The notes beneath the pieces were generated by a model that saw nothing but the letters and a program-made list of their open reading frames with translations, had not been told where the DNA came from and did not search any database. Positions 1 to 64,000 of a stretch of DNA of 64,000 bases are shown in pieces. Made by a program: the position numbers and the translations under genes. The first letter of the stretch is position 1; every line of letters begins with the position of its first letter. The DNA comes from Acidobacteriaceae bacterium (GTDB lineage: Bacteria > Acidobacteriota > Terriglobia > Terriglobales > Acidobacteriaceae), in the NCBI GenBank assembly GCA_003139095.1, contig PLHW01000062.1, forward strand, positions 1 through 64,000, in the 5' to 3' direction.

Positions 1-21
1 TGAAGGTATTGCGCTGCTGCC

Positions 22-210
22 GGCACGAGTGGGACTCGTGCCCTTCCCGGTTGCGCTAACAGCGAGTTTTTCCGCAACCTCTGACGTCGGGCCTTCCCTA
101 AGGCCCAAGCTAGCTGGCGGTGCGGGGAGAATCCCCTGAGGCATTCCGGGCGCGTTGGAGGTGCAGGGGTCCTTCGACTCCGCGCAATCATCGCTGCGCG
201 ATGATTGTGC
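22..210. repeat. Hairpin-rich gene-free leader with REP-like element copy A
   Basis: No gene is visible in the first 250 bases. Three stem-loops stand out. Arms 22-30 and 34-42 form a perfect 9-bp stem with a GGG loop. Arms 89-95 and 100-106 form a perfect 7-bp stem. Arms 182-193 and 199-210 form a 12-bp stem with one G-T wobble. The last lies inside an element at about 163-228 that opens with GGGGTCCTTCGACTC and closes with CTCAGGATGACA. Related copies occur at 9591, 12446, 20187, 21547 and 40515. None of the hairpins is followed by a T-run, so they are not ordinary terminators. Upstream context is cut off by the window edge. Confidence 0.7.
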
Positions 211-231
211 TGCGCTCAGGATGACACCTCT

Positions 232-269
232 TTAGGCGGCGGTGGTGAGTTTAGGCGGCGGTGGTTAGT
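232..269. repeat. 19-bp tandem duplication at the 3' end of the STAS gene
   Basis: The 19-mer at 251-269 contains the TAA stop and last codons of the minus-strand STAS gene. It is repeated directly at 232-250 with one difference (TTAGT versus GAGT near the end). The duplication leaves the protein intact because the upstream copy already carries the stop; the downstream copy is an untranslated echo of the C-terminus. It looks like a recent slippage event. Confidence 0.85.
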
Positions 270-940
270 TGGGATAGAAGTTTTTCTGCGGCTTCGCCTG
301 GGTCCTGGGTGCCGAAATTCTCTTCTAATACTGTGATCTGGAGTTGGGGATCGATCTCTTCGAGCATTTTCTTCGTTGACTTGCCGTAGACGGTTTGCAT
401 TTTTGCGCTCAGGATTACCTGTTTGGCTTTGGTGGCTTTGAGGAGGATGCGGGCGTCGTCGATGCTCATGGTGGTGAGGGCGTTGTAGCCGGCGCTGCAG
501 AGGACTTCGCGGAGGAAGGTGCAGACGTCGCTCGATTCGTAGACACAGAGGATGCGGGGACGATGGTCTCCGGCGATGCCCTTGGAATAGCGGGAGCCGA
601 GATAGGCGGCGGTGATGGCCTCTTCGACGGCTTCGTAGATTTCGAACTGCTTGTTGAGGCCGGTCATTTCCAGGGTCTTGCGGGTGCGTTCGGAGACGCC
701 GGAGAGCTTGAGGTCCCCACCTTTGGCGCGGGCGGATTGCATGAGGCGGACTAAGGCGCCGAGGCCGCTGGAGTCGACGAACTCGCAGTGATCGAGTTGG
801 AGGACAACGTCTCCGTACTTGACGATGGAGTCGCCGACGGAGGAGTGGAGGGTGAAGACTTCGTTGCCGGCGACGATGCGGCCATGACACTGGACGATGA
901 GGACATCGCCGACGGGACGGGATTCGAGACGGAGCAGCAT
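251..940 (-). CDS. STAS-domain anti-sigma factor antagonist fused to a degenerate receiver domain
   Basis: From the ATG at 940 the protein is 229 residues. Residues 1-110 are a STAS domain of the SpoIIAA/RsbV type. The phospho-acceptor loop DSSGLG lies at about 56-61 with Ser57/Ser58, so the protein probably binds an anti-sigma/kinase partner in a phosphorylation-dependent way. Residues about 127-229 have the alpha/beta pattern of a response-regulator receiver. However, the usual acidic pair after strand 1 reads CVYESSD, and the Asp expected after strand 3 is replaced within VILSAK, so it is probably a pseudo-receiver that cannot be phosphorylated normally. The ATG at 940 has AAAGG upstream; an in-frame ATG at 985 would add 15 residues not typical of STAS proteins. 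It is divergent from the kinase at 1171. The partner kinase is not in the window. Confidence 0.82.
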   Translation of the reverse strand: MLLRLESRPVGDVLIVQCHGRIVAGNEVFTLHSSVGDSIVKYGDVVLQLDHCEFVDSSGLGALVRLMQSARAKGGDLKLSGVSERTRKTLEMTGLNKQFEIYEAVEEAITAAYLGSRYSKGIAGDHRPRILCVYESSDVCTFLREVLCSAGYNALTTMSIDDARILLKATKAKQVILSAKMQTVYGKSTKKMLEEIDPQLQITVLEENFGTQDPGEAAEKLLSQLTTAA

Positions 941-990
941 GAGGGCCTTTTGGCCAGCGCTGGGGCTGGTCGGAGAAGTGTACATCAGTT

Positions 991-1079
991 CAAGGTTTCA
1001 AGGTTTCAAAGTTTCAAGGTTTCACGGAGGCACGAAATCGACTCTGGAACCTTGAAACTTTGAAACTTTGAAACCTCTG
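991..1079. repeat. Octamer-repeat inverted element (CAAGGTTT units)
   Basis: The left arm 991-1024 is four imperfect tandem copies of CAAGGTTT. The right arm 1045-1079 is its reverse complement with about three differences, giving a roughly 34-bp stem around a 20-nt spacer. More units (CTTTGAAAC-like) continue to about 1100. It fills the gap between the divergent STAS and kinase genes, where their promoters should be. A hairpin this long made of tandem units differs from an ordinary operator or terminator. Confidence 0.85.
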
Positions 1080-1170
1080 AACCTTTGAAACTTTGAGACC
1101 TCTTCTACTTGGGACTTCTTTGCGGCGGGGAATTGCGGTAGGTTATTGCTATTGCCTTGGGGGACCTCTG

Positions 1171-3924
1171 GTGGCTCAATCTGGCGCCACGCTTACGGTT
1201 GGAGACGTTGTTGGGAACTACAAGATTCTCGGCCTGATTGGGGCGGGCGGGATGGGCGTGGTGTATCGCGCGCTGGACGTGCGGCTGGAGCGCACGGTGG
1301 CGTTGAAGTTTCTTCCGGAACATCTGGTGGCGAGCGCGTCGGATAAAGAACGCGTGCTGCGCGAGGCGCGCATGGCATCGTCGCTGGACCATCCAAACAT
1401 TGGAGTGATCCACGGCTTTGAGGAGATGGGGGGCGGGCGCGTCTTCATTGTGATGGCGTATTACGAGGGCGAGACGCTGGCGCACAAGACGCTGCGCGGG
1501 GCGCTGGCGATTGGCGGGGCGGTGGAATTTGCGATCCAGATGGGGGAGGGATTGGGGGCGGCGCACGCGGGGACGGTGGTGCATCGGGATATGAAACCGT
1601 CGAACGTGATCATCACGCAGAAGGGCGTGGTGAAGATCGTGGATTTTGGGCTGGCGCGGCTGGCGTCGTCGACGGGAAGCACGCAGAGCATGAGCACAGT
1701 GGGGACGATCGGGTATATGTCGCCCGAGCAGACGATGGGGAAGATGGTGGACCAGCGGACGGACATCTGGTCGCTGGGGATTGTGCTGGCGGAGATGGTG
1801 ACGGGCAGGAATCCGTTTCAGCGGGAGACGGCGGCGGCGACGGTGTTTGCGATATTGAACGAGGCGCCGCGCGAGATGGACGAGGTACCGATCGAGCTGC
1901 TGCGGATTATTTACCGGGCGCTGTCAAAGGAGCCGGCGACGAGATATGCGAGTTGCAAGGAGATGGTGGCGGATTTGAGGGCGTTTCGCGAGCACATTGA
2001 TGACGAAACGGCGGAGATGGTGGTGGGATGGACACCGGGAGATGCGGCGGCGGGGGGAACGGGGGCGCAGGCGGCGGGGAGGGCGTCATCGCGGCAAGCG
2101 GCGGCGCGGGTTTCGACGCGGCAGACGGGATCGCGGCAGTGGGGGCGGAATTCTTCGGCGAGCGCGCGAGAATTGCGGGTACAGATGGAGCGGGCGTCGC
2201 GGCCGATGTGGGGAGGCGCGGCGGAGGCGGGGCCGAGGTGGAAGGGGTGGGCGATTGGAGTGGGGATTGCGGTAGTGCTGGTAGTGGTGGGGCTGTTGCC
2301 GGCAGTGCGAGAGCGGATTGCGGGATGGTTTGCGCCGGCGGTGGAGCACATTGCGGTGCTGCCGTTTGAGAATGTGGGGAACGACCCGGGGAATGAGGCG
2401 GTATCGGCGGGATTGATGGACAATCTGGCGAGCCGGCTGACGAACCTGGAGGGGGGGAAGCAGTCGCTGTGGGTGGTGCCGACGAGCGAGGTGCGGCGGA
2501 GGAAGGTGAGCGATCCGGGGGCGGCGCTGCGGGAGTTGGGGGCGACGATTGCGGTGCAGGGGAGTTTGCAGCGCGATGGGCAGACGATTCACATGACGGT
2601 GAATGTGATCGACACGAAGAGTTTGAGGCAGATTGGATCGATTGGGCTGGAGGACCGGGCGGGGGATTTTTCGACGCTGGAAGACGAAGCGGTGGCGCGG
2701 GTGGCGAAGCTGATGAAGATCGAAGTTACGCCGGAGATGCTGCGCGCAACGGGAGGATCGGCGAATGCGGGGGCGTACGAGCTGTATCTGAAAGCGCTCG
2801 GATACGCGCAGCGGTATGACAAGCCGGGGAACCTGGATGAGGCGATTGAGGCGCTGAATGGGGCGGTGAAGGAAGACCCGCGGTTTGCGCTGGGGTATGC
2901 GGAGTTGGGGGAAGCGTACCGGTCGAAATACTCGCTCGACAAAGACACGAAGTGGATGGACGAAGCGCTGGCGAATTGCAAGAAGGCGGAGGAACTGGAC
3001 GACCGGCTGCCGGTTGTCTATGTAACGCTGGGGCGCATCCACCAGAGCCTGGGAAAGTACGATCTGGCGCTGCAGGAGTATCAACGGGCACTGCAACTGG
3101 ACCCGCGGAGCGCGGATGCATTGATTGGTTTGGCGAAGTCCTATGACAGTGCAGGACGGACGGCCGATGCGGAGGCGGCATTTCGTAAGGCGATCGCGTT
3201 GCGGCCGGATTCGTGGAACGGTTACAACCAGTTCGGAAGTTTCCTGGACGACCATCAGCGCTATGACGAAGCGATTGCGCAGTATAAGCATGCGATCCAA
3301 CTTACTCCGGACAATGCCTCAGTGTATTTGAATTTAGCCGCGGTTTATATCGACAAAGGCGACACCAAGTACTTTGCCGATGCGGAGGAGGCATTGCGGA
3401 AGTCGATTGCGTTAGATGCGAGTTATCCGGCATATGCGAATCTGGGATATCTCTACATACAGGAGAAGAAGTTCCCGGAAGCGGCGGACGCGGTGGGGAG
3501 GGCGTTGAAGTTAAACGATAAGGATTATCTGGTGTGGGGAAATCTGGCGATCGCGTATGAAGGCCTGAAGGACGAGCAAAAGGCGCAAATGGCACGCGAC
3601 CGAGAAATTGCGCTTCTGGAACAACAGGTAGAGGCCACGCCGCGCGATCCGATTGCGCACGTGAATCTCGCCCTGCTGTATGGGCAAAAAAAGATGCGCG
3701 AGAAGGCGATTTCTCACATACAATCGGCGCTTGCACTGTCGCCCAACGATCCGAACGTGCTGGAAACGGTCGGCGAGTCCTATGAAGCTTTGGGCGATCG
3801 AGCGCAGGCTTTGCAGTATGTCGAGAAAAGCATCGAGAAGGGCTACAGTCTGAACACTCTCAGGACCTTTCAGAGTCTGCAAAGCCTGTTGTCGGATCCG
3901 AATTTTCGGCCTAACGGGAAGTAA
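1171..3924 (+). CDS. Membrane Ser/Thr protein kinase with TolB-like and TPR domains
   Basis: The protein is 917 residues from the GTG at 1171, chosen because GGGGGA sits about 6 nt upstream; the open frame extends back to a TTG at 1093 inside repeat DNA. Order: Hanks-type kinase (about 17-285) with glycine loop GAGGMG at 24-29, Lys46, HRDMKPSN with Asp140, DFG and the SPEQ activation segment; a low-complexity Arg/Ala/Gly linker; one transmembrane helix just before the sequence IAVLPFENVG; a TolB N-terminal/FlgO-like domain; then about ten TPR units to the C-terminus. The kinase faces the cytoplasm and the TPRs the periplasm. All catalytic residues are present, so it should be active. Substrates are unknown. 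The 205-residue gene follows after 29 nt and is probably co-transcribed. Confidence 0.93.
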   Translation: MAQSGATLTVGDVVGNYKILGLIGAGGMGVVYRALDVRLERTVALKFLPEHLVASASDKERVLREARMASSLDHPNIGVIHGFEEMGGGRVFIVMAYYEGETLAHKTLRGALAIGGAVEFAIQMGEGLGAAHAGTVVHRDMKPSNVIITQKGVVKIVDFGLARLASSTGSTQSMSTVGTIGYMSPEQTMGKMVDQRTDIWSLGIVLAEMVTGRNPFQRETAAATVFAILNEAPREMDEVPIELLRIIYRALSKEPATRYASCKEMVADLRAFREHIDDETAEMVVGWTPGDAAAGGTGAQAAGRASSRQAAARVSTRQTGSRQWGRNSSASARELRVQMERASRPMWGGAAEAGPRWKGWAIGVGIAVVLVVVGLLPAVRERIAGWFAPAVEHIAVLPFENVGNDPGNEAVSAGLMDNLASRLTNLEGGKQSLWVVPTSEVRRRKVSDPGAALRELGATIAVQGSLQRDGQTIHMTVNVIDTKSLRQIGSIGLEDRAGDFSTLEDEAVARVAKLMKIEVTPEMLRATGGSANAGAYELYLKALGYAQRYDKPGNLDEAIEALNGAVKEDPRFALGYAELGEAYRSKYSLDKDTKWMDEALANCKKAEELDDRLPVVYVTLGRIHQSLGKYDLALQEYQRALQLDPRSADALIGLAKSYDSAGRTADAEAAFRKAIALRPDSWNGYNQFGSFLDDHQRYDEAIAQYKHAIQLTPDNASVYLNLAAVYIDKGDTKYFADAEEALRKSIALDASYPAYANLGYLYIQEKKFPEAADAVGRALKLNDKDYLVWGNLAIAYEGLKDEQKAQMARDREIALLEQQVEATPRDPIAHVNLALLYGQKKMREKAISHIQSALALSPNDPNVLETVGESYEALGDRAQALQYVEKSIEKGYSLNTLRTFQSLQSLLSDPNFRPNGK

Positions 3925-3953
3925 GTGAATTCAATTCTGAAAAGGAGCCAACC

Positions 3954-4571
3954 ATGGCCGCAGCGCCCAATCTACCGATTGCAGACGATACACCCGAACC
4001 GCAACAGATTACGATCTCGAACACGGGTACCCTCTCACCGGCAACGTGCATTATCGCGAACGGGCAGGGAGTGGAGTTTATCAACAATACGGGCAACCAA
4101 ATCACTGTCTATTTTGAGGCTGACCCTCAAGGAGTGTCGGTTTACGGCAGCCAAACTACGGTTCCGGGCAACGGCGGCACCACGACGCTCTCGACCGACG
4201 TAACGAATCGAACCGTGAACTATAACATTGACGGTTCGCAGAACTATCCGTATGCCATCCAGTTGGGCAGCGGACCGTTGTATATCCTAGTGGAAACGAG
4301 CAACACGGGTGTTGTGCTGGTTACGCCGTCGCCAGCGATCATTCCGTCCGGGGGCACGTGGCAGCTCTATAAGGCGTCGGGCGACGCTAATACGTACAAC
4401 GTAACTTGGCCGAATGTCTCGGCTCCGCCGTTCCCCAATTTTGCGGTGAACAACACCACGCAAACCGCCAGTGGGAACACGAGCGGCTACGTGGCATACA
4501 AGGTCGAACGTGGACCCTCACCCAACGCGCTGACCGGACAGGGCGGCGGGACGATTAAAGTGGGAAACTAG
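3954..4571 (+). CDS. Conserved-looking hypothetical protein, beta-rich, 205 residues
   Basis: I do not recognise the family. The start is well supported by AAAGGAG 8 nt upstream of the ATG. There is no signal peptide or membrane segment; the protein is rich in Thr, Asn, Gly and Val, with a beta-sandwich-like pattern. The first half contains GVEFINNTGNQITVYF, which recalls the edge strand of cupredoxin-like or Ig-like folds, but the usual copper ligands are not evident. The second half repeats the same style of strands. It lies 29 nt after the TPR kinase and is closed by a strong terminator, so the pair likely forms one transcript. It could be a kinase partner or substrate; that is inference only. 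Confidence 0.7.
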   Translation: MAAAPNLPIADDTPEPQQITISNTGTLSPATCIIANGQGVEFINNTGNQITVYFEADPQGVSVYGSQTTVPGNGGTTTLSTDVTNRTVNYNIDGSQNYPYAIQLGSGPLYILVETSNTGVVLVTPSPAIIPSGGTWQLYKASGDANTYNVTWPNVSAPPFPNFAVNNTTQTASGNTSGYVAYKVERGPSPNALTGQGGGTIKVGN

Positions 4572-4597
4572 GAAGGATTATTAGCGATGGTTTTTCA

Positions 4598-4632
4598 CCC
4601 CGCGGCGAGTTTGCTGCGGGGTTTTTGTTTTT
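4598..4632 (+). terminator. Rho-independent terminator of the kinase operon
   Basis: CCCCGC (4598-4603) pairs with GCGGGG (4616-4621), extended by a partial inner stem, and is followed directly by TTTTTGTTTTT. It lies 27 nt after the stop of the 205-residue gene. Confidence 0.9.
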
Positions 4633-4949
4633 GAGGAGTCGATTGACTGCGGGAGCGTGGCCGGGGACTGCGGCGGGCTGGCGACTGAGCTTCGGGCGGT
4701 TGTTTGCGGCGGATTCCGCCCGCGCGGGGCTTCTATTCTCTGGCGAATCAATCGTCTAGGGCGTTCGATGTAAGTGGTTGAAATTGGGCGGGATGGTTGA
4801 AATGAGCCAGTGCGGGTTGCGAAACTTTTTGGGGCTTCGCGCGTTCAAGTACGTAGGCGCTTCAGAACGGAAAGTTGGAAGCTGAAGGGCGCAGGATGCG
4901 GTGATGGGCGGTTGGCCGATCGCCGGAAATCCTGAAGGAAGGGGATACC
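4633..4949. other. Gene-free stretch before the Gly/Tyr-rich gene
   Basis: Together with the preceding terminator this is a 378-nt gap. No supported reading frame, tandem repeat or clear hairpin is visible. It should contain the promoter of the gene at 4950, but I see no convincing -35/-10 pair. A purine-rich GAAGGAAGGGG Shine-Dalgarno lies at its end. Confidence 0.6.
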
Positions 4950-5411
4950 ATGAAATACCTGAAATATGTTGCGATGCTGGCAGTGTTGATGGTGCCGCTG
5001 AGTTTGGCGCAGGCGGCCGTGGGAGTTGGAATTGGGATTGGAGTGGGGCCGGGGTATGGAGGGTATGTGGCGGGGCCTCCGGTTTGTGAGTATGGGTATT
5101 ACCCGTACGCGCCGTATGCGTGCGCTCCGTATGGATATTACGGACCGGAATGGTTTGCGGGCGGAGTGTTCATCGGAGCGGGGCCGTGGTATCACGGCGG
5201 CTGGGGACGCTATGACCGTGGATACTATGGACGCGGCTACTACGCGCAACGCAGCTACGGACATGGGTACGTAGGACGCGGAGATGAAGGACGCAGCAGC
5301 TTCCGCGGTGGAGAAGGATTCCATGGCGGAGGCGAGGTGCGCGGGGGCGGCGGATACCACGGTGGTGGGGAATCGCACGGTGGCGGATCTCGTGGAGGTG
5401 GACGGCGGTAA
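4950..5411 (+). CDS. Secreted Gly/Tyr/His-rich low-complexity protein
   Basis: The 153-residue protein begins with a clear Sec signal peptide (residues 1-22, cleavage after AQA). A short glycine-valine repeat (GVGIGIGVGPGYGG) follows, then a Tyr/Pro/Cys-rich middle and a C-terminal half made of GGGxH/GGGE-type repeats rich in Gly, His and Arg. No catalytic motif is present. Such glycine-tyrosine-rich exported proteins occur widely in soil Acidobacteriota and Proteobacteria without assigned function; the His-rich tail could bind metal or nucleic acid, which is inference. The start has a strong GAAGGAAGGGG ribosome site. It is flanked by terminators on both sides, so it is monocistronic. Confidence 0.8.
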   Translation: MKYLKYVAMLAVLMVPLSLAQAAVGVGIGIGVGPGYGGYVAGPPVCEYGYYPYAPYACAPYGYYGPEWFAGGVFIGAGPWYHGGWGRYDRGYYGRGYYAQRSYGHGYVGRGDEGRSSFRGGEGFHGGGEVRGGGGYHGGGESHGGGSRGGGRR

Positions 5412-5433
5412 GTAGCGTTTGGAGTGTGAATGG

Positions 5434-5469
5434 GGGCTGGCGGCTTTGGCTGCCGGCCCTTTTTTTTTT
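5434..5469 (+). terminator. Rho-independent terminator of the Gly/Tyr-rich gene
   Basis: Arms 5434-5444 and 5449-5459 pair over 11 bp with two G-T wobbles, followed by ten T residues at 5460-5469. This is the clearest terminator in the window. Confidence 0.95.
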
Positions 5470-5539
5470 GGTCGTTGGTCGTTCGTCGTTAGTCGTTGGC
5501 TCTAAGCTCTTAGCTCTCAGCGCTTAGCTCCACAGCTCT
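5470..5539. repeat. Two adjacent heptamer arrays (GTCGTTN and AGCTCTT units)
   Basis: 5470-5499 is four units of GTCGTT plus one variable base (G, C, A, G). From 5504 it switches to five imperfect units of AGCTCTT (to about 5539). The two arrays use unrelated heptamers but have the same unit length. They sit directly after a terminator and before the 3' end of the convergent sulfotransferase gene. The GTCGTT array recurs near 20058, 20282 and 21440. Confidence 0.85.
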
Positions 5540-5551
5540 AATCATCGTGGT

Positions 5552-6421
5552 TTAAGGTTTGGTTTCCTGGTGGGCTAGGGGTTCGGTGGTGGGGGTGGAG
5601 GAAGCTAGTTGATAGCCGAGCTGGATCATTACGTGGCCCCAGGCGGCTTCGATTTGGGCTACGGATTCGGGAGGGAGGACGGCTTTCCATCCGCCGGAGG
5701 AGGCTTTGCGGACGAAGGGCTTGTCCTGGCGCGTGAAGCGGGTTTGAACCCACTTGTCGCCCTGCTTCTCCTCTAATTTGCGCATGCGGTCGGCGGAGCT
5801 GAGGTCGGCGGCGCGCTGGCAGCGCTCGGGACTGGGATCGATGCCTAGGAGATTGGCGACCTTGACGAGTTCGCGGGCCGGGTTTTCGATCATGTCTTCG
5901 TAGCGGAGGACCAGGAAGCCGGGACGGCCGCTGCGGGTGCTCATCCAACTGGTGACGTGGTCGCCCCAATTGCCGAGGCGATCCCAGATCTTTCCTTCGA
6001 TCCAAGCGGGAAGGAAATCCTGAATGGGGAGTTGATCGCTGAACGACCGCTGTTTCATTTCCCAGTGAAAATTGGAGACGGCGCAGTCGCGCGGGTCGCG
6101 CACGATGTAGATGACGCGCTTGTAGCGCGGGTCGAAGACCTCATGACTTTTGAGAATGCGCGGGCGGGGGAGATGGCGGAGGTAACGGTCACCGTGCTTG
6201 TACATGTCGGCGACGAGGCGCTCGACGTTGAGGAAGGTGACGGCCTCCTCGGTGTGGACGAGATTGCCGACGAGGAAGCGGGTCCAGGTGTTGCCGGAGC
6301 GAGGGTAAGAGGTGAGGAAGACGTCGTCGGGGAAGATGGTGATGTCGCGCTCGATGCGGAGGGTGCGGAAGAGGACGTCGTGGACGCGGGTGAGATGTTT
6401 GATGCCTCGCTTGATGAGCAT
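5552..6421 (-). CDS. Sulfotransferase (PAPS-dependent, Sulfotransfer_1-like)
   Basis: The 289-residue protein carries the 5'-phosphosulfate loop SYPRSGNTW near residue 40 and the 3'-phosphate motif IYIVRDPRDCAVS near 115. Later come RYEDMIENP and the Arg/Gly-containing segment before the C-terminus, as in cytosolic-type sulfotransferases. It would transfer sulfate from PAPS to a hydroxyl acceptor, here probably a polysaccharide or lipid. The ATG at 6421 was chosen because AGGAG lies 5 nt upstream; the frame runs back to 6640 inside the upstream gene. It follows the FemAB-like gene by 29 nt, so the two form an operon. Confidence 0.88.
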   Translation of the reverse strand: MLIKRGIKHLTRVHDVLFRTLRIERDITIFPDDVFLTSYPRSGNTWTRFLVGNLVHTEEAVTFLNVERLVADMYKHGDRYLRHLPRPRILKSHEVFDPRYKRVIYIVRDPRDCAVSNFHWEMKQRSFSDQLPIQDFLPAWIEGKIWDRLGNWGDHVTSWMSTRSGRPGFLVLRYEDMIENPARELVKVANLLGIDPSPERCQRAADLSSADRMRKLEEKQGDKWVQTRFTRQDKPFVRKASSGGWKAVLPPESVAQIEAAWGHVMIQLGYQLASSTPTTEPLAHQETKP

Positions 6422-6450
6422 GAAAACTCCTAACTCGGATGCGCCGGTGG

Positions 6451-7476
6451 TCACTCGGCGGCGTCGGGGCGCTGGTTGCGCTCGCCCTGGAGCCAGCCTA
6501 AAAACTTTTGTTTGCGCGCGAACATATTGCGGGCCTCGTTGCGGAGGGCGCCGATAATCTGATAGCGCGACTTGGTGAACCAGGGCACGCGGTGGGGGAG
6601 ACACCCGTACTTCTCTTTGTATGTGCCCTCGCCACCCCAATCATAAATGGAGGCGCCACGGCGCTTCCAGTAACGGAGGGCATACCAGTGGCATGCCTCG
6701 TTGGGGCGAAGGCCCTGATGGGCGCGGAAGCTGGCGTTGCCCCAGAATTCGGCGATGTGGTTGAAGCCGGGATAAATGCCGGTGGCGATGCAGCGGCCTT
6801 CGGGATCGCGGGCGCGGACGAGTAGGACGTTGCCGCTGGGCTCGAGGTGCTTGACGAGAGAGCGGACGCGCTCAACGGAGTAGGTGGGAACGAGTCCCTG
6901 CTTGGCGAAGACGTCTTTGAGCTGCTCGTAATATTCGTCGGCGAAGGCAAGGTCGTGGGCCTCTTCGATGACGACGCCGCTTTTTTCGGCCTTGCGGACG
7001 CAGCGGCGGCAGGCGCTTTCCATGCCGTTGAAAAGCTCGTCTTCGGACTTGGTGAGGTCGGTGCGATAGGAGCCATAGTGCTCGGCGGTGAAGCCGAGGC
7101 CGTCGCCATCTTCGAAGGTGAAATGCGGGTCGGAGACCTCGAGGTGGAGGCACTTTAGGTCATCCCAGGCGAACTTTTCGAGGGCTTCGAGGGCGGCGCG
7201 GCGGGAGACGCCGGCGTGGAGATTGAAGCCGATGTAGGGGGTGGTCCATCCGGGAAAAGAGCTGCCGAGGACCTTCATGCCGAACTTGGAGAAGGTGAGT
7301 CCGGTAAAGTAGCCGACGAGGTGGGAGCCGTCGCGGAGCTCGGCGAGGACGGGGGTGGCGCCTTGGGACTCATGGATGAAGTCGAGCCAGGGGCGGGTTT
7401 GGAAGACAGTGCGGTCGTGGAAGCTGTCGAGGAGCTTCCAGTCGGCGGATTTGAAATCGATCTGGTAAAGCTTCAA
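6451..7476 (-). CDS. FemAB/BioF2-like GNAT acyltransferase
   Basis: The 341-residue protein has the two-lobed GNAT architecture of FemAB/BioF2-type proteins. Characteristic pieces are RPWLDFIHES near the N-terminus, a Cys/Arg-rich RRCVRKAEKSG segment in the middle, the strand set around CIATGIYPGFN, and a C-terminal IYDWGGEGTYKEKYG. Such proteins transfer acyl or aminoacyl groups to cell-wall or exopolysaccharide precursors. The start is a TTG with GGAG just upstream. It is the first gene of a two-gene minus-strand operon with the sulfotransferase, suggesting decoration of a surface glycan. The exact substrate cannot be read from the sequence. Confidence 0.8.
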   Translation of the reverse strand: MKLYQIDFKSADWKLLDSFHDRTVFQTRPWLDFIHESQGATPVLAELRDGSHLVGYFTGLTFSKFGMKVLGSSFPGWTTPYIGFNLHAGVSRRAALEALEKFAWDDLKCLHLEVSDPHFTFEDGDGLGFTAEHYGSYRTDLTKSEDELFNGMESACRRCVRKAEKSGVVIEEAHDLAFADEYYEQLKDVFAKQGLVPTYSVERVRSLVKHLEPSGNVLLVRARDPEGRCIATGIYPGFNHIAEFWGNASFRAHQGLRPNEACHWYALRYWKRRGASIYDWGGEGTYKEKYGCLPHRVPWFTKSRYQIIGALRNEARNMFARKQKFLGWLQGERNQRPDAAE

Positions 7477-8036
7477 AGGACTCCAGTCGTCGATGGGAGG
7501 GATACCCCCTCCAAGGCGGTTTTAAAGTCAAAGACTTAGCGGGTATTTGCGGCCAGGTCTTTGAGGAATAAGGAGTTAGAGATAAAGCCTTTATAAATCA
7601 TAGACTTCGAGTGAATAATTGCCAACTATCTCTGGTCGCTCCTGTCCTGAGTATATCGTTCAATTCTAATTGGTTCCTAAGATAATTCTGCGCGGTGAGA
7701 GGGCAATGTCAAGGGGATTCAGGAGGCGAGAGTGACGGGGGTCAGGTGGCTGGCTGGCTTATTCTCCGCGCGGCTGGGGCGGGCAATACGTGTCTGCGAT
7801 TTGGAAACGGAGAAAGCGGAATGGTCACTATCCTGATGGGAACGCGGAAGTGGACTCCACCACGAGTAGCGATTTGCCCTTGCCCGCTGCGATCGACGGT
7901 ATCGTCCCGGGCATCCCGGTAATCCGCAAAATTTTTAGTTACCCGACCATGACCTTCTACTTACCAGGTCATGATTACTTACTTACTTACTTACTTACTC
8001 GATCATGCAATGATCGCGACTATGCGGAGGTGTACT
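7477..8036. other. Gene-free divergent region with palindromes and a TTAC microsatellite
   Basis: This 560-nt gap separates the minus-strand FemAB gene from the plus-strand membrane gene. I found no supported gene. Small open frames at about 7695-7920 have no recognisable features. The half near 7560-7700 is clearly more AT-rich than its surroundings and probably holds the promoters. The 3' end contains two inverted repeats and a tetranucleotide repeat described separately. Confidence 0.6.
7948..8016. promoter_or_regulatory. Paired inverted repeats flanking a (TTAC)6 repeat upstream of a membrane gene
   Basis: CATGACCT (7948-7955) and AGGTCATG (7966-7973) are perfect 8-nt inverted arms with a 10-nt spacer. 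About six TTAC units follow at 7975-7998, then CGATCAT (8000-8006) / ATGATCG (8010-8016), a perfect 7-bp inverted repeat with a 3-nt loop. The whole block ends 20 nt before the ATG at 8037. The first palindrome looks like a dimeric operator. The tetranucleotide tract could change spacing by slippage. No regulator gene is adjacent. Confidence 0.6.
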
Positions 8037-8735
8037 ATGCTCATCGTTCCTAAGGCGAAAGACCCGGTCGTTCTCTCTTATCTGGCGTTGCGAACAGCGG
8101 TGGGGGCGGTCGCCCTCGGGCTTCCGTTCGCGCTCTCGATCCCGTGGTGGGTGGTGAGGAACCACGTCATCGAAAGCTCAATCAGCGACTATTACTACAC
8201 GGGAATGAGAAACCTGTTTGTTGGCAGTCTGTGCGCGATTGCCATGTTCATGCTGTGCTGCCGGGGATACGATCGGCAGGACGAGATTGCGGGGACGTTC
8301 TCGGCGATTTGCGCGCTCGGGGTCGCGTTTTTTCCAACCACTCCGGATTCGTGCGTGACGAAGTTTCAGGGCGATATCGGCACGGTGCATTATGTTTTTG
8401 CGGCGCTGCTGTTTTCGACGCTCGCCTATTTCTGCCTGGTGCTGTTCAAGATGACGGCCGCGAACAGGCAAGTGACGCGACAGAAGCTGCAACGAAACCA
8501 GGTCTACACGGGCTGCGGATATGCGATTCTCGCTTCCATGCTTTTGATCATTGTCCTGAAGATGATTTTCAAGGTCGAGAATCTGATTGGAAACCTCAGT
8601 CCGACATTTTGCTTCGAATCGACGGCGCTGATTGCGTTTGGATTTGCGTGGCTGGTCAAGGGCGGGACGTTCTTGAAAGATGAGAATGCGGAATACTCCG
8701 GGGCGGAAGGAACTGGGACTAACGGGCAGGGGTGA
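8037..8735 (+). CDS. Multi-pass membrane protein, about six helices, unknown function
   Basis: The 232-residue protein starts at the ATG with GGAGG 6 nt upstream (the open frame begins earlier, at 7971, inside repeats). Hydrophobic segments occur at roughly 22-43, 60-80, 87-108, 123-145, 167-190 and 205-220. The loops hold SISDYYYTGMRNLF and FFPTTPDSC, a pattern seen in DUF998/Frag1-like small membrane proteins, but I cannot assign a family with confidence. Its last 232 bases overlap the opposing antitoxin reading frame. The upstream region carries palindromes and a TTAC repeat that may control it. Confidence 0.72.
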   Translation: MLIVPKAKDPVVLSYLALRTAVGAVALGLPFALSIPWWVVRNHVIESSISDYYYTGMRNLFVGSLCAIAMFMLCCRGYDRQDEIAGTFSAICALGVAFFPTTPDSCVTKFQGDIGTVHYVFAALLFSTLAYFCLVLFKMTAANRQVTRQKLQRNQVYTGCGYAILASMLLIIVLKMIFKVENLIGNLSPTFCFESTALIAFGFAWLVKGGTFLKDENAEYSGAEGTGTNGQG

Positions 8736-8965
8736 CGAGGCGGCGTTAGATCAATTTCCGGATAAGGTGACGCCTGCAATGCCGCGAGCACTACAGCGCC
8801 GGTAGAAGACGACGCGCCTCCCGCCGATCCGGCGCTTGCTTCCGATGGAAGCGGCGAAGATTTTAAAGCCTGGATCAGGGCATCCTCGACCGTCGGGAAT
8901 GCGCCCGTCTTCATCCAGTCCCGGATGAGGGCTTCGAGTTCCGGCTTGTGAATTTCAATTGTCAT
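8504..8965 (-). CDS. ParD/CopG-like antitoxin with a run-on C-terminus
   Basis: The start is firm: AGGAGG lies 8 nt before the ATG at 8963-8965. The first about 75 residues look like short antitoxins of soil Acidobacteria (MTIEIHKPELEALI..., then ALIQALKSSP, then SPYPEIDLTPPRH). In such proteins I would expect a stop soon after a LPV-type ending, at about 80-90 residues. Here the frame reads HPCPLVPVP and continues to 153 residues, antisense to the membrane gene. A one-base shift just after that Arg-His would give LPVSP, so a small frameshift that removed the stop is plausible. No toxin gene lies next to it. Confidence 0.6.
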   Translation of the reverse strand: MTIEIHKPELEALIRDWMKTGAFPTVEDALIQALKSSPLPSEASAGSAGGASSSTGAVVLAALQASPYPEIDLTPPRHPCPLVPVPSAPEYSAFSSFKNVPPLTSHANPNAISAVDSKQNVGLRFPIRFSTLKIIFRTMIKSMEARIAYPQPV

Positions 8966-9064
8966 CGCGACAGTCCTCCTGTTCCCATATCGGCGCGGTT
9001 CGAAAAGCCTGCGGCGGTAAGACCTTGGCATTGAAGGTCAAAACGTGCTAAAACCAGAGCCATT

Positions 9065-9355
9065 ATGAAGCCATCCGAAGCACTGATGAATCATCGCGCC
9101 GAATTGCGGCAACTCGTCAGTCGCTACGGACTTTCGCATCCCCGCGTGTTCGGGTCCGTTTTGTCGGGCAACGACACGGAAGAGAGCGACCTTGATTTGT
9201 TGGTCGAGCCTGCTGAATCCACAAGCTTATTTACAATTGCCGGATTACAGATTGATGCGGAGAAATTGCTCGGAGTGACGGTTTCTGTCTTGACCCCGAA
9301 TGGGTTGCCGCCGAAATTCCGAAACGCAGTCTTAGGACAGGCTCAGCCTCTATGA
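9065..9355 (+). CDS. MNT-type minimal nucleotidyltransferase (antitoxin of MNT-HEPN pair)
   Basis: This 96-residue protein has the minimal nucleotidyltransferase signature: GSVLSGNDTEESDLDLLV at about 34-51, with the two catalytic Asp residues in SDLDLL, and a third acidic position expected on the following strand. In MNT-HEPN systems this protein AMPylates and neutralises the HEPN RNase encoded next to it. Its stop codon overlaps the start of a HEPN remnant (ATGA at 9352-9355), the usual coupling of the pair. It is divergent from the ParD-like antitoxin across a 99-nt gap. The gene itself appears intact. Confidence 0.88.
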   Translation: MKPSEALMNHRAELRQLVSRYGLSHPRVFGSVLSGNDTEESDLDLLVEPAESTSLFTIAGLQIDAEKLLGVTVSVLTPNGLPPKFRNAVLGQAQPL

Positions 9356-9507
9356 AGCACCCGGAGCGTGTTCGAGACTACTTGGAGCACATCATGGAGG
9401 CGATAGATAGGGCGACCGCCTATCTCCAGCCTTTGCAAGACATCGGAAATCTTGAACAGAACCTGCGTTTCCCTTGGCGCGGTCAAACGGCCACGATGGA
9501 CAAATAA
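9352..9507 (+). pseudogene. Truncated HEPN (DUF86) toxin remnant
   Basis: The frame begins at ATG 9352, overlapping the MNT stop by ATGA. It encodes 51 residues starting MKHPERVRDYLEHIMEAIDR, which is the typical N-terminus of DUF86/HEPN toxins. The similarity ends after LEQNL; then an unrelated tail (RFPWRGQTATMDK) and a stop follow. A full HEPN toxin is about 110-120 residues and needs the RxxxxH RNase motif in its C-terminal half, which is missing. I read it as a 3' deletion that disarmed the toxin and left the antitoxin gene behind. Confidence 0.82.
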
Positions 9508-9590
9508 GTCGGCCCCTTTCCCTCATTCAAAACTCGGCTCGACGCAATTCGGAGGAAGGTTCCCACTTACGGGCTGCCCGGCGCGGAACA

Positions 9591-9664
9591 TGCAGGGATC
9601 CTTCGTCGCCAACATCTGAGCGCGGGCACTCGCGGCGATGGCTTGTGCTCCTCAGGATGACACT
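9591..9664. repeat. REP-like element copy B
   Basis: It starts TGCAGGGATCCTTCGTCGCC and ends CTCCTCAGGATGACA, matching the ends of copy D at 20187-20260 closely and copies A, C and E more loosely. The interior is GC-rich and different from copy A. It lies just downstream of the truncated HEPN gene and 20 nt from the stop of the deacetylase. Confidence 0.85.
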
Positions 9665-9684
9665 TGCACCACACAGCGCCGGGG

Positions 9685-10692
9685 TTAGTGGCCGAGGAGG
9701 GCTACCTGGAGGTTCCAGGTGAATTGGTCGGGGTGGGCGGGGACGGTCAGGCGCTTCATTACGAGGGGACCGTCGTTGGGGCGGACGGGACCGGGGGTGG
9801 TCAGGACGGCGGATTGGAAGCCGGATTCTTTCAGGATTTGGAGGGTTTGGGGGGACCAGTGGGGATTGAGGGCGGGATGCGGGTAGGAGAAATGCTCGAT
9901 GGGTTGAGCGATTTTTTCTTCCAGCTTTTGTTTGGAGCCGGCGATTTCGTGGCGGGCTTCTTCGGGGGTGACCTGCGAGACGTTGGGGTGAGATAGCGTG
10001 TGGGCTCCGATGGTGTGGCCGGCGTTTTTGAGGGCGCGGACCTGGTCCCAGGTCATCATGAGGCCGTGATCGGCGTGGGCCCGAGTGGGGTCGGTTTCGA
10101 GGCTGCGCTCGATCTGGTCGATGAACTCGTCCTGGACTCTGCCCGTCAAAGCGGCGCCGCGATCCCAGGCGGATTGCATGGCGTCCTGGCGGTCACCGGG
10201 GAGGGTGAGGTTGTAGATGCGGCCGGACTGCGGGTGAGTCCACTGGGGAATTTTGGTAGTGTGGAAGGCAAAGCGGATTCGGCAGTACCACGGTAACGTA
10301 CCGGTTTCGACCGAATTGAACATAATGTAAAACGTAGCGGGGACGCCGAAGCGGGCGAGGACGGGGAGAGCGATGTCGTGGTTGTCGGCGAAGCCATCGT
10401 CGAAGGTGACGGCGACGGCGTGGCGGGGAAGCGGGCGGCCGGAGGCGGCGAAGGCGGCGACCTCGGCGATGGTTACGGGAGAAAATTTGAGGGCGAGGAT
10501 CTCGACGTGCTTTTCGAAGTCGGCGAGGGAGCGGGAGGCGCCGAGGAAGTAGTCGGTGAGGTCGGGGTTTTCGACGACGGAATGATAGGCGAGAATGGCG
10601 GCGGCGGGCGGGGAGAAGCGGCTGGCGGCGCGAAGGATGGAAGTCTTAATCAGCGCTTTTTTGAAAAAGCGCTTGGATTTGGCGGCCAGCAA
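9685..10692 (-). CDS. Polysaccharide deacetylase (NodB homology domain)
   Basis: The protein is about 335 residues. The NodB signature is complete: the Asp-containing motif VAVTFDDGFADN, the metal-binding HTLSHPNVS, and the FSYPHPALN segment near the C-terminus. The family hydrolyses N- or O-acetyl groups from polysaccharides or peptidoglycan in a metal-dependent way. The frame is open far upstream (to 11607), but that part is antisense to the methyltransferase. The most plausible start is the TTG at 10692, preceded by GGAG. It is divergent from the methyltransferase across about 250 nt. With the nearby FemAB, sulfotransferase and methyltransferase genes it suggests surface-glycan modification. 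Confidence 0.87.
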   Translation of the reverse strand: MLAAKSKRFFKKALIKTSILRAASRFSPPAAAILAYHSVVENPDLTDYFLGASRSLADFEKHVEILALKFSPVTIAEVAAFAASGRPLPRHAVAVTFDDGFADNHDIALPVLARFGVPATFYIMFNSVETGTLPWYCRIRFAFHTTKIPQWTHPQSGRIYNLTLPGDRQDAMQSAWDRGAALTGRVQDEFIDQIERSLETDPTRAHADHGLMMTWDQVRALKNAGHTIGAHTLSHPNVSQVTPEEARHEIAGSKQKLEEKIAQPIEHFSYPHPALNPHWSPQTLQILKESGFQSAVLTTPGPVRPNDGPLVMKRLTVPAHPDQFTWNLQVALLGH

Positions 10693-10938
10693 TTCCTGAT
10701 CTCCAGTCTCGATTCCGTAATGGGAAACGCGATGTTCGCCGCGCAAAAAACGGTTGCCGGGGACGTGGGGATGCGCGGAGACGCTATGATAACATGGCGA
10801 CTTAGGGGTTCCAGCCGGCGGTTTGCGGGGCAACCAGACGAGTTGAATTGACGTGAGGGGAAGGCTGCGGGAGAGCTGTCGGCGGACTTCTGTCGGCGGA
10901 CTTGGCCAAGGCCGAATACGGGGAAAAATGGGGGCGAC

Positions 10939-11742
10939 GTGAGCACTAAAGAGCAAGTAACGGATCTGTTTACAAAGACGGTGGACGATTGGGCGAAGTT
11001 TTATGACGATCCGGCGCCGCGGACGCTGACGGCGCAGAATTTCGTGTCGCGGCGGCGGTTTGCCATCCAGATGATTGAGGCGCGGCTGGAGAAGGGATCG
11101 AAGATCCTGGACGTGGGATGCGGGACGGGTCACCTGGCGGCGGAACTGGCGAAGCGTGGGTATGACACGTGGGGGACGGACCTGTCGACCGGGATGATTG
11201 ACTACGCGCGGGCGAACTATAACGCGGACCGGTACCAGGTGGCGGACATCGAGAAGATACCGTTTCCGGACAATATGTTTGACGGGATTGTGTGCCTGGG
11301 GGTGATGGAATATTTGGCGAGCGATGGGCCGGCGCTGGACGAGATGCGGCGCGTCCTGAGGCCGGGCGGGTATGCGGTTATTACGACGCCGAGCAGCATT
11401 TGCCCGTTTTTTTATATTGACCGCAGCATTATTAATTTGCGGTTTGGGCTGATTCGGCCGGTGATGGGGGCGGTGCGGCGGGTGGTGGGCGGGAAGTTGA
11501 GCGATGCGAGCCCGTATCCGAAGGTGCAGCACCGGCGGTATCGGAAGGGGAACTGGGAGAAACTGTTGAAGTCGCATGGGCTGGAGCTGGATGACTGGGT
11601 TTGCCATGCGTGGGGATGCTACGGGGTGGAGAGATTTTTTCCGCAGGGCGGACTTTGCCGGGCGAGCGACAAGTTTGCGCGGAATGGAGCGGTGAACTGG
11701 CTGGCTTCCGACCAGTTGGTGCGGGTGCGGGCGGTGAAGTAG
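10939..11742 (+). CDS. Class I SAM-dependent methyltransferase
   Basis: This 267-residue protein shows the Rossmann SAM-binding motif ILDVGCGTGHLAAELAKRG near residue 55, the acidic end of strand 2 (GTDLS), motif II around PFPDNMFDGIVCLGVMEY, and motif III LRPGGYAVITTPS. It belongs to the UbiE/COQ5-like Methyltransf_11 group, and the acceptor cannot be deduced. The GTG at 10939 is the likely start. The C-terminal third, rich in aromatic and basic residues (SPYPKVQHRRYRKGNWEKL), is typical of methyltransferases in exopolysaccharide or lipid loci. The gene is transcribed away from the polysaccharide deacetylase. Confidence 0.88.
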   Translation: MSTKEQVTDLFTKTVDDWAKFYDDPAPRTLTAQNFVSRRRFAIQMIEARLEKGSKILDVGCGTGHLAAELAKRGYDTWGTDLSTGMIDYARANYNADRYQVADIEKIPFPDNMFDGIVCLGVMEYLASDGPALDEMRRVLRPGGYAVITTPSSICPFFYIDRSIINLRFGLIRPVMGAVRRVVGGKLSDASPYPKVQHRRYRKGNWEKLLKSHGLELDDWVCHAWGCYGVERFFPQGGLCRASDKFARNGAVNWLASDQLVRVRAVK

Positions 11743-11770
11743 GCGGTCTGCTTGCGTCTGGGGGTTTTCA

Positions 11771-11939
11771 ACGCGGAGGCCGCGGAGTTCGCAGAGGAGA
11801 TTTGAGGGCGTGGTCTCGCGGCATGGCCCCCAGCGGCTGGAACGGGCTGCTGAAAAAGACGACCGGCTCGTCCGAAGCGACCACCGGGGCTGAAGCCCCT
11901 GACGAATTCAAAGCGACTTACGCGGCCCTGAAGGGCCGC
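11771..11939. repeat. Nonamer array and twin GA-loop palindromes
   Basis: 11771-11800 contains three imperfect CGCGGAGGC-like nonamers. Further on, GGGGCT/AGCCCC (11886-11899) and GCGGCCCT/AGGGCCGC (11922-11939) are perfect stems, each closed by a GA loop. The two stems are about 22 nt apart. They lie between the 3' ends of convergent genes (methyltransferase and cytochrome). Without a T-run they are more likely a REP-type doublet than terminators, although either role is possible. Confidence 0.75.
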
Positions 11940-11974
11940 TCTTGCACGTCCTACTTCCACGCCCAACTCAACAA

Positions 11975-12343
11975 TTATTTTGCGTCGGAGTTTGCTGCGG
12001 CGTCCTTGCGGGTTTTGCGGACTACGCCTTTCAGGGGGCCGAAGTTGGCGGTGAGGTAGTCGAGGAAGGCATCGTGCTGGGAGTCAGGGACGGCGGCGCC
12101 AAGCGTGGTCATTTTGTCGAGTTCGTCGGACCATTGCTCGCGGGAGAAATGTTTTTCGGCGATGCGGTCGGCGGCGTGACACTGCGTGCAGGCGGCCTTG
12201 ATTTTGGGCTGCATGGGCCCGGGCGGCAGCGGCTTGGCGGGCGGGTTCGCCTGGGCGAGAGCGAGCGTGCTGGCGACGAGGGCGGAGAGAAGTACGGGTC
12301 GCAGGGTTCGGGCGTTCAATGGATAGTCGGTTTTTGAGAGCAT
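11975..12343 (-). CDS. Small secreted monohaem c-type cytochrome
   Basis: From the ATG at 12343 the protein is 122 residues. A Sec signal peptide (about 1-30, ending LALAQA) is followed by a proline-rich linker and a single haem motif CTQCH near residue 51. The pattern CTQCHAADRIAEKHFSREQW, with a later Met-Thr-Thr-Leu-Gly, resembles the small haem-binding domain of quinohaemoprotein amine dehydrogenases and related Acidobacterial cytochromes. It should carry electrons in the periplasm. The 60-codon upstream extension is repeat-derived (copy C) and was discarded. No redox partner gene is adjacent. Confidence 0.82.
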   Translation of the reverse strand: MLSKTDYPLNARTLRPVLLSALVASTLALAQANPPAKPLPPGPMQPKIKAACTQCHAADRIAEKHFSREQWSDELDKMTTLGAAVPDSQHDAFLDYLTANFGPLKGVVRKTRKDAAANSDAK

Positions 12344-12445
12344 TCTTCTAATTTGCCACAAAAAATCGACGGCAAACAGGTGTCGCGGTGACGAGTTGTA
12401 AGCACGGGGAGAATGCCCTGCCGTCGATCGGGTGCTGGATATGGT

Positions 12446-12513
12446 GCAGGGGTCCTTCGACTCCGTTGGGACATCGGCGGAGCCGATGTCCCAACTGCGC
12501 TCAGGATGACAAC
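12446..12513. repeat. REP-like element copy C with a perfect 14-bp stem
   Basis: The ends match copy A (GGGGTCCTTCGACTCCG ... CTGCGCTCAGGATGACA). The interior is a different hairpin: arms 12465-12478 and 12482-12495 pair perfectly over 14 bp with a GGA loop. Copies A and C therefore share ends but not stem sequence. It lies in the 272-nt gap between the cytochrome and the TIGR03803 gene. Confidence 0.88.
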
Positions 12514-12615
12514 CTAGGAGCACTACGTAAATGCTTCAACTTCTGACTCCGCCAAAGAAGGCGGAATCTGCTGGATACTGGGCGCGCGCACTTTGTTTGC
12601 ATCAATTTTGTTGCA

Positions 12616-13934
12616 TCAAGGCGTCAGCTTGAATACTATTCCGCAGCCCACGCCACCGTACCCGTTACTACAGCTAGCCGAGCCTCCGTTGAAGGTTGTG
12701 CCGTAGAGGTTGCCTTGGCCGTCCTGAACCAAGCCGGCGTAGGGGAACTCGCCGTCTCCGCCGGTTCCGGTAAAGCGGTAGAGGACGGTTTCGTTGCCGC
12801 TCGCATCGATCTTGAACACGGTTCCGCAGCCATACGGCGCGTCGCAGGAAGCGTCTCCGCCCGAGACGGTCGTGCCGTAGAGGTTGCCTTGGGCATCGCG
12901 CACTAAGCCCGCTTGAGGGGAGGCTCCATCGCCAGCAGTTCCGGTGAAGCTGTAGAGCGCGGTCTCCTTGCCGGTGGTGTCGAGCTTGAACACCATTCCC
13001 TGGTCGTACGTGCCGCCGCCAGCGGTCGTGCCGTAGAGATTCCCCTGCGCGTCGAGCACTAAGCCGGCGTAGGCGCGGTGCCGACGCCTCCGGTGAAGTG
13101 ATAGAGCACAGTCTCCTTCCATTTCCCACCCACCACGGATTCCTTGAACACCGTGCCCCATTCGTCGTGACCCCAATCATAGGTGGTTGTGCCATAGAGA
13201 TTGCCCTGCGAGTCCAGGACCAAGCCGGCTTTGGGGTTTCCGCTGTCGGCCTTACCGGTGAAGCTGTAAAGACGATCTTCAACGAACTTCTTACCCTTCT
13301 TATAAACCTTGAAGATGGTGCCGCAGCTGAGGTTTTCGCAGCTCCTAAGATGGCCGCCCCCGGACTCGGTAGTTCCGTACAGATTGCCCTGTGCATCGCG
13401 AACCAAACCGGATGGCGAATCGCCGTCGGTGCAATTCGCCTTAAGGCAAAAGCTATAGAGCACGGTTTCGACCCCGGCACTGGCGATCTCGAATACGGTT
13501 CCCCCGCCATTGCCGTAAATTCCGCTATAGGCGCCGCCGGCGATGGTCGTCCCATATAGGTTCCCTTCTGCATCCAGCACTAAGCCTGCGTCTGGATATG
13601 CTCCGTCGGGAGTTTGAGTGAAGCTGTGCAGCACGGTCTCTTTGCCGGTTGTATCCAGCTTGAAAACCGTTCCGCAGCCGTAGGGAGCGTCGCAGGAGGT
13701 GTTACCACCATAGAAGGTCGTGCCATAGAGGTTGCCCTGGGCGTCGAGTGCCAAACCGGCGGTGGGGCTGGCGCCGTCCGGTCCGGTAAAGGTATAGAGC
13801 ACGCTGTAAGTCTGGGCGTGGGCAGAAGCGATCATCGAGATTGGAATTAACAATAGTACAAACGCCAGTGCCTTGCTTGCGGTCGCGAGAAATAACAAAG
13901 GAGATAAGTAAGTAGAAGTGTGCAGGCGGGTCAT
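12616..13934 (-). pseudogene. Frameshifted TIGR03803 tandem-repeat secreted protein
   Basis: The gene starts at the ATG 13934 with GGAGGA 7 nt upstream and has a signal peptide ending at SAHAQ. It encodes seven repeats of the GloVer-type motif (pattern AGLVLDAQGNLYGTT ... GTVFKLD ... LYSFTG), predicted to fold as a beta-propeller-like exoprotein. The reading frame breaks near 13072: the first five-sixths of repeat 4 end FTGGVGTAPTPA-stop, while the next frame resumes exactly with YAGLVLDAQG and runs to the stop at 12616. Restoring one base would give a continuous protein of about 439 residues. Either a recent mutation or a sequencing error could cause this. Confidence 0.85.
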
Positions 13935-14010
13935 GGCTGGATCCTCCGAGCGCACCATAGCGCTGGCACTATTCGCTGTCAATGAGGTTTGTCACAGCGC
14001 TGACGGAGAG

Positions 14011-14040
14011 CAGATTCCTCGCTTCGCTCGGAATGACAAG
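14011..14040. repeat. REP-like element, short copy I
   Basis: ATTCCTCGCTTCGCTCGGAATGACA is a compact variant of the element: the outer ends are ATTCC/GGAAT rather than ATCC/GGAT and there is no interior hairpin. It resembles copy H at 57189. Confidence 0.7.
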
Positions 14041-14076
14041 CTAGGAGGTCGTCTCGGGATGACAACCAAAAACGAG

Positions 14077-15087
14077 TTAGCGCTGGTCGAGGAGATGGAT
14101 GGTTTCGAGGATGGTGTTGCCTACGATTTCCAGGCTTCTGGGGCTTAGCTTGTCCATGGTGTCTTGCGCGGTGTGGTGGAAGACGTTGTTGTAGCCGTAG
14201 TCGAGGTCGATTACGTCGGCGACGGGGACGCCGCGTTTTACGAAGGGGATGTGATCGTCTTCGATGGGGCCTTGGCGGGCATAGAAGTGGGATTGATTGC
14301 CTTCTTTTTGAGCGGCGGCGTAGATGAGGTCGAGGAGCCAGGGAGTGGAGTTGGTGTCACGGTCGATGTTGAGGTCGGCGTCGCCGATCATGTCCATGAC
14401 CATGAGGGCTTTGATTTTTTTCAGGGTGCCATCTTTTTCCCATTTTTCGGCGAGATGGCGAGTGCCGTAGAGGCTGTCGGAGTCGGACCAACTTTTGACG
14501 GCTTCTTCGCCGTCGGTCCAGACGAGCCAGACGCTGTAGCCGTCGCGGGATTTGGCGCGAAGCTGGTTGGCGAATTCGAGGAGGATAGCGGTGGACGAGC
14601 CGCCGTCGTTGGCGCCGACGTAGCCGATGTTGCGGAGGGGATAGTTGGTGTCGTAGTGGCCGAGGATGGCGATGATGCCGTCGTTTTTGCCGGGGAATTT
14701 GGCGATGATGTTGTGGACGGGGAATTTGCCTTCGACGGTGTCGGCGGTGAAGTCGTCGTGCTCGATCTGGTCGCCTTTTAAGTGGTCGAGGATGTAGCGC
14801 TCGAGTTTTTTGTGGGCTTCGTTGCCCATGTAGCGGGGGCCGAAGGCGGCGACCTCGCGGGTGTATTCGAAGGCGCGCTTGGCGTCGATGTGGGGGAGCG
14901 GGGCAGAGTCGGGGGCCGGCGCGGCGGCGGCTTCGGATTTGGCGATGGCCGCGGTGGCGGCGGTTGAGGGCGTGGGCGCGGGATTCGGTTTGGTGCAGGC
15001 GGGAGTGGAGAGCACAAGCAACGCCAAAGAAAATCTTAACCACGGGGGACACAGAGGGACACGGAGGGAAGTCGCACCTAGGCGCAT
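14077..15087 (-). CDS. Glutaminyl-peptide cyclotransferase-like lipoprotein (M28 fold)
   Basis: This 336-residue protein has a lipoprotein signal (STPAC, Cys31) followed by an Ala/Pro linker. The catalytic domain matches animal-type glutaminyl cyclases better than aminopeptidases: GHYDTNY (143-149), GANDGGSSTAILLEFA with zinc ligand Asp161, TDGEEAVKSWSDSDSLYGTRHLA with Glu194/Glu195, LMVMDMIG with Asp232, and DDHIPFVKRGVPV with His279. One zinc ion rather than the two of M28 peptidases is expected. The likely reaction is conversion of N-terminal Gln to pyroglutamate on exported proteins. Its start follows the tatC stop by 3 nt, so it is co-translated with the Tat genes. Part of its signal peptide is encoded by repeat DNA (15040-15070). 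Confidence 0.87.
   Translation of the reverse strand: MRLGATSLRVPLCPPWLRFSLALLVLSTPACTKPNPAPTPSTAATAAIAKSEAAAAPAPDSAPLPHIDAKRAFEYTREVAAFGPRYMGNEAHKKLERYILDHLKGDQIEHDDFTADTVEGKFPVHNIIAKFPGKNDGIIAILGHYDTNYPLRNIGYVGANDGGSSTAILLEFANQLRAKSRDGYSVWLVWTDGEEAVKSWSDSDSLYGTRHLAEKWEKDGTLKKIKALMVMDMIGDADLNIDRDTNSTPWLLDLIYAAAQKEGNQSHFYARQGPIEDDHIPFVKRGVPVADVIDLDYGYNNVFHHTAQDTMDKLSPRSLEIVGNTILETIHLLDQR
15040..15070. repeat. GGACACNGA tandem array inside the cyclase signal-peptide region
   Basis: The plus strand reads as imperfect 9-10-nt units (GGGGACACA, GAGGGACAC, GGAGGGA). The array lies entirely within the coding sequence, encoding residues about 7-16 on the minus strand (LRVPLCPPW-like). It shows the same architecture as the intergenic arrays but here it contributes to a protein. 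Confidence 0.7.
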
Positions 15088-15090
15088 GGG

Positions 15091-15894
15091 CTACGTCCCT
15101 TTCTTTTCGGCGCGTTTTTTGCGCTGGCTGGGATGGACCATCCAGGCGATGGCGATACTTAGTATGTACAAGCCGACCATGGGGGCGGCGAAGATGCACA
15201 TGTTCACGATGTCGGGCGTGGGCGTGATGATGGCGGCGACGATGAAGATGCCGAGGATCGAATAGCGGATGTTCTTCCACATCCAGCCGGCGCTGACGAT
15301 GCCCATGAGGGCGAGGAAGAAGACGAGGATGGGCATCTCAAAGATGGCGCCCATGCCGATGATGATGGTCACAAACAGCGAGGTGTACTCCTCGATGGTG
15401 ATCATGGGCTGGAACTGCTTGCCGAAATCGATGAGGAAGCTGAGGGCCTGGGGATAGACGACGCGATAGCCGAAGTAGCCGCCGGCGAGGAAGAGTCCAA
15501 CGCTGGAGACCATGAAGGGCATGACGTAGCGCTTTTCGTGGCGATAGAGGCCGGGGGCGATGAAGAGCCAGAGCTGATAGAGAACGAAGGGCGAGCTGAC
15601 GAAAAGGCCGGCGACGCCGGCGACCTTGAGATAGAGATTGAAGGGATCGACGGGATTGAGATAGACGAGCTTTTCGGGGAGACCGTATTTGTGCAGGACC
15701 TGAATGATGGGGCGCTGCATGATGTCGACGAGACGGGAGGCGGCGAACCAGCAACCGAAGAAGCCGATGGCGACGGCGGCGACGGACCAGACGATGCGCT
15801 TGCGGAGTTCCTCGAGATGATCGAGGAAGCCCATGGTGGGCATGGCGTCTTTGGTAGAGTCGGCGAGGGGTGGAGAGATGGCCGCTTCAGGCAT
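15091..15894 (-). CDS. tatC: Sec-independent protein translocase TatC
   Basis: The 267-residue TatC has six membrane helices. The N-terminal cytoplasmic segment contains the strongly conserved FLDHLEELRKRI (residues about 23-34), which forms the twin-arginine signal-binding site with the conserved Glu in the first periplasmic/cytoplasmic loops. NPVDPF and the LYRHEKRYV loop are also typical. It forms the Tat receptor with TatB and exports folded proteins. Its first codons overlap the end of the upstream tatA/B gene by 8 nt, and the glutaminyl cyclase follows 3 nt after its stop, so the three are a translationally coupled operon. Confidence 0.97.
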   Translation of the reverse strand: MPEAAISPPLADSTKDAMPTMGFLDHLEELRKRIVWSVAAVAIGFFGCWFAASRLVDIMQRPIIQVLHKYGLPEKLVYLNPVDPFNLYLKVAGVAGLFVSSPFVLYQLWLFIAPGLYRHEKRYVMPFMVSSVGLFLAGGYFGYRVVYPQALSFLIDFGKQFQPMITIEEYTSLFVTIIIGMGAIFEMPILVFFLALMGIVSAGWMWKNIRYSILGIFIVAAIITPTPDIVNMCIFAAPMVGLYILSIAIAWMVHPSQRKKRAEKKGT

Positions 15895-16267
15895 CGGGGG
15901 CGGCCTTGGGAGCGGGAGTCGGGGCAGGCGCGATCTCAGTAGCGGAGTCGGCCGGGGGATGGGTGGCTTCGGGCGAGGCGGTTTTAGATTCGGCGGCTTC
16001 GAGTTGCTGGGGCGGCGGGGGATTGAAGATGCGGCTGGCGAGCGAGCCGAGCGGGGCCTGGAGCGAGGGGAGGATCTGGGGCTTGACGTCGGATTGGACG
16101 GCGTTGATTTCGGATTCGATCTGAGAGCGGAATTCGTTGGAGGCGCGGCGGAACTCGTTCATGAAGCGGCCGATGGTGCGGCCGATCTCCGGAAGTTTTT
16201 TGGGGCCGAAAAGGATGAGGGCGAGAAAGAACAGAAAGATCATCTCACCCGAGAAGCCGAAATTCAT
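15887..16267 (-). CDS. tatB: TatA/TatB-family translocase subunit
   Basis: The 126-residue protein has a single N-terminal helix with the hallmark FGPKKLPEIGRTIGRF at residues about 21-36, an amphipathic helix with several Arg/Glu residues, and a long Pro/Ala-rich tail. The length and the tail favour a TatB role, but bacteria with a single TatA-type protein use one subunit for both, and the family boundary cannot be drawn from the sequence alone. The overlap with tatC indicates stoichiometric expression. A GATCGGGCC-type octamer array (16314-16352) lies upstream. Confidence 0.9.
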   Translation of the reverse strand: MNFGFSGEMIFLFFLALILFGPKKLPEIGRTIGRFMNEFRRASNEFRSQIESEINAVQSDVKPQILPSLQAPLGSLASRIFNPPPPQQLEAAESKTASPEATHPPADSATEIAPAPTPAPKAAPDA

Positions 16268-16313
16268 GGAAACATCATAATGCGGCGGCGTATGGAATGA
16301 CTAGGAAACTCTG

Positions 16314-16352
16314 GCATCGGGCCATCGGATCATCTGGCCATCGGGCCATCTA
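16314..16352. repeat. Octamer array (ATCGGGCC units), copy E1
   Basis: Five imperfect units of CATCGGGC/CATCTGGC occupy the gap between tatB and the first outer-membrane barrel gene. The same unit recurs at 17892-17920 and 39474-39520. Confidence 0.85.
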
Positions 16353-16371
16353 GAACCAACCCCGCGTCTTT

Positions 16372-16965
16372 CTATCGGAACGTGTAGCCAATGGATGCGC
16401 CGTAGCGGAGGGCGTGGAAGGAACTGAATTCGATGTTGTTGCGGACGATGTAGTAGCGAGCCTCGGGGCGAATGAAAAGATGACGCCAGGCGTAGTACTT
16501 GATGCCGCCGCCGACGTCGCCCATGAGGTGATTGGAGGTTCCATAGCAACTGCTGCCATTGCAGCCCTGCACATAAAAACGAGTGGTCTGGACGCCGGCG
16601 CCGCCGAGGACTTCGAAAGCGAGGTGGTGGGGCAGGATCTGAGAGGCGTAGATGGCGTTGAAATCGTAAAAGAAGGGGCGATAGGGAAGGTTGATGTATC
16701 CGGGGAGGTAGGTGCCGTTGTTCCAGCGCCAGGCGAGTTCGGCCTGCACGCCGATGCGTTTGTGGAAGAGCCAGTCGGCGCTGGCAGTGGGATAAGCGCC
16801 GCCGTCGAGGGATTGAGGCTCATGGTTGCCGGTGGCGAGACTGCCTGCGGGCGCGTAGATAGAAGCGCCGCCGACGGCAACGTCAATTTGCTGGGCGCGA
16901 GCGGTGGGGGCGAAGGCGAGGGCGAGAATGGCGAGAATAAGGGCGAGGCGCGGGAAGCTGTTCAA
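16372..16965 (-). CDS. Outer-membrane beta-barrel protein, copy 1
   Basis: From the TTG at 16965 the protein is 197 residues with a compact signal peptide (MNSFPRLALILAILALAFA..., cleavage after ARA) and an eight-strand-like barrel pattern of alternating aromatic strands, ending GYTFR with a terminal aromatic-x motif recognised by the BAM machinery. Two Cys residues (CNGSSC) sit in one loop and could form a disulphide. The open frame extends to 17043 through A/T-rich repeat-like DNA, so the start is uncertain; the chosen one matches the length of the paralogue at 17189. Function may be as a structural OmpA-like barrel or small porin; not determinable here. Confidence 0.75.
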   Translation of the reverse strand: MNSFPRLALILAILALAFAPTARAQQIDVAVGGASIYAPAGSLATGNHEPQSLDGGAYPTASADWLFHKRIGVQAELAWRWNNGTYLPGYINLPYRPFFYDFNAIYASQILPHHLAFEVLGGAGVQTTRFYVQGCNGSSCYGTSNHLMGDVGGGIKYYAWRHLFIRPEARYYIVRNNIEFSSFHALRYGASIGYTFR

Positions 16966-17140
16966 TGGGGCTTCTCTTAATGGGGATTGTTTCAATTGTC
17001 CGTTTCTCAATGGAACCATCCAAAAAAAATATTTTTCGTTCAACGAATCCGAGCCGGGAGCGCCGGAGCGGAAATCCTGTCGCTATGAGAATGCGTGGGT
17101 ACGAACAATGAATATACAGGAGACGGGAAGTGGACTCAAA

Positions 17141-17166
17141 GCGGGACGAGCCGAAGCCCGTCCCGC
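17141..17166. repeat. Inverted repeat between the two barrel genes
   Basis: GCGGGACG (17141-17148) pairs with CGTCCCGC (17159-17166) around a 10-nt loop. It lies just beyond the stop of the second barrel gene and may slow transcription into the first. There is no T-run on the minus strand. Confidence 0.6.
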
Positions 17167-17188
17167 GAGGAGAGGGCAGCCACATCAT

Positions 17189-17794
17189 TTAGTGAAAGGT
17201 GTAGCCGATGGAGACGCCATAGCGAGTGTTATGCCAGGAACTGAACTCCTGATTGTTATGGACGAGATAGACGCGGGCCTCGGGTCGAATGAAGAAGCCT
17301 TTGGTGGCATAGAGCTTGAGGCCGCCGCCGAGATCGCCGTCGAAGTGATTGATGGACTGGTAGTTTGAGCAGGAGTAGATGCCGCAGACGGTGCCGGTGT
17401 AGTAGTGGGTGTCTTCGGCTCCGATGCCGGCGACGAGTTCGAGATAGGTGCGGGGCGCGAGTCTGGGCGAGTAGACGCCGTTGAAATTGTAGAAGACGGG
17501 GCGGAAGTTGAAGCCCTGTCCGGCGTAATTATTGGCCTGGGAGGCGCGCCAGAAAATTTCGCCGCCGACTCCGACATTATGCCAGAAGAGCACGTCGCCG
17601 CTGAAACCGGGATAAGCGCCGCCGGTGAGTGAGACGGGATTGTGATTGCTGTCGCCGTTACTGGCGCCGGGGGCGTCCATGGCGCTGACGCCGAATGCGA
17701 AATCGATTTTCTGCGCGTGAGCCGCAGGGGAGAAGGCGCCGATGGCCGCGCAGACCAAAGACAGGACAAGGGCAATACGCAAAAGCTGTTTCAA
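17189..17794 (-). CDS. Outer-membrane beta-barrel protein, copy 2
   Basis: This 201-residue protein is a paralogue of the preceding barrel: same GGAYP near residue 60, same FYNFNGVYSP/FYDFNAIYAS strand, a Cys pair in the same loop (CGIYSC), FIRPEARVYLVHNN versus FIRPEARYYIVRNN, and the same GYTF-x ending. It starts at a TTG with GGAGG 7 nt upstream and has a clear signal peptide ending AAHAQ. Tandem duplication is evident. Divergence is moderate and concentrated in loops, consistent with diversification of surface-exposed parts. Confidence 0.85.
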   Translation of the reverse strand: MKQLLRIALVLSLVCAAIGAFSPAAHAQKIDFAFGVSAMDAPGASNGDSNHNPVSLTGGAYPGFSGDVLFWHNVGVGGEIFWRASQANNYAGQGFNFRPVFYNFNGVYSPRLAPRTYLELVAGIGAEDTHYYTGTVCGIYSCSNYQSINHFDGDLGGGLKLYATKGFFIRPEARVYLVHNNQEFSSWHNTRYGVSIGYTFH

Positions 17795-17891
17795 GCAAAA
17801 GCCTCCAAAAATTTAAATTTGTTAGTTATGTGATTGGATGCAGATGGGTTGCCGGCGGATGGCGCGAAGAAGGGATTTACAAGAATTTACA

Positions 17892-17920
17892 TGATCGGGT
17901 GATCGGGCCATCGGGCCATT
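17892..17920. repeat. Octamer array (ATCGGGCC units), copy E2
   Basis: Three to four units (GATCGGGT GATCGGGC CATCGGGC CATT) lie 10 nt past the stop of the glycerate kinase gene and upstream of the second barrel gene. Confidence 0.85.
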
Positions 17921-17930
17921 TAAGCCCGCC

Positions 17931-19298
17931 CTAATAGGCTAGGAGGAGGCGGAGGTCGCGAAGGTTGTTGCCGGTGGGGCCGGTGACGATGTCATCGCCG
18001 AGGCGCTTGAACAAAGGATGGGCGTCGAAGCGGGACAGGGCTTCGCGGACGGCGTCGAGTCCGCCCGCGCGGACGACTGTGGTTCCATCGACGAGGGCTC
18101 CGGCGGCGGGGCTGTTGCCGTCGATGCCGTCGGTGCCGGCGCTGAGGATGGTGAGGTTGTCGCCGGCAATTTTCTCGGCGCAGGCTAGGGCGAATTGCTG
18201 GTTGCGTCCGCCGGTGCCGCCGTGGCGGACGGTGACGGTGACTTCGCCGCCGGAGAGGAGGCAGATGGGCTTCGGTTCGTCGGGAAGAGCGGCGGACGGA
18301 TTTTCGTTTCGCTGGCGGGCGCGGAGATCGCGGAGGCGATTGACTAAGTAGGCGGCGGCTTTTTCGTAGTCCCAGTCGTCGCAGGAGTTGTCGATTACGA
18401 CTTCGAAGCCGGCAGCGGCAGCGGCTTTGGCGGCCTCGTCGAGGGCAATCTGATTGGAGAGGACGGTCCACCAGCGGGCGCGGACGAAGGCGGGATCGTC
18501 GGACTTGGGGGTTTCTTCGAGGGCGCGCTCGCGGAAGAGATCGGCGACGGAAGGCGGGAACTGTTCGAGGAGCCCATACTTCGCGACTATGCTCTCGCAG
18601 TCGTGGATGGTGGTGGAGTCGGGCATGGTGGGACCGGAGGCGAGCGCGTCGGGCGTGGCGTCGGGCACGTCGGAGACGAGGATGGAAACCTGCTGCGCGG
18701 GATAGGCGGCCTGGGCGAGGCGGCCTCCTTTGACGGCGGAGAGATGCTTGCGGATGGCGTTGATTTCGGCGATGGGCGCGCCGGAGTGGACGAGCTTTTG
18801 ATAGGTGGAGATGAGGTCGGGGAGAGAAATTTCGTCGTCGAGTGGCTTTTCGACGAGGGAGGAGCCTCCGCCGGAGAGCAGAAAGATGACGAGCGAGGAG
18901 GCGTCGAGCGAGCGCAGCGATTTGAGAATGGCGTGGGCGGCGTGAATGGATTCGGCGTTGGGAGTGGGATGGCCGGCGTGAAAATAACGGAAGCCGTGAA
19001 GCTGGGCAGCGGGCGCGACGGAGGAGGCAACGATGCCTTCGAGGTGCGGGCCCGTGCGGGCTTCGAGGGCGGCGGCCATGGTGTGGGCGGCTTTGCCGAT
19101 GGAGACGACGAAGGTGCGGCTGTAGGAGTTGAGATGGTAGAGGTCGTCGCAAATGCGGAGAACGCCGCGGTGGCAATGGATGTGGCGGGAGAAGGCGCTC
19201 TCAATGGAGGCGTTTTGGAGCGCGGACGTGAAGATGACGCGGGCGGCAGGGCGCATGCGGCGGAATTGGAGGGCGGGGTCGGGGGCGGGGTCCGGCAT
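17931..19298 (-). CDS. Glycerate 2-kinase (GckA/TtuD, MOFRL family)
   Basis: The 455-residue protein has the two-domain structure of glycerate 2-kinases: an N-terminal DUF4147 domain with VVSIGKAA near residue 65, LLSGGGSSLVEKP near 145, and the Lys-containing INAIRKHLSAVKGGRLA; then a C-terminal MOFRL domain with CLLSGGEVTVTV, GGRNQQFALA and SAGTDGIDGNSPAAGA. It phosphorylates D-glycerate to 2-phosphoglycerate, feeding glyoxylate- or hydroxypyruvate-derived carbon into glycolysis. The ATG at 19298 is used; upstream in-frame codons are translated repeat (NYKSQITNYKS). No glycerate dehydrogenase or transporter is next to it. Confidence 0.93.
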   Translation of the reverse strand: MPDPAPDPALQFRRMRPAARVIFTSALQNASIESAFSRHIHCHRGVLRICDDLYHLNSYSRTFVVSIGKAAHTMAAALEARTGPHLEGIVASSVAPAAQLHGFRYFHAGHPTPNAESIHAAHAILKSLRSLDASSLVIFLLSGGGSSLVEKPLDDEISLPDLISTYQKLVHSGAPIAEINAIRKHLSAVKGGRLAQAAYPAQQVSILVSDVPDATPDALASGPTMPDSTTIHDCESIVAKYGLLEQFPPSVADLFRERALEETPKSDDPAFVRARWWTVLSNQIALDEAAKAAAAAGFEVVIDNSCDDWDYEKAAAYLVNRLRDLRARQRNENPSAALPDEPKPICLLSGGEVTVTVRHGGTGGRNQQFALACAEKIAGDNLTILSAGTDGIDGNSPAAGALVDGTTVVRAGGLDAVREALSRFDAHPLFKRLGDDIVTGPTGNNLRDLRLLLAY

Positions 19299-19318
19299 GG
19301 AGGGATTATATGGAGGGG

Positions 19319-19406
19319 ATTTGTAATTTGTAATTTGTGATTTGTAATTTAAAAACTCACTCTGCCTGCCGCACAATTACAAATTACAAATTGCCGATTA
19401 CAAATT
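19319..19406. repeat. Heptamer inverted element (ATTTGTA units), copy B1
   Basis: The left arm 19319-19350 is about four ATTTGTA heptamers. The right arm 19375-19406 is the reverse complement with a few differences, separated by a 24-nt spacer. The right arm includes the last codons and TAA stop of the hydrolase gene (19398-19400). The element bridges from that stop almost to the start of the glycerate kinase. A second copy is at 57653-57765. Confidence 0.87.
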
Positions 19407-20057
19407 CTTCACCCAGGCTTCGATGGCGGTGCGCATTTCTTTCAGGCGGCCTTCGAAGAAATGGTCGCCGGCTTCGATGCGGACCAGTTTTTTTGGGTCG
19501 GCGAAAGTGGCGACTAACGCTTCGAGCGATCCGGGCGGGGCGAACTGGTCTCTTGATCCGCTGACGAAGAGCTTGGGCTTCACGCTGGTGCGGAGGAATT
19601 CGAAATTGTAGGTGCGGGCCTCGCCGGCGGTGCTGGGCACGGGGATGGCGGGCAGGCCGAGGGCGATGAGCGTATCGACGCGATCGTCGTTGTGGGCGGC
19701 GCGGAGGCCGACTGCGGCTCCGAAAGAAAAACCGGCAAAGACGACGGGAAGCGGGAATTCGCGCTCAAGCCAATCGAGTGCGGTGCGGGCGTCGTCGAGT
19801 TCGCCGACGCCGTGGGCGTGCTCGCCTTGGCTGAGGCCGGCGCCGCGAAAGTTGAAGCGGAGGACGGGGAATCCGAAGCCGTTGAGCGCCTTCATGGCGT
19901 GGAAGACGACTTTGTTGTGAAGGGTGCCTCCGAAGAGCGGATGGGGATGGCAGACGAGGGCGGCATGCGTGGCGGCGGGCGAGCCGGCGTTGAGGAGGGC
20001 TTCGAGGCGTCCGGCGGGGCCGGGGAGGAAGAGGGAGCGGATGGTGGAGTCGGTCAC
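19398..20057 (-). CDS. Alpha/beta hydrolase of the COG2945 family
   Basis: The protein is about 219 residues. It has the family hallmark CHPHPLFGGTLHNKVVFHAM near residue 37, the oxyanion region LRFNFRGAGLSQG, the nucleophile elbow GFSFG, the Asp in SGSRDQFAP and the His in EAGDHFFEG. A serine hydrolase acting on a small or hydrophobic acyl substrate is expected; the specific substrate is unknown. I chose the GTG at 20057 because everything further upstream in the frame is repeat-derived. No good ribosome site is visible. It is followed by the glycerate kinase across a heptamer hairpin element. Confidence 0.85.
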   Translation of the reverse strand: MTDSTIRSLFLPGPAGRLEALLNAGSPAATHAALVCHPHPLFGGTLHNKVVFHAMKALNGFGFPVLRFNFRGAGLSQGEHAHGVGELDDARTALDWLEREFPLPVVFAGFSFGAAVGLRAAHNDDRVDTLIALGLPAIPVPSTAGEARTYNFEFLRTSVKPKLFVSGSRDQFAPPGSLEALVATFADPKKLVRIEAGDHFFEGRLKEMRTAIEAWVKNL

Positions 20058-20413
20058 TTGGTCGTTAGTCTTTCGTCGTTCGCTATTCGATCTTGCTTTG
20101 CGCTCTTGAAATTCTATCAGCCTCCTTTCGGGACTCGTTCGCGGCTGGCGGCGCGCAATACTTTCGATCTCCAGGGCAGTGGGGAATGCAGGGATCCTTC
20201 GTCGCCGACATCTGGGCGCGTGTGCTCGGGGCGGTGATGCGGGCTCCTCAGGATGACAAGCTTTCTTGGGGTTGTAAGACAATTGACGGCTAACGACCAA
20301 TGACCGGCGACTAACGGCGAACGACCGGCGAGAGACCCGACGATTCGACGACACACCCGACGGCTGACGACACGAGTGGCGATTGATTGCTGGCGGCTGA
20401 TACGCTCTTGTGC
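20058..20413. repeat. Gene-free divergent region: GTCGTT arrays flanking REP-like copy D
   Basis: This 356-nt gap between the hydrolase and the M20 peptidase is almost entirely repeats. 20060-20090 has GTCGTT-type heptamers, 20187-20260 is REP-like copy D (GGGATCCTTCG ... CTCCTCAGGATGACA), and 20282-20375 has the reverse-complement heptamers (ACGACCA, ACGACCG, TAACGGC and variants). The heptamer arrays are thus inverted around the REP-like copy. Promoters of both genes must lie within or overlap these repeats. Confidence 0.8.
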
Positions 20414-21427
20414 ATGAGCATGAGCGATCTGTTCGCGCTGGCGCGGCGGTTGATCGACATTGAATCCATAACTCCGAATGAGGGGGCGGTGGGGGAGTTT
20501 GTTTGCTCGGAACTTCTGCGGCGGGGATTTGCGGCTCGGAAGATGGCGGTGGAAGGCGAGCGGGCGAATGTGATGGCGACGTGGCCGGGACATGCGCGGC
20601 CGGAGGTTGTTTTTTCTACGCACATGGATACGGTGCCGCCGTTTATTCCATCGTCGGAGGATGAAGCGCGGATTTACGGGCGGGGGGCGTGCGACGCGAA
20701 GGGAATTATTGCGGCGCAGATTGTGGCGGCTGAAAAGCTGCGCGGGGCGGGCGTTTTCGTGGGGCTGCTGTTTCTGGTGGGCGAGGAGACGAATTCGATT
20801 GGGGCGCTGACGGCGAATCAGCATCCGATTGGGGCGCGCTACATGGTGAATGGCGAGCCGACGGAGAACCGGCTGGCGGTGGCGAGCAAAGGGGCGCTGC
20901 ATGTGGAGCTGGCGGCGCGAGGGAAGATGGCGCATTCGGCGTATCCGGAGCTGGGCGAATCGGCGATTGACAAACTGGTGGAGGCGCTGCACCGGTTGCA
21001 CGCGATGAAGTTGCCGGAGGTGGCGGACGTGGGGGCGTGCACGAAGAATGTGGGGATTATTGAGGGCGGACGGGCGCGAAATGTGATCCCGGACCGGGCG
21101 CGGGCGGAACTTTTTTACCGGCTGGTGGGGCCGGCGTCGGAGTTGAAGGCGCGGATCGTGGAGGCGGTGGGCGATCTGGCGGAGGTGGAGTTTACGCGGG
21201 AGACGCCATTTATGCGGATGCACACGCTGGAGGGAATGCCGACGATGGTGGCGGCGTTTACGACGGATGTACCTTCGCTGACGAATTGGGGCAAGCCGCT
21301 GCTGGCGGGGCCGGGATCGATTCACGCGGCGCATACCGAGGGCGAGTTTGTGGAGAAGCGGCAACTGGAGGAGGCGGTGGAGTTGTATTGCGGGATTGCG
21401 GGAACTTTGCTGGGGAAGGGCGCGTAG
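20414..21427 (+). CDS. M20-family metallopeptidase (ArgE/DapE/LysK-like deacylase)
   Basis: This 337-residue protein has the M20 di-metal set: STHMDTVPPF (His and Asp with the catalytic Asp two residues on), GRGACDAKG (bridging Asp), GEETN (catalytic Glu and metal Glu), NGEPTEN, and IHAAHTEGE with the last metal His. The dimerisation lid domain lies around residues 165-270. It is shorter than DapE and close in size to LysK/ArgE deacylases, hydrolysing an N-acyl amino acid. It is not linked to arginine or lysine synthesis genes, so the substrate remains open. The ATG at 20414 or the one six bases on is the start. Confidence 0.9.
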   Translation: MSMSDLFALARRLIDIESITPNEGAVGEFVCSELLRRGFAARKMAVEGERANVMATWPGHARPEVVFSTHMDTVPPFIPSSEDEARIYGRGACDAKGIIAAQIVAAEKLRGAGVFVGLLFLVGEETNSIGALTANQHPIGARYMVNGEPTENRLAVASKGALHVELAARGKMAHSAYPELGESAIDKLVEALHRLHAMKLPEVADVGACTKNVGIIEGGRARNVIPDRARAELFYRLVGPASELKARIVEAVGDLAEVEFTRETPFMRMHTLEGMPTMVAAFTTDVPSLTNWGKPLLAGPGSIHAAHTEGEFVEKRQLEEAVELYCGIAGTLLGKGA

Positions 21428-21839
21428 AGGATAGGGCGGGTGGTCGTTGGTCGTTCGTCGTTGGTCGTTCGTCGTTCGCGCTGTGCTGCTTGACCACTAT
21501 GTTCAGGGCGCGGGGGAACGCCTTGCGACGGCGGTGTGCGCGGGGTAGGGGTCCTTCGACTGCGCGCAATCATCGCTGCGCGATGAGTGTGCTCCGCTCA
21601 GGATGACAACTAGTGAGACGGCAAAACGTCAGGGCGACTGGGATGACAATTTGTCTAACGGTGCATTTGTTGGGATCAAAATGTTGTGCAGGAATCGTGC
21701 GACGACAGATGCGTGCGAGGAAATAGATTTACAATGGCTCGCTTGGGGAAAACAGAAATCCGGCGGGATAGATGCGACTGGTCAAATTCAAGGTCTGGCA
21801 GGCTCAACGAATAATCCGACAGGTTTGGGAGATCACTCA
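21428..21839. repeat. Gene-free stretch: GTCGTT heptamers and REP-like copy E
   Basis: The 412-nt gap contains a GTCGTT array at about 21440-21480 (alternating GGTCGTT and CGTCGTT) and REP-like copy E at 21547-21610, whose hairpin is nearly the same as copy A. The final 220 nt hold no repeat. An open frame runs through it from 21603 but its sequence has no protein-like features; it probably contains the promoter and leader of the LolA-like gene. Confidence 0.75.
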
Positions 21840-22664
21840 ATGATGAACAAAGTACGTATGGGGATGAAAGTGTGTTTGGGGCTTCTTGCTCTGGCAATGG
21901 TTGCGCCTGGCGTGTGGGCGCAGAGCGCGGACGACATTATTGCGAAGAACGTGCAGGCGCGCGGCGGCCTGGACAAGATTAAAGCGGTGCAGTCGATCAA
22001 GACGACGGCGACGCTGGCGATGGGACCGGGGATGGAAGCGCCGGGGAGCCTGATTCAGAAACGGCCGAACATGGCGCGGCTGGAATTCACGGTGCAGGGA
22101 TTGACCGCAGTGCAGGCGTATGACGGCACGACGGCGTGGCAGATCATGCCGTTCATGGGAAAGAAGGATGCCGAGACGATGTCGGCGGACGAGGCGAAAG
22201 AGATGCAGGAAACGGCGGACATCGACGGGCCGCTGGTGGATTACAAGAGCAAAGGGAACACGGTGGAGTTGCTGGGGAAAGAGAAGATCGAGGGCACGGA
22301 CGCGTACAAGCTGAAGGTGACGCTGAAGAATGGCGACGTGCAGACGATGTACATCGACTCGGATTCGTATTTGGAGATTAAGGAAGAGACCAAGCGGATG
22401 GTGCGCGGGACAGAGCAGGACGTCGAGTCGGCGATTGGGGATTATAAAGAGGTCAGCGGGATCATGTTTCCGTTTGCGGTGGAGAGCGGGGCGAAGGGCA
22501 GCGACCAGAAACAGAAGCTGACGATCTCAAAGATTGAATTGAACGTGCCGGCGGAGGATGCGAGCTTTAAGATGCCGCCACCGGCGCCGCCTGCACCGGC
22601 TGCGGCCGCCGCGCCGAAGACAGATGCGGCAAAACCGGAGGCTCCGAAACCGCCGAACCAGTAG
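21840..22664 (+). CDS. LolA-like outer-membrane lipoprotein-sorting family protein
   Basis: The 274-residue protein starts at the ATG with GGGAG 8 nt upstream. A signal peptide (cleaved after VWAQ) is followed by the LolA/LppX-type beta-sheet fold: DDIIAKNVQARGGLDKIKAVQSIK near the N-terminus, a Tyr-Asp-Gly turn (AYDGTTAW), and regular strand pairs ending IELNVPAEDASFKMP. The last about 45 residues are an Ala/Pro/Lys-rich tail. Proteins of this class bind lipid or lipoprotein acyl chains in the periplasm; those with an 'ARGG' start are common in Acidobacteriota and lack a known partner. The VPS10/BNR protein follows after 96 nt and may be co-transcribed. Confidence 0.78.
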   Translation: MMNKVRMGMKVCLGLLALAMVAPGVWAQSADDIIAKNVQARGGLDKIKAVQSIKTTATLAMGPGMEAPGSLIQKRPNMARLEFTVQGLTAVQAYDGTTAWQIMPFMGKKDAETMSADEAKEMQETADIDGPLVDYKSKGNTVELLGKEKIEGTDAYKLKVTLKNGDVQTMYIDSDSYLEIKEETKRMVRGTEQDVESAIGDYKEVSGIMFPFAVESGAKGSDQKQKLTISKIELNVPAEDASFKMPPPAPPAPAAAAAPKTDAAKPEAPKPPNQ

Positions 22665-22760
22665 TCGGTTCGCTTACCGATTGCGAAAAACCAACATTGC
22701 GAACATCAGGGATGATAGATCGAGAGCAGGTAGTCGTGCGATTCCGCTTGAGGTGAATCA

Positions 22761-25700
22761 ATGAAGATGCGTATGCGTTCGCTGGGGATGATTGCGTTTG
22801 CCGTCGTGCTGGCCGCGATATTTGCGGCGGTGGTGGGAATGCCTGCGGCAGCGCAGGATGTGACGCTCGATTCCGATACGCTGAGCGGATTGCCGATCCG
22901 CGGGATTGGGCCGGCGGTGATGGGCGGGCGGGTTGCGGACATCGCCGCCGCGCACGAGGGCGAGAAGCTGACGATTTTTATTGGGTCCGCGAGCGGAGGC
23001 GTGTGGAGATCGCGCGACGGCGGCATTACGTTCAAGCCGGTATTCGACAAGCAGCCATCGCAGTCGATCGGCTCAGTCGCCGTCGATCCGTCGAACCCGA
23101 AGACGATTTGGGTGGGGACGGGAGAGTCGTGGGCGCGGAACAGCGTGTCGGTGGGAACGGGCGTGTACCGGTCGCGCGATGGCGGCGACAACTGGGAGGC
23201 GATGGGGCTCGGGGACTCGGAGCACGTGAGCCGGATTCTGGTTCATCCGAAGGACAGCAACACGGTGTATGCGTGCGCGCTGGGGCACCTGTGGAACTCG
23301 AACACGGAGCGCGGCGTGTATAAGACGACGGACGGCGGCAAGACGTGGAACAAGATTTTATTTCGCAATGAGAGCACGGGCTGCGCCGAGATGGCGATGG
23401 ACCCGCAGGATGCGAATGTAATTTTTGCGGCGATGTGGGACGTGCGGCGCGAGCCGTGGAACTTCCGGTCGGGCGGGCCGGGGGGCGGGCTGTTTAAGTC
23501 GACGGATGCGGGCGCGACGTGGCATGAAGTGCGGAAAGGGCTGCCAGAGGGCGATTTGGGGCGCATCGGGATTGCGATCGCGGCGAGCAATCACCTGCGC
23601 GTGTACGCAGTGGTGGAGGCGCGCAATCATACGGCGCTATTTCGATCGGAGGATGGAGGCGAGAACTGGGCGGAGATTAACAATTCGTTCAACGTCAGCT
23701 CGCGGCCGTTTTATTTTGCGCGGCTTTTTGTCGATCCGAAGAATGCGGACCGCGTGTACAAGCCGGGATTCACGCTGACCGTGAGCGAAGACGCGGGCAA
23801 GAGTTTCAGCGGAGCGTTTTCGACGAGCGACGGTTTTGGCGGGAGCCTGCACAGCGATGTGCATGCGCTCTGGATCGATCCGGAGAACCCGAGCCAGTTG
23901 CTGGTGGGGACCGACGGCGGCGTGTACAAGTCACTGGACGGCGCGAACCACTGGCGCTTTCTGGCGGACCTGCCGATCTCGCAGTTCTACCACGTGAGCT
24001 ACGACATGGCCGAACCGTACAACGTGTACGGCGGATTGCAGGACAACGGGACGTGGATGGGGCCGTCGCGAGCGCCGGATGGGATTGCGAACCGGGACTG
24101 GCGGAACATCGATTTTGGCGATGGATTCTGGGCGTTCTCGGATCCGGCGGACTCGGACTATGCCTACGCGGAATATCAGGGCGGAAGGATTTCGCGCTTC
24201 CGAAAGACGACGGGAGAGTTGCGCGACATCAAGCCGCTGCCGCGGGCGGGCGAGCCGGATTTTCGCTTTAACTGGAATGCGCCGATTGCCCTGAGTCCGA
24301 CGAAGCCGGGGACGATTTATTTGGGCGGACAATTTTTATTTCGCTCGCGCGATCATGGCGAGTCGTGGGACCGGATTTCTCCGGACCTGACGACCAACGA
24401 TCCGGAGCGGCGGCACCAGGAACTGTCGGGCGGGCTGACGATCGATAATTCCGATGCGGAGAAGTACGAGACGATTTATACGATTGCGGAGTCGCCGAAA
24501 AATGGCGAAGTGATTTGGGCGGGGACGGACGACGGCAATGTGCAGATCACGCGCGATGGCGGTAAACACTGGACGAACGTGGTGAAGAATATTCCTGGGC
24601 TGCCGGCGAATACATGGGTGTCGACGATTGAGGCGAGCCACTACGATGCGGCGGTGGCGTACGCGACGTTCGATGGACACGCGCTGGGCGACATGAAGGC
24701 GCACGTCTACCGGACCAAAGATTACGGGCAGACGTGGACGTCGATTTCAACGGCGGAGTTGAACGGGTATGCGCACGTGGTGCGCGAGGACCTGGTGAAT
24801 CCGAACCTGCTGTATGTAGGCACCGAGTTTGGGCTGTTTATTTCGCTGGATGGTGGAGCGCACTGGGCGCAGTTCAAGGGGAATCTGCCGAACGTTGCGG
24901 TGCGGGATATTGCGATTCATCCGCGCGAGTCGGATTTGATTTTGGCGACGCACGGGCGGGGGATCTGGATTCTGGATGACCTGACGCCGATCCGGGCGCT
25001 GACGCCGGAGTTGCTGGGGAAGGACCTGGTAATGCTGCCGTCGCGGGCGTCGGTGCTGGAGTTGCCGGCGGGGCAGCAGAGATTCGAGGGCGATGCGGAA
25101 TTCGTAGGACACACGGTGCCGGAGACGGCGTCGATTGTGTACTACCAGAAGAAGCGGCACATTTTTGGCGACCTAAAGCTGGACGTTTATGACGCGCAGG
25201 GGAAACTGCTGACGTCGATTCAGGGGGACAAGCGGCGCGGGTTGAACCGGGTGGAATGGCCGGAGCGCGGCAAGCCGCCCAAGGTTCCACCGGCGGCAGG
25301 GCTGGTGGAGAATGAGTTTGTACTCTTCGGGCCGCAGGTACAGGAAGGGACTTATAAAGTCAAACTAACTAAGGGAAAAGAGACTTACGACTCGGAAGTG
25401 AAGCTGGTGCCCGATCCGCGGACGAAGAGCACGGCGGCGGACCGGGCGTTGCAGCACAAAGTTGTAACTCAGCTCTATAACATGCTGTCGGACCTGACTT
25501 ACACGGTGGATGCGACGAACGACTTGCGCGAGCAGGCAAAGCAGCGGGCGGCGTCGGCGACGGACAGCCAGGTGAAGGAACAGCTCAACGCGCTGATGCA
25601 GAAGCTGGAGGATTTTCGCGGGACGCTGGTGGCGGTGAAGGAAGGCGGAATGATTACGGGCGAGGAAAAACTGCGCGAGCACCTGGGCGATTTGTATGGC

Positions 25701-25904
25701 GCGGTGAACGGCTATTCGGGGAAGCCGACGCAATCGCAGATCGAGAGTACGAGCGTGATGCAGAAGCAGCTCGAAGATGCGGCCGCGAAGTTCAAGGCGA
25801 TTGCGGGGACGGACCTTCCGGCGGTGAATTCGGGGCTGGCGGGAAAGAACCTGGCGCCGGTCAAGGCGATGTCGCGCGAAGATTGGGATAAGAAGCAGCA
25901 GTGA
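22761..25904 (+). CDS. Secreted VPS10/BNR-repeat beta-propeller protein
   Basis: This 1047-residue protein has an N-terminal signal peptide (cleavage after AAAQ) and then many BNR/Asp-box repeats of the form S-x-D-G-G-x-x-W, for example SRDGGDNW, TTDGGKTW, STDAGATW, SEDGGENW, TRDGGKHW and TKDYGQTW. Repeats are spread over residues about 60-700, implying one or two large beta-propellers of the sortilin/VPS10 type. The last 300 residues are a beta-rich domain (FGPQVQEGTYKVKLTKG) and a helical, Lys/Glu-rich tail. The family is abundant in Acidobacteriota and may bind or degrade extracellular polymers; catalytic residues are not evident. A GAGGTG ribosome site precedes the ATG. Confidence 0.87.
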   Translation: MKMRMRSLGMIAFAVVLAAIFAAVVGMPAAAQDVTLDSDTLSGLPIRGIGPAVMGGRVADIAAAHEGEKLTIFIGSASGGVWRSRDGGITFKPVFDKQPSQSIGSVAVDPSNPKTIWVGTGESWARNSVSVGTGVYRSRDGGDNWEAMGLGDSEHVSRILVHPKDSNTVYACALGHLWNSNTERGVYKTTDGGKTWNKILFRNESTGCAEMAMDPQDANVIFAAMWDVRREPWNFRSGGPGGGLFKSTDAGATWHEVRKGLPEGDLGRIGIAIAASNHLRVYAVVEARNHTALFRSEDGGENWAEINNSFNVSSRPFYFARLFVDPKNADRVYKPGFTLTVSEDAGKSFSGAFSTSDGFGGSLHSDVHALWIDPENPSQLLVGTDGGVYKSLDGANHWRFLADLPISQFYHVSYDMAEPYNVYGGLQDNGTWMGPSRAPDGIANRDWRNIDFGDGFWAFSDPADSDYAYAEYQGGRISRFRKTTGELRDIKPLPRAGEPDFRFNWNAPIALSPTKPGTIYLGGQFLFRSRDHGESWDRISPDLTTNDPERRHQELSGGLTIDNSDAEKYETIYTIAESPKNGEVIWAGTDDGNVQITRDGGKHWTNVVKNIPGLPANTWVSTIEASHYDAAVAYATFDGHALGDMKAHVYRTKDYGQTWTSISTAELNGYAHVVREDLVNPNLLYVGTEFGLFISLDGGAHWAQFKGNLPNVAVRDIAIHPRESDLILATHGRGIWILDDLTPIRALTPELLGKDLVMLPSRASVLELPAGQQRFEGDAEFVGHTVPETASIVYYQKKRHIFGDLKLDVYDAQGKLLTSIQGDKRRGLNRVEWPERGKPPKVPPAAGLVENEFVLFGPQVQEGTYKVKLTKGKETYDSEVKLVPDPRTKSTAADRALQHKVVTQLYNMLSDLTYTVDATNDLREQAKQRAASATDSQVKEQLNALMQKLEDFRGTLVAVKEGGMITGEEKLREHLGDLYGAVNGYSGKPTQSQIESTSVMQKQLEDAAAKFKAIAGTDLPAVNSGLAGKNLAPVKAMSREDWDKKQQ

Positions 25905-25920
25905 GGGGCGAGCCGAGCAC

Positions 25921-25982
25921 CCACTCATCGCAAAAGGCGCGATGAGTGGGGCACCCGGCTTTCAGGCTCCTTAGGATGACAA
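25921..25982. repeat. Hairpin and partial REP-like element F
   Basis: CCACTCATCGC (25921-25931) pairs perfectly with GCGATGAGTGG (25939-25949). After GCACCCGGCTTTCAGG comes CTCCTTAGGATGACA, the usual 3' end of the REP-like element. It follows the propeller gene by 16 nt and precedes the prolyl oligopeptidase. Confidence 0.75.
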
Positions 25983-26051
25983 AGCTAACCGGTCGGTCAT
26001 TCTGCTAACCTGTCGATTGGTACTTCGTTCACAGCATAAGGTGAGGTGTGT

Positions 26052-28193
26052 ATGCAGGGAGGGTTCCGTTTGCTGATTGTCTTTTTTCTTTTGTTCGTCG
26101 GGATGGCGGCGATGGTGATGGCCGGGGATTCGCCGAGCGCCTCGGGTCCGCCGAAAGCGAAAGTGGCGCCGGTGGAAGATACGGTGCAGGGGCACAAGAT
26201 CGTCGATGCATACCGGTATCTGGAGAACGCGAACGATGCCGACACTAAACTTTTCGTGGATGAGGAACTGGCATATACGCGCTCGATGCTCGACCCGCTT
26301 CCCGGTCGCGACAAGATTAATGCGCGGCTGTCGCAACTGCTGGCGATTGGCACGGTGTTACCCCCGGAGATGGCCGGACCTTACTACTTGCATACGCAGC
26401 GTGACGCGGGCCAGAATCAGCCCACCCTTTATGTGCGGGAGGGCGTGAATGGCGAAGACCGGGTGCTGCTCGACCCGAACAAATTGTCGGCCGATGCGAC
26501 GGTGGCGCTGGATTGGTGGTATCCGTCGGAAGACGGAAAGTACATAGCTTACGGATTGTCGCCGAGCGGTTCGGAGGAGAGCACACTGCACGTGATGGAA
26601 ACGGCGACGAGGCGCGAGTTGGCGGATAAGATCGAGCGCACTCGCTTTGCCAGCATCGCGTGGAAAAAGGACAGTTCCGGTTTCTATTACACGCGCCATC
26701 CGAAAAAAGGCGACGTGCCGGCGGGCGAAGAGGTGTACCACGTCAAGGCCTTCTACCATCGGCTGGGCGACGACCCGGCGCACGATCCGCTGATCTTCGA
26801 GGACGAGAAACATCCGCAGAATATTCCGACGGTCAATCTTTCCGAGGACGATCGCTGGCTGCTGATCGACGTGCAGGAGGGTTGGACGAAGACGGAAATG
26901 TATGTACAGGATTTGCAGTCGAAAAATCCTCCGGTGGAAATTACCACGGGCAAGAGTTTTCTTTATGGGGCGGAGTTTTACGAGGGCAAGCTGTACATCA
27001 TCACGAACGAGGACGCGCCGCATTACCGGGTGTTTGTGGCCGAGGCCGCGAACCCGAAGCGGGAACACTGGAAAGAACTGATTCCGGCGAGCGATGCGGT
27101 GTTGCAGAACGCGAGCGTGACGGGCGGAAAACTCTTCACCCAGTATGAGCACAACGTGTCGTCGGAGCTGAAGATCTTCTCGCTCGAGGGGAAGAAACTG
27201 GCGGAGATTCCGCAGCCCGCGATCGGAAATGTGTTCAGCGTCAGCGTACGCTACGACCGCAACGAGCTTTTCTTCGCTTTCCAGTCCTTCACGGTGCCGC
27301 CGTCGGTATATCGCTACGACCTCGGGTCGGGCGGGATAACGTCATGGGCGAAGGTGGACGCGCCGTCGATCGATCCTGCCGCCTACGATGTGCGGCAGGA
27401 GTGGTATGCGTCGAAAGACGGGACGAAGATTCCGATGTTCATTGTGAGCAAGAAGGGGCTGGTGAAGAACGGCCGGAATCCCGCGCTGCTGACGGGTTAT
27501 GGCGGATTCAACATCTCGATGAGTCCAACGTTCAACCGCAGTTCTTATTTGTGGATGGAGCACGGGGGCGTTTACGCGGTGGCGAATTTGCGCGGCGGAT
27601 CGGAATTCGGCGAAGACTGGCATCGCGCGGGCATGCTGGAAAAAAAGCAGAACGTGTTCGACGACTTTATCGCGGCGGCGGAATATTTGATTGCGGAAAA
27701 GTACACGGACAAAGATCACCTGGCGATTTCGGGGGGATCGAATGGGGGGCTGCTGATGGGGGCGATGATTACGCAGCGGCCCGATCTGTTTCGCGCTGTG
27801 GTGTGCCAGGTGCCGCTGCTGGACATGCTGCGCTACCAGAATTTTCAGATCGCGAAGCTGTGGATTCCGGAGTACGGGTCGGCGGACGACGCGAAGCAAT
27901 TTGACACGCTGTACGCGTATTCGCCGTATCACCACGTGAAGGCGGGGCAGGAGTATCCGGCGATTTTATTTATGACGGCGGACACGGATACGCGGGTGGA
28001 TCCGATGCACGCGAAAAAGATGACGGCGCTGATGCAGGCCGAGGCGAAAAATGGCGAGAGCAAGGACCGGCCGATTTTGCTGCGCATTGACACGAAAGCG
28101 GGCCACGGGCAGGGCAAGCCGGTGGCCAAGCAGGTGGAAGACAGCACCGACATGTATTCGTTTTTGTTCTGGCAGCTGGGTGTAAAGCCGTAG
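26052..28193 (+). CDS. Prolyl oligopeptidase family serine peptidase (S9A), secreted
   Basis: This 713-residue protein begins at the ATG preceded by GAGG at 5 nt; a GTG two codons earlier would also be in frame. A signal peptide covers residues 1-25. The N-terminal half is the seven-bladed propeller (DAYRYLENANDADTKLFV at the entry, then blades with SEDGKYIAYGLSPSG). The C-terminal alpha/beta-hydrolase domain has the nucleophile motif SGGSNGGLL, the Asp in TADTDTRVDP and the His in KAGHGQGKP. NLRGGSEFGEDWHRAG is diagnostic for S9A. It cleaves after Pro in short peptides in the periplasm. The VPS10/BNR gene upstream ends 150 nt away, past a hairpin, so it may be separately expressed. Confidence 0.95.
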   Translation: MQGGFRLLIVFFLLFVGMAAMVMAGDSPSASGPPKAKVAPVEDTVQGHKIVDAYRYLENANDADTKLFVDEELAYTRSMLDPLPGRDKINARLSQLLAIGTVLPPEMAGPYYLHTQRDAGQNQPTLYVREGVNGEDRVLLDPNKLSADATVALDWWYPSEDGKYIAYGLSPSGSEESTLHVMETATRRELADKIERTRFASIAWKKDSSGFYYTRHPKKGDVPAGEEVYHVKAFYHRLGDDPAHDPLIFEDEKHPQNIPTVNLSEDDRWLLIDVQEGWTKTEMYVQDLQSKNPPVEITTGKSFLYGAEFYEGKLYIITNEDAPHYRVFVAEAANPKREHWKELIPASDAVLQNASVTGGKLFTQYEHNVSSELKIFSLEGKKLAEIPQPAIGNVFSVSVRYDRNELFFAFQSFTVPPSVYRYDLGSGGITSWAKVDAPSIDPAAYDVRQEWYASKDGTKIPMFIVSKKGLVKNGRNPALLTGYGGFNISMSPTFNRSSYLWMEHGGVYAVANLRGGSEFGEDWHRAGMLEKKQNVFDDFIAAAEYLIAEKYTDKDHLAISGGSNGGLLMGAMITQRPDLFRAVVCQVPLLDMLRYQNFQIAKLWIPEYGSADDAKQFDTLYAYSPYHHVKAGQEYPAILFMTADTDTRVDPMHAKKMTALMQAEAKNGESKDRPILLRIDTKAGHGQGKPVAKQVEDSTDMYSFLFWQLGVKP

Positions 28194-28198
28194 CGTCT

Positions 28199-28423
28199 TT
28201 ACGCCGATTCGATCGTCTTCATGTAGGCGCGCAGGATGGCGTTGATCCTAGTTTGATAACCGCGCTGCCGGCGGAACCAGCGTAGCAGGTCGGCATCGAG
28301 GCGCATGGTTACGATCTCTTTTGGCGCCGGCATGATGACCTTGGCGCTCTTGCTGGGCTCGTCAGACTGCCGTTCGCTCTCCTCGCCCCCCCCTGCGTCA
28401 CCAAGCAGTGTGACATGGGGCAC
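28199..28423 (-). CDS. Orphan BrnA-like antitoxin
   Basis: The C-terminal 40 residues (PKEIVTMRLDADLLRWFRRQRGYQTRINAILRAYM) match the BrnA antitoxin pattern: an Arg-Leu-Asp-Ala-Asp ribbon strand, then a WFRxxGxxYQTRIN helix and a short C-terminal helix. From a GTG at 28423 with AGGA upstream it would be 74 residues; an ATG at 28333 would give a 44-residue core. The BrnT toxin normally encoded just upstream is absent, and the intervening region instead leads into the amt gene on the other strand. A run of eight C/G bases (28386-28393) lies inside the frame and could be a slippage site. Confidence 0.66.
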   Translation of the reverse strand: MPHVTLLGDAGGGEESERQSDEPSKSAKVIMPAPKEIVTMRLDADLLRWFRRQRGYQTRINAILRAYMKTIESA

Positions 28424-28573
28424 TGAGTTCCTGCTATGCTCTGGTCCAGCCTCTGAGTGTAAGTGCGTTTTTCGCGCGCCTGGCCCTGCGGGCCCTCCAC
28501 CCGCGCGAGCAATCGTTGGACCCCCGCTCGCTAACCGCGGGCAAATCTCTCTACATTTCGGTCGGAGGATCGT

Positions 28574-29836
28574 ATGCTCCATCTGGACACCGGGAACACC
28601 GGTTTCATGATTCTATGCAGCAGCCTGGTCATGTTAATGACGCCGGGCCTGGCTTTCTTCTATGGCGGCCTGGTGGGCCGCAAAAACGTCCTGGCCATCA
28701 TGATTCAAAGTTTCGTCTCGATGGGCTGGACGACGGTCATCTGGTATCTGTATGGCTACTCGTTGTGCTTCAGCGGCGATTGGCATGGCGTGATCGGCAA
28801 CTTCCACTATGCCTTGCTGCGAGGCATCAATCTCAGCACGCCTTCGCCGAATGACACGATCCCCGCATTCGTCTTCATCGCCTACCAGATGATGTTCGCC
28901 ATCATCACCCCCGCGCTGATTTCCGGAGCGTTCACCAATCGCGTCACCTTCAAGGCGTACATGCTGTTCCTGACCGGATGGCTGACCTTTGTTTATTTTC
29001 CGTTCGTGCACATGGTGTGGGGAGGCGGGTTTCTCCAGCAATGGGGCGTGAAGGATTTCGCGGGTGGCATCGTGGTGCATAACATCGCGGGCATCGCGGC
29101 GCTGGCCTCGGTAATTTATGTGGGCAAGCGGCGGGTGGCCGATCGCGGGCCGCACAGCATTCCGCTGGTGGCGCTGGGTACGGGGCTGTTGTGGTTTGGT
29201 TGGTACGGATTCAATGCGGGCAGTGAAATGCGCGTCGACTCCGTCACCGCGACCGCGTTTCTGAATACCGACGTGGCCGCCTCGTTTGCGGCCATCGCAT
29301 GGCTAATGGTCGCCTGGTTGAACGAGAAGAAGCCGAAGTTCCTCGGCCTGTTGACGGGCGCGGTTGCGGGACTGGCCACCATAACGCCCGCCGCCGGCTT
29401 TGTTTCGCCGACGACCGCCGTCATCATCGGCATCGTCGCCGGTGTGGTGTGCTACTACGCGGTCGAAATGAAGAACAGGCTGCATTGGGACGACGCGCTC
29501 GACGTTTGGGGAGTGCACGGCGTGGGCGGTTTCCTGGGCATCGTGATGCTGGGCATCTTCGCTAACAAGCAGTTCAATCCCGAGGGCGCCAATGGCCTGA
29601 TCTATGGCGACCCGGTCTTCCTGCTTAAACAGGTGACGGCGGTGACATTCTCGTCGGTGTGGGCGTTCGTGTTTACCTACGCCATGCTGCGGATTATTGA
29701 TGCGTTTACTCCCGTGAAGGTCAGCGAGTCCCATGAGGAGATTGGCCTGGACGAGTCGCTGCACGGTGAGCACGCCTACGAGCAACTCACGGAACGAGAC
29801 GTGATCCACGATCTGGTGAACTCGACTCGTCAATAA
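28574..29836 (+). CDS. amt: Ammonium transporter (Amt/MEP/Rh family)
   Basis: The 420-residue protein has eleven hydrophobic segments. The two pore histidines are visible in GIVVHNIAG and DVWGVHGVGG, the phenylalanine-gate and Trp residues are present, and MLMTPGLAFFYGGLVGRKNVLA near the N-terminus is diagnostic. GGAGG lies 7 nt before the ATG. It takes up ammonium across the inner membrane. The C-terminal cytoplasmic tail (SHEEIGLDESLHGEHAYEQL) resembles the regulatory tail bound by GlnK, but no glnK gene is in the window. The porin follows after 19 nt, suggesting joint passage of ammonium through both membranes. Confidence 0.96.
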   Translation: MLHLDTGNTGFMILCSSLVMLMTPGLAFFYGGLVGRKNVLAIMIQSFVSMGWTTVIWYLYGYSLCFSGDWHGVIGNFHYALLRGINLSTPSPNDTIPAFVFIAYQMMFAIITPALISGAFTNRVTFKAYMLFLTGWLTFVYFPFVHMVWGGGFLQQWGVKDFAGGIVVHNIAGIAALASVIYVGKRRVADRGPHSIPLVALGTGLLWFGWYGFNAGSEMRVDSVTATAFLNTDVAASFAAIAWLMVAWLNEKKPKFLGLLTGAVAGLATITPAAGFVSPTTAVIIGIVAGVVCYYAVEMKNRLHWDDALDVWGVHGVGGFLGIVMLGIFANKQFNPEGANGLIYGDPVFLLKQVTAVTFSSVWAFVFTYAMLRIIDAFTPVKVSESHEEIGLDESLHGEHAYEQLTERDVIHDLVNSTRQ

Positions 29837-29855
29837 AAAGGGTATTAAAAGCACG

Positions 29856-31136
29856 ATGGAGGCCCAGAGAGCTGCATGGCGCTGTCTTCGTGGCCGAATC
29901 ATATTAGGAGGGGTGATGCTTGCATTATCCCTTCTTCTTTTTGCGCAAATTCTTTTTGCGCAGAGCATTCCTGAGCCAGTCAGCGCCGCGGCGGACCCGC
30001 CCGCTGTATCATCCGCGGTGACTTCTGACGCATCATCCGCCGGCGGCGCCGAGAGCAAGCCCTGGTGGAAGGGAATTACGGCCGACGGATTTGCCTCGCT
30101 CTCCTACACGTACAACACGAACGATCCGAGCACGCGGCTGAATCAGTTCCGAGTATTCGATTTCAACGACAACGAGCCGCAACTCGATGTGGCGCAACTG
30201 GTGTTTCAGCATCCCGTCAGCGAGTCCGGGCAGTTTGGTTTTCGTTACAACATGATTGCCGGCTCGGGCGTACCCGAAATTACGGCCGCGTATGGCATGT
30301 TTCGCAATACCACCACCGGCATCGCCCATCACTTCGATATTCCCGAGTTCTACCTCAGCTATATCGCGCCCGTGGGCAAGGGGCTGCGCTTGGACGTGGG
30401 CAGGTTCGTCACGCACCTCGGGTACGAAGTGATCGGCGGGTATGACGGCTACAACGATAATTTCAGCCGCGGGTTTATTTTCGGCTACGGAGTGCCGTTC
30501 ACCCATACGGGACTGAAGATGAGTTATACGTTCAACAGCCGGATCTCGTCGGCGTTGCTGATCACCAACGGTTGCGACGCCGTGACTCGCCTGAACGGAG
30601 GCGCAACCTTTGGGGGCCAGGTCGCCGCCGTCACTTCAAAGACCACGACGCTGACGTTTAACTTTCTGCACGGGCCGGAGCGGCCGCACAACGCGCACGA
30701 CCAGCGCAGCCTGTATGAGATTGTCGGCACGTGGAAGGTAGTGCCGCGGCTGAGCCTCGCGTTTGACAGTCTGTATGCGGACGAGGATCATGCGGCGGCC
30801 GACGGCAGCGATGCCATTTGGAGAGGGCTGGCTGGGTATTCGAAGTTCGCGCTGACCAAGCAGTTCTCGCTAGCCTTTCGCGGCGAAGTTTTTGCGGATG
30901 GGGGAGGGAGCCGTACGGGCACGTCGCAAACGCTGCGTGGATTTACGCTCACACCGGAATACGATTTGCACGTAAAAGTTTCCCGCCTGGCGTCGGAGTT
31001 CCGGCATTTCGACGGCAAGTTCGTAACCCGGGGCGAGTTCCGCCAGGATTTCTCCGATCAGGCGACCTTCCGCAAGGGAAGCGGCTTCACCACGCGGCAG
31101 TTCACGACGGCGGTGAATCTGATCTATCTGTTCTGA
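29856..31136 (+). CDS. OmpL-like beta-barrel porin (BBP2 family)
   Basis: The protein is 426 residues. After the signal peptide (ending ILFAQ) and a Ser/Ala-rich linker it has WWKGITADGFASLSYTYNTN and then about sixteen alternating strands, ending LIYLF with a terminal Phe as in BAM substrates. This matches putative porins of the beta-barrel-porin-2 group. There are two possible starts: ATG 29856 gives a positively charged n-region but has no ribosome site, whereas ATG 29916 has a strong AGGAGG at 4 nt but no charges. I kept the first. Its close linkage to amt (19 nt) suggests ammonium or amine uptake, which is inference. Confidence 0.84.
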   Translation: MEAQRAAWRCLRGRIILGGVMLALSLLLFAQILFAQSIPEPVSAAADPPAVSSAVTSDASSAGGAESKPWWKGITADGFASLSYTYNTNDPSTRLNQFRVFDFNDNEPQLDVAQLVFQHPVSESGQFGFRYNMIAGSGVPEITAAYGMFRNTTTGIAHHFDIPEFYLSYIAPVGKGLRLDVGRFVTHLGYEVIGGYDGYNDNFSRGFIFGYGVPFTHTGLKMSYTFNSRISSALLITNGCDAVTRLNGGATFGGQVAAVTSKTTTLTFNFLHGPERPHNAHDQRSLYEIVGTWKVVPRLSLAFDSLYADEDHAAADGSDAIWRGLAGYSKFALTKQFSLAFRGEVFADGGGSRTGTSQTLRGFTLTPEYDLHVKVSRLASEFRHFDGKFVTRGEFRQDFSDQATFRKGSGFTTRQFTTAVNLIYLF

Positions 31137-31542
31137 ACGGATCTTCCTAAAACCCTAAGCGATGCAGCATGGCCGATGCGGGCTAAGCCCACTGCGAACC
31201 GAACCCCGGATGTGCCCGCCGCTCACATCTTCCGAATTTCACACCCGCGCGCTACCAAATTTGGAAGAGCGCCGGTTTTCTCTCTTCACTTCGGGATGCA
31301 ACTCTATCATCCGACACAGTCTATCCCCGCCGCGAATGTGGAGTTACGATTGCTGACCAAGCTCCACAAGTATCATTTTTCTTGCACTTTCTTATTCGAT
31401 GTGGTTTCTTATCTGATCAATTCTTAGCGGCTTTACAAAGCGTTTCTTTTTTTGACATCGCGACCGGCCGGTTGCAAGGCGCGGCTGCTTTCGTAATTCA
31501 GGCTTCATTCTGACACTTCGAAAGTCCGAGAGGGAGATGTAT
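31137..31542. other. Long AT-rich leader before the TonB receptor
   Basis: This 406-nt gap has no gene. The AT content rises at about 31360-31450, where ATTTTTCTTGCACTTTCTTATT and similar runs occur. TTGACA is present at 31452-31457, but no good -10 hexamer stands 16-18 nt further on, so I do not call a promoter. AGGGAG at 31531-31536 is the ribosome site of the receptor. Confidence 0.55.
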
Positions 31543-34500
31543 ATGCCGTCGAATTTGCGTTTTCGTCAGATCGCACTGGGACTCGTCACGATCAGTCTCA
31601 TCCTCGCCTCCTCCGCTATGCTTGCCCAAACCACCATCTCCACCGGGAGCATTCAGGGCACCGTGACCGACCAGAGCGGCGCCGTGGTTGCCGGCGCGAA
31701 AGTCACGATCATCGACAAGGCGACCAGCAAAGTGATCCCTGAGGCCACAAACTCTTCCGGCCTGTATGCCTCGGGCGCGCTCACTCCTGGCCAGTACGTT
31801 GTCCGGGTGGAAGCTCCGGGCTTCAAGACGATCGAGCTCCCCGTCACGGTGCAGGTGAACACGACGTCGTCAGGCAACGTGAAGCTCACCATCGGCCAGA
31901 GCAGTCAGATTGTGGAAGTACAGGGCAGCGATGTCACGATTGACACCGAGCAGGCCACCGTACAGGGCGTGCTGACCAGCGAGCAGATTGAGAACCTGCC
32001 AATCAACGGGCGCAACTTCCTCGACCTGGCGCAGCTCGAGCCCGGAGTCCAAATTCAGGATGGCGGCACTTTCGACCCCACCAAGAATGGCTTTTCGTCG
32101 GTCTCGTTTGGCGGGCGCTTCGGCCGTACGGCACGTATCGAAGTGGACGGCGTGGACATCTCCGACGAAACCGTGGGCACCACCACGCAAAACCTTCCCA
32201 TCGGCGCCATTCAGGAATCGTCGCTGCAGCAGTCTTCGCTCGATCTGTCGACCGAGTTGACTTCCTCGGGTTCCGTCAGCGTGACCACGAAGTCGGGCAG
32301 CAACAGCCTGCACGGCGACGCGTTTTATTTCTTCCGCGACCAGAATGAGAACGCGGCGCTCCCCGGCGGCTCGACGAATTATTTCCAGCGCAATCAGTTT
32401 GGCGGCAGCATCGGCGGCCCGGTCGTCAAGGACAAGGTTTTCTTCTTCCTCGATGCCGAGCGGACCAAGCAGGACCTGCTCGATCCAGTGATTCCGGGCG
32501 GCGATTTTGCCGCGCTCGCCGGCAGTTTCACCTCACCCTTCCGCGAGACTGAAACCATCGCCAAGCTCGATTGGCAGACAAGACATTTCAAGATGTTCTA
32601 CCGCTTTACGTTCGACCAGAACAAGAGCGTGCTGCCATTCATTCCGAATTCTTTCCAGCCCTTCGCAAACGTGAACCACGCGCGCAGCCATATTGTGGGT
32701 TTTGACTTCAATACCGGCTCGCTGACCAGCAGCATCCGGTTCGGCTACACCAAATTCCAGAACGGAATCGCGGACGCGGTCACCGGCTCCAGCATCTTCG
32801 ATCCGGCTCCCGGCATCGAACTTGCCATCGGAGGCGATCCCAACTGCCTGACCGCGGGCCTTGACGTGTTCTGCTCCGGCCCGAATTTCCTGGCGCCGCA
32901 GGCCACGATGCAGTCCGATCACCAGATCAAGTACGACGGCAGCAAGCCGTTTAAGGATCACATTATTCGGTTCGGCATCGGATTCAACCACGTGCACGGC
33001 GGCGGCTTCGCCGAATTCCTCGGCCTCGCGCCGGCCGTCGGCTCGCCGGTACTCAGCGCCGGTCAAGTACTGCCTTGCGTGACGGCGGGCAATTGCCCGG
33101 CGGCCGGCGGCCCTGCAAACCCGTTGAACTACCCTGCCGACAACGTCACTCTGGGCAATGGGCAAGGCTTCTCGTCGGAGAAGGCGGCGTTTGGCTTGCC
33201 CGGTGGCGGACTGGGCCCGGATAACCGCTTCTCGTGGTACATCGGCGACTCGTGGAAGATCCGGCCGAATTTCACCTTGAGCTTGGGCCTGCGCTACGTG
33301 CGCGATACGGGCCGCACGGATAGCGATATAGGCCCCATCGCGGCGCTGGCGCAGTTCGACAATCAGTTCTATTCCGGCCTGGAAAACCGCGTGCACCAGC
33401 CGAGCTATAACTTCGCTCCGCAGCTGGGTTTCGCGTGGGATCCGTGGAGCAGGGGCAAGACCGTGATTCGCGGCGGCATTGGGTTGTTCTACGAGAACTC
33501 GATCTGGAACAATAACCTGTTTGACCGCCCCGGCCGATTGGCGCAGGGGCTTTTCCTCGGCTTGCAGCCGGCGTGTAACGCGGGATCGGGCTCCTATTCA
33601 TTCTGCGGCCAGCCCGTTGGCACGGTCGCTTCGCAGATTGTCGCGGCCGAGCAGGCGTATCAGGCGGCGACGGTGGCTGCCGGTCCGGCGGTGAACGGCA
33701 CTTACGTTGGCAACATTCTGGCCGACGGCATCGACATCACCAGCACAAACCTTTTCGCTCCCGACTACATCACGCCGCGCTCGGTGCAGATGAATATCGG
33801 CGTGCAGCACGAAATTCGGCGGGGAATGGTGCTGACGGTGGATTATCTGCGCAACGTGGCCACACACAATCTGCTTACGGTCGATACCAACCACATTGGG
33901 GCGGCGAGTTTCCGGGGCACTAGCCTGTTGAATGTGGCCGCGGCGCAAAACGCCATCTCCGCGACCAACGCCCAGTTTGGTTGCGGGAACGGCTTCGATC
34001 AGGCTTCGACCCAGTGTGCGATTGGCGCGGGGGCGAACATCGCGGCGTATGCCGGCAATGGTCTGGACTCGGGCTATTCGCTGTGCAGTGGTTTGCCTTG
34101 CTCCGAGGCGGGCGCGCCCGCCGCCGCTTTCCCCGGCATCAATCCAAACGTCGGGGCGAATCAGATGCTGTTTCCGATTGGCCGGTCGGTTTACAACGGC
34201 CTGCAAATGAGCTTCAAGCAGGACGTACACAATCCAATGCCCGGAGTTCGACTCTTGAACTTCCAGGCGTCGTACTCGTTCTCGCGTTATGTTTCAACCG
34301 CGCGGGATAGTGACTTCATCAACTTTGCGCAGGACAACAGCGATCCCACTCATTACATGGGGCCGAATGCGCTAGACCGAACCAACCAGATTTCATTTGG
34401 CGGCTATGCCGAGTTGCCCTACAACTTCCAGATCGGGTTGACGTCGCACTTCGATAGCCCGCTGCCGTTGAACCTGGTGTTGCCGACGAGCGGTACGGGC

Positions 34501-35103
34501 GGCGGCATCTTCCAGACCGATATCACGGGCGATGGAACGGGAGATGGCAGCATCGCCTCGAATGGCGGGCTGGGCGACCTGTTGCCGGGCACCAACGTTG
34601 GAGCATTTGGCCGCAGCGTGAAGATCGGCGACTTGAATGCGAAGATCAGCAACTATAACAACAACTACGTGGGACAGGCGACTCCGGCTGGGCAGGCGCT
34701 GATCACGGCGGGCCTGATGACGTTGAGCCAGTTGCAGGCGCTCGGCGGCGTCATTGGCGGCAGCACGCCGACGGCGACTGCGCCGTACGGGCCGCTGGCG
34801 CTGGCTCCGGCGGGCGCGGTGGGACAGTCGTGGCTGAAGACGTTCGACTTGAATCTGAGCTGGGCGTACAAGTTCCACGACCGGTTTGAGCTGCGGCCGG
34901 GCATCGCGTTCTTCAACCTGTTTAACTTCGCCAACGCGGATGGCCCCGCGGCGCCGTTCAGTTCGATTCTGGACGGCACGCCCGGCTCACCGAATGGCAC
35001 CACCAACCCGCAACCGGCGAGCCAGTATCTCGGTCTCGGCTCGGGAGTGAATGCGCTCGGCGCGCCACGCGAGATTGAGTGGTCGCTGAAGATTCGGTTC
35101 TAG
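31543..35103 (+). CDS. TonB-dependent receptor, Oar-like, with carboxypeptidase-regulatory N-terminus
   Basis: The protein is 1186 residues starting at the second of two close ATGs, because AGGGAG is 6 nt before it. It has a signal peptide (to about residue 28), a carboxypeptidase-regulatory-like beta-sandwich (about 35-115; GSIQGTVTDQSGAVVAGAKV), a plug domain with PINGRNFLDLAQLEPGVQ, and an approximately 22-strand barrel ending EWSLKIRF with the terminal Phe. This is the abundant Acidobacterial Oar-type receptor, thought to import oligosaccharides or other large ligands. TonB and ExbBD are not in the window, and no dedicated glycoside hydrolase is adjacent. Confidence 0.95.
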   Translation: MPSNLRFRQIALGLVTISLILASSAMLAQTTISTGSIQGTVTDQSGAVVAGAKVTIIDKATSKVIPEATNSSGLYASGALTPGQYVVRVEAPGFKTIELPVTVQVNTTSSGNVKLTIGQSSQIVEVQGSDVTIDTEQATVQGVLTSEQIENLPINGRNFLDLAQLEPGVQIQDGGTFDPTKNGFSSVSFGGRFGRTARIEVDGVDISDETVGTTTQNLPIGAIQESSLQQSSLDLSTELTSSGSVSVTTKSGSNSLHGDAFYFFRDQNENAALPGGSTNYFQRNQFGGSIGGPVVKDKVFFFLDAERTKQDLLDPVIPGGDFAALAGSFTSPFRETETIAKLDWQTRHFKMFYRFTFDQNKSVLPFIPNSFQPFANVNHARSHIVGFDFNTGSLTSSIRFGYTKFQNGIADAVTGSSIFDPAPGIELAIGGDPNCLTAGLDVFCSGPNFLAPQATMQSDHQIKYDGSKPFKDHIIRFGIGFNHVHGGGFAEFLGLAPAVGSPVLSAGQVLPCVTAGNCPAAGGPANPLNYPADNVTLGNGQGFSSEKAAFGLPGGGLGPDNRFSWYIGDSWKIRPNFTLSLGLRYVRDTGRTDSDIGPIAALAQFDNQFYSGLENRVHQPSYNFAPQLGFAWDPWSRGKTVIRGGIGLFYENSIWNNNLFDRPGRLAQGLFLGLQPACNAGSGSYSFCGQPVGTVASQIVAAEQAYQAATVAAGPAVNGTYVGNILADGIDITSTNLFAPDYITPRSVQMNIGVQHEIRRGMVLTVDYLRNVATHNLLTVDTNHIGAASFRGTSLLNVAAAQNAISATNAQFGCGNGFDQASTQCAIGAGANIAAYAGNGLDSGYSLCSGLPCSEAGAPAAAFPGINPNVGANQMLFPIGRSVYNGLQMSFKQDVHNPMPGVRLLNFQASYSFSRYVSTARDSDFINFAQDNSDPTHYMGPNALDRTNQISFGGYAELPYNFQIGLTSHFDSPLPLNLVLPTSGTGGGIFQTDITGDGTGDGSIASNGGLGDLLPGTNVGAFGRSVKIGDLNAKISNYNNNYVGQATPAGQALITAGLMTLSQLQALGGVIGGSTPTATAPYGPLALAPAGAVGQSWLKTFDLNLSWAYKFHDRFELRPGIAFFNLFNFANADGPAAPFSSILDGTPGSPNGTTNPQPASQYLGLGSGVNALGAPREIEWSLKIRF

Positions 35104-35162
35104 GCGGACGGATTGTGGTCGAGCAGTCGTTAGTACGGCTCACGTAATTGTGATTATTTTTG

Positions 35163-35189
35163 GGCCACCGGGAAGCCGGTGGCCTTTTT
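35163..35189 (+). terminator. Rho-independent terminator of the TonB receptor
   Basis: GGCCACCGG (35163-35171) pairs perfectly with CCGGTGGCC (35176-35184), GAAG loop, followed by TTTTT. It separates the receptor from the mutase subunit. Confidence 0.95.
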
Positions 35190-35248
35190 GTTTATTTGAC
35201 AGCGGGCGGTAGAATAACTGGGAACTAAAAACTGAAGCCAGGAACCCG

Positions 35249-35677
35249 ATGCCCGAAGCCAATTCCGATCAAAAAATACGCGTGCTGGTCGCCAAGCCCG
35301 GCCTGGACGGCCATGACCGCGGCGCGAAGGTGATTGCCCGCGCCCTGCGCGACGCCGGCATGGAGGTTATTTACACCGGCCTGCGCCAAACGCCCGAGAT
35401 GGTCGTCAATGCGGCGCTCCAGGAAGACGTGCAGGTGATTGGCCTGTCGATTCTTTCCGGGGCGCACAACGCGATCGTGCCGCGCGTGATGGATCTGCTG
35501 AAGCAGCATAAGATGGATGACGTGCTGGTGCTGCTGGGCGGCATCATTCCCGACCAGGACATTGAGGGCCTGAAGACGCAGGGCGTGGCCGGAATTTTTC
35601 AGCCGGGCACGGCCATGGATGAGATCGTACAGTTCATCCGCAAGAATGTGAAACCGCATGGCGTGCCGGCGGGCTAG
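35249..35677 (+). CDS. Methylmalonyl-CoA mutase C-terminal (cobalamin-binding) subunit
   Basis: The 142-residue protein is a complete B12-binding domain with [12 protein letters not shown] (DxHxxG, the His coordinating cobalt), the SxL motif in LSILSGAH, and the lower nucleotide-binding loop LLGGIIP. It is the stand-alone small subunit that pairs with a separate catalytic large subunit to isomerise methylmalonyl-CoA to succinyl-CoA. The large subunit is outside the window. The chaperone MeaB and the epimerase are located 20 kb further on. It stands alone between a terminator and a crotonase gene 161 nt downstream. Confidence 0.93.
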
Positions 35678-35838
35678 GGCGGGGACGACTGCACTTAGGG
35701 CCTATAAGTCCCGCACGGCGGCGGTGGGCCGGCGTCGCGGGATTGGTGAGCGATGCCGGGAAATCCCGTCTTATTGGGTAAATCGCGCTGAATCGATTAT
35801 TCTGAGTCATTCTAATTCAATCGCCTTAAGTCACTCAC

Positions 35839-36441
35839 TTGCCTCTTTCCGACGACAAAGAGTTTTTCATAACTCGAAAAGATCGCGTTGACGTTATTAC
35901 TCTCGCATCTCAAGACGGCATGAATCGTCTTCGTCGGAGCAAAGTAATCTATCTAACTGAAGCAATTAGACGTCTCGGCGATTCTGAGTCGCCTGCATCG
36001 CCACTTGTGATCATCGGCCAAACGAACTTCTCCGTCGGCGCCGACCTGAATGAAATCACCGCACTCACGGGCCCGGAAGCGTACGCTTTTTCCGCGCTCG
36101 GCCAGGCGCTCATGCAGGCCATCGCGAGCTATCCTGCTCCCGTCATCGCTGCCATTGAGGGCCATTGCATGGGTGGAGGACTCGACCTCGCGCTCGCGTG
36201 CCATCGGCGGATTGCCGCGCACAGCGCTGTGTTCGGCCATCGCGGCGCGGCCCTCGGGTTGATCACAGGCTGGGGAGGAACGCAGCGCCTGCCGCGGTTG
36301 ATCGGAAAGGGCCGAGCGCTGGAGTTGCTGGTTGCGGCTGAGAAGGTCTCGGCGGCACGTGCGCTCGAAATCGGGTTAGTCGACGTGATTGCCGACGATG
36401 CATTGGCAGAAGCCGTGCGACGATTGCGCCCAAGCTTATGA
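35839..36441 (+). CDS. Short enoyl-CoA hydratase/isomerase-family protein
   Basis: The 200-residue protein is shorter than the usual 255-260 residues. It retains FSVGADLNEI (first oxyanion segment), GHCMGGGLDLALACHRRIAA (second), and GLITGWGGTQRLPRLIGKGRA. It ends soon after the family's Leu-Val-Asp stretch and lacks the C-terminal helical trimerisation region. The TTG at 35839 is the only reasonable start and has no strong ribosome site. It could be a functional short crotonase or a C-terminally truncated one. The preceding 160 nt contain GATTATTCTGAGTCATTC-like imperfect repeats. Confidence 0.8.
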   Translation: MPLSDDKEFFITRKDRVDVITLASQDGMNRLRRSKVIYLTEAIRRLGDSESPASPLVIIGQTNFSVGADLNEITALTGPEAYAFSALGQALMQAIASYPAPVIAAIEGHCMGGGLDLALACHRRIAAHSAVFGHRGAALGLITGWGGTQRLPRLIGKGRALELLVAAEKVSAARALEIGLVDVIADDALAEAVRRLRPSL

Positions 36442-36461
36442 CCCAGACTTATAATACGGGC

Positions 36462-37652
36462 TTATAACACCAGCGACCAGTTCAGGAACGCCCAAAGCCA
36501 GCCCAGATTGCAGGCGAACAGCCCCATGCACAGGAAGATGAAGCGGGCGCGGCTCATCTTATTAGCCCATCGCCCGAATGTAAGATATGCAGGATAAATA
36601 GGCAATAAGTATCGTGGCGCGCCGAAGAGCGGTGGTGAGCACACTCTTAGTAAGAGATGAAGGATGACGGCCAGGGAAAAACAGCGGTCTTCCATTCGCC
36701 GACGCGCCAGCACTCCCGCAATGAAGAAGAGGATCAGCGCTGCGAAGCTGATGGCGAGCAAAGGCTGGAAGCGATGGAACAGGGCAAGAATGGCTTGCCA
36801 AAGCGTTGTCCAAGGCGCCGCGACTTGGGTGTCCCAGTAAAGGCGATAAGCAGAAGCGATGCGCGGTCGTCCGGTTTCCCGAAGCCACAGCCAATACGCG
36901 AGCGTGCCGAGCGGCGCGAGGAAGACTGACCATCGCGCAATGTTGGAAGGGGGCCGGCGCGCGGGAGATTCAGGACGCGGCGGAGTCCGCGAGACAGCAC
37001 GCGACGAAACTCGCAACCAAGCGCCGAATGCAATGACCAGCAGCGGGACAATTAGCAATGTTCCCGCCGATCGCGTAAGGCCTGCGGCGAGCGCGCAAAA
37101 GGCGGCCGAGAGCCAGTTTTCATCGCGGGCCTGCGCGATGGACCAGACGATCAGCGCCATGGCCAACGCTTCCGTGTAGGCGGCGAAGAGGAAGAAACTT
37201 GCGGGCCAAACCGCAGCCAAAGCCAGCACTCGCAACGGCAGAACATCTGGGGCCTCGCGGCGCGCGAGGCGCAGCAATCCCAGGAAGTAGAAAAAGGACG
37301 CGATGGTTGAGACGAGCAGCGCCGCGGCCACAGGTTCGACTAAGTAACTCACGAACCGAATCAGCGCGGGATATAGAGGGTAGAAGACGACCGATGCGGG
37401 AAGATCATATCCGCGCGCGGCGATGCGCAGATACCAGAGTGTGTCGAAGCGCCCCCAGATGCCGAGGAGCGCATAATGCAAGCCGGAAGAAGAGGGCAAG
37501 GTTTGGGCGAAGGCGTTGCTGCGGACGAGACTCGCCTGCGGATGCTGCGCGATGGCCGCGAACGCCGCAAACGTGGAATAGAAGACGCGCAGCAGGAGCG
37601 TGATCGCCAGCGCGATCTGCCAATCCGGGCGCAAGTGAAGTCTGCGGAGCAC
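36462..37652 (-). CDS. PIG-V-like mannosyltransferase, multi-pass GT-C membrane enzyme
   Basis: The 396-residue protein has about nine hydrophobic helices. The first luminal/periplasmic loop has WGRFDTLWYLRIAARGYD, with the acidic residue pattern of GT-C enzymes, followed by VFYPLYPALIRF and PASFFLFAAYTEALA. This is the signature of bacterial PIG-V homologues, which transfer mannose from a lipid-linked donor. The GTG at 37652 is the apparent start without a clear ribosome site. It is divergent from the carboxylase gene and convergent with the short crotonase. Its acceptor is not known. Confidence 0.83.
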   Translation of the reverse strand: MLRRLHLRPDWQIALAITLLLRVFYSTFAAFAAIAQHPQASLVRSNAFAQTLPSSSGLHYALLGIWGRFDTLWYLRIAARGYDLPASVVFYPLYPALIRFVSYLVEPVAAALLVSTIASFFYFLGLLRLARREAPDVLPLRVLALAAVWPASFFLFAAYTEALAMALIVWSIAQARDENWLSAAFCALAAGLTRSAGTLLIVPLLVIAFGAWLRVSSRAVSRTPPRPESPARRPPSNIARWSVFLAPLGTLAYWLWLRETGRPRIASAYRLYWDTQVAAPWTTLWQAILALFHRFQPLLAISFAALILFFIAGVLARRRMEDRCFSLAVILHLLLRVCSPPLFGAPRYLLPIYPAYLTFGRWANKMSRARFIFLCMGLFACNLGWLWAFLNWSLVL

Positions 37653-37775
37653 GGGGTCGAACGACTCGAAGGAACTCCGCAGGCGAGTCTACCAGCAGCG
37701 AACATGCTGGCGAGCGTGTTGGCGAAGATGGCCGCGAAGTCGCACCGGGCGCCCGCTGATATATTAAAAGAGCGT

Positions 37776-39476
37776 ATGTCAGAACGCTCCGAATCCACAG
37801 CTATCGCTATCAATAACGTGATCGCCAGCAAGATCGATCCCGCGTCGCTCCGCTTTGAATCGAACATGCGCGCGCTCGCCGATCTGGTGGCGCAGGTGCG
37901 CAATGAAGAGGAGAAGATTCGCGAGGGCGGAGGCGCGAAGGCCATCGAGAACCAGCATGCGAAAAACCGCCTGACGGCGCGGGAGCGCATCAAGCTGCTC
38001 GCCGACCAGGGCACATTCTTCGAGCTTGGACTTTATGCCGCGCACGGCATGTATGAAGAATGGGGCGGAGCACCGGCGGCGGGCGTGATCACGGGACTGG
38101 CGCGAATCCAGAGCCGGCTGGTGATGCTGATCGTGAATGACGCGACGGTGAAGGCGGGAGCGTTCTTTCCGATGACGGCGAAGAAGGTGATTCGCGCGCA
38201 AAACATGGCGATCGAGAATCGGATTCCGACGATTTATCTGGTGGATTCGGCGGGCGTTTTTTTGCCGTTGCAGGAAGATGTGTTTCCCGACACGGACGAT
38301 TTTGGGCGCGTCTTCCGGAACAACGCGGTGATGTCGGCGATGGGCATTCCGCAGATCGCGGCGATTATGGGCATGTGCGTGGCGGGCGGCGGATATTTGC
38401 CGGTGATGTGCGACCACGTGCTGATGACGGACGGGAGCGGACTTTTTCTGGCGGGGCCGGCGTTGGTGCAAGCCGCGATCGGGCAGAAGGTTTCGGCGGA
38501 GGATTTAGGCGGGGCGGCGATGCACTCGGCGATCAGCGGGACGGTGGATTTCCACGAGCCGAACGATGAAGCGTGCATTGCGCGCATACGGTCGCTGGTG
38601 GAAAAGTGGGGATACCGGCGGCAGTCGCTATGGGACCGCAAAAAGCCCGCCGATCCGGCGCTTTCGGCGGAAGAGATTTATGGCGTGTACGACGCTTCGC
38701 CGGCGCGGCCGTACGATATGCGGGAGATTCTGGCGCGCACTGTGGACGAAAGCCGGTTTGACGAATATAAGCCGGAGTATGGCAAGACGCTCTTGTGCGG
38801 ATATGCGCGCATTGGCGGCTTTGCAGTGGGCATCGTCGCGAACCAGAAACTGCATGCGCACCAGACCGATCACGAGGGGCACAAGCGGGTGGAGTTTGGC
38901 GGGGTGATCTATACCGAGTCGGCGGAGAAGGCGGCGCGCTTCATCATGGATTGCAATCAAGCGCTGGTGCCGCTGGTTTTTTTCCACGATGTAAACGGGT
39001 TCATGGTGGGACGGGACGCGGAGTGGAGCGGGATCATCAAGGCGGGCGCGAAGATGGTGAACGCGGTGTCGAATTCTGTGGTGCCGAAAATTGCGGTGAT
39101 TGTGGGCGGGTCGTTTGGCGCGGGACATTACGCGATGTGCGGCAAGGCGTTCGATCCGCGATTTGTGTTTGCCTGGCCAACGGCGCGATATGCGGTGATG
39201 AGCGGAGACTCGGCGGCCGGGACGCTGGTGGAAATCAAGATCAAGCAACTGGAGCGCAGCGGGAAGAAGCTGAGCGAAGAAGAACGGAAAGAGCTGTTCG
39301 AGTCAACGAAGAAAACCTACGAGGAGCAGACGGACCCGCGGTACGGAGCGGCGCGGTTGTGGATCGACAGGATCATCGATCCGATGGAGACGCGGCAGGC
39401 GATCACGCAGGCGTTGGAGGCGGCCGCGCTGAACCCGGAGGTGGCGGAGTTTAAAGTTGGAGTCTTACAAACATGA
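37776..39476 (+). CDS. Acyl-CoA carboxylase beta subunit (methylcrotonoyl-CoA carboxylase-like)
   Basis: The 566-residue carboxyltransferase has both crotonase-like halves. The N-terminal half has VYxxDSAGVFLPLQEDVFPDTDDFGRVF and MCVAGGGYLPVMCDHVLM; then LGGAAMHSAISGTVDF; the C-terminal half has VGGSFGAGHYAMCGKAFDP and the RxxxxIDRIIDPMETR ending. The 'FPD-x-DxFGRxFxNxAxMSAxGIPQIA' pattern is that of methylcrotonoyl-CoA carboxylase rather than propionyl-CoA carboxylase. The biotin carboxylase alpha subunit is absent from the window. Followed by HMG-CoA lyase-like and hydratase genes, it fits leucine degradation. The ATG at 37776 was chosen; the frame upstream is antisense to the mannosyltransferase. 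Confidence 0.92.
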   Translation: MSERSESTAIAINNVIASKIDPASLRFESNMRALADLVAQVRNEEEKIREGGGAKAIENQHAKNRLTARERIKLLADQGTFFELGLYAAHGMYEEWGGAPAAGVITGLARIQSRLVMLIVNDATVKAGAFFPMTAKKVIRAQNMAIENRIPTIYLVDSAGVFLPLQEDVFPDTDDFGRVFRNNAVMSAMGIPQIAAIMGMCVAGGGYLPVMCDHVLMTDGSGLFLAGPALVQAAIGQKVSAEDLGGAAMHSAISGTVDFHEPNDEACIARIRSLVEKWGYRRQSLWDRKKPADPALSAEEIYGVYDASPARPYDMREILARTVDESRFDEYKPEYGKTLLCGYARIGGFAVGIVANQKLHAHQTDHEGHKRVEFGGVIYTESAEKAARFIMDCNQALVPLVFFHDVNGFMVGRDAEWSGIIKAGAKMVNAVSNSVVPKIAVIVGGSFGAGHYAMCGKAFDPRFVFAWPTARYAVMSGDSAAGTLVEIKIKQLERSGKKLSEEERKELFESTKKTYEEQTDPRYGAARLWIDRIIDPMETRQAITQALEAAALNPEVAEFKVGVLQT

Positions 39477-39520
39477 TCGGGCGATCGGGCCATCTGGCGA
39501 TCGGGACATCGGGTCATTGG
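39474..39520. repeat. Octamer array (GATCGGGC units), copy E3
   Basis: Five to six units (GATCGGGC GATCGGGC CATCTGGC GATCGGGA CATCGGGT CATTGG). The first T-G-A of the array is the stop codon of the carboxylase gene (39474-39476). It separates the carboxylase and HMG-CoA lyase-like genes. Confidence 0.88.
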
Positions 39521-39569
39521 AATCGGATCAAGCCATAGAGTTGACAGAGCGGGTAGAGAATTTCGGTAC

Positions 39570-40448
39570 ATGAGCAATTCAGTAAAACTGATTGAGTGCC
39601 CGCGGGATGCGTGGCAGGGGCTTAAGGGACAGATCCCTACTGAGTTGAAGGTGAATTATCTTCAGGCGCTGGTGAGCGCGGGATTCAAGCAAATTGACGC
39701 TGTGTCATTCGTGTCGGCGAACGCGGTGCCGCAGATGGCGGACTCAGAAGACGTGCTGAAGGGGCTCGATCCGCCGGATGATGTTGAGATCATCGGTATT
39801 GTGGTGAACGAAAAAGGCGCGCAGCGCGCGGTGAAGACCGATGCGGTGCGCACGCTGGGTTTTCCGTATTCGATCTCGCCGACATTTTTGCAGAACAACC
39901 AGCGGCAGACGCTGGAAGATGCGATTGAGGAACTGGAGAAGATCGAGAAGATTGCCGACGAAGGCGGCCTTGATACGGTCGTGTACATCTCGATGGCGTT
40001 TGGCAATCCTTACGGCGACCCGTGGAACGTAGAGGAAGTGGTGGACGCGGTCGATCTGCTCGAGGTGCAGAACATCAAGACGATATCGCTGGCGGATACG
40101 GTGGGACTGGCGTCACCGGAGCAGATTCGCGATGTGGTCGGGGCGGTGATGGCGAAGTTCGGATATTTGGAGATCGGCGTTCATCTGCACAGCCGGGTGG
40201 AAGAAGCGGCGGCGAAAATTGTAGCGGCTTACGATGCGGGCTGCCGGCGGTTTGACTCGGCGCTGGGCGGGCTTGGGGGCTGCCCGTTTGCGCAGGACGA
40301 TCTGGTGGGAAATATTCCGACGGAGAAAATGATTGAGGCGTTGCGCGGGCGCGGGGCGCAGTTGCCGCCGTTGAAGCCGCTGGATGCGTTGCTGAAGGCG
40401 TCAGCCGAGATTGGCAGCCGGTATAAAATCTCAGCGGCGACCGAATGA
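39570..40448 (+). CDS. HMG-CoA lyase-like TIM-barrel protein
   Basis: The 292-residue protein has the HMGL fold: VKLIECPRDAWQGL at the start, the SFVSANAVPQMADSEDVL segment, LADTVGLASPEQI and GLGGCPFAQDDLVGNIPTE with the catalytic Cys of the GLGGCP loop. Two motifs are altered compared with classical HMG-CoA lyase: PRDGLQN is CPRDAWQGL, and the metal HxH site HFHDTxG is HLHSRVE. The His pair remains. This suggests either relaxed HMG-CoA lyase activity or a related aldol substrate. Its place behind the carboxylase and before a crotonase supports a role in leucine degradation. RBS is weak. Confidence 0.85.
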   Translation: MSNSVKLIECPRDAWQGLKGQIPTELKVNYLQALVSAGFKQIDAVSFVSANAVPQMADSEDVLKGLDPPDDVEIIGIVVNEKGAQRAVKTDAVRTLGFPYSISPTFLQNNQRQTLEDAIEELEKIEKIADEGGLDTVVYISMAFGNPYGDPWNVEEVVDAVDLLEVQNIKTISLADTVGLASPEQIRDVVGAVMAKFGYLEIGVHLHSRVEEAAAKIVAAYDAGCRRFDSALGGLGGCPFAQDDLVGNIPTEKMIEALRGRGAQLPPLKPLDALLKASAEIGSRYKISAATE

Positions 40449-40514
40449 TTGGTTTCCCATGCGTGGGCCGGACGTCGTCGCGGGTGCTCTCGACGCCAAA
40501 GTACACTTAAGATA

Positions 40515-40544
40515 GAGATCCTTCGCTTCGCTCAGGATGACACC
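40515..40544. repeat. REP-like element, short copy G
   Basis: AGATCCTTCGCTTCGCTCAGGATGACACC is the outer frame of the element without an interior hairpin. It lies inside the operon, between the HMG-CoA lyase-like and hydratase genes. Confidence 0.75.
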
Positions 40545-40568
40545 GAGAAAAATGTTGCGGGATCAAGA

Positions 40569-41351
40569 ATGAACTACAGCACTCTCACACTTTCGTTTGA
40601 TGGCGGCGTGGCTACGCTCACGCTGAACCGGCCGGAGAAGCGGAACGCAATCAGCTACGAGTTGATTGCGGATTTGCTGCAAGCGCTTGACGAGGTGAAG
40701 GACTCGTCCGCACGCGTGTTGATTTTGACGGGGGCAGGGAAGGCGTTTTGCTCGGGGATGGATTTGGAGAATCTGCAATCGCTGATCGGGCGCACGCCGG
40801 AGCAAAACGTAGAAGACTCGCAGACGATGGCGAGTTTGTTTCGGACACTTTACGAATTTCCCAAGCCGACGATTGCGGCGGTGAATGGGCCGGCTATTGC
40901 GGGCGGGACGGGGGTTGCGCTGCTGTGCGACTTTACGCTGGCCGGGCCGGAGGCGAAGTTCGGGTACACGGAAGTGCGGATCGGATTTGTGCCGGCGATC
41001 GTGTCGACGTTTCTGCTGCGGCAGGTGGGGGAAAAAATTGCGCGCGATCTGCTGCTGACGGGACGGATCTTCGATGCCGACGAAGCTCTGCGGATTGGGT
41101 TGGTGAAGGAGATCGTGCCGCAAGAGAAACTGATGGAACGGGCGCGGGAGTTGGCGGGGCAACTGCTGGAGTGCAGTCCGATGTCGCTGGCGTATACCAA
41201 GAAATTGCTGGCCGATCATGGACGCGAGGAACTGGACGCGGAAATTGACGCGGCCATCAAGGGAAATGCGGGCATTCGATCGACGGCGGATTTTCGTGAA
41301 GGCATCTCGTCATTCCTGGAGAAGCGAAAGCCGAGATGGACGGGACGATGA
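40569..41351 (+). CDS. Enoyl-CoA hydratase (methylglutaconyl-CoA hydratase-like)
   Basis: The 260-residue protein is a full-length crotonase with TLTLNRPEKRNAISYEL, the first oxyanion motif AFCSGMDLENL, NGPAIAGGTGVALLCDFTLA and the Glu-containing FGYTEVRIGFVPA. The C-terminal helices end SSFLEKRKPRW, typical of active hydratases. With the carboxylase and HMG-CoA lyase-like genes it would hydrate 3-methylglutaconyl-CoA in leucine catabolism; other enoyl-CoA substrates are possible. The thioesterase gene begins within its last codons (ATGA at 41348). Confidence 0.88.
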   Translation: MNYSTLTLSFDGGVATLTLNRPEKRNAISYELIADLLQALDEVKDSSARVLILTGAGKAFCSGMDLENLQSLIGRTPEQNVEDSQTMASLFRTLYEFPKPTIAAVNGPAIAGGTGVALLCDFTLAGPEAKFGYTEVRIGFVPAIVSTFLLRQVGEKIARDLLLTGRIFDADEALRIGLVKEIVPQEKLMERARELAGQLLECSPMSLAYTKKLLADHGREELDAEIDAAIKGNAGIRSTADFREGISSFLEKRKPRWTGR

Positions 41352-41818
41352 GCGGCGAACCTTCGCACGGCATTGTGAGTGGGCGCGGAATTGGGGACGC
41401 GGGCGGGGCGGTGAACGAGACACGCATTCGCGTGCGCTACGCGGAGACCGATCAGATGGGCGTGGTCTACCATTCGAATCATTTCATCTGGTTTGAAGTG
41501 GGGCGGGTGGAACTGCTGCGCCAACTTGGATTCAGCTACAAAGAGATGGAGACCAATGACGACTGCTTCATTGCGGTGGTCGATGCGCGATGCCGATACA
41601 AGGCGCCGGTGCATTATGATGACGAGGTTTTAGTGCGCACGTTTTTGAAGCACGTGCGGGAGAAGGTGATTCACTTCGGGTACGAGTTGCGGAGCGCCGA
41701 GGGCGGGCGATTGCTGGCCGAGGGCGAGACGACGCACATTGTGGCCGATGCGCGAATGAAGCCGCGCAAGCTGCCGGAAAAGTATATGAAAGTGTTTCGA
41801 GGAGCGGTCGGAAAATAG
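41348..41818 (+). CDS. Acyl-CoA thioesterase (4HBT/YbgC type)
   Basis: A hot-dog-fold thioesterase: RVRYAETDQMGVVYHSNHFIWFEVGR contains the catalytic Asp of the YAETDxMGVVYH motif, followed by the long helix and the five-strand sheet. It would hydrolyse an acyl-CoA, perhaps relieving accumulation in the preceding degradation pathway. The start is uncertain: ATG 41348 overlaps the hydratase stop as ATGA; an in-frame ATG at 41336 and a GTG at 41411 are alternatives, the last giving the usual short N-terminus. The catalytic domain itself is complete. Confidence 0.87.
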   Translation: MSGEPSHGIVSGRGIGDAGGAVNETRIRVRYAETDQMGVVYHSNHFIWFEVGRVELLRQLGFSYKEMETNDDCFIAVVDARCRYKAPVHYDDEVLVRTFLKHVREKVIHFGYELRSAEGGRLLAEGETTHIVADARMKPRKLPEKYMKVFRGAVGK

Positions 41819-41857
41819 GGACCGCGGCGGGGAACGAAGACTGGGAGCGAAGGGCGA

Positions 41858-42160
41858 GTGCAGGAATTTTTATACATACTGCGGCTGGTGCGCGGGGATA
41901 TGTTAAGCATAGGGCCGACCGCCGAGGAACAGGCTGTTGTGGCGGAGCACTTCGCGTATCTTCAGGATCTGAACGCGAAGGGTGTCATCATTCTGGTGGG
42001 GCGCACGCTGACCACCGACGAACACACAATGGGCCTGGCCGTGTTCCGGGCGGAATCGGAAGAGGCCGCGCGCAAAATCATGAATGGCGATCCGGCCGTG
42101 ACGAATGGAGTGATGTCGGCAACGTTATTTCCGTTCAAGGTCGTGCTGCACGGGAAGTGA
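41858..42160 (+). CDS. YciI-like protein
   Basis: The 100-residue protein starts at a GTG with GGGAG/AAGGG upstream. It has the ferredoxin-like YciI pattern: FLYILRLVRGDML, then AEHFAYLQDLNAKGVIILVGRT with the conserved His, and GLAVFRAESEEAARKIMNGDPAV. YciI proteins bind small ligands; some act as dehalogenase-like or lactonase-type enzymes, and many have unknown roles. It lies 39 nt after the thioesterase and 18 nt before hutH, so it is part of the same transcript. Confidence 0.83.
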   Translation: MQEFLYILRLVRGDMLSIGPTAEEQAVVAEHFAYLQDLNAKGVIILVGRTLTTDEHTMGLAVFRAESEEAARKIMNGDPAVTNGVMSATLFPFKVVLHGK

Positions 42161-42178
42161 GAAACGAAGCCGGCGGAA

Positions 42179-43726
42179 TTGGGAACACATTTGCAAGCTC
42201 TCCACATTAGCGGAAACGATTTGACCCTTGAAGCAGTGCGGGAGGTCGCGGCGGAGAAGCGGCCAGTGCTGCTGGCTCCGGACGCGCGCGAGGCGGTGGG
42301 GCGGGCGCGCGCGGTGGTCGACAAGCTAGTCGCGAACAATCAGGTCTCCTACGCGATTACAACCGGCGTGGGCCGATTGAGCGACGTGCGGATTGCGGGC
42401 GAGCAGATACGCGAACTGCAAGTGAACCTGATTCGCTCGCATGCGGTGGGCGTGGGCGAACCGCTGGCGACGGCGGAAACGCGGGCGATGATGCTGCTGC
42501 GGGCGAATTCGCTTTCGAAGGGCAACTCGGGCGTGCGGGCCGCGGTAATCGACACGATTTGCGAGATGCTGAATCGCGGTGTGACTCCGATGGTGCCGTC
42601 GCAGGGAAGCGTGGGAGCGAGCGGAGACCTGGCCCCGTTGGCGCACCTGGCGCTGGCATTGATGGGAGAAGGCGAGTGCATCGACGAGAAGGGCGCGAAG
42701 GTGGCGAGCGCGGAGGCGCTGAAAGCGGCGCAGATCAAGCCGGTGGTGCTGGAGGCGAAAGAGGCGGTTTCGCTGATCAATGGCACGCAGGCGATGCTGG
42801 CGATTGGCGCGCTGAGCCAGTTGGCGGCGGAGCGGCTGGTCGATTCGGCGGACGTGATCGGTGCGATGGCGTGCGACGCGCTCCAGGGGACGAATGTGGC
42901 ATATGACGAGCGAATTCAGCAGGCGCGGCCGCATGCCGGGCAGATAAAAAGCGCGGCGAATTTGCGGCGGCTGCTGGAAGAGAGCGAGATTCGGTACTCG
43001 CATCGCGACTGCGGACGGGTGCAGGATGCCTATTCGTTGCGCTGCATTCCGCAGGTGCATGGCGCGGTGCGCGACACGCTGGCGCACTGCCGCGCGGTGT
43101 TTGAAACGGAGATGAACTCGGCTGTGGATAATCCGCTGGTGTTCGTGAAGAATCCGAAGGCGATGGACGGCGAGGGCGAAGTGCTCTCGGGCGGAAACTT
43201 CCATGGCGAGCCGGTGGCATTTGCGCTGGATTTTCTGGCGATTGCGTTGAGCGCGCTGGCGGGCATCAGCGAGCGAAGGCTGGAGAGGCTGGTAAATCCG
43301 GCGCTGAACGAGGGCTTGCCGCCATTTCTGGCGCCGGGGGCGGGATTGAATTCAGGATTCATGATGCCGCAGGTGACGGCGGCGGCGCTGGTGAGCGAGA
43401 ACAAAGTGCTGGCGCATCCGGCGTCTGTCGATTCGATTACGACCTCGGGAAACAAGGAAGATTTTGTTTCGATGGGAATGACGGCGGCGAACAAGCTGAC
43501 GAGGATCGTGGGCAATACGCGCAACACGCTGGCGATTGAAGCGATGGCGGCGGCGCAGGCGCTGGATTTTCTGGCGCCGCTGAAGACTTCGAAACCGCTG
43601 CAGCGCGCGCATGCGGCGATTCGCAGTGTGTGCGCGACGATGCAACAGGATCGCGTGATGTATCCGGATTTCGCGCGGATTGCGGAAGTGATTGCCAGCG
43701 GAAAATTGGCTGCCGTTTTGGAGTAA
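42179..43726 (+). CDS. hutH: Histidine ammonia-lyase
   Basis: The 515-residue protein contains the MIO-forming triad Ala147-Ser148-Gly149 in GSVGASGDLAPLAH, preceded by the Tyr loop (SYAITTGVGRLSDVRI) and followed by QDAYSLRCIPQVHGA, ENKVLAHPASVDSITTSGNKEDFVSMG and FLAPLKTSKPLQ. It deaminates histidine to urocanate. The start is a TTG at 42179 because no ATG lies near the conserved N-terminus. The Tyr loop reads VGRLSDVRI where histidine ammonia-lyases usually have GFGxFxxxxI, so an aromatic-amino-acid variant is possible but the histidine enzyme is most likely. Other hut genes are absent nearby. Confidence 0.9.
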   Translation: MGTHLQALHISGNDLTLEAVREVAAEKRPVLLAPDAREAVGRARAVVDKLVANNQVSYAITTGVGRLSDVRIAGEQIRELQVNLIRSHAVGVGEPLATAETRAMMLLRANSLSKGNSGVRAAVIDTICEMLNRGVTPMVPSQGSVGASGDLAPLAHLALALMGEGECIDEKGAKVASAEALKAAQIKPVVLEAKEAVSLINGTQAMLAIGALSQLAAERLVDSADVIGAMACDALQGTNVAYDERIQQARPHAGQIKSAANLRRLLEESEIRYSHRDCGRVQDAYSLRCIPQVHGAVRDTLAHCRAVFETEMNSAVDNPLVFVKNPKAMDGEGEVLSGGNFHGEPVAFALDFLAIALSALAGISERRLERLVNPALNEGLPPFLAPGAGLNSGFMMPQVTAAALVSENKVLAHPASVDSITTSGNKEDFVSMGMTAANKLTRIVGNTRNTLAIEAMAAAQALDFLAPLKTSKPLQRAHAAIRSVCATMQQDRVMYPDFARIAEVIASGKLAAVLE

Positions 43727-43776
43727 GTCCGTCCCGCACGGACACATTTTTGTCCAATCGCTGCACATGTGTGCAG
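43727..43776 (+). terminator. Terminator-like hairpin and a separate inverted repeat after hutH
   Basis: GTCCGT (43727-43732) and ACGGAC (43738-43743) pair with a 5-nt loop and are followed by ACATTTTTG, a plausible terminator. A second inverted repeat CTGCACA/TGTGCAG (43761-43767 and 43770-43776) with a 2-nt spacer looks more like an operator half-site pair. Confidence 0.7.
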
Positions 43777-43899
43777 TGGACGGATGGCAAAAGCTGTTTA
43801 CAGAGCCCCTTCTGATGCTTTAGACTCATTGCCGCTTTGTGCTACGCCCCCAGGCACATCAAGACTGAATAGGTTTACCCTGAGTTTCCACTCAAAATG

Positions 43900-43940
43900 G
43901 AAAGTTGAACGGATAGAAAGTTAACCACAGAAAGCTAACC
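43900..43940. promoter_or_regulatory. Three GAAAGTTAACC direct repeats upstream of a secreted propeller gene
   Basis: GAAAGTTGAAC (43900-43910), GAAAGTTAACC (43916-43926) and GAAAGCTAACC (43930-43940) are spaced 16 and 14 nt apart, about 50 nt before the start at 43990. They could be binding sites for an activator or repressor, or another short-unit array. Confidence 0.5.
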
Positions 43941-43989
43941 GAGCCGGATCGCAAGACCTTCGGTTAACCAGAACATAGGGGATCAAAAC

Positions 43990-45621
43990 ATGCGTGGATT
44001 TAGTATGAGCAAGTGCATCTCGGTGGCAGCGTCGGCGATGGCTGTCGCGATACTGATGGGTGCGAGCGCGCTTTTGGCGGGCGCCCAAACTGCCGTCACA
44101 ACCTATCACTACGACAATTACCGCACAGGATGGAATCCGAACGAGACGACGCTGACGCCGGCGAATGTGAAGAAGCCGGGCTTTGGGCGGCTGGAGACGG
44201 TGGCGCTGGACGACCAGGTCGACGGACAGCCGCTGGTGGTGCCGGGCGTGATGATCACGGCAGGCGCGTACCAGGGGACGACGCACGATGTGGTGTATGT
44301 GGCGACCGAGGGCAATACGGTGTACGCGATCGACGCGCACAGCGGAACGGTGCTGCTGAAGCCGAATTTCGGGACGCCGGTAAGGTATCCGCTGGGATGC
44401 GGCAACAACGGTCCGAATGTCGGGATCAACTCGACGCCGGTGATCGATACAGGGAGCAACACGCTGTATGTGATGGTGTATACGCAGGGAAGCGCGCCGA
44501 CCTACACACTGCACGCGCTCGATCTGGGAAGCCTGACGGATAAGGTTGCGGCGCAAACGGTGGTAGCGTCGCACACGCTGACGAACGGGACGACGTTCAA
44601 TTTCAACGCGAAGTATCAGCGGCAACGGCCGGGGCTGCTGCTGGCAAACGGCAGCATCTATGCGGGGTTTGGAAGCTTCTGCGATTTTTCGGCGAACTTG
44701 TCACGGGGCTGGCTGCTGGGCTGGACGGCGGGCACGCTGGCGCCGTTTCCCTCGAACCAGTTGAACGACCTGCAACCGACCGATCACGACACATTTTTTC
44801 TGTCGTCGATCTGGATGTCGGGATACGGGCTGGCGGCCGACGATGCGGGCAACATTGTGTTCGTGACCGGCAACTCCGACGCGAACAGCTATGACGGGGT
44901 CACGAATATTCAAGAGAGCGTGGTTAAGGTCAACTCGACGCTGACGACGGTGGTGGATTTGTTCACGCCAGACAACCAGGTGTCGCTTGACCAGGGCGAT
45001 GTGGATTTTGGATCGGGAGGCGTGCTGGTGCTGCCCGACCAGCCGGGGTCGATCCCGCACATGGCGGCAGCGGCGGGGAAAGACGGGAACCTGTACTTCA
45101 TGAACGAAGACAATCTGGGCGGCTACTCGCCGAACCAGAACAACGTGCTGGGAACGTATTCGATCGGTGGGTGCTGGTGCGGACAGTCCTACTATCAGGC
45201 GGCGGATGGGACGGGCCGGGTGGTGGCGAGCGGGGGCACGCAGGTGCGGCTGTACCAGGTGCAAACTTCTCCGAAGGCCGCTCTGAATCTGCTGGAGATA
45301 TCCGGGTACATCAACGGAGGACAAGACCCAGGATTCTTTACGGCGATCTCGTCGAATGGAACGAGCAACCCGGTCATCTGGGCGGTGTCACGTCCGAAAG
45401 GCTCGGGCAAGAACCCGCTGTTTCTGTATGCCTTCGACCCGAACGCAAAGAACAACAAGATGAAGCAGCTTTTCTCTTTGAGGGCCGGCTCCTGGCCGAA
45501 TCTGGGCGGGAACTCCAACCTCGCCCCGGTGGTGGCGAACGGCGAGGTATTCGTGGCAAGCTACAAGACGCTGGAGATCTTCGGTTTGGCGGGCGGAAAC
45601 GCGAAAGCGAAGAAGCACTGA
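43990..45621 (+). CDS. Secreted PQQ-like beta-propeller protein
   Basis: The 543-residue protein has a signal peptide (to about residue 33, ending LLAGAQ). It has propeller blades with repeated tryptophan-docking-like strands: DVVYVATEGNTVYAIDAHSGTVLLKPNFG, NTLYVMVYTQGSAPTYTLHALD, RPGLLLANGSIYAGFGSFCD and LFLYAFDPNAKN. NYRTGWNPNETTLTPANV at the start is common in Acidobacterial secreted PQQ-like proteins. No PQQ-binding Cys-Cys or metal site typical of dehydrogenases is clear, so a non-enzymatic or unknown role is likely. It ends in a strong terminator. Confidence 0.82.
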   Translation: MRGFSMSKCISVAASAMAVAILMGASALLAGAQTAVTTYHYDNYRTGWNPNETTLTPANVKKPGFGRLETVALDDQVDGQPLVVPGVMITAGAYQGTTHDVVYVATEGNTVYAIDAHSGTVLLKPNFGTPVRYPLGCGNNGPNVGINSTPVIDTGSNTLYVMVYTQGSAPTYTLHALDLGSLTDKVAAQTVVASHTLTNGTTFNFNAKYQRQRPGLLLANGSIYAGFGSFCDFSANLSRGWLLGWTAGTLAPFPSNQLNDLQPTDHDTFFLSSIWMSGYGLAADDAGNIVFVTGNSDANSYDGVTNIQESVVKVNSTLTTVVDLFTPDNQVSLDQGDVDFGSGGVLVLPDQPGSIPHMAAAAGKDGNLYFMNEDNLGGYSPNQNNVLGTYSIGGCWCGQSYYQAADGTGRVVASGGTQVRLYQVQTSPKAALNLLEISGYINGGQDPGFFTAISSNGTSNPVIWAVSRPKGSGKNPLFLYAFDPNAKNNKMKQLFSLRAGSWPNLGGNSNLAPVVANGEVFVASYKTLEIFGLAGGNAKAKKH

Positions 45622-45645
45622 AACGCCTCCTTAGCGACGCGGACG

Positions 45646-45676
45646 GGCCGGGTGAATCCCTTCACCTGGCCTTTTG
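45646..45676 (+). terminator. Rho-independent terminator after the PQQ-like gene
   Basis: GGCCGGGTGAA (45646-45656) pairs with TTCACCTGGCC (45661-45671) with one G-T wobble and is followed by TTTTG. Confidence 0.9.
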
Positions 45677-45842
45677 TTCGTCCATTCCGGATGTGTAAAG
45701 ATTTGCGTCTTGACACCTGGGCCGCGAGTGGGGGAAACTCGCTTCCCCTACTCAGTTAGGTTTCTCCTCGGTTACTGTGGCGGACGATCATCGACCCGAT
45801 GAGAGGCTTTTGGTAGGGAAAATCTCTCTGGAGGGACACGAC

Positions 45843-46733
45843 ATGAATAAGAAACTCCCCTTGATTTGCGTTGTTCTGGGGTGTCTTTTGATCGCGGCGA
45901 ACGTGGCTGCGCAAACGGGCGACGTCACTATCAAATGTTCCGATGTCAAAGCTAAGGGAACCACGGAGGTCGATAGCTACGCCGTCAACAATGCTGGAGT
46001 GATTGCCGGCGACTACCTGGACTCGTTGGGGGCGCAGCATGGGATGATCCTGGTCAAGAAAACGCTGACCAGTTTCGATGCCCCAAACGGCGGCACGACG
46101 ATTGCGGCCTATGGCATCAACAACAACAACACCGTGGTGGGATGGTACGTGGATACGAACGGTGTGGACCAGGGCTTCACCTATGCCAACGGCACGTTCA
46201 CCTCGATCTTCTATCCGAAAGCGACGGGAACAGAGGCCAACGGGATCAACGATAACGGCTGGGTAGTGGGATCGTACACCGACACGAATGGAAACACGAA
46301 CGGCTTCTATTGGGATACGAAGAAGTATCACAAACTCGACGTCAAGGGAGCGACTTCGACCACGGTGTGGGCGATCAACAACTCGGGCGTAATGACGGTC
46401 TACACGACGGACCCGTCGTCGGGCCTGCCGATCGATGGCTATACGTATAGCAAGAAGAAGTTCACGGTAATGGATCCGCCGAACGCAGCCAACACGGCGA
46501 TTCACGGTATCAACAGCAACGGGGATCTGGATTTCACGATCTTCGATGCGAGCAGCAACCGGCATGGTGTGTTGTACCAGGCGGCCACCGCAACCTACAC
46601 GCAGTTCGACGATCCGAAGGGCGCGAACACGACGCGCGCCGATGGGATCAACGATTCGGACACGATGGTGGGGCGGTATTCGCCATCCTCGGGAACGCCG
46701 CCGAACGTTGGCTTTGAGTGCACGGCGAAATAG
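45843..46733 (+). CDS. Secreted HAF-repeat protein
   Basis: From the ATG at 45843 (GGAGGG 8 nt upstream) the protein is 296 residues with a signal peptide cleaved after NVAAQ. It contains at least five HAF-type repeats of the form A-x-G-I-N-D/N-x-G-x-V-V-G-x-Y: AYGINNNNTVVGWYVD, ANGINDNGWVVGSYTD, VWAINNSGVMTVYT, IHGINSNGDLDFTI and ADGINDSDTMVGRYS. These extracellular repeat proteins are typical of Acidobacteriota and have no assigned activity. It has its own terminator and is probably monocistronic. Confidence 0.85.
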   Translation: MNKKLPLICVVLGCLLIAANVAAQTGDVTIKCSDVKAKGTTEVDSYAVNNAGVIAGDYLDSLGAQHGMILVKKTLTSFDAPNGGTTIAAYGINNNNTVVGWYVDTNGVDQGFTYANGTFTSIFYPKATGTEANGINDNGWVVGSYTDTNGNTNGFYWDTKKYHKLDVKGATSTTVWAINNSGVMTVYTTDPSSGLPIDGYTYSKKKFTVMDPPNAANTAIHGINSNGDLDFTIFDASSNRHGVLYQAATATYTQFDDPKGANTTRADGINDSDTMVGRYSPSSGTPPNVGFECTAK

Positions 46734-46763
46734 ATTCGTTTTGACGGAGCCGATTCGTTTTTG

Positions 46764-46803
46764 ACCTCAAGGGTCGGGTTTATGGCCCTTGAGGTTATTT
46801 TTT
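46764..46803. terminator. Bidirectional terminator between HAF-repeat and HD-domain genes
   Basis: ACCTCAAGGG (46764-46773) pairs perfectly with CCCTTGAGGT (46786-46795), followed on the plus strand by TATTTTTTG. The stop codon of the minus-strand HD gene (46795-46797) overlaps its right arm, so the hairpin can serve both converging genes. Confidence 0.9.
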
Positions 46804-47370
46804 GATTTCGCTCCCTTCCAGACCAAGCGCCGCCGCGACGGTCTTCATCGCCTGAATGCAGAAGGCGATGTGCTCTTCCAGCTCAATCCCAAGATCGGCA
46901 GCGCCGTTGATGATGTCGTCGCGATTCACACTACGGGCGAACGCTTTATCCTTCATTTTTTTTCGCACGGACTTGGCTTCGACTTCGGCGAGCGATTTGC
47001 CGGGCTTGACGAGGGCGCAGGCGATGATGAATCCGGCTAGTTCATCGCAGGCGAACAGTGTTTTCTCCATGGCAGTGAGGCGGGGCACACCCGTGTATTC
47101 GGCGTGCGACAGGATGGCGCGACGGACCTCCTCGGAGTAGCCGCGTGCGGCGAGAATCTCATTGCCGCGGTAGGGATGATCCTCGAGGCTGGGATATTTT
47201 TCGTAATCGAAATCGTGGAGAAGGCCGACGATGCCCCAAAGTTGCTCGTCGGCGCCGGTCTTGCGAGCGTAGGCGCGCATGCAAGCCTCGACGGCAAGCG
47301 CATGTTTCCGAAGGCTTTCCGATAGGGTGAACTCAGTTAGTAAACACCAGGCGGGGTCGGTGCGATTCAT
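46795..47370 (-). CDS. HD-domain hydrolase
   Basis: From the ATG at 47370 the protein is 191 residues. It has the HD signature: His in ESLRKHALAVE, His-Asp in IVGLLHDFDYEKYP, a further His in LEDHPYRG and SHAEYTGVPRLT, and the later Asp in LFACDELAGFI. The family (COG2316-like) hydrolyses phosphate esters of nucleotides or related molecules; the substrate is not known. It converges with the HAF-repeat gene at a shared terminator and stands alone on the minus strand. Confidence 0.87.
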   Translation of the reverse strand: MNRTDPAWCLLTEFTLSESLRKHALAVEACMRAYARKTGADEQLWGIVGLLHDFDYEKYPSLEDHPYRGNEILAARGYSEEVRRAILSHAEYTGVPRLTAMEKTLFACDELAGFIIACALVKPGKSLAEVEAKSVRKKMKDKAFARSVNRDDIINGAADLGIELEEHIAFCIQAMKTVAAALGLEGSEIKK

Positions 47371-47535
47371 GGTTTTATACCTGTTTTCTCCTGCATTTCG
47401 CCGTTTATTTACGGCTTTACTGGATAAACGCCGGGTTTCGCCGTCGTTTTTCCTTGACATCCACAGGCTGTATCCAGCAGATTACGCTTGAGTTGGCTTT
47501 GAGAGTAGCCCCTGCTCTGGCACTCCCAAAACCTG

Positions 47536-48081
47536 ATGGCCACAAATCTAGCTCCTGTTGATTCACGGGAAGTCGTCCGTTGCGATCACTGTCTACTGGT
47601 GCAATTCCGAACCAGCAATAGCTTATGCCGGCGTTGTCATCTGTCATTAGATGAGGACGAGGCGGCGCTTGCCGCCATGACGGCGGAACCGGAAGCACCT
47701 CGGGTCAATCACAATTCAAATGGACGCGGGCATTTGCACCTGGCGCAATCGATTCGTGCGCTGCGTCTGCGGAACGGCATGAGCCAGCGCCAATTGGCTC
47801 TGCGCATGTCGGTGCCACGGACTTACGTCTCTAAGATTGAAAATGAGAAGGCGACGCCGACGTTGTCTTCTCTGGAGCGTTTGGCGCGGGCGCTGGAAGT
47901 CAGCGTTCCAAGCCTGCTTTCGGGCGGCGAGCGCAGCCGGCAGGAAGAAGTGCGCGAATTGATGGAAGATCAATTTGTGGCAGAGGTATTGCCGTACATC
48001 TCGCAGTTGAATGGAATGCAGATGTCGAGCATTCTGGCGCAGGTGCGGGACTTGACGGTGCGTCCGCGGCGGACGGCATGA
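47536..48081 (+). CDS. XRE-family regulator with N-terminal zinc ribbon
   Basis: The 181-residue protein has two parts. Residues 15-35 contain a CxxC...CxxC ribbon (RCDHC ... LCRRC) likely to bind zinc. Residues about 67-125 are a Cro/C1-type helix-turn-helix (IRALRLRNGMSQRQLALRMSVPRTYVSKIENEKATPTLSSLERLARALEV). The C-terminal 50 residues are helical and may dimerise. It should bind DNA as a dimer; the ribbon could sense metal or redox state. The gene stands alone between a minus-strand HD gene and a terminator at 48208. Its targets cannot be read here. Confidence 0.9.
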   Translation: MATNLAPVDSREVVRCDHCLLVQFRTSNSLCRRCHLSLDEDEAALAAMTAEPEAPRVNHNSNGRGHLHLAQSIRALRLRNGMSQRQLALRMSVPRTYVSKIENEKATPTLSSLERLARALEVSVPSLLSGGERSRQEEVRELMEDQFVAEVLPYISQLNGMQMSSILAQVRDLTVRPRRTA

Positions 48082-48478
48082 TGCGGCGAGCATCGACGCG
48101 ACGGGCACCGATGCGACAATCCGATTGAAGTGCAGCGCGCGGTCGATGAGGGTTTTCGGCTGCGCTGCTGGGTTCACGATTTTTATCCGGGCGCACACCA
48201 ACTGAGCAAGCCGGAGTTCGCAATGACTCCGGCTTTTTTGTTTGGCCGGCGAGAAGCTCGGGTTTGTTGCCGCGGCAGGGGTCGTAAGTGCAGAGATTTG
48301 CACAATGACATACCTGTCCGCCATCGCTGCGCAATTGTTTGCACGTTTGCCATCAAATGTTCCTAAAACAGGACGCTTTCCGCTTGACCCGCCCTGCGGG
48401 ACAAGCTAACCTTCGGCCCACTGCCTGATTGTGGGGGAGTTGTTGGGCGAGAGTACCCGCTGGGCTGGAGAGGTGGTC
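48082..48478. other. Gene-free stretch with terminator and short palindromes
   Basis: After the XRE terminator (48208-48240) the 240 nt before the PEP-CTERM gene have GTGCA/TGCAC (48288-48303) and similar short inverted pieces. No supported gene is present; frames of 70-78 codons show no protein-like features. Confidence 0.55.
48208..48240 (+). terminator. Rho-independent terminator of the XRE gene
   Basis: AAGCCGGAGT (48208-48217) pairs perfectly with ACTCCGGCTT (48226-48235) and runs into TTTTTTG. It is about 127 nt past the stop. Confidence 0.92.
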
Positions 48479-49060
48479 ATGAAGATTTCTCAGATCTGTG
48501 TCGTCGCACTCCTGGTGGTTTTGGCATCGACGTTGGCGTTCGGAGATCCGATCGGCGATCCGAAGGTGATTGTCAAAGGAGCGAATGGAGATGTTCCTCT
48601 CGGCAAGTGCCCGCAGTGCGTTGGTGTCGGCTTCAACTTCAGCTTCACGATTCCGGCTGGTGGATCGGGCAGTTTGTATTTCACCAACGAGAGCGGAAAA
48701 AATTGGAGTTCGCTGAAGCTGATCGAAACGGGCGTCCCGGCGGCGGATGTAAGTTGCCACTCGCCGTTGTTTGCGAGCTGCAAAACTGAGACGCTGAAAA
48801 ACGGCTCAGTAGAGATTCTTCTCTCGAACGCCGGCGGCGGCCAAAACTGGAAAGATCATGGAATTTTGAATGGCCAGAATTTTGCGATTCAGTTCTCCTG
48901 CGTCGGCAAGAGCTGCTGGCCGGGCGGACTGAAGGTGAGCGGAACGGGATCGTCGGGGATGGGAACGATTCCGGAGCCGGCGACGCTGGGCCTGATGGCC
49001 ACTGGATTAGGCGCACTTTTCTCGCGCCGGAAGCGGTGGTTGAAAAAGTTCGCCGCTTAG
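48479..49060 (+). CDS. PEP-CTERM sorting-domain secreted protein
   Basis: From ATG 48479 (GAGG at 5 nt) the protein is 193 residues. It has a signal peptide ending STLAFG, a beta-rich body with four Cys residues (KCPQC, SCHS, SCKT), and the C-terminal sorting signal: Pro-Glu-Pro in TIPEPATLGLMATGLGALF, a hydrophobic helix and a basic SRRKRW tail. Exosortase cleaves after this motif to attach the protein to extracellular polysaccharide, so an exosortase/EPS locus must exist elsewhere. Its stop codon overlaps that of the convergent kinase gene by four bases. Confidence 0.88.
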   Translation: MKISQICVVALLVVLASTLAFGDPIGDPKVIVKGANGDVPLGKCPQCVGVGFNFSFTIPAGGSGSLYFTNESGKNWSSLKLIETGVPAADVSCHSPLFASCKTETLKNGSVEILLSNAGGGQNWKDHGILNGQNFAIQFSCVGKSCWPGGLKVSGTGSSGMGTIPEPATLGLMATGLGALFSRRKRWLKKFAA

Positions 49061-51957
49061 CGGTTTTTCTTCGAGTATTCGTTCACCAGTTGCGTGAACT
49101 GCGGCAGGGTCTGGAGCTTCTGAAGTTCGGGATCGTTCCAGGCCTCCTGCGCCGAGTAACCCTTCTGTAGCGCAAGGCGCAAGGACTTCAATGCGTCTTC
49201 GCGATTTCCGATCAGCGCCTTCACCTGAACTTCCGAATACAACAAGGGCAAGTCGTCGGGGCGGATGGCGCGCGCTTGACTGGTGTACTGGAGCGCGTTG
49301 GTGGCGTCGCCCTTCTTGGCGTAGAGCAGGCCGAGATCGCCCATGATGGATGCTGACCGCGGATTGACCTGAAGCTCCTGGAAAGCGAGAGAAATGGCTT
49401 TGCCATAGGCGGTGGCGGCCTGATCGGAATGTCCCGACCAGCGATAGGAGTCGCCAAGATTGCCGAGCAGCACCTCGTCATTCGGCGTCATCTCGACCGC
49501 CTTTTCATACATCTTTGTCGCCTGGTCGTAATTCTTCAGGAAGAAATATGCCGTGCCGATATTGGAGTAGGTGTCGGCATCGGGTGAGAGGGCCAGGGCT
49601 TTTTGAAACTGAGGAATCGACTCGCTCCACTTGCCATCGCGCAGATAGAGCGAACCCAAGTCCAGGAAGCCGATGGAATTGTCGGGCGCGATTTCGGTGA
49701 CCTTTTGAAATTCAGGAAGCGCTTTGGCGGAGTCGCCGAGGTCGAGATAGGCCTTGCCGAGAGCGATGTGGTTCGCCCAATTGTAAGTGTTGGCGGCAAC
49801 CGCTTTCTGGTAGGCCGCGATGGCATCGCCGCTTTGCCCGATGCGGCTGTAGGCGTCGCCCAGATTGCGGTAAGCTTCATCGGAATTGGGAGCCAGTTCG
49901 AGCGCTTTTTTGAGTTCGGCGATGGCCTCGGTGTTCTTGCCGGTGAAGGAGTAAACACTGCCCAGCGACAAATGAACTTCGGGCAGGTTGCTGGAGAGGC
50001 GTTGGGCTTGTTGCGCGGCGAGGGTGGCTTTCTGCGCCCAGATGCTCTCCTTAGTTTCTGAAAACATGTGCAGGCTGGAATCGGCTAAACCGGTGTAGGC
50101 GAGCGCAAAATTCGGGTCTTTGTCGATGGCTTGTTCGAACATGCCAACGGCCTGCTTGTAGGCGTCCTGGCTATGGCCGTTGCGCAGCGTGTTGCGGCCT
50201 TGCAAGTAAAGGTCATAGGCCTTCACGTTCTCGGTGGGATGGGAGCCGACGCGGGCCTGCTCTTCGTTGGTGGGCTTGAGCGCGAGAGCGGCGCTCACGT
50301 TGCCATAGATCTGATCTTCAAGCGCGAGAACATCGCCGGCAGCGCCGGAGAATTCCTGGCTCCAGACGCGTCTTCCGGTCGTGGCATCGTCGAGGCTCAT
50401 GGTGACGCGCAGTTGATCGCTGTTGCCCTGGACTATTCCCTGAAGCAGCAGGTTCACGCCCAACTTGTTGGCGAGTTTGGCTAACGGCAGATCCTTGCCC
50501 GCCTCCTGATCGACGGCAGTGGCGGAGGCGACGTGGACTTCCTGCAACTGAAAGAGCCTGGCGGCCAGCGATTCCTGAATGCCATCGGCAACGTAGCCCA
50601 AAGTTTTTTCGTCGCCAACGCGCTTCAGGGGGAGAATCGCGACATATTTGCCCTGCTTCAGAGACGGGATGCCTTGCGCGATCTGCATCGAAGTGGTCTC
50701 GGAGCGGTTGACGAGTTCGCGTCCTGAGAAAATTGCGAGCACGATGACGAGCGCAGCCCCGGCGATCCACATCCAACTCTGCCCCGGAAGATCGAGGTTC
50801 AACCGGGACCGGCGCACGATGGGATGCGGAATCATCTTGGAAAGCGCCTGTGCCGTGATGGCAGGATTGGCTTCCCATGTGGTCAGTTGCTGGAGCAGTT
50901 CGACGACGGAGTGATAGCGATTATCGGGTTCGCGCTCAAGGCAACGGCTGACGATCGCACTGAGAGGTTTTGGGACCGAGGCATCGACGTCGGAGGCCGA
51001 ACGCGCTTCCTCGCGCGTGCGCTTCATCAGGCTGGCGATGGCGGTATCAGCCTCGTACGGCGCTTTTCCCGTGAGCAGTTCGTAGAAGATGAGGCCGACG
51101 CTGAAAATGTCGGAGCGCTGATCGAGCGTCGTTCCGAGAGCCTGCTCGGGCGACATGTACTCGATGGTGCCAACAATGGCGCCGGTCTGCGTCATGCCCG
51201 ATTCGCCGAGCGAGCGCGCCAGACCAAAGTCCATCACCACGACGCGGCCGTTTTTCTCGCGCATGATGTTTTGCGGCTTTAGATCGCGGTGAATCACGCC
51301 TTCGGAATGGGCAGCGTCGAGAGCGCGGCACACCTGCTCGATGACGGCGATGGTTTCTTTCGGCGAAAATTTACCCTCGCGGCGAAGCAGCGTGCGCAGG
51401 TCGTCGCCATCGACGTATTCCATGCTGATAAAGCGAATGCCGTCGGCCTCGCCGAGGTCGAAAATGCGCACCACGTTTTTGTGCGTGATATTGCGGGCGA
51501 GAATCAGTTCTTGTTTGAAGCGCTGGAGGATGGAAGCGTCGGTGGCGAGTTCGGGGCGGATTACTTTGAGCGCGATGAGGCGGTCGAGTTCGCGATCGCG
51601 GGCCTTGTAGACGGCGCCCATGCCGCCCTGGCCGAGGATGCCCAGAATTTCGTAGCGTCCCCCGAAGACGACGCCGGGATGCAGAGCCTGAAAAACCGAG
51701 ATGCTGGAAATGCTGGCCGGCGGGCCCTCGCGGATGTAGGGCATGGCGGGAGTGGCGCCGGGAATGGGCGTGCCATGTGGAAGCGTGGGAGCGTCGGACG
51801 GAACATCGGAGTTGCCGGTGGAAGGGGGATCGAATTTCGGCCACTTGGAACTAGGCGGAGGAGTTTGCGCGGCGGCGGCCGTCCAGTCTCGGGGCAAACG
51901 AGTGTTGTGCAAAGTGGGGCTATCGGAGCCGTCGCCCTTATGATCGCGCTCGTCCAT
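49057..51957 (-). CDS. Membrane Ser/Thr protein kinase with TolB-like and TPR domains, second copy
   Basis: The 966-residue protein starts at ATG 51957. A disordered Pro/Ser-rich N-terminus (1-95) precedes the kinase domain (about 102-365): GQGGMGAVY, Lys131, HRDLKPQN with Asp225, DFG (243-245) and SPEQ. One transmembrane helix follows (WMWIAGAALVIVLAIFSG). Then comes the TolB-N/FlgO-like domain starting YVAILPLKRVGDEK and about eleven TPR units to the C-terminus. It shares the architecture of the kinase at 1171 but the sequences are only distantly related. All catalytic residues are present. It overlaps the stop of the PEP-CTERM gene and shares a strand with the gene at 52141. Confidence 0.93.
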   Translation of the reverse strand: MDERDHKGDGSDSPTLHNTRLPRDWTAAAAQTPPPSSKWPKFDPPSTGNSDVPSDAPTLPHGTPIPGATPAMPYIREGPPASISSISVFQALHPGVVFGGRYEILGILGQGGMGAVYKARDRELDRLIALKVIRPELATDASILQRFKQELILARNITHKNVVRIFDLGEADGIRFISMEYVDGDDLRTLLRREGKFSPKETIAVIEQVCRALDAAHSEGVIHRDLKPQNIMREKNGRVVVMDFGLARSLGESGMTQTGAIVGTIEYMSPEQALGTTLDQRSDIFSVGLIFYELLTGKAPYEADTAIASLMKRTREEARSASDVDASVPKPLSAIVSRCLEREPDNRYHSVVELLQQLTTWEANPAITAQALSKMIPHPIVRRSRLNLDLPGQSWMWIAGAALVIVLAIFSGRELVNRSETTSMQIAQGIPSLKQGKYVAILPLKRVGDEKTLGYVADGIQESLAARLFQLQEVHVASATAVDQEAGKDLPLAKLANKLGVNLLLQGIVQGNSDQLRVTMSLDDATTGRRVWSQEFSGAAGDVLALEDQIYGNVSAALALKPTNEEQARVGSHPTENVKAYDLYLQGRNTLRNGHSQDAYKQAVGMFEQAIDKDPNFALAYTGLADSSLHMFSETKESIWAQKATLAAQQAQRLSSNLPEVHLSLGSVYSFTGKNTEAIAELKKALELAPNSDEAYRNLGDAYSRIGQSGDAIAAYQKAVAANTYNWANHIALGKAYLDLGDSAKALPEFQKVTEIAPDNSIGFLDLGSLYLRDGKWSESIPQFQKALALSPDADTYSNIGTAYFFLKNYDQATKMYEKAVEMTPNDEVLLGNLGDSYRWSGHSDQAATAYGKAISLAFQELQVNPRSASIMGDLGLLYAKKGDATNALQYTSQARAIRPDDLPLLYSEVQVKALIGNREDALKSLRLALQKGYSAQEAWNDPELQKLQTLPQFTQLVNEYSKKNR

Positions 51958-52140
51958 TGCGTTGCCAGGAAACCGGGAGCCGGCGTGGGAGTGCGTCCCA
52001 ACGCCAAAGGCAAAACTCTGCCTCGGGTTGCCGATGGGGATTCGAGAACCCAGCACTCCTAAGAATAGTAGTGAGTATACCCCGGAAAGCGTTACAGAAA
52101 AATAGTTTCCTGGATGCAACGTGGGTGGAGGGACGCCGTC

Positions 52141-53379
52141 TTACTCGGACGCTTTTTCGCAGGCAGTTGCCGTAATCCAAGGGACAAAATTTGCCAATAC
52201 GTTGCCCCATGTCGCGGGCACGACCTGATCGTCCTGGCTGGGCGAGTAGACCCAAATGAACATGGTCTGGCCGGGCTGATCGACTTTTTCGGGAAGAATG
52301 TAGCCGGTGCTCTGCGCGGCGATGGCGAGCGTTCGCGAACTCAGTTCGCTTAACGAACTCATGAAGACGCGGGTGGCATCGGGACGTCCCAGGCACTCCG
52401 AATAGGGCGACTTTTGCGGGTCGAAGAGAGCAAAACGCACGAGCAGGCGCGATTGATCCGCCTGCGCCCAAAAGGCTTTGAAGTTCGCGTTGTACTCCGG
52501 AGGAACGTTATTCAAAACGTCCCAAAGCCTGAACTCCGTGATGGGCTTTTGGTTTACCACCTTTCCATGATCGAACTTCCAAAGCAAGACTTTGGGGGAT
52601 TTGTCGCTGAGATTGGGGACGAGATATTCGGGCACACGCGCCGCCAGCGGGGAACCGCCGTTCGGGACGGAGAAGCCCTGCCCGAGAAAGCGCTGATCGA
52701 TGCTCATGCGATCCCAGAGCGCGGACTTGACGTTCTCATTGGCCAGGAGGGTCTGACCCGCCATCAGTTCATTGGCGACGCCGGGGGGACGCGACTCGCT
52801 CATCACAGACCCCAGATGGCTCGCCAAACAAGTATCCAATGGCTTTTCCGCGGCTTCCTTGTGCTCCATCGCTTTTTCTTTCTCAGCCGTGGTTTTCGCA
52901 GTGCTGACTTCTTCTTTGACGACTTTGTCGACCTTGAGCCGGTCCGAAGTGCAATCCGTGGAAGCTTTTTCGAGGTCGGTTTGCCATTTGAGCCACTTCT
53001 CGGTCAGTTGGGTGTTGAGCTGGGCGGCGCGGCGGGGAAGCTCCAGGAACACGAGAAAGAACACCAGGCCCGCGCTGATTAGCCAAGGCAGAGCGGCCCA
53101 GAACGCATACCCCTTTTGCGGACGCAACGCGTGCCGCAGCTTGGGAAAGAAGCGCATGACCAGGGCGATAACGACGGCTAAGCCTGTGACCCGGAAAGTG
53201 ACCTTTTCGCTGGCGTTAAAAGCTAACAAGACTAACTGGACCAGAACCGGCAGACCGGCGATGGCGCGGCAGGTTTCGAGGAACTCGAGATACCAGCGAT
53301 GGGCAGTGCGCGGGCGGATGCGCCGCAAACGGCGCGGGGCTGGCGGTGGCGAATCGATTGGTGGTGGCGCAGCACCCAT
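52141..53379 (-). CDS. Unrecognised membrane protein with a coiled coil
   Basis: I do not recognise this about 412-residue protein. It has a Pro/Arg-rich N-terminus, then hydrophobic helices at about 44-62, 68-80 and 99-118, a Lys/Glu-rich stretch (about 125-180; KVVKEEVSTAKTTAEKEKAM) likely to be coiled coil, and a soluble C-terminal domain of 230 residues rich in Trp and Pro with a LLWKFDHGKVVNQKPI segment. The topology suggests a membrane-anchored sensor or scaffold. It lies 180 nt upstream of, and in the same direction as, the second TPR kinase, so it may be linked to it. The start could also be a GTG at 53415. Confidence 0.7.
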   Translation of the reverse strand: MGAAPPPIDSPPPAPRRLRRIRPRTAHRWYLEFLETCRAIAGLPVLVQLVLLAFNASEKVTFRVTGLAVVIALVMRFFPKLRHALRPQKGYAFWAALPWLISAGLVFFLVFLELPRRAAQLNTQLTEKWLKWQTDLEKASTDCTSDRLKVDKVVKEEVSTAKTTAEKEKAMEHKEAAEKPLDTCLASHLGSVMSESRPPGVANELMAGQTLLANENVKSALWDRMSIDQRFLGQGFSVPNGGSPLAARVPEYLVPNLSDKSPKVLLWKFDHGKVVNQKPITEFRLWDVLNNVPPEYNANFKAFWAQADQSRLLVRFALFDPQKSPYSECLGRPDATRVFMSSLSELSSRTLAIAAQSTGYILPEKVDQPGQTMFIWVYSPSQDDQVVPATWGNVLANFVPWITATACEKASE

Positions 53380-53761
53380 AGTTTTTCTAAAGAGGAAGGC
53401 CTTTCGGAGGCGCACATATTACCACGCAATCATGGTTGGTCAAGAGGAAAATTGGCGATGGATGGGATTGGCGAAATTCGTCCCGTTTCGAGCTAAACGG
53501 ACTTAGGTCGCAGTTATGCGAACGTCATTGCCAAGCCGACTGCAATCCAACCGGTCGGTAACGGCGTTTCGTCGCGACTGCGCTATCGTGATTAAATGGC
53601 GTTTAGGCGTTCCGCGCAAACCCCACGCGCGGCATCCAACAAATTTCGACAGCGCGGCCCTGGACTGTAGCGCAGATCTCTCCTTTTGGCTGCGGGCTTT
53701 GTTTGCGGGCATTGGCTGCGGACAGGTCGAGACGATTACTCAGAGCACAGGCGGAGGCGAC
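53380..53761. other. Gene-free divergent region before the acyl-CoA dehydrogenase
   Basis: The 382-nt gap between divergent genes carries no repeat array or strong hairpin. An open frame continuous with the dehydrogenase runs back to 53516, but its residues show no relation to the enzyme family. It presumably holds both promoters. Confidence 0.55.
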
Positions 53762-54904
53762 TTGGATTTTCAACTGAATGAAGAGCAACTGCACCTCAAG
53801 AAAAACGTACGTGAATTTGCCACGCGCGAAATCGCGCCCAAGGTGATGGAGTGGGATGAAGCGGCGGAGTTTCCGCTGGCCACAATCAAGGAGCTGGGCA
53901 AACTCGGGCTGATGGGCACGATCTTTCCCGCGGAATATGGCGGAGCCGGCATGGGCTACGTGGAGTACGTCGGCGCGATTGAAGAACTTTCGCGCGTGGA
54001 TGGCTCGGTCGGGATTATCGTCGCCGCGCACACGTCGCTCTGCACGAACCATATTTTTCTGGCGGGCAACGAGGCGCAGAAGAAGAAATATGTGTCGAAA
54101 CTTGCGACTGGCGAGTTCATCGGCGCGTGGGGATTGACCGAGCCCTCGGCTGGATCGGACGCGGGCAGCGCGCGCATGACGGCGACGCGCGCCCGGGGCG
54201 GATGGGTTCTGAACGGCACAAAAACATTCATCACCAATGGCCGCTATGCCGATGTGGTGGTGGTGCTGGCGGTGACGGACCGCGCGGCGCACACGCACGG
54301 CCTCTCGGCCTTTATCGTGGAGAAGGATGCGACAGGTTTTCGCGCCGGGAAGAAAGAGAACAAACTCGGTCTGCGGGCGAGCGACACTTCGGAGTTGATT
54401 TTTGAAGACTGCTTCGTGCCCGCGGAAAATCTGCTCGGCGGCGAAGGCAATGGATTTATCGATGCGATGCGCGTGCTGGATGGGGGGCGCATTTCGATCG
54501 CCGCGCTTTCGCTCGGCATGGCCGAGGGCGCATACGATGCGGCGCTTAAATATTCGAAGCAGCGCGAGCAATTTGGCAAGCCGATCAGCGAATTTCAGGC
54601 CATTCAGTGGAAGCTGGCCGACATGGCGACGGAAATCGAAGCCGCGAAGATGCTGACGCTGCGCGCCGCCTCGATGAAAGACGCGGGCATGAAGACCACG
54701 CTGGAATCGTCGATGGCCAAGCTATACGCGAGCGAAGTGGCCGTGCGGTGCGCCAATGAAGGTGTGCAGATTCACGGCGGCTACGGATTTATTAAAGATT
54801 ATCCGGCGGAGAAGTTTTATCGCGACGTGAAGTTGTGCACGATCGGCGAAGGGACAAGCGAGATCCAACGGCTGGTGATTGCGCGGCAGTTGCTGAAGGA
54901 TTAA
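53762..54904 (+). CDS. Acyl-CoA dehydrogenase (short-chain/butyryl type)
   Basis: The 380-residue protein starts at a TTG with GGAGG 5 nt upstream ([20 protein letters not shown]). It has the FAD-binding [29 protein letters not shown], the [24 protein letters not shown] segment, and the C-terminal base in [11 protein letters not shown]. The catalytic Glu at that last position is that of short/medium-chain and butyryl-CoA dehydrogenases, not of isovaleryl-CoA dehydrogenase, whose base lies elsewhere. It oxidises a short acyl-CoA to the enoyl-CoA; the electron-transfer flavoprotein genes are not in view. It may feed the crotonases in this region. Confidence 0.92.
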
Positions 54905-54918
54905 GGGGTTCGGCCGGG

Positions 54919-55380
54919 CTACAAGCGTTTCGCGGGAATCGAGCGCGGATGAACGGCTTCTATGTCGCTATAACGAGCAAAGTCCTTGTCATTAAATGTC
55001 AGGATCTGGCGGACCTCTTGTACTCGCATCGCGGCAACGAGTCGCGCGTCGTGAACCTGCACGCCCGAGACGTTGTAGCTGACCAGCAGCCTCCGCCATT
55101 CTTGATGAACAGCCGCGGTATCGGGAAGCAACTGTAACTTGTCCTCGAAGAACTTCGCCCGCCGGTCGGCCTCCTGAGGAGAAAGCCCGTATCCATTGCG
55201 ATGGAGTGGACGAGTACATGTGTTCCAGAATTCGGCGACGTTCTGGGACGTGTAGCAGAGCGCCGCTCCTTGCCGAAGGACGGCATCAAGTGCCGACACG
55301 ACGAGCGGATAGTCGCGATCATCCGGCTTGACCCAGCGAAGCAGAACGTTGCTGTCAACCAGGTATGGCGCGCCTGGCAT
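54919..55380 (-). CDS. vapC: PIN-domain toxin (VapC)
   Basis: The 153-residue protein has the acidic residues of a PIN nuclease: Asp9 in LVDSNVLLR, Glu near 50 in NVAEFWN, Asp in VQVHDARLVAAM and Asp in TFNDKDFARY. VapC toxins cleave tRNA or rRNA when freed from the antitoxin. The start codon follows the antitoxin stop directly (stop TAG, then ATG), the usual coupled VapBC order. The catalytic set is complete, so it should be active. Confidence 0.92.
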   Translation of the reverse strand: MPGAPYLVDSNVLLRWVKPDDRDYPLVVSALDAVLRQGAALCYTSQNVAEFWNTCTRPLHRNGYGLSPQEADRRAKFFEDKLQLLPDTAAVHQEWRRLLVSYNVSGVQVHDARLVAAMRVQEVRQILTFNDKDFARYSDIEAVHPRSIPAKRL

Positions 55381-55638
55381 CTAGGTGCGGTCCTTATAGA
55401 AGCTTTCGCGAGTGAAGGCTTCAGTTGGCAAGTCCGGCAGCTTTTCGGAACCCTCTGCCAGCGCATCCAGCATCGTATGAAACTCATCGACAGACAGGTT
55501 TCCCCGGGGCGCAGAGCGGGAGGCCAGGGCCTCATGTAAAAGGCGCTCAGCCACTTTTTCGAGCGGGACACCCTGGGCCTGAGCGACGGCGACAAGTCGC
55601 GCCTCAGCCTCGGGATCGAGTTCGACGTGGATCGTCAT
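55381..55638 (-). CDS. vapB: VapB-type antitoxin
   Basis: The 85-residue protein precedes and abuts vapC. The N-terminal part MTIHVELDPEAEARLVAVAQAQGVPLEKVAERLL has a ribbon-helix-helix-like pattern for DNA binding; the acidic C-terminal tail (DEFHTMLDALAEGSEKLPDLPTEAF) would occupy the toxin active site. Like other VapB proteins it is probably an autorepressor of the pair. The exact antitoxin subclass is not certain. Confidence 0.87.
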   Translation of the reverse strand: MTIHVELDPEAEARLVAVAQAQGVPLEKVAERLLHEALASRSAPRGNLSVDEFHTMLDALAEGSEKLPDLPTEAFTRESFYKDRT

Positions 55639-55811
55639 TGTGGCTTGCCTCCGTCACAAGCTTACCTTTGTTCTGAATCGACTTCCACCGCTTTTCATAG
55701 CATGTTGGTTGTCTGGCACGTTGTCCAGCCCGCCGAACGGCTAGGGGCGCCTCCCTATGCGAACTGGTCACGGCAATTCAATTTGGTAAATTGAGCCGAG
55801 GAGCATTCGCG

Positions 55812-56159
55812 ATGATTACCGGTACGCATGTCATTGTCTACAGCAAAGATGCCGAGGCTGACCGCAACTTCTTTCGCGACGTGCTGAAATTTTCAGCCGT
55901 CGACGCCGGGCACGGCTGGTTGATTTTTGCCCTTCCGCCGGGCGAGGCCGCGTTTCATCCCTCCGAGAAGAACGACGTGCACGAGCTGTACTTTATGTGT
56001 GACGACCTGAAGGCGACGATGGAATCGCTGAAGTCGAACAAGGTGAAGTGCAGTGCGGTGCACGAGGAGCGCTGGGGCAGCCTGACGCATCTCACGCTGC
56101 CCGGTGGCGGGAAGATTGGGTTGTACCAGCCGAAGCATCCGACGGCGATCGGGCGGTAA
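55812..56159 (+). CDS. VOC/glyoxalase-superfamily protein
   Basis: The 115-residue protein starts at the ATG with GAGGAG 8 nt upstream; a TTG at 55791 is an alternative. One VOC module: HVIVYSKDAEADRNFFRDVLKF, then AFHPSEKNDVHELYFMCDDL and LTLPGGGKIGLYQPKHPTA. It has the His and Glu positions of a metal site in part (HVIVYS, HELYF). It could be a small-molecule-binding or isomerase-type protein. It is not clearly co-transcribed with meaB, which starts 65 nt on. Confidence 0.83.
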   Translation: MITGTHVIVYSKDAEADRNFFRDVLKFSAVDAGHGWLIFALPPGEAAFHPSEKNDVHELYFMCDDLKATMESLKSNKVKCSAVHEERWGSLTHLTLPGGGKIGLYQPKHPTAIGR

Positions 56160-56223
56160 CAGCAGTGTTCCTGGAAATTGATCGCTGGCGAGGGCCAGAG
56201 TTTGGGCCGAGGTTGTTACACTA

Positions 56224-57183
56224 GTGTGTTTGACCTCTGCCAGCACACCATCCCTTGTTGACCGCCTGCGCTCCGGCGATGCGCGGGCGCTGGCTCGCGC
56301 CATTTCTATTGTGGAGAACCGGCGGCCGGAAGCGGTTGCGCTGCTCAAGACTCTCTTTCCGAGCACCGGCCACGCCCGCGTGCTCGGTTTGACGGGCGCG
56401 CCCGGAGCGGGGAAGAGCACGCTGGTCGATCAGATCGCCAAGCACTATCGCAAAGAAAATCAGACGGTCGGCATTATCGCGGTCGATCCGACGAGCCCCT
56501 ACACGGGCGGCGCGATTCTGGGCGACCGGATTCGCATGCAGGACCATTACTCCGACCCCGGGATTTTCATTCGTAGCATGGCCACGCGTGGCTCGCTGGG
56601 CGGGCTGGCGCGCACGACCGCCGACGTGGCTACGGTGCTCGATGCCTCAGGCCGCGACCTGATCATGATCGAGACGGTCGGCGTCGGCCAGGATGAGGTT
56701 GACATCGTGCGGCTTGCCGATGTGACCATCGTGATTCTTGTGCCCGGCATGGGCGACGATGTGCAGACGATCAAGGCGGGCATCATGGAGATCGCGGACA
56801 TTTTCGTGATCAATAAGAGCGACCGCGAAGGCGCCGAGCGCGTGGAACGCGAGATTCGCTCGATGCAGTCGCTGGACATTCGCAAAGATGGCTGGACGCC
56901 GCCGATTGTGAAGACCGTAGCGAGCGACGGGACGGGAACGAAGGAACTGGCCGCAGCGATTGGGAACTACGAGGCGTACCTGAAGAACGAGAATCTGCTG
57001 GTGCAGAAAAATGTAGAGAACTGGCGGGAGCGGCTGATTGAGATGCTGCGCGACGCGATGCTGGAGAAAGCGCGCGCGCGGATTACGGACGGCGCGTTGG
57101 ACCGGTATGCAGTGGAGATTGCCGAACACAAGCGCGACCCGTATTCGCTGGTGGAAGAGATTGTGAGCGGGACGGCGAAGTAA
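56224..57183 (+). CDS. meaB: Methylmalonyl-CoA mutase-associated GTPase MeaB
   Basis: The 319-residue G3E-family GTPase has Walker A GAPGAGKST, DPTSPYTGGAILGDRIRM, the switch IETVGVGQDEVD and NKSD for guanine recognition. It loads and protects adenosylcobalamin in methylmalonyl-CoA mutase. The start is a GTG at 56224. It belongs with the mutase B12 subunit at 35249 functionally although 20 kb apart, and precedes the epimerase by 72 nt (with a REP-like copy between), consistent with propionyl-CoA degradation. Confidence 0.95.
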   Translation: MCLTSASTPSLVDRLRSGDARALARAISIVENRRPEAVALLKTLFPSTGHARVLGLTGAPGAGKSTLVDQIAKHYRKENQTVGIIAVDPTSPYTGGAILGDRIRMQDHYSDPGIFIRSMATRGSLGGLARTTADVATVLDASGRDLIMIETVGVGQDEVDIVRLADVTIVILVPGMGDDVQTIKAGIMEIADIFVINKSDREGAERVEREIRSMQSLDIRKDGWTPPIVKTVASDGTGTKELAAAIGNYEAYLKNENLLVQKNVENWRERLIEMLRDAMLEKARARITDGALDRYAVEIAEHKRDPYSLVEEIVSGTAK

Positions 57184-57188
57184 ATTGC

Positions 57189-57240
57189 AAATTCCTCGCT
57201 TGTTCCCGCCTTCGGCTGCGGACGGTTCGGAATGACAAGT
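57189..57240. repeat. REP-like element, copy H
   Basis: ATTCCTCGCTTGTTCCCGCCTTCGG ... GGTTCGGAATGACA: the ATTCC/GGAAT variant of the element with a small interior, lying inside the meaB-epimerase gap. Confidence 0.7.
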
Positions 57241-57255
57241 CGTATGGGGGTCTTC

Positions 57256-57660
57256 ATGGGATTTCAAATCGATCATCTGGGCATCGCGGTAAAGTCGCTG
57301 GCGGCGGCGAAATCGATCTATGAAACGTTGGGCTTGTCGATTTCGCCGGAGGAGACCGTCGCGCAAGAAAAAGTCCGGCTGGTGATGGTGCCCGTTGGCG
57401 AGAGCCGGCTGGAATTGCTGGAGGCGACGGCGGACGATTCGGCAATTGCTAGGTTTATTGCCAAGCGCGGAGAGGGCTTGCACCACGTTTGCATGCGTGT
57501 TCCGGATCTTGCGGCGGCGGTTGCCCGGCTGAAACGGGATGGCGTGCGCCTCGTCTCGGAGGAAATCAAGACCGGGGCGGGCGGACACCGATACGTTTTT
57601 GTGCATCCGCAGAGCGCGGGCGGCGTTCTGCTGGAGTTGGTGGACGGCGCGCATTTGTAA
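57256..57660 (+). CDS. mce: Methylmalonyl-CoA epimerase
   Basis: The 134-residue protein from ATG 57256 (GGGGGT upstream; alternatives at 57232 and 57244) is a two-module VOC enzyme. DHLGIAVKSLAAAKSIYETLG supplies the first metal His, RLELLEATADDSAIARFI the middle, GEGLHHVCMRVPD the second His, and GVLLELVDG the final Glu. It converts (S)- to (R)-methylmalonyl-CoA for the mutase. Following meaB, it completes the methylmalonyl-CoA pathway set in this window. Its stop codon lies within the heptamer element B2. Confidence 0.93.
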   Translation: MGFQIDHLGIAVKSLAAAKSIYETLGLSISPEETVAQEKVRLVMVPVGESRLELLEATADDSAIARFIAKRGEGLHHVCMRVPDLAAAVARLKRDGVRLVSEEIKTGAGGHRYVFVHPQSAGGVLLELVDGAHL

Positions 57661-57765
57661 TTTGCGATTTGCAATTTGTAATTGGTAATTTGGCAACCGC
57701 GGGCGATTGAGTAGCCACGCTTCAAATCACCAATTACAAATTACAAATTGTAAATATCGCAAATG
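57653..57765. repeat. Heptamer inverted element (ATTTGTA units), copy B2
   Basis: The left arm 57653-57690 is ATTTGTA-type heptamers beginning in the last codons and TAA stop of the epimerase. The right arm 57724-57765 is the reverse complement with few differences and ends in the ATG of tsaB. The element thus fills the whole intergenic gap from stop to start. The spacer is about 33 nt. Confidence 0.88.
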
Positions 57766-58473
57766 TCTCAGCTCTTATTAGCGCTCGATACCTCCGGCAA
57801 ACATGGCAGCGTGGCGCTGGCGCGCGTTGCGGGAGAAGCCGAAGTCACCGTGGTGGAAGCCGCGGCGCTGGCGGGGGGTACGTTCTCGGCGGAACTCGTG
57901 CCGCAGATTGCCGGTCTGCTTGCCAGGCATGGATTTAAGCCATCCGACTTATGCGGCTTTGCTGTAGTCTCCGGACCGGGCTCGTTTACCGGGTTGCGCG
58001 TGGGGCTGGCCGCAATCAAGGCGCTGGCGGAAGTGCTGCAAGAGCCGATTGCCGCTATTTCGCTGCTCGAAGCGGTCGCATGGTCTGCCGGAGGTCACTG
58101 CCGCGTTCTCGCCGCGCGGGACGCAGGTCGCAGCGAGGTGTATGTCGGCGATTATGAGGTGGTGGATTTTCCGCACATGCACAGCGAACGTCTGCTGACG
58201 CGCGAGGAATTTCTTGCCGAAGCGAGGGATGCCGCAGTGAGTGCCGAGGCGAGCAGGAAAGCGGGACGCGTAGTTACGCCCGATGCTGCGCTGGCGGATT
58301 TGCTGCATTCGGCGGGCGTTCCGTGCGAACTGGTTGCCTATCCGACGAGTGAGGTCATTGCGCGCCTCGGTTGGCACCATATTCAGGCGGGCCGGACGGT
58401 CGGCGCCGAAGAACTGGAGGCGAACTACATCCGCCGCTCCGACGCCGAAATTTTCTCGCCGCCGCGGCATTGA
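57763..58473 (+). CDS. tsaB: tRNA threonylcarbamoyladenosine biosynthesis protein TsaB
   Basis: The 236-residue protein has the ASKHA N-terminus LLALDTSGKHGSVAL and the hallmark SGPGSFTGLRVGLAAIKALAE, with AARDAGRSEVYVGDY and EANYIRRSDAEIF at the end. TsaB scaffolds TsaD in t6A synthesis. There is no Shine-Dalgarno because the start sits at the end of the B2 repeat. It is followed after 6 nt by rimI, a very common pairing. Confidence 0.95.
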   Translation: MSQLLLALDTSGKHGSVALARVAGEAEVTVVEAAALAGGTFSAELVPQIAGLLARHGFKPSDLCGFAVVSGPGSFTGLRVGLAAIKALAEVLQEPIAAISLLEAVAWSAGGHCRVLAARDAGRSEVYVGDYEVVDFPHMHSERLLTREEFLAEARDAAVSAEASRKAGRVVTPDAALADLLHSAGVPCELVAYPTSEVIARLGWHHIQAGRTVGAEELEANYIRRSDAEIFSPPRH

Positions 58474-58479
58474 GCCGTC

Positions 58480-58989
58480 ATGTCCGCGGGGGATGCCAAT
58501 TCGCAGCGAGGCGCCGAGGCGGCGATCTCAATTCGCGCGGCTAATCTGAATGACCTGCCGGCAATTCTTGCCTTGGAGAAAACTGCGCCGGGTGCGGCGC
58601 ATTGGAGCGCCAGTCACTACAAAAGCCGCGTTGAGAGCCAGCCAAACGCCGCATGCTTCCAGGTCGCGGAGCGCGTGGGCGGCGAAGGCGCAATCCAGAT
58701 TTGCGGTTTTCTCTGCGCGCGCATTGTTGCCGGTGAATGGGAAATTGAGAATGTTGTCGTCGCGCAAAAATTGCGTCGGCACGGGGTGGGCGCGCAACTA
58801 ATGCGATCGCTGATCGAGCGATGGGAAGACTCGGCGGGGACGGCTCTGATGCTGGAAGCCCGCGAATCGAACGCTGCGGCGCGGGCGCTGTATGAGCAGC
58901 ATGGAATGCGTGAAGTTGGCCGCCGCCGCGATTATTACCGCGCCCCCGTCGAGGACGCAATTCTTTACATATTGCGGCGGGCGGAGTGA
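58480..58989 (+). CDS. rimI: Ribosomal-protein-alanine N-acetyltransferase RimI-like GNAT
   Basis: The 169-residue GNAT has the acetyl-CoA loop RRHGVGAQLM (motif A), the NAAARALYEQHGMREVGRRRDYY motif typical of RimI, and the hydrophobic strand ICGFLCARIV. It acetylates the N-terminus of ribosomal protein S18 or related targets. Its start follows the tsaB stop closely, so they form an operon. The N-terminal 20 residues are poorly conserved. Confidence 0.9.
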   Translation: MSAGDANSQRGAEAAISIRAANLNDLPAILALEKTAPGAAHWSASHYKSRVESQPNAACFQVAERVGGEGAIQICGFLCARIVAGEWEIENVVVAQKLRRHGVGAQLMRSLIERWEDSAGTALMLEARESNAAARALYEQHGMREVGRRRDYYRAPVEDAILYILRRAE

Positions 58990-59322
58990 TGTTCCCTAAC
59001 CGGCTCAGAGCGGCCCTCATGGGGCAAAATCGTCTGCCAGTGCGGCTTTTGGCCGCACGGCGGAAAACAGCTGCGGCAGGATTGTCCGTCTGCAAAATGC
59101 CGCGCCGGCCACAAGCGAGCCGCATTTTCATCGACTTACCGGCACCAGTGCTTGCGCCTCCCGGTTCGGTGGGCATATTGCACACATTCCAGTGCATCTT
59201 CTCGTGCTTGGTTGTCCAGTCCACTCCGGCGCGCCAGGCATGCCCCGAATTCCCGATTGAAACCCGCATTCGCCTGTGCTACTTTTTAACCGCGCAGTAA
59301 TAATTCAGGAGGTCTGTCAAGG
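58990..59322. other. Gene-free stretch before the DUF465 gene
   Basis: The 333-nt gap holds one clear stem-loop, GTGCGGC (59040-59046) / GCCGCAC (59052-59058), without a T-run, possibly ending rimI transcription. No gene or repeat array is apparent; the end carries an AGGAGG ribosome site. Confidence 0.6.
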
Positions 59323-59541
59323 ATGCTCACTCCGAGAGACCATCTCCTGGCCAGTCATGAAGAATTCCAGCGGCTGGCACAGGAGCACTCGCAATACTCT
59401 CAAAGGCTGGAATCCCTCACCCAAAAGCGTTACCTCACCGACGATGAAAAATTAGAGGAAGTGCGGCTGAAGAAATTAAAGCTGCGCCTGAAAGACCAGA
59501 TGCTCGACATGGAGCGCCAAGTGGCGCGCCAGTCGGCCTAG
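59323..59541 (+). CDS. YdcH/DUF465-family small protein
   Basis: The 72-residue protein is a predicted helical hairpin: MLTPRDHLLASHEEFQRLAQEHSQYSQRLE, then LTDDEKLEEVRLKKLKLRLKDQM. This is the DUF465/YdcH pattern, small proteins of unknown function whose structures form antiparallel coiled coils. AGGAGG lies about 15 nt upstream and a second purine run nearer. A terminator follows at 59615. Confidence 0.88.
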   Translation: MLTPRDHLLASHEEFQRLAQEHSQYSQRLESLTQKRYLTDDEKLEEVRLKKLKLRLKDQMLDMERQVARQSA

Positions 59542-59614
59542 TTCATCGGCGACCCAGCGGGGATCAACGTTCGATCCTGTCCTCTCACGACCGAGGCGAA
59601 GTATGCGTTTCAGC

Positions 59615-59640
59615 AAGGCGCAAGTAAGCGCCTTTTTTTA
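59615..59640 (+). terminator. Rho-independent terminator of the DUF465 gene
   Basis: AAGGCGC (59615-59621) pairs with GCGCCTT (59628-59634), followed by TTTTTTA. Confidence 0.9.
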
Positions 59641-59686
59641 TTGCAGTTATGTAAAAATCTGATTCAGACCCATCGACGGTCGGGAG

Positions 59687-59947
59687 TTGTCAAAGGTGTC
59701 AGAGGCTCACGCGAATCCGCCACTGCGAACGCTTCACTCCGATTCATCGTTAAACGCGGCGAAGCTGAGCAAACTGGAGCGGCAGCAAACCGACGCGCTC
59801 CTGCGGTCCCTGGCGCCGGGTCAACGAGATGCGCTCAAAACAAGGCCGGATGGCACTATACTCGACGGGCATCACCGGATTTACATTCTTCGGAAGCGAG
59901 GCGTGAATGTGGATGCGCTTCCGCGGGAGATCATGGCAAAGGATTAG
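59687..59947 (+). CDS. Small ParB/sulfiredoxin-like protein
   Basis: The 86-residue protein (TTG start at 59687; a GTG three codons on is an alternative with GGGAG upstream) ends with RPDGTILDGHHRIYILRKRGVNVDALPREIM. The ILDGHHRI motif is the catalytic or nucleotide-binding motif of the ParB/sulfiredoxin superfamily (GxHRxxA/I). Only that C-terminal half of the domain is present; the rest is a Leu/Gln-rich helix. It lies 7 nt before the phosphatase gene, so the two are one operon. A role as a small kinase or ATPase partner is inference. Confidence 0.75.
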   Translation: MSKVSEAHANPPLRTLHSDSSLNAAKLSKLERQQTDALLRSLAPGQRDALKTRPDGTILDGHHRIYILRKRGVNVDALPREIMAKD

Positions 59948-59954
59948 TTGAGCT

Positions 59955-60458
59955 ATGTCGACGAAGCTGTATTGGGCCGAGGGGCCTTGGCCCGGAAAAC
60001 TAGCTCTGGCGGCACGCCCGCGTGGCGGCGATTGGCTGGAGGATGAAATGGCCGCCTGGCGACGCGCCGGCGTCGATACAGTTCTCTCATTGCTCACGCC
60101 CGAGGAGGAACGAGAACTTGACCTCAAAAGCGAAAGTCGCGAGGCCAAACAAAAAGGAATGAAGTTCGTCTCTCTGCCCATCCCGGATCGCGAAGTACCA
60201 CCCGCCGAGTCTGAATTGCGGAAGATCATAGAAAAACTCGATGCCGATCTATCAGCGGGGAAAAATGTCGTGATTCACTGCCGCCAGGGAATCGGGCGCA
60301 GCGGCCTGATCGCCGCATGTCTGCTCGTCACCAAAGGTCTCAGTTCCGGCGCAGCCGTAGAAACGCTGACCGCAGCTCGCGGCGCGGAAATTCCCGAGAC
60401 GCCCGCGCAACGCCGCTGGATCGACCACTACGCGGCGACTTTGACGGGTGCCAAGTGA
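59955..60458 (+). CDS. Dual-specificity/tyrosine-type protein phosphatase
   Basis: The 167-residue protein has the cysteine phosphatase signature HCRQGIGRSG near residue 113, an Asp-containing loop before it (SLPIPDREVPP, with the general-acid Asp) and the N-terminal LAARPRGGDWLEDEMAAWRRAGVDTVLSLL found in CDKN3-like phosphatases. It would remove phosphate from Ser/Thr/Tyr or a small molecule. The upstream small ParB-like protein is its immediate partner. A link to the two large kinases in the window is possible but only by inference. Confidence 0.9.
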   Translation: MSTKLYWAEGPWPGKLALAARPRGGDWLEDEMAAWRRAGVDTVLSLLTPEEERELDLKSESREAKQKGMKFVSLPIPDREVPPAESELRKIIEKLDADLSAGKNVVIHCRQGIGRSGLIAACLLVTKGLSSGAAVETLTAARGAEIPETPAQRRWIDHYAATLTGAK

Positions 60459-60613
60459 TCCCCCATTTGATGGCCGCGATCTCATCGCGCTCGCATTGAA
60501 TCCGCATGCGGCTGCGGTAAAGGCGAGACAGGATCGCGAATTGTGAGGAGCGGACAACCGGCGATCGACGAAGGCAGCCGCCTGACACCATATAATGAGG
60601 TCGAGCAAAATTC

Positions 60614-61282
60614 ATGGTGCGTGACGGTTATTTCTATGGCGTAGGCAGTGCGGTCGCAGCGGGCTTGATCCTCTGGCTCGCGTGGTGGCCGTATGCTATT
60701 CCGGTGCTGCTGCTGGGAGCCTTCTGCCTCTGGTTCTTTCGCGATCCGGAGCGGCAAATTCCCAACCAGCCCGGCGCCATTGTTTCTCCGGGAGACGGCA
60801 AGGTGACCGATGTTTCCGTCATAAACTACGGTGGCGCGCCCCGTACTCGCATCAGCATCTTTCTTAACGTCTTTAACGTTCACGTTAATCGCGCTCCCAT
60901 CGCGGGCGTGATCCGCGAGGTGCGCTACCAGCGCGGCAAATTCCTAAACGCCATGGGCGCCGCCTCCGCCGATGAAAACGAACAGAACATCGTGACCGTG
61001 GCAGGCGAGGGGCGCACGGTAGTGTTCAAGCAGATCGCGGGGCTGATTGCGCGCCGAATTGTCTTCGACATGAAAGTCGGTGACACCGTTGCCCGCGGCC
61101 AGCGCGTGGGCCTGATCAAGTTCGGCTCGCGCGTGGATGTTTTCTTCGATGCCGACGCCGCGATCCAGGTGAAACCCGGCGATCATGTAAAAGGCGGAGC
61201 CACCGTGCTTGCCCTGCTGCCTGTGCGGCAGCCCGGCAACTCTGTATCCGCCGCCGAGCAGGAGGTCTCATGGAAGAGATAA
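60614..61282 (+). CDS. psd: Phosphatidylserine decarboxylase (archaeal-type short form)
   Basis: The 222-residue proenzyme has two N-terminal membrane helices, [13 protein letters not shown] with the conserved His, and the self-cleavage Gly-Ser in [12 protein letters not shown], where the Ser becomes the pyruvoyl cofactor. This is the short Psd of the TIGR00164 type. It makes phosphatidylethanolamine from phosphatidylserine. GAGG precedes the ATG. Its last 13 nt overlap the start of pssA, so the two steps are coupled in reverse order. Confidence 0.94.
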
Positions 61283-62142
61283 CTCCGCGCCGCCGCGACA
61301 CGGACCGTCCCCGTGGACGCATGCGAAAAGGCATGTACATTCTGCCCTCGCTGTTCACGACTGCCAATATCGCCGCGGGCTTCTTCGCCATTATCGAGAC
61401 GGTCCGCGGCAGTGTGGCGGAGCCCCGGCATCTCGATTACGCGGCTATGGCTATCGGTTTTGCCGTGTTCTTTGACGGACTCGATGGCCGCATCGCGCGG
61501 CTTACCCACACGGAGAGCGATTTCGGAAAAGAGCTCGACTCGCTCGCCGACGTCGTCACCTTCGGCGTTGCGCCCGCCCTGCTCGCGTGGATGTGGGGTT
61601 TTCATCTGCTGCCCTCCACGATGCCCGCCGAGCTTCACCTGAAAGTTATTCAGTTGGGCACGATCGCTTGCTTTGCTTTCCTCATCGCGGGAGCCAGCCG
61701 TCTGGCGCGGTTCAACATTACGACCAACCCGCAACCCTCCAATCCCGGCCGCCCGGGCAAGAAATATTTTGTCGGCATGCCCATTCCCGCCGGCGCCGGC
61801 GTGATCGCGGCGGTCGTGCACTTTCTCGGGGGCGAGCCGCTCGTTTCCTGGCGCACATCGGTAAGCTGGTTGCTGATGGTGATTGTCGTCGGCTACCTCA
61901 TGGTCAGCACCTGGCGCTTTTATAGTTTTAAAGACATCGACTTTCGCTCGCGCCGGCCCTTTCGTCTGATCGTAATTCTGGCCGTCATCGGTGCATCGAT
62001 CTGGTTCTTCTCCGGTCCCGCGCTCTTTCTGATTGCGATCTTCTATATGGCTTCCGGCATCCTCTGGCGCCTGCAATGGATCTTCCGCCGCAAAGCGCCG
62101 CCTGCACCGCCGCCTCCCCGGGAGGCATCTCTTACACCATGA
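61270..62142 (+). CDS. pssA: CDP-diacylglycerol-serine O-phosphatidyltransferase
   Basis: The 290-residue protein has about eight membrane helices and the complete CDP-alcohol phosphotransferase motif [26 protein letters not shown] (D-G-x2-A-R-x8-G-x3-D-x3-D). [13 protein letters not shown] near the N-terminus is typical of PssA. It forms phosphatidylserine for the Psd encoded just upstream. A basic Arg-rich segment opens the protein. The stop overlaps the following gene by ATGA. Confidence 0.94.
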
Positions 62143-63206
62143 CTCCTATTTCCAAGTCTGCTATTTCGCACGCCGACCTGCGGGGCACGAACCTTTTCCG
62201 CGTGGCCATTGTTGGCGCGGCGTCGCTGATGGGAAAAGAAATCGCCGAAATTGTGCGCGACCGGAATTTTCCTGCCGCCGATATTCGCCTGCTCGACGAC
62301 GACGAATCGCTTGGCCGACTGGAGGCAGTCGGCGACGAAATGACTTTCATCCAGAGCATTCGCCCCGAACAGTTCGAGAACGTCGATTTCACTTTTTTCG
62401 CCGCCGATCCGCGCGCGACGCGCGCTAAGTGGGAGGTGGCACGCGATCTCGGAAATACCATCATCGATTCGACGGGAGCGCTGGAGGATGAGGCCGGAGC
62501 AACGGTGCGCTCACCCTGGATCGAGCGCCAGACGGGCCAATTGGTTCCACCGCAGTTGCAGCCAGGGCCGGTGATCGTGGCGCATCCCGCGGCTACCGTG
62601 CTGGCGTTGATTGCTCTGCGGATGGGAAAAATTGCCAGCATCGAACGCCAGATCGCAACCGTTTTTGAGCCCGCATCGCAATACGGCCAGAAGGGCATGG
62701 ACGAACTGCATGAGCAAACCGTGAACCTGCTCTCATTCCAGGAATTGCCCAAAAAAGTGTTTGACGCGCAGGTCGCCTTCAACATGTTGGCGCGCTATGG
62801 AAAAGATTCCCACCATTCGCTCGGCGCGGCCACGAGCCGCATTCTCAATCATTACTCTCTGCTCGCTCCGGGCGCGCCGATGCCTTCCTTGCAACTCGTG
62901 CAGGCCCCCGTTTTCCACGGCTACACATTTTCGGTCTACATGGAGATGGAAAAAGCGGTTCCGGTTGAAGAATTTTCGCAGGCCCTGGCGGGAGAGCACG
63001 TTGAGATTACCGGCGCGGACGAGACGCCGAGCAACGTAAGCGCCGCCGGGCAGGAAAATATTCTGATTGCGCTTACTGGCGACGCTCAGCGCAAGAATGG
63101 CGTCTGGTTGTGGGTCGCGATTGACAATCTGCGTATCGCCGCGCTCACGGCGGTCGAGTGCGCCGAGAGCTTGACTGCCTCACGTCCGCGAGGCCAGATT
63201 CAATGA
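62139..63206 (+). CDS. Aspartate-semialdehyde dehydrogenase homologue lacking the catalytic Cys
   Basis: The 355-residue protein has the Asd fold: a GASLMGKEIAEIV NADP loop, FFAADPRATRAKWEVA, the dimerisation domain with EPASQYGQKGMDELHEQT, and VQAPVFHGYTFSVYMEME. At the active site the usual NC(S/T) segment reads VAHPAATVLALIAL, with no Cys, so it should not catalyse the dehydrogenase reaction. This is the situation of the USG-1 group. Start ATG at 62139 overlaps the pssA stop as ATGA. Its conserved place between phospholipid and LPS genes suggests a non-lysine role. Confidence 0.86.
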   Translation: MTPISKSAISHADLRGTNLFRVAIVGAASLMGKEIAEIVRDRNFPAADIRLLDDDESLGRLEAVGDEMTFIQSIRPEQFENVDFTFFAADPRATRAKWEVARDLGNTIIDSTGALEDEAGATVRSPWIERQTGQLVPPQLQPGPVIVAHPAATVLALIALRMGKIASIERQIATVFEPASQYGQKGMDELHEQTVNLLSFQELPKKVFDAQVAFNMLARYGKDSHHSLGAATSRILNHYSLLAPGAPMPSLQLVQAPVFHGYTFSVYMEMEKAVPVEEFSQALAGEHVEITGADETPSNVSAAGQENILIALTGDAQRKNGVWLWVAIDNLRIAALTAVECAESLTASRPRGQIQ

Positions 63207-63745
63207 GACGGAGGCGCGCGTCAAAGTCGGCAACGGCGCTGGCCGTCATTGTTATTATCGTTGCCGCTGCCAGCGCCTGCGGCTATCACACAGTGGGCCA
63301 CGCTGGCGCATTGCCGCCTGACATACACACCATCGCCATCCCCGCGTTTGTCAGCCACAGCCAGACATTTCGGATGGAGCAACTTCTGACGGATGCGGTG
63401 ATCCGCGAATTCGACACGCGCACGCAATTCAAAGTAGTGCACGATGCGCGCGACGACTCCGATGCCGTGCTGCGGGGAACCATCTTATCGGCGACGGCCG
63501 CGCCCCTGGCCTACGACGCGCAGACTGGGCGCGCAGTGAGCGCGCTGATCACGGTCAGCGTGACGGTGACTCTGACGGACAGCAAGGGCAAAATTATTTT
63601 TCAGAATCCTTCCTATTTGTTTCACGATCAGTATGAAATTTCCGGGGATCTTCCGCGTTTTTTTGAGGAGGATTCGCCGGCGGTGAATCGCCTTTCCAAC
63701 GATTTCGCGCGTACTCTGGTCGCCAATATACTGGAGGCCTACTGA
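63203..63745 (+). CDS. lptE: LPS assembly lipoprotein LptE
   Basis: The 180-residue protein has a signal peptide with lipobox ASAC (Cys26) followed by GYHTVGH, the typical LptE N-terminus. The core has PDIHTIAIPAFVSHSQ, ITVSVTVTLTDSKGKIIFQ and a C-terminal helix DFARTLVANILEAY. It plugs LptD in the outer membrane for lipopolysaccharide insertion. The ATG overlaps the previous stop as ATGA; an upstream in-frame start at 63158 is less likely. Confidence 0.9.
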   Translation: MRRRRASKSATALAVIVIIVAAASACGYHTVGHAGALPPDIHTIAIPAFVSHSQTFRMEQLLTDAVIREFDTRTQFKVVHDARDDSDAVLRGTILSATAAPLAYDAQTGRAVSALITVSVTVTLTDSKGKIIFQNPSYLFHDQYEISGDLPRFFEEDSPAVNRLSNDFARTLVANILEAY

Positions 63746-63761
63746 CGTTGGAGAATCAGTG

Positions 63762-64000
63762 ATGCGCGCCTTCAGCCAAGCCGACCGCTTTCTCTCCGAA
63801 CTGGAGTCGCGCAAGTTGCGGCCCGCCTACGTGCTGGTGGGCGACGAGGCATTTTTCCGCAAGCGCTGCCGCGATGCCATTCTCGAGCACATGGTCGCGC
63901 CCGACTCGCGCGACTTCAGCGTCTTCGAGTTCGACTTGAGTGAAACTTCGCTGAGCGAAGTGTTGGATCGCGCCCGCACGCCGTCGTTGATGGCGCCGTT
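63762..64000 (+). CDS. holA: DNA polymerase III delta subunit (partial)
   Basis: The frame runs off the window end, giving 79 residues. MRAFSQADRFLSELESRKLRPAYVLVGDEAFFRKRCRDAIL is the typical HolA N-terminus: a Walker-like YVLVGDE strand in place of the P-loop, then FRKR and a Phe-Glu-Phe strand. HolA loads the beta clamp. It follows lptE by 16 nt, the common lptE-holA order in many bacteria. Confidence 0.92.
   Translation, partial: MRAFSQADRFLSELESRKLRPAYVLVGDEAFFRKRCRDAILEHMVAPDSRDFSVFEFDLSETSLSEVLDRARTPSLMAP

Follow-up and report, generated by a model that had tools for sequence, protein, structure and literature searches.

The 64-kb window (the whole stretch of DNA analyzed here, from an Acidobacteriaceae bacterium) carries imperfect tandem arrays of short units between its genes, which raises the question of why units that differ in sequence should be so alike in length. 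Tandem Repeats Finder and direct reading identified clear arrays in eight regions (989-1101, 5468-5541, 16315-16350, 17892-17919, 19319-19406, 21441-21478, 39475-39520, and 57653-57755). Among the other sites noted earlier, those at 20060 and 20282 were real but degenerate and fell below the array threshold (the latter was scored as 11-, 20- and 21-nt units), and units of 9 nt were present at both 11771 and 15040. The arrays and adjoining genes are given below; genes were called with our own coding-potential script, and their start positions are approximate.

251-940 (-): STAS-domain gene, start approximate
989..1027 (+): period-8 CAAGGTTT/CAAAGTTT, left (T-rich) arm of an inverted pair, upstream of the STAS-domain gene
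1045..1099 (+): period-8 AACTTTGA/AACCTTGA, right arm, partner of 989..1027, at the predicted start of the kinase-TPR gene
1093-3924 (+): Ser/Thr kinase-TPR gene, start approximate
5468..5497 (+): period-7 GTCGTTN
5499..5541 (+): period-7 AGCTCTN, 1 nt past the GTCGTTN array 5468..5497
11772..11799 (-): degenerate 9-nt units, CTCTGCGAA/CTCCGCGGC on the - strand
15041..15069 (-): degenerate 9-10-nt units, CTCCGTGTC/CTCTGTGTC on the - strand, same family as 11772..11799
15887-16267 (-): TatA/B-like gene, start 47 nt from array 16315..16350
16315..16350 (+): period-8 ATCGGGCC-type, 21 nt to the stop of gene 16372-16965 (-)
17892..17919 (+): period-8 ATCGGGYS, 11 nt to the stop of gene 17931-19298 (-)
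17931-19298 (-): DUF4147/MOFRL gene, TATAAT between its start and array 19319..19350
19319..19350 (+): period-7 ATTTGTA, left arm of an inverted pair
19375..19406 (+): period-7 AATTACA, right arm, extending into the stop of alpha/beta-hydrolase gene 19398-20057 (-)
20060..20089 (+): degenerate GTCGTTN units adjoining the start of the same alpha/beta-hydrolase gene
20286..20373 (+): degenerate AACGACN/GACGAC units upstream of M20 peptidase gene 20420-21427 (+)
21441..21478 (+): period-7 (also 14) GTCGTTG/GTCGTTC, 13 nt past the M20 peptidase stop
39475..39520 (+): period-8 ATCGGGNN/ATCTGGCG, overlapping the stop of carboxyl-transferase gene 37503-39476 (+)
57653..57690 (+): period-7 ATTTGTA/ATTTGCA/ATTGGTA, left arm, holding the stop codon of glyoxalase-fold gene 57244-57660 (+)
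57725..57755 (+): period-7 CAATTAC/CAAATTA, right arm, 7 nt ahead of the TsaD-family gene start
57763-58473 (+): TsaD-family gene (TsaB-like in our own reading)

Unit length and abundance

Arrays were counted at periods 5-11 with our own score, which accepts imperfect runs, in 864 kb tiled from base 1: 664 kb of the same genome (contigs C9, C75, and C28, window included) and 200 kb of its relative G007 (C140 and C98). This sample was not fully blind, because the contigs were picked for their GTCGTT matches. Ten dinucleotide shuffles served as the null, and 24 genomes of the genus, labelled by G-numbers, as relatives. The intergenic DNA contained 39 arrays at period 7 and 22 at period 8, against 0-3 at each of the periods 5, 6, 9, 10, and 11 and none at period 7 or 8 in the shuffled sequence. 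Both genomes contributed, with 26 and 11 arrays at periods 7 and 8 in our own sequence (4 at the other periods together) and 13 and 11 in G007 (0 at the others), and other stretches of the genus yielded 115 and 8. No array was found in 220 kb of the lower-GC part of C28; they occurred again from about 264.9 kb. Within the coding DNA of our own genome, periods 6 and 9 led (7 and 4 arrays, vs 2 and 1 at periods 7 and 8). Period-7 and period-8 arrays called coding elsewhere (2 and 4 in G007, 12 and 1 in anchored or chosen stretches) were excluded as possible gene-calling errors. The arrays are therefore real and far above chance, with a sharp period preference and a presence in relatives, as had been anticipated, and their units do vary by one or two bases within an array.

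The expected length class of 7-9 nt holds for 7 and 8, and 9 is not an equal member. Both 9-nt sites of the window (11771 and 15040) fit one looser family, CYCYGYGNN, which is rarer than the 7-8-nt arrays. Its stricter form, CTCTGYGNNCTCTGYGNNCTCTG, gave 61 matches in 14 of the 24 genus genomes and 1 match as a reversed control. Thirteen of 20 members of the looser family read into the nearest gene, showing no clear rule, and all four close pairs of the stricter form ran one way (matches less than 300 nt apart, paired by eye among the matches listed, as in the other motif-based pair counts).

Position and orientation at gene borders

The suggestion that arrays begin or end at gene boundaries was borne out, as 103 of 175 lay within 8 nt of a gene (38 expected). 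About half were nearest a stop, convergent gaps included. Near starts, the A-rich strand read into the gene in 35 of the 37 arrays within 10 nt, and by 19:1 within 30 nt in the tiled sample. Near stops, the same polarity is suggestive, with neither the tiled (19:9, p=0.087) nor the anchored ratio (12:5, p=0.14) significant. A general base skew at borders was rejected as the cause, since array-free borders were A-rich into the gene in 43-44%.

The start-side polarity could be taken to indicate functional leader or promoter elements, that is, A/C-rich repeats selected upstream of starts and read by the ribosome, by S1-like or cold-shock proteins, or by a heptad-binding DNA protein. Shine-Dalgarno (SD)-like motifs were also scarcer at array-fronted ATG starts (6/43 vs 222/586 at others, p=0.0015), and in the account given of one Beggiatoaceae genome the TAACTGA repeats mostly point toward starts, with SD motifs at few such regions (PMC4679880). 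We nevertheless consider this explanation unlikely, although the least so of the alternatives. It does not account for the arrays nearest stops; in gap w17|w18 a TATAAT-like box sits near the ATG, downstream of the array, which is therefore probably outside the leader; both word and presence turn over between species; and the scarcity of SD-like motifs may be mere displacement. Nor are the words clearly less structured than permutations of their letters (mean rank 0.446 +/- 0.039, which is not convincing for a choice of low structure).

Inverted pairs, also foreseen, were confirmed, and they have a preferred direction: 34 close pairs were T-rich/A-rich and none the reverse, counting 9 from places pre-chosen as convergent and 8 from partly orthologous stretches anchored on two genes. 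The tiled set alone held 7 such pairs, 0 reverse, 2 TT, and 4 AA. The G-rich ATCNGGNN octamers, whose fixed letters have no A/T skew, were convergent in 15 of 15 close pairs among the matches listed. These pairs would suit a filter acting on transcripts, in which the outward-reading G/T-rich strand would slow transcripts, or end them, as they leave a gene on either strand, and the hairpins would isolate neighbours. This is quite improbable in our judgment, as 30 of the 34 pairs sit between co-directed genes, where termination would often hurt, and an A-rich 3' arm is the reverse of what an intrinsic terminator would have. The arms of a pair do have a common word (their mean score was 41.9, compared with 14.9 against other loci), but GTCG arms show no base-level match beyond it: the true partner beat same-word arms of other loci at a rate of 0.46 (ATTTG 0.65, CAGYT 0.88). 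The hairpin was accordingly rejected as an exact selected structure, and no Rfam match was found in the 64-kb window.

Outside the genus, polarity was only a tendency. The 80 listed loci (of 120 retrieved with a GTCGTT bait, Acidobacteria among them) gave 44 neighbour pairs, 15 T-rich/A-rich, 7 reverse, and 22 other. A single rule for bacterial 7-8-nt arrays across phyla, with the G/T-rich strand running from gene into gap on both sides whatever the word, is thus doubtful, given this ratio, the weak stop-side polarity of the tiled sample, and a sample of 24 Microcystis sets for which PMC4679880 describes no such orientation preference of TAACTGA. If true, it would cover Acidobacteria, Xanthomonas, Beggiatoaceae, and others, with words drifting inside a fixed frame and G/T-rich strands placed as they are where telomeres fuse head to head. 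The arrays would then be made or kept by a single direction-sensitive process, which could be extension of 3' ends in fixed steps or a filter by transcript direction.

Turnover of words and a possible origin

The vocabularies had been described as unrelated, which is contradicted by the finding that 46 of 50 heptamer words of the genus can be joined into one network by single-base steps (after shuffling, a mean of 0.22 and at most 0.51 of the words). Within 57 arrays of at least five units, unit identity fell from 0.842 through 0.805 and 0.778 to 0.754 at lags 1-4 and was flat near 0.80 with units shuffled, part of this decay being inflated because detection selects for lag-1 identity. At the variable seventh base of GTCGTTN, neighbours were identical in 57 of 150 cases (0.38 vs 0.34 expected). 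One universal skeleton of all words was rejected: it looked strong with near-identical words included (log likelihood -301.1 vs -347.6) and weak once they were taken out (z=2.8 in the genus, z=0.8 at the GTCGTT-bait loci).

As predicted, the vocabulary can change at a site where the array stays, as in two orthologous gaps. Gap w17|w18 holds ATTTGTA in our own genome, GTCGTTN in G002, G007, G008, and G017, GTTGTTC/GTCGTTC in G003, AGTGGTT in G023, and, by eye, a AAAGTTTC-type array in G011; no array was detected there in the remaining relatives compared. Gap w18|w19 holds GTCGCTN, GTCGTTN, ACTATCC, GTGGCCA, or CAGTTNT, depending on the species. The prediction does not extend to w46|w47, where relatives keep the same word, or to w16|w17, where our own array at 17892 has no counterpart in 13 relatives. 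The gap containing 20060..20089 has clear arrays in 10 of 15 relatives. The sharing of gaps partly reflects shared descent. Between the sisters G007 and G017 (86-87% DNA identity in aligned parts), w46|w47 has the same right arm and left arms about one unit apart, and w18|w19 has left arms with different words, ACTATCC being clear in G007 and degenerate in G017.

From the directly observed period, border position, start and pair polarity, single-step word network, word replacement at two gaps, and decay of identity with distance, we propose, with a probability of about one half, that the arrays belong to the heptamer-repeat type of short bacterial satellite, shaped by amplification in 7- or 8-nt steps, drift, homogenization, and filtering at gene borders. 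A local process would gain and lose units in intergenic DNA in steps of 7 nt, often 8 and rarely 9, and its simplest form might be replication slippage with template exchange between the two inverted arms. The same turnover would spread point mutations arising inside units, and a site may therefore keep its array while its word drifts. Selection at borders, possibly an orientation filter, would determine which arrays survive, with arrays halting at coding sequence and those beside starts keeping the orientation in which the A/C-rich strand points into the gene. Indels between two Cyanothece strains are described as mostly in 7-nt increments (PMC4679880). Slippage by itself leaves three features unaccounted for: the recurrence of the same words at dozens of loci, the fixed polarity, and the sharp optimum at 7-8. 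The predicted length-tied process rather than one sequence fits the period and the word turnover; sequence also plays a part, because the heptamer words are connected by mutation and favour one direction.

No protein that could make the repeats was identified: neither RVT_1 nor Ku nor Y1 transposase is distributed in step with the arrays. Mobile REPIN- or MITE-like elements with the arrays as ends, moved by a Y1 (RAYT-type) transposase, would agree with the preferred polarity, the dispersal, and Y1_Tnp matches in 22 of 24 genus genomes. They are a very unlikely source, since words change in place at a site, arrays occur in G008 and G004 (83% and 71% complete) without a Y1_Tnp match, and the loops of different loci are unrelated. 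Among 30 loops there were three high scores, which trace to two orthologous gaps and to a pair with another repeat in common, and dispersal of whole pairs was rejected. Healing of broken 3' ends by G/T-rich words and their rejoining into head-to-head arrays like fused telomeres would explain the pair polarity and the G/T-rich strand facing the gap, but is hardly credible, as our own genome has no RVT_1 match, no Ku was detected in array-rich G007 (99% complete) or G017 (92%) whereas G019 and G022, with no GTCGTT pattern among the matches listed, have it, and gap w17|w18 measures 78 nt with its array in G017 vs 30 nt in G020, a difference of about one array, as for insertion.

Comparison with known short repeats

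STRRs, one analogue of these arrays, are several degenerate heptamer families between the genes of heterocystous cyanobacteria. The satellites proposed here are likewise degenerate intergenic heptamer families by that general definition; the host, however, is not such a cyanobacterium, its closest own-protein match among the 80 listed loci being from Terriglobia (73.6% over 957 aa). REPIN/RAYT systems are dispersed palindromes that share sequence together with a RAYT, unlike the unrelated loops here and the two incomplete array-bearing genomes without a Y1_Tnp match. Long simple sequence repeats (LSSRs) have 5-11-nt units, with heptanucleotides commonest in most genomes, and their proposed origin is slippage involving a 7-nt polymerase contact (Mrazek 2007, as described in PMC4679880). 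Our arrays resemble them as tandem units in that range beyond chance with length 7 predominant. The units here are imperfect and the arrays oriented.

The GGGAATC and GGGGA(C/T)T repeats of Xanthomonas and Nostoc are degenerate intergenic heptamers, reported to form close convergent pairs (70 in one genome, 75 in another) and to lie nearer the 5' neighbouring ORF (28 vs 160 nt; PMC4692102). This position would place the G-rich strand reading out of the gene, as here. That system, as presented, has one G-quadruplex-forming word, whereas among our words G-tracts abound only in the ATCGGG octamer; judged from their letters, G-tract heptamers are few, and the common G3 word is an octamer.

TAACTGA repeats are intergenic direct repeats known from marine Beggiatoaceae, Cyanobacteria, and Bacteroidetes; in one genome, where SD motifs are rare, 132+15 of 170 sets are described as start-ward (MacGregor 2015, PMC4679880). 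Common to both systems are intergenic heptamers and the word class AACTGAN (three times in tandem in at least 21 of 24 genus genomes, T among the variants, as one of many words here). As to orientation, the polarity of our arrays is strong at starts (19:1 in the tiled sample), but about as many arrays are nearest a stop. That account describes a single favoured word and only one inverted repeat, as against many linked words of 7 and 8 nt and common inverted pairs in this genus.

PMC4679880 and PMC4692102 each center on one or two heptamer words in a few lineages. Beyond those studies, one genus here combines many linked words, word replacement at orthologous gaps, and a preferred polarity, so that 'why seven' becomes testable, and its 24 related genomes make it possible to follow, at orthologous gaps, how words drift, how units come and go, and which way arrays point. 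The polarity, if general, would limit any mechanism, because undirected slippage does not predict it.

Arrays of the window and their periodicity

The window corresponds to contig C45 of a genome of 5.53 Mb in 75 contigs (hereafter, the own genome). The arrays of the original prediction, imperfect tandem runs of short units (words), were all present, with exceptions in form only at 20060 and 20282, where the units are degenerate. According to Pfam, their neighbor genes encode a STAS protein, a Ser/Thr kinase with TPR, DUF4147/MOFRL, an alpha/beta hydrolase, an M20 peptidase, a carboxyl transferase, an HMGL-like protein, TatA/B, a glyoxalase-fold protein, and a TsaD family protein. Additionally, the window contains an intergenic perfect (TTAC)6 tetranucleotide run (7975-7999) and a separate dispersed element, CCTTCG...CTCAGGATGACA (about 165-228, 20170-20262, and 21540-21608), which sometimes lies beside arrays. 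Six TCAGGATGAC/GTCATCCTGA of this element were found in the window, and a similar sequence occurs in orthologous gaps of two relatives (G011 and G023).

Using an ungapped detector, we analyzed a tiled set of 41 stretches cut from the first base of their contigs, comprising 31 of the own genome (window included; 664 kb) and 10 of the related genome G007 (200 kb), with an intergenic share of 172 kb; these contigs were picked up through pattern hits, and therefore array densities may be biased upward. Intergenic arrays numbered 26 at period 7 and 11 at period 8 in the own genome, and 13 and 11 in G007, versus zero at both periods in ten dinucleotide shuffles, confirming the predicted excess over shuffled DNA. 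At periods 5, 6, 9, 10, and 11, the own genome had 0, 0, 1, 0, and 3 intergenic arrays, and none was found in the 200 kb of G007. The arrays are beyond chance and sharply periodic; the proposed preference for 7-9 nt holds for 7 and 8, but not for 9. This preference is not tied to the GTCGTT word alone, because other words make up most arrays. A separate earlier run over 464 kb, with counts fixed at 1 for most periods owing to a run of N, agreed and showed harmonics at periods 14, 16, and 21.

The expected occurrence in relatives was observed in G007 and outside the genus, where 20 stretches (303 kb), drawn from a single further genus of the family, from other families of the order, and from the class, had 9 intergenic arrays at period 7 and 2 at period 8, with other words, compared with two at period 5 and two at period 6. 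Positions 1-220000 of contig C28 of the own genome (L028 and L273-L282; 220 kb), with a lower GC of 0.549-0.573 per 20 kb and a mostly lower coding score, had no 7/8-nt array, and an array is present again at about 264.9 kb. This stretch may be a large island or reflect misassembly; on condition that it is an island, it suggests that arrays accumulate with residence time.

Words, orthologous gaps, and proposed turnover

Pattern matches of four words in the 24 genus genomes, overlapping matches included
GTCGTTN (three units): 449 matches in 22 of 24 genomes; controls 0
AACTGAN: 346 matches in 21 of 24; control 1
ATCNGGNN (octamer): 241 matches in 16 of 24; control 0
CTCTGYGNN (nonamer): 61 matches in 14 of 24; control 1

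Outside the genus, three units of GTCGTTN gave 2 matches in 1 of 17 genomes, with 7 control matches over the same 17. The four-unit pattern matched at least 120 stretches from Cyanobacteria, Omnitrophota, Bacteroidales, Gallionella, Chloroflexi, and others; GTCGTTN reaches beyond the phylum. Of 134 arrays lacking the bait word in the 80 analyzed of these at least 120 loci, 94 had period 7. Among the same 80 loci, proteins of the own genome had their closest match in a Terriglobia record (73.6% across 957 aa), which makes the source probably an acidobacterium.

From 184 intergenic arrays with 7- or 8-nt units, 68 consensus words were derived, including 50 distinct heptamers. When heptamers one base apart were joined, 46 of the 50 fell in a single component (letter-shuffled word sets: mean 0.22, maximum 0.51 of words), which contradicts the earlier view of unrelated vocabularies. 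Single-base steps occur even within one array (L231: AGTCGAT, AGTGGAT, AGTGAAT). A skeleton common to all words beyond this linkage was weak after near neighbors were taken out. In Nitratifractor (L113, 4211-4546), six heptamer blocks with differing words lie within 340 nt, a mosaic that may be word change in progress. A co-directed gene run of G003 (L297; C281:25001-40025) has array pairs in several consecutive gaps, with several words adjacent.

Orthologous gaps of the window (at least 40 nt) were compared in up to 17 relatives; for the arrays at 989, 5468, 16315, 21441, and 39475, orthologous gap pairs were too few for comparison. Arrays occurred in 21 of 124 gap observations, confined to 4 of 16 gaps.

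Relatives with an array in the gap between neighbor genes
w17/w18: 5 of 10
w18/w19: 10 of 15
w46/w47: 5 of 14
w50/w51: 1 of 2

Gap sharing was 65 versus 22.7 +/- 6.9 under random placement (maximum 51 of 5000), to which shared descent contributes. The main idea of the original prediction, that length is kept while sequence changes, holds in part. Vocabulary changes with the array retained at w17/w18 and w18/w19, where words differ from species to species, but not at w46/w47, which keeps ATTTGTA, nor at w16/w17, one of the 12 gaps without arrays in relatives despite that in the window. Some species without ATTTGTA have, by eye, 9-mer units at w46/w47 (G006 and G019). The w17/w18 arrays follow the stop codon and precede a TATAAT-like box just 5' of the next ATG; G001 (L225) and G010 (L220) have no array there, and a GC-rich repeat, GAGGGCGCCCACCCGAC...GCCGGCGAGGCGCCGGCGCTACG, takes its place.

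Unit identity declines along the array from 0.842 to 0.754 over lags 1-4 (null flat), and sister species are about one unit apart at one site and have differing words at another. Together with word change at orthologous sites, these results point to local turnover, in which arrays would change in 7- or 8-nt steps with homogenization of units. Neighboring arrays that form inverted arms around a loop share a word; their variants are not shared for the commonest word and the loops of different pairs are unrelated, which argues against pairs as copied units or finely selected hairpins.

No candidate for a repeat-generating protein was found among RVT_1, Ku, and Y1_Tnp: RVT_1 had no match in the own genome, Ku was not found in the array-rich G007 and G017, and Y1_Tnp had no match in two array-bearing genomes, both incomplete. 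Ku was found in G019 and G022, both without the GTCGTT pattern.

Gene borders and polarity

Arrays lay within 8 nt of coding sequence in 103 of 175 cases (38 +/- 5 expected under random placement in their own gaps) and in 36 of 56 in the tiled set (10.1 expected). Within 30 nt of a gene, the A-rich strand read into the nearest gene at 60:7 for starts and 63:16 for stops over all samples.

Arrays with the A-rich strand into the gene versus away, by sample
Tiled: start 19:1, stop 19:9
Anchored (around two genes): start 17:4, stop 12:5
Chosen for GTCGTT hits: start 24:2, stop 32:2

Given these counts split by sample choice, the rule is firm at starts and suggestive at stops. Gene borders without arrays had no comparable A-rich skew.

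Among 43 neighbor pairs less than 200 nt apart, 34 were T-rich then A-rich (9 of them picked beforehand as convergent), none was the reverse, and 5 and 4 were both A-rich and both T-rich, respectively. Among the matches listed, close opposite-strand pairs had one orientation for GTCGTT (9/9), AACTGA (7/7), ATCNGG (15/15), and CTCTGYG (4/4). The fixed letters of ATCNGGNN have no A/T skew and CTCTGYG pairs have the A-rich strand on the left, indicating that polarity is more than A/T content; A+C versus G+T describes it about equally well overall. In the 80 of at least 120 GTCGTTN loci from many phyla, 15 pairs were T-rich/A-rich versus 7 reverse, a tendency only.

Comparison with published heptamer repeats

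SD-like motifs preceded 6 of 43 array-fronted starts versus 222 of 586 others, a scarcity also described for TAACTGA repeats in the excerpts of PMC4679880. The array stands where the ribosome site would be, with or without replacing its function. According to the same excerpts, TAACTGA is oriented toward starts in one Beggiatoaceae genome, and a Microcystis sample had no start-directed orientation. The literature searched, mostly outside subscription journals, described no such arrays in Acidobacteria, and the excerpts of PMC4679880 and PMC4692102 state no general polarity rule. The GGGAATC pairs of Xanthomonas are likewise convergent, as excerpted from PMC4692102. The arrays are real and represent a rich variant of bacterial heptamer repeats.
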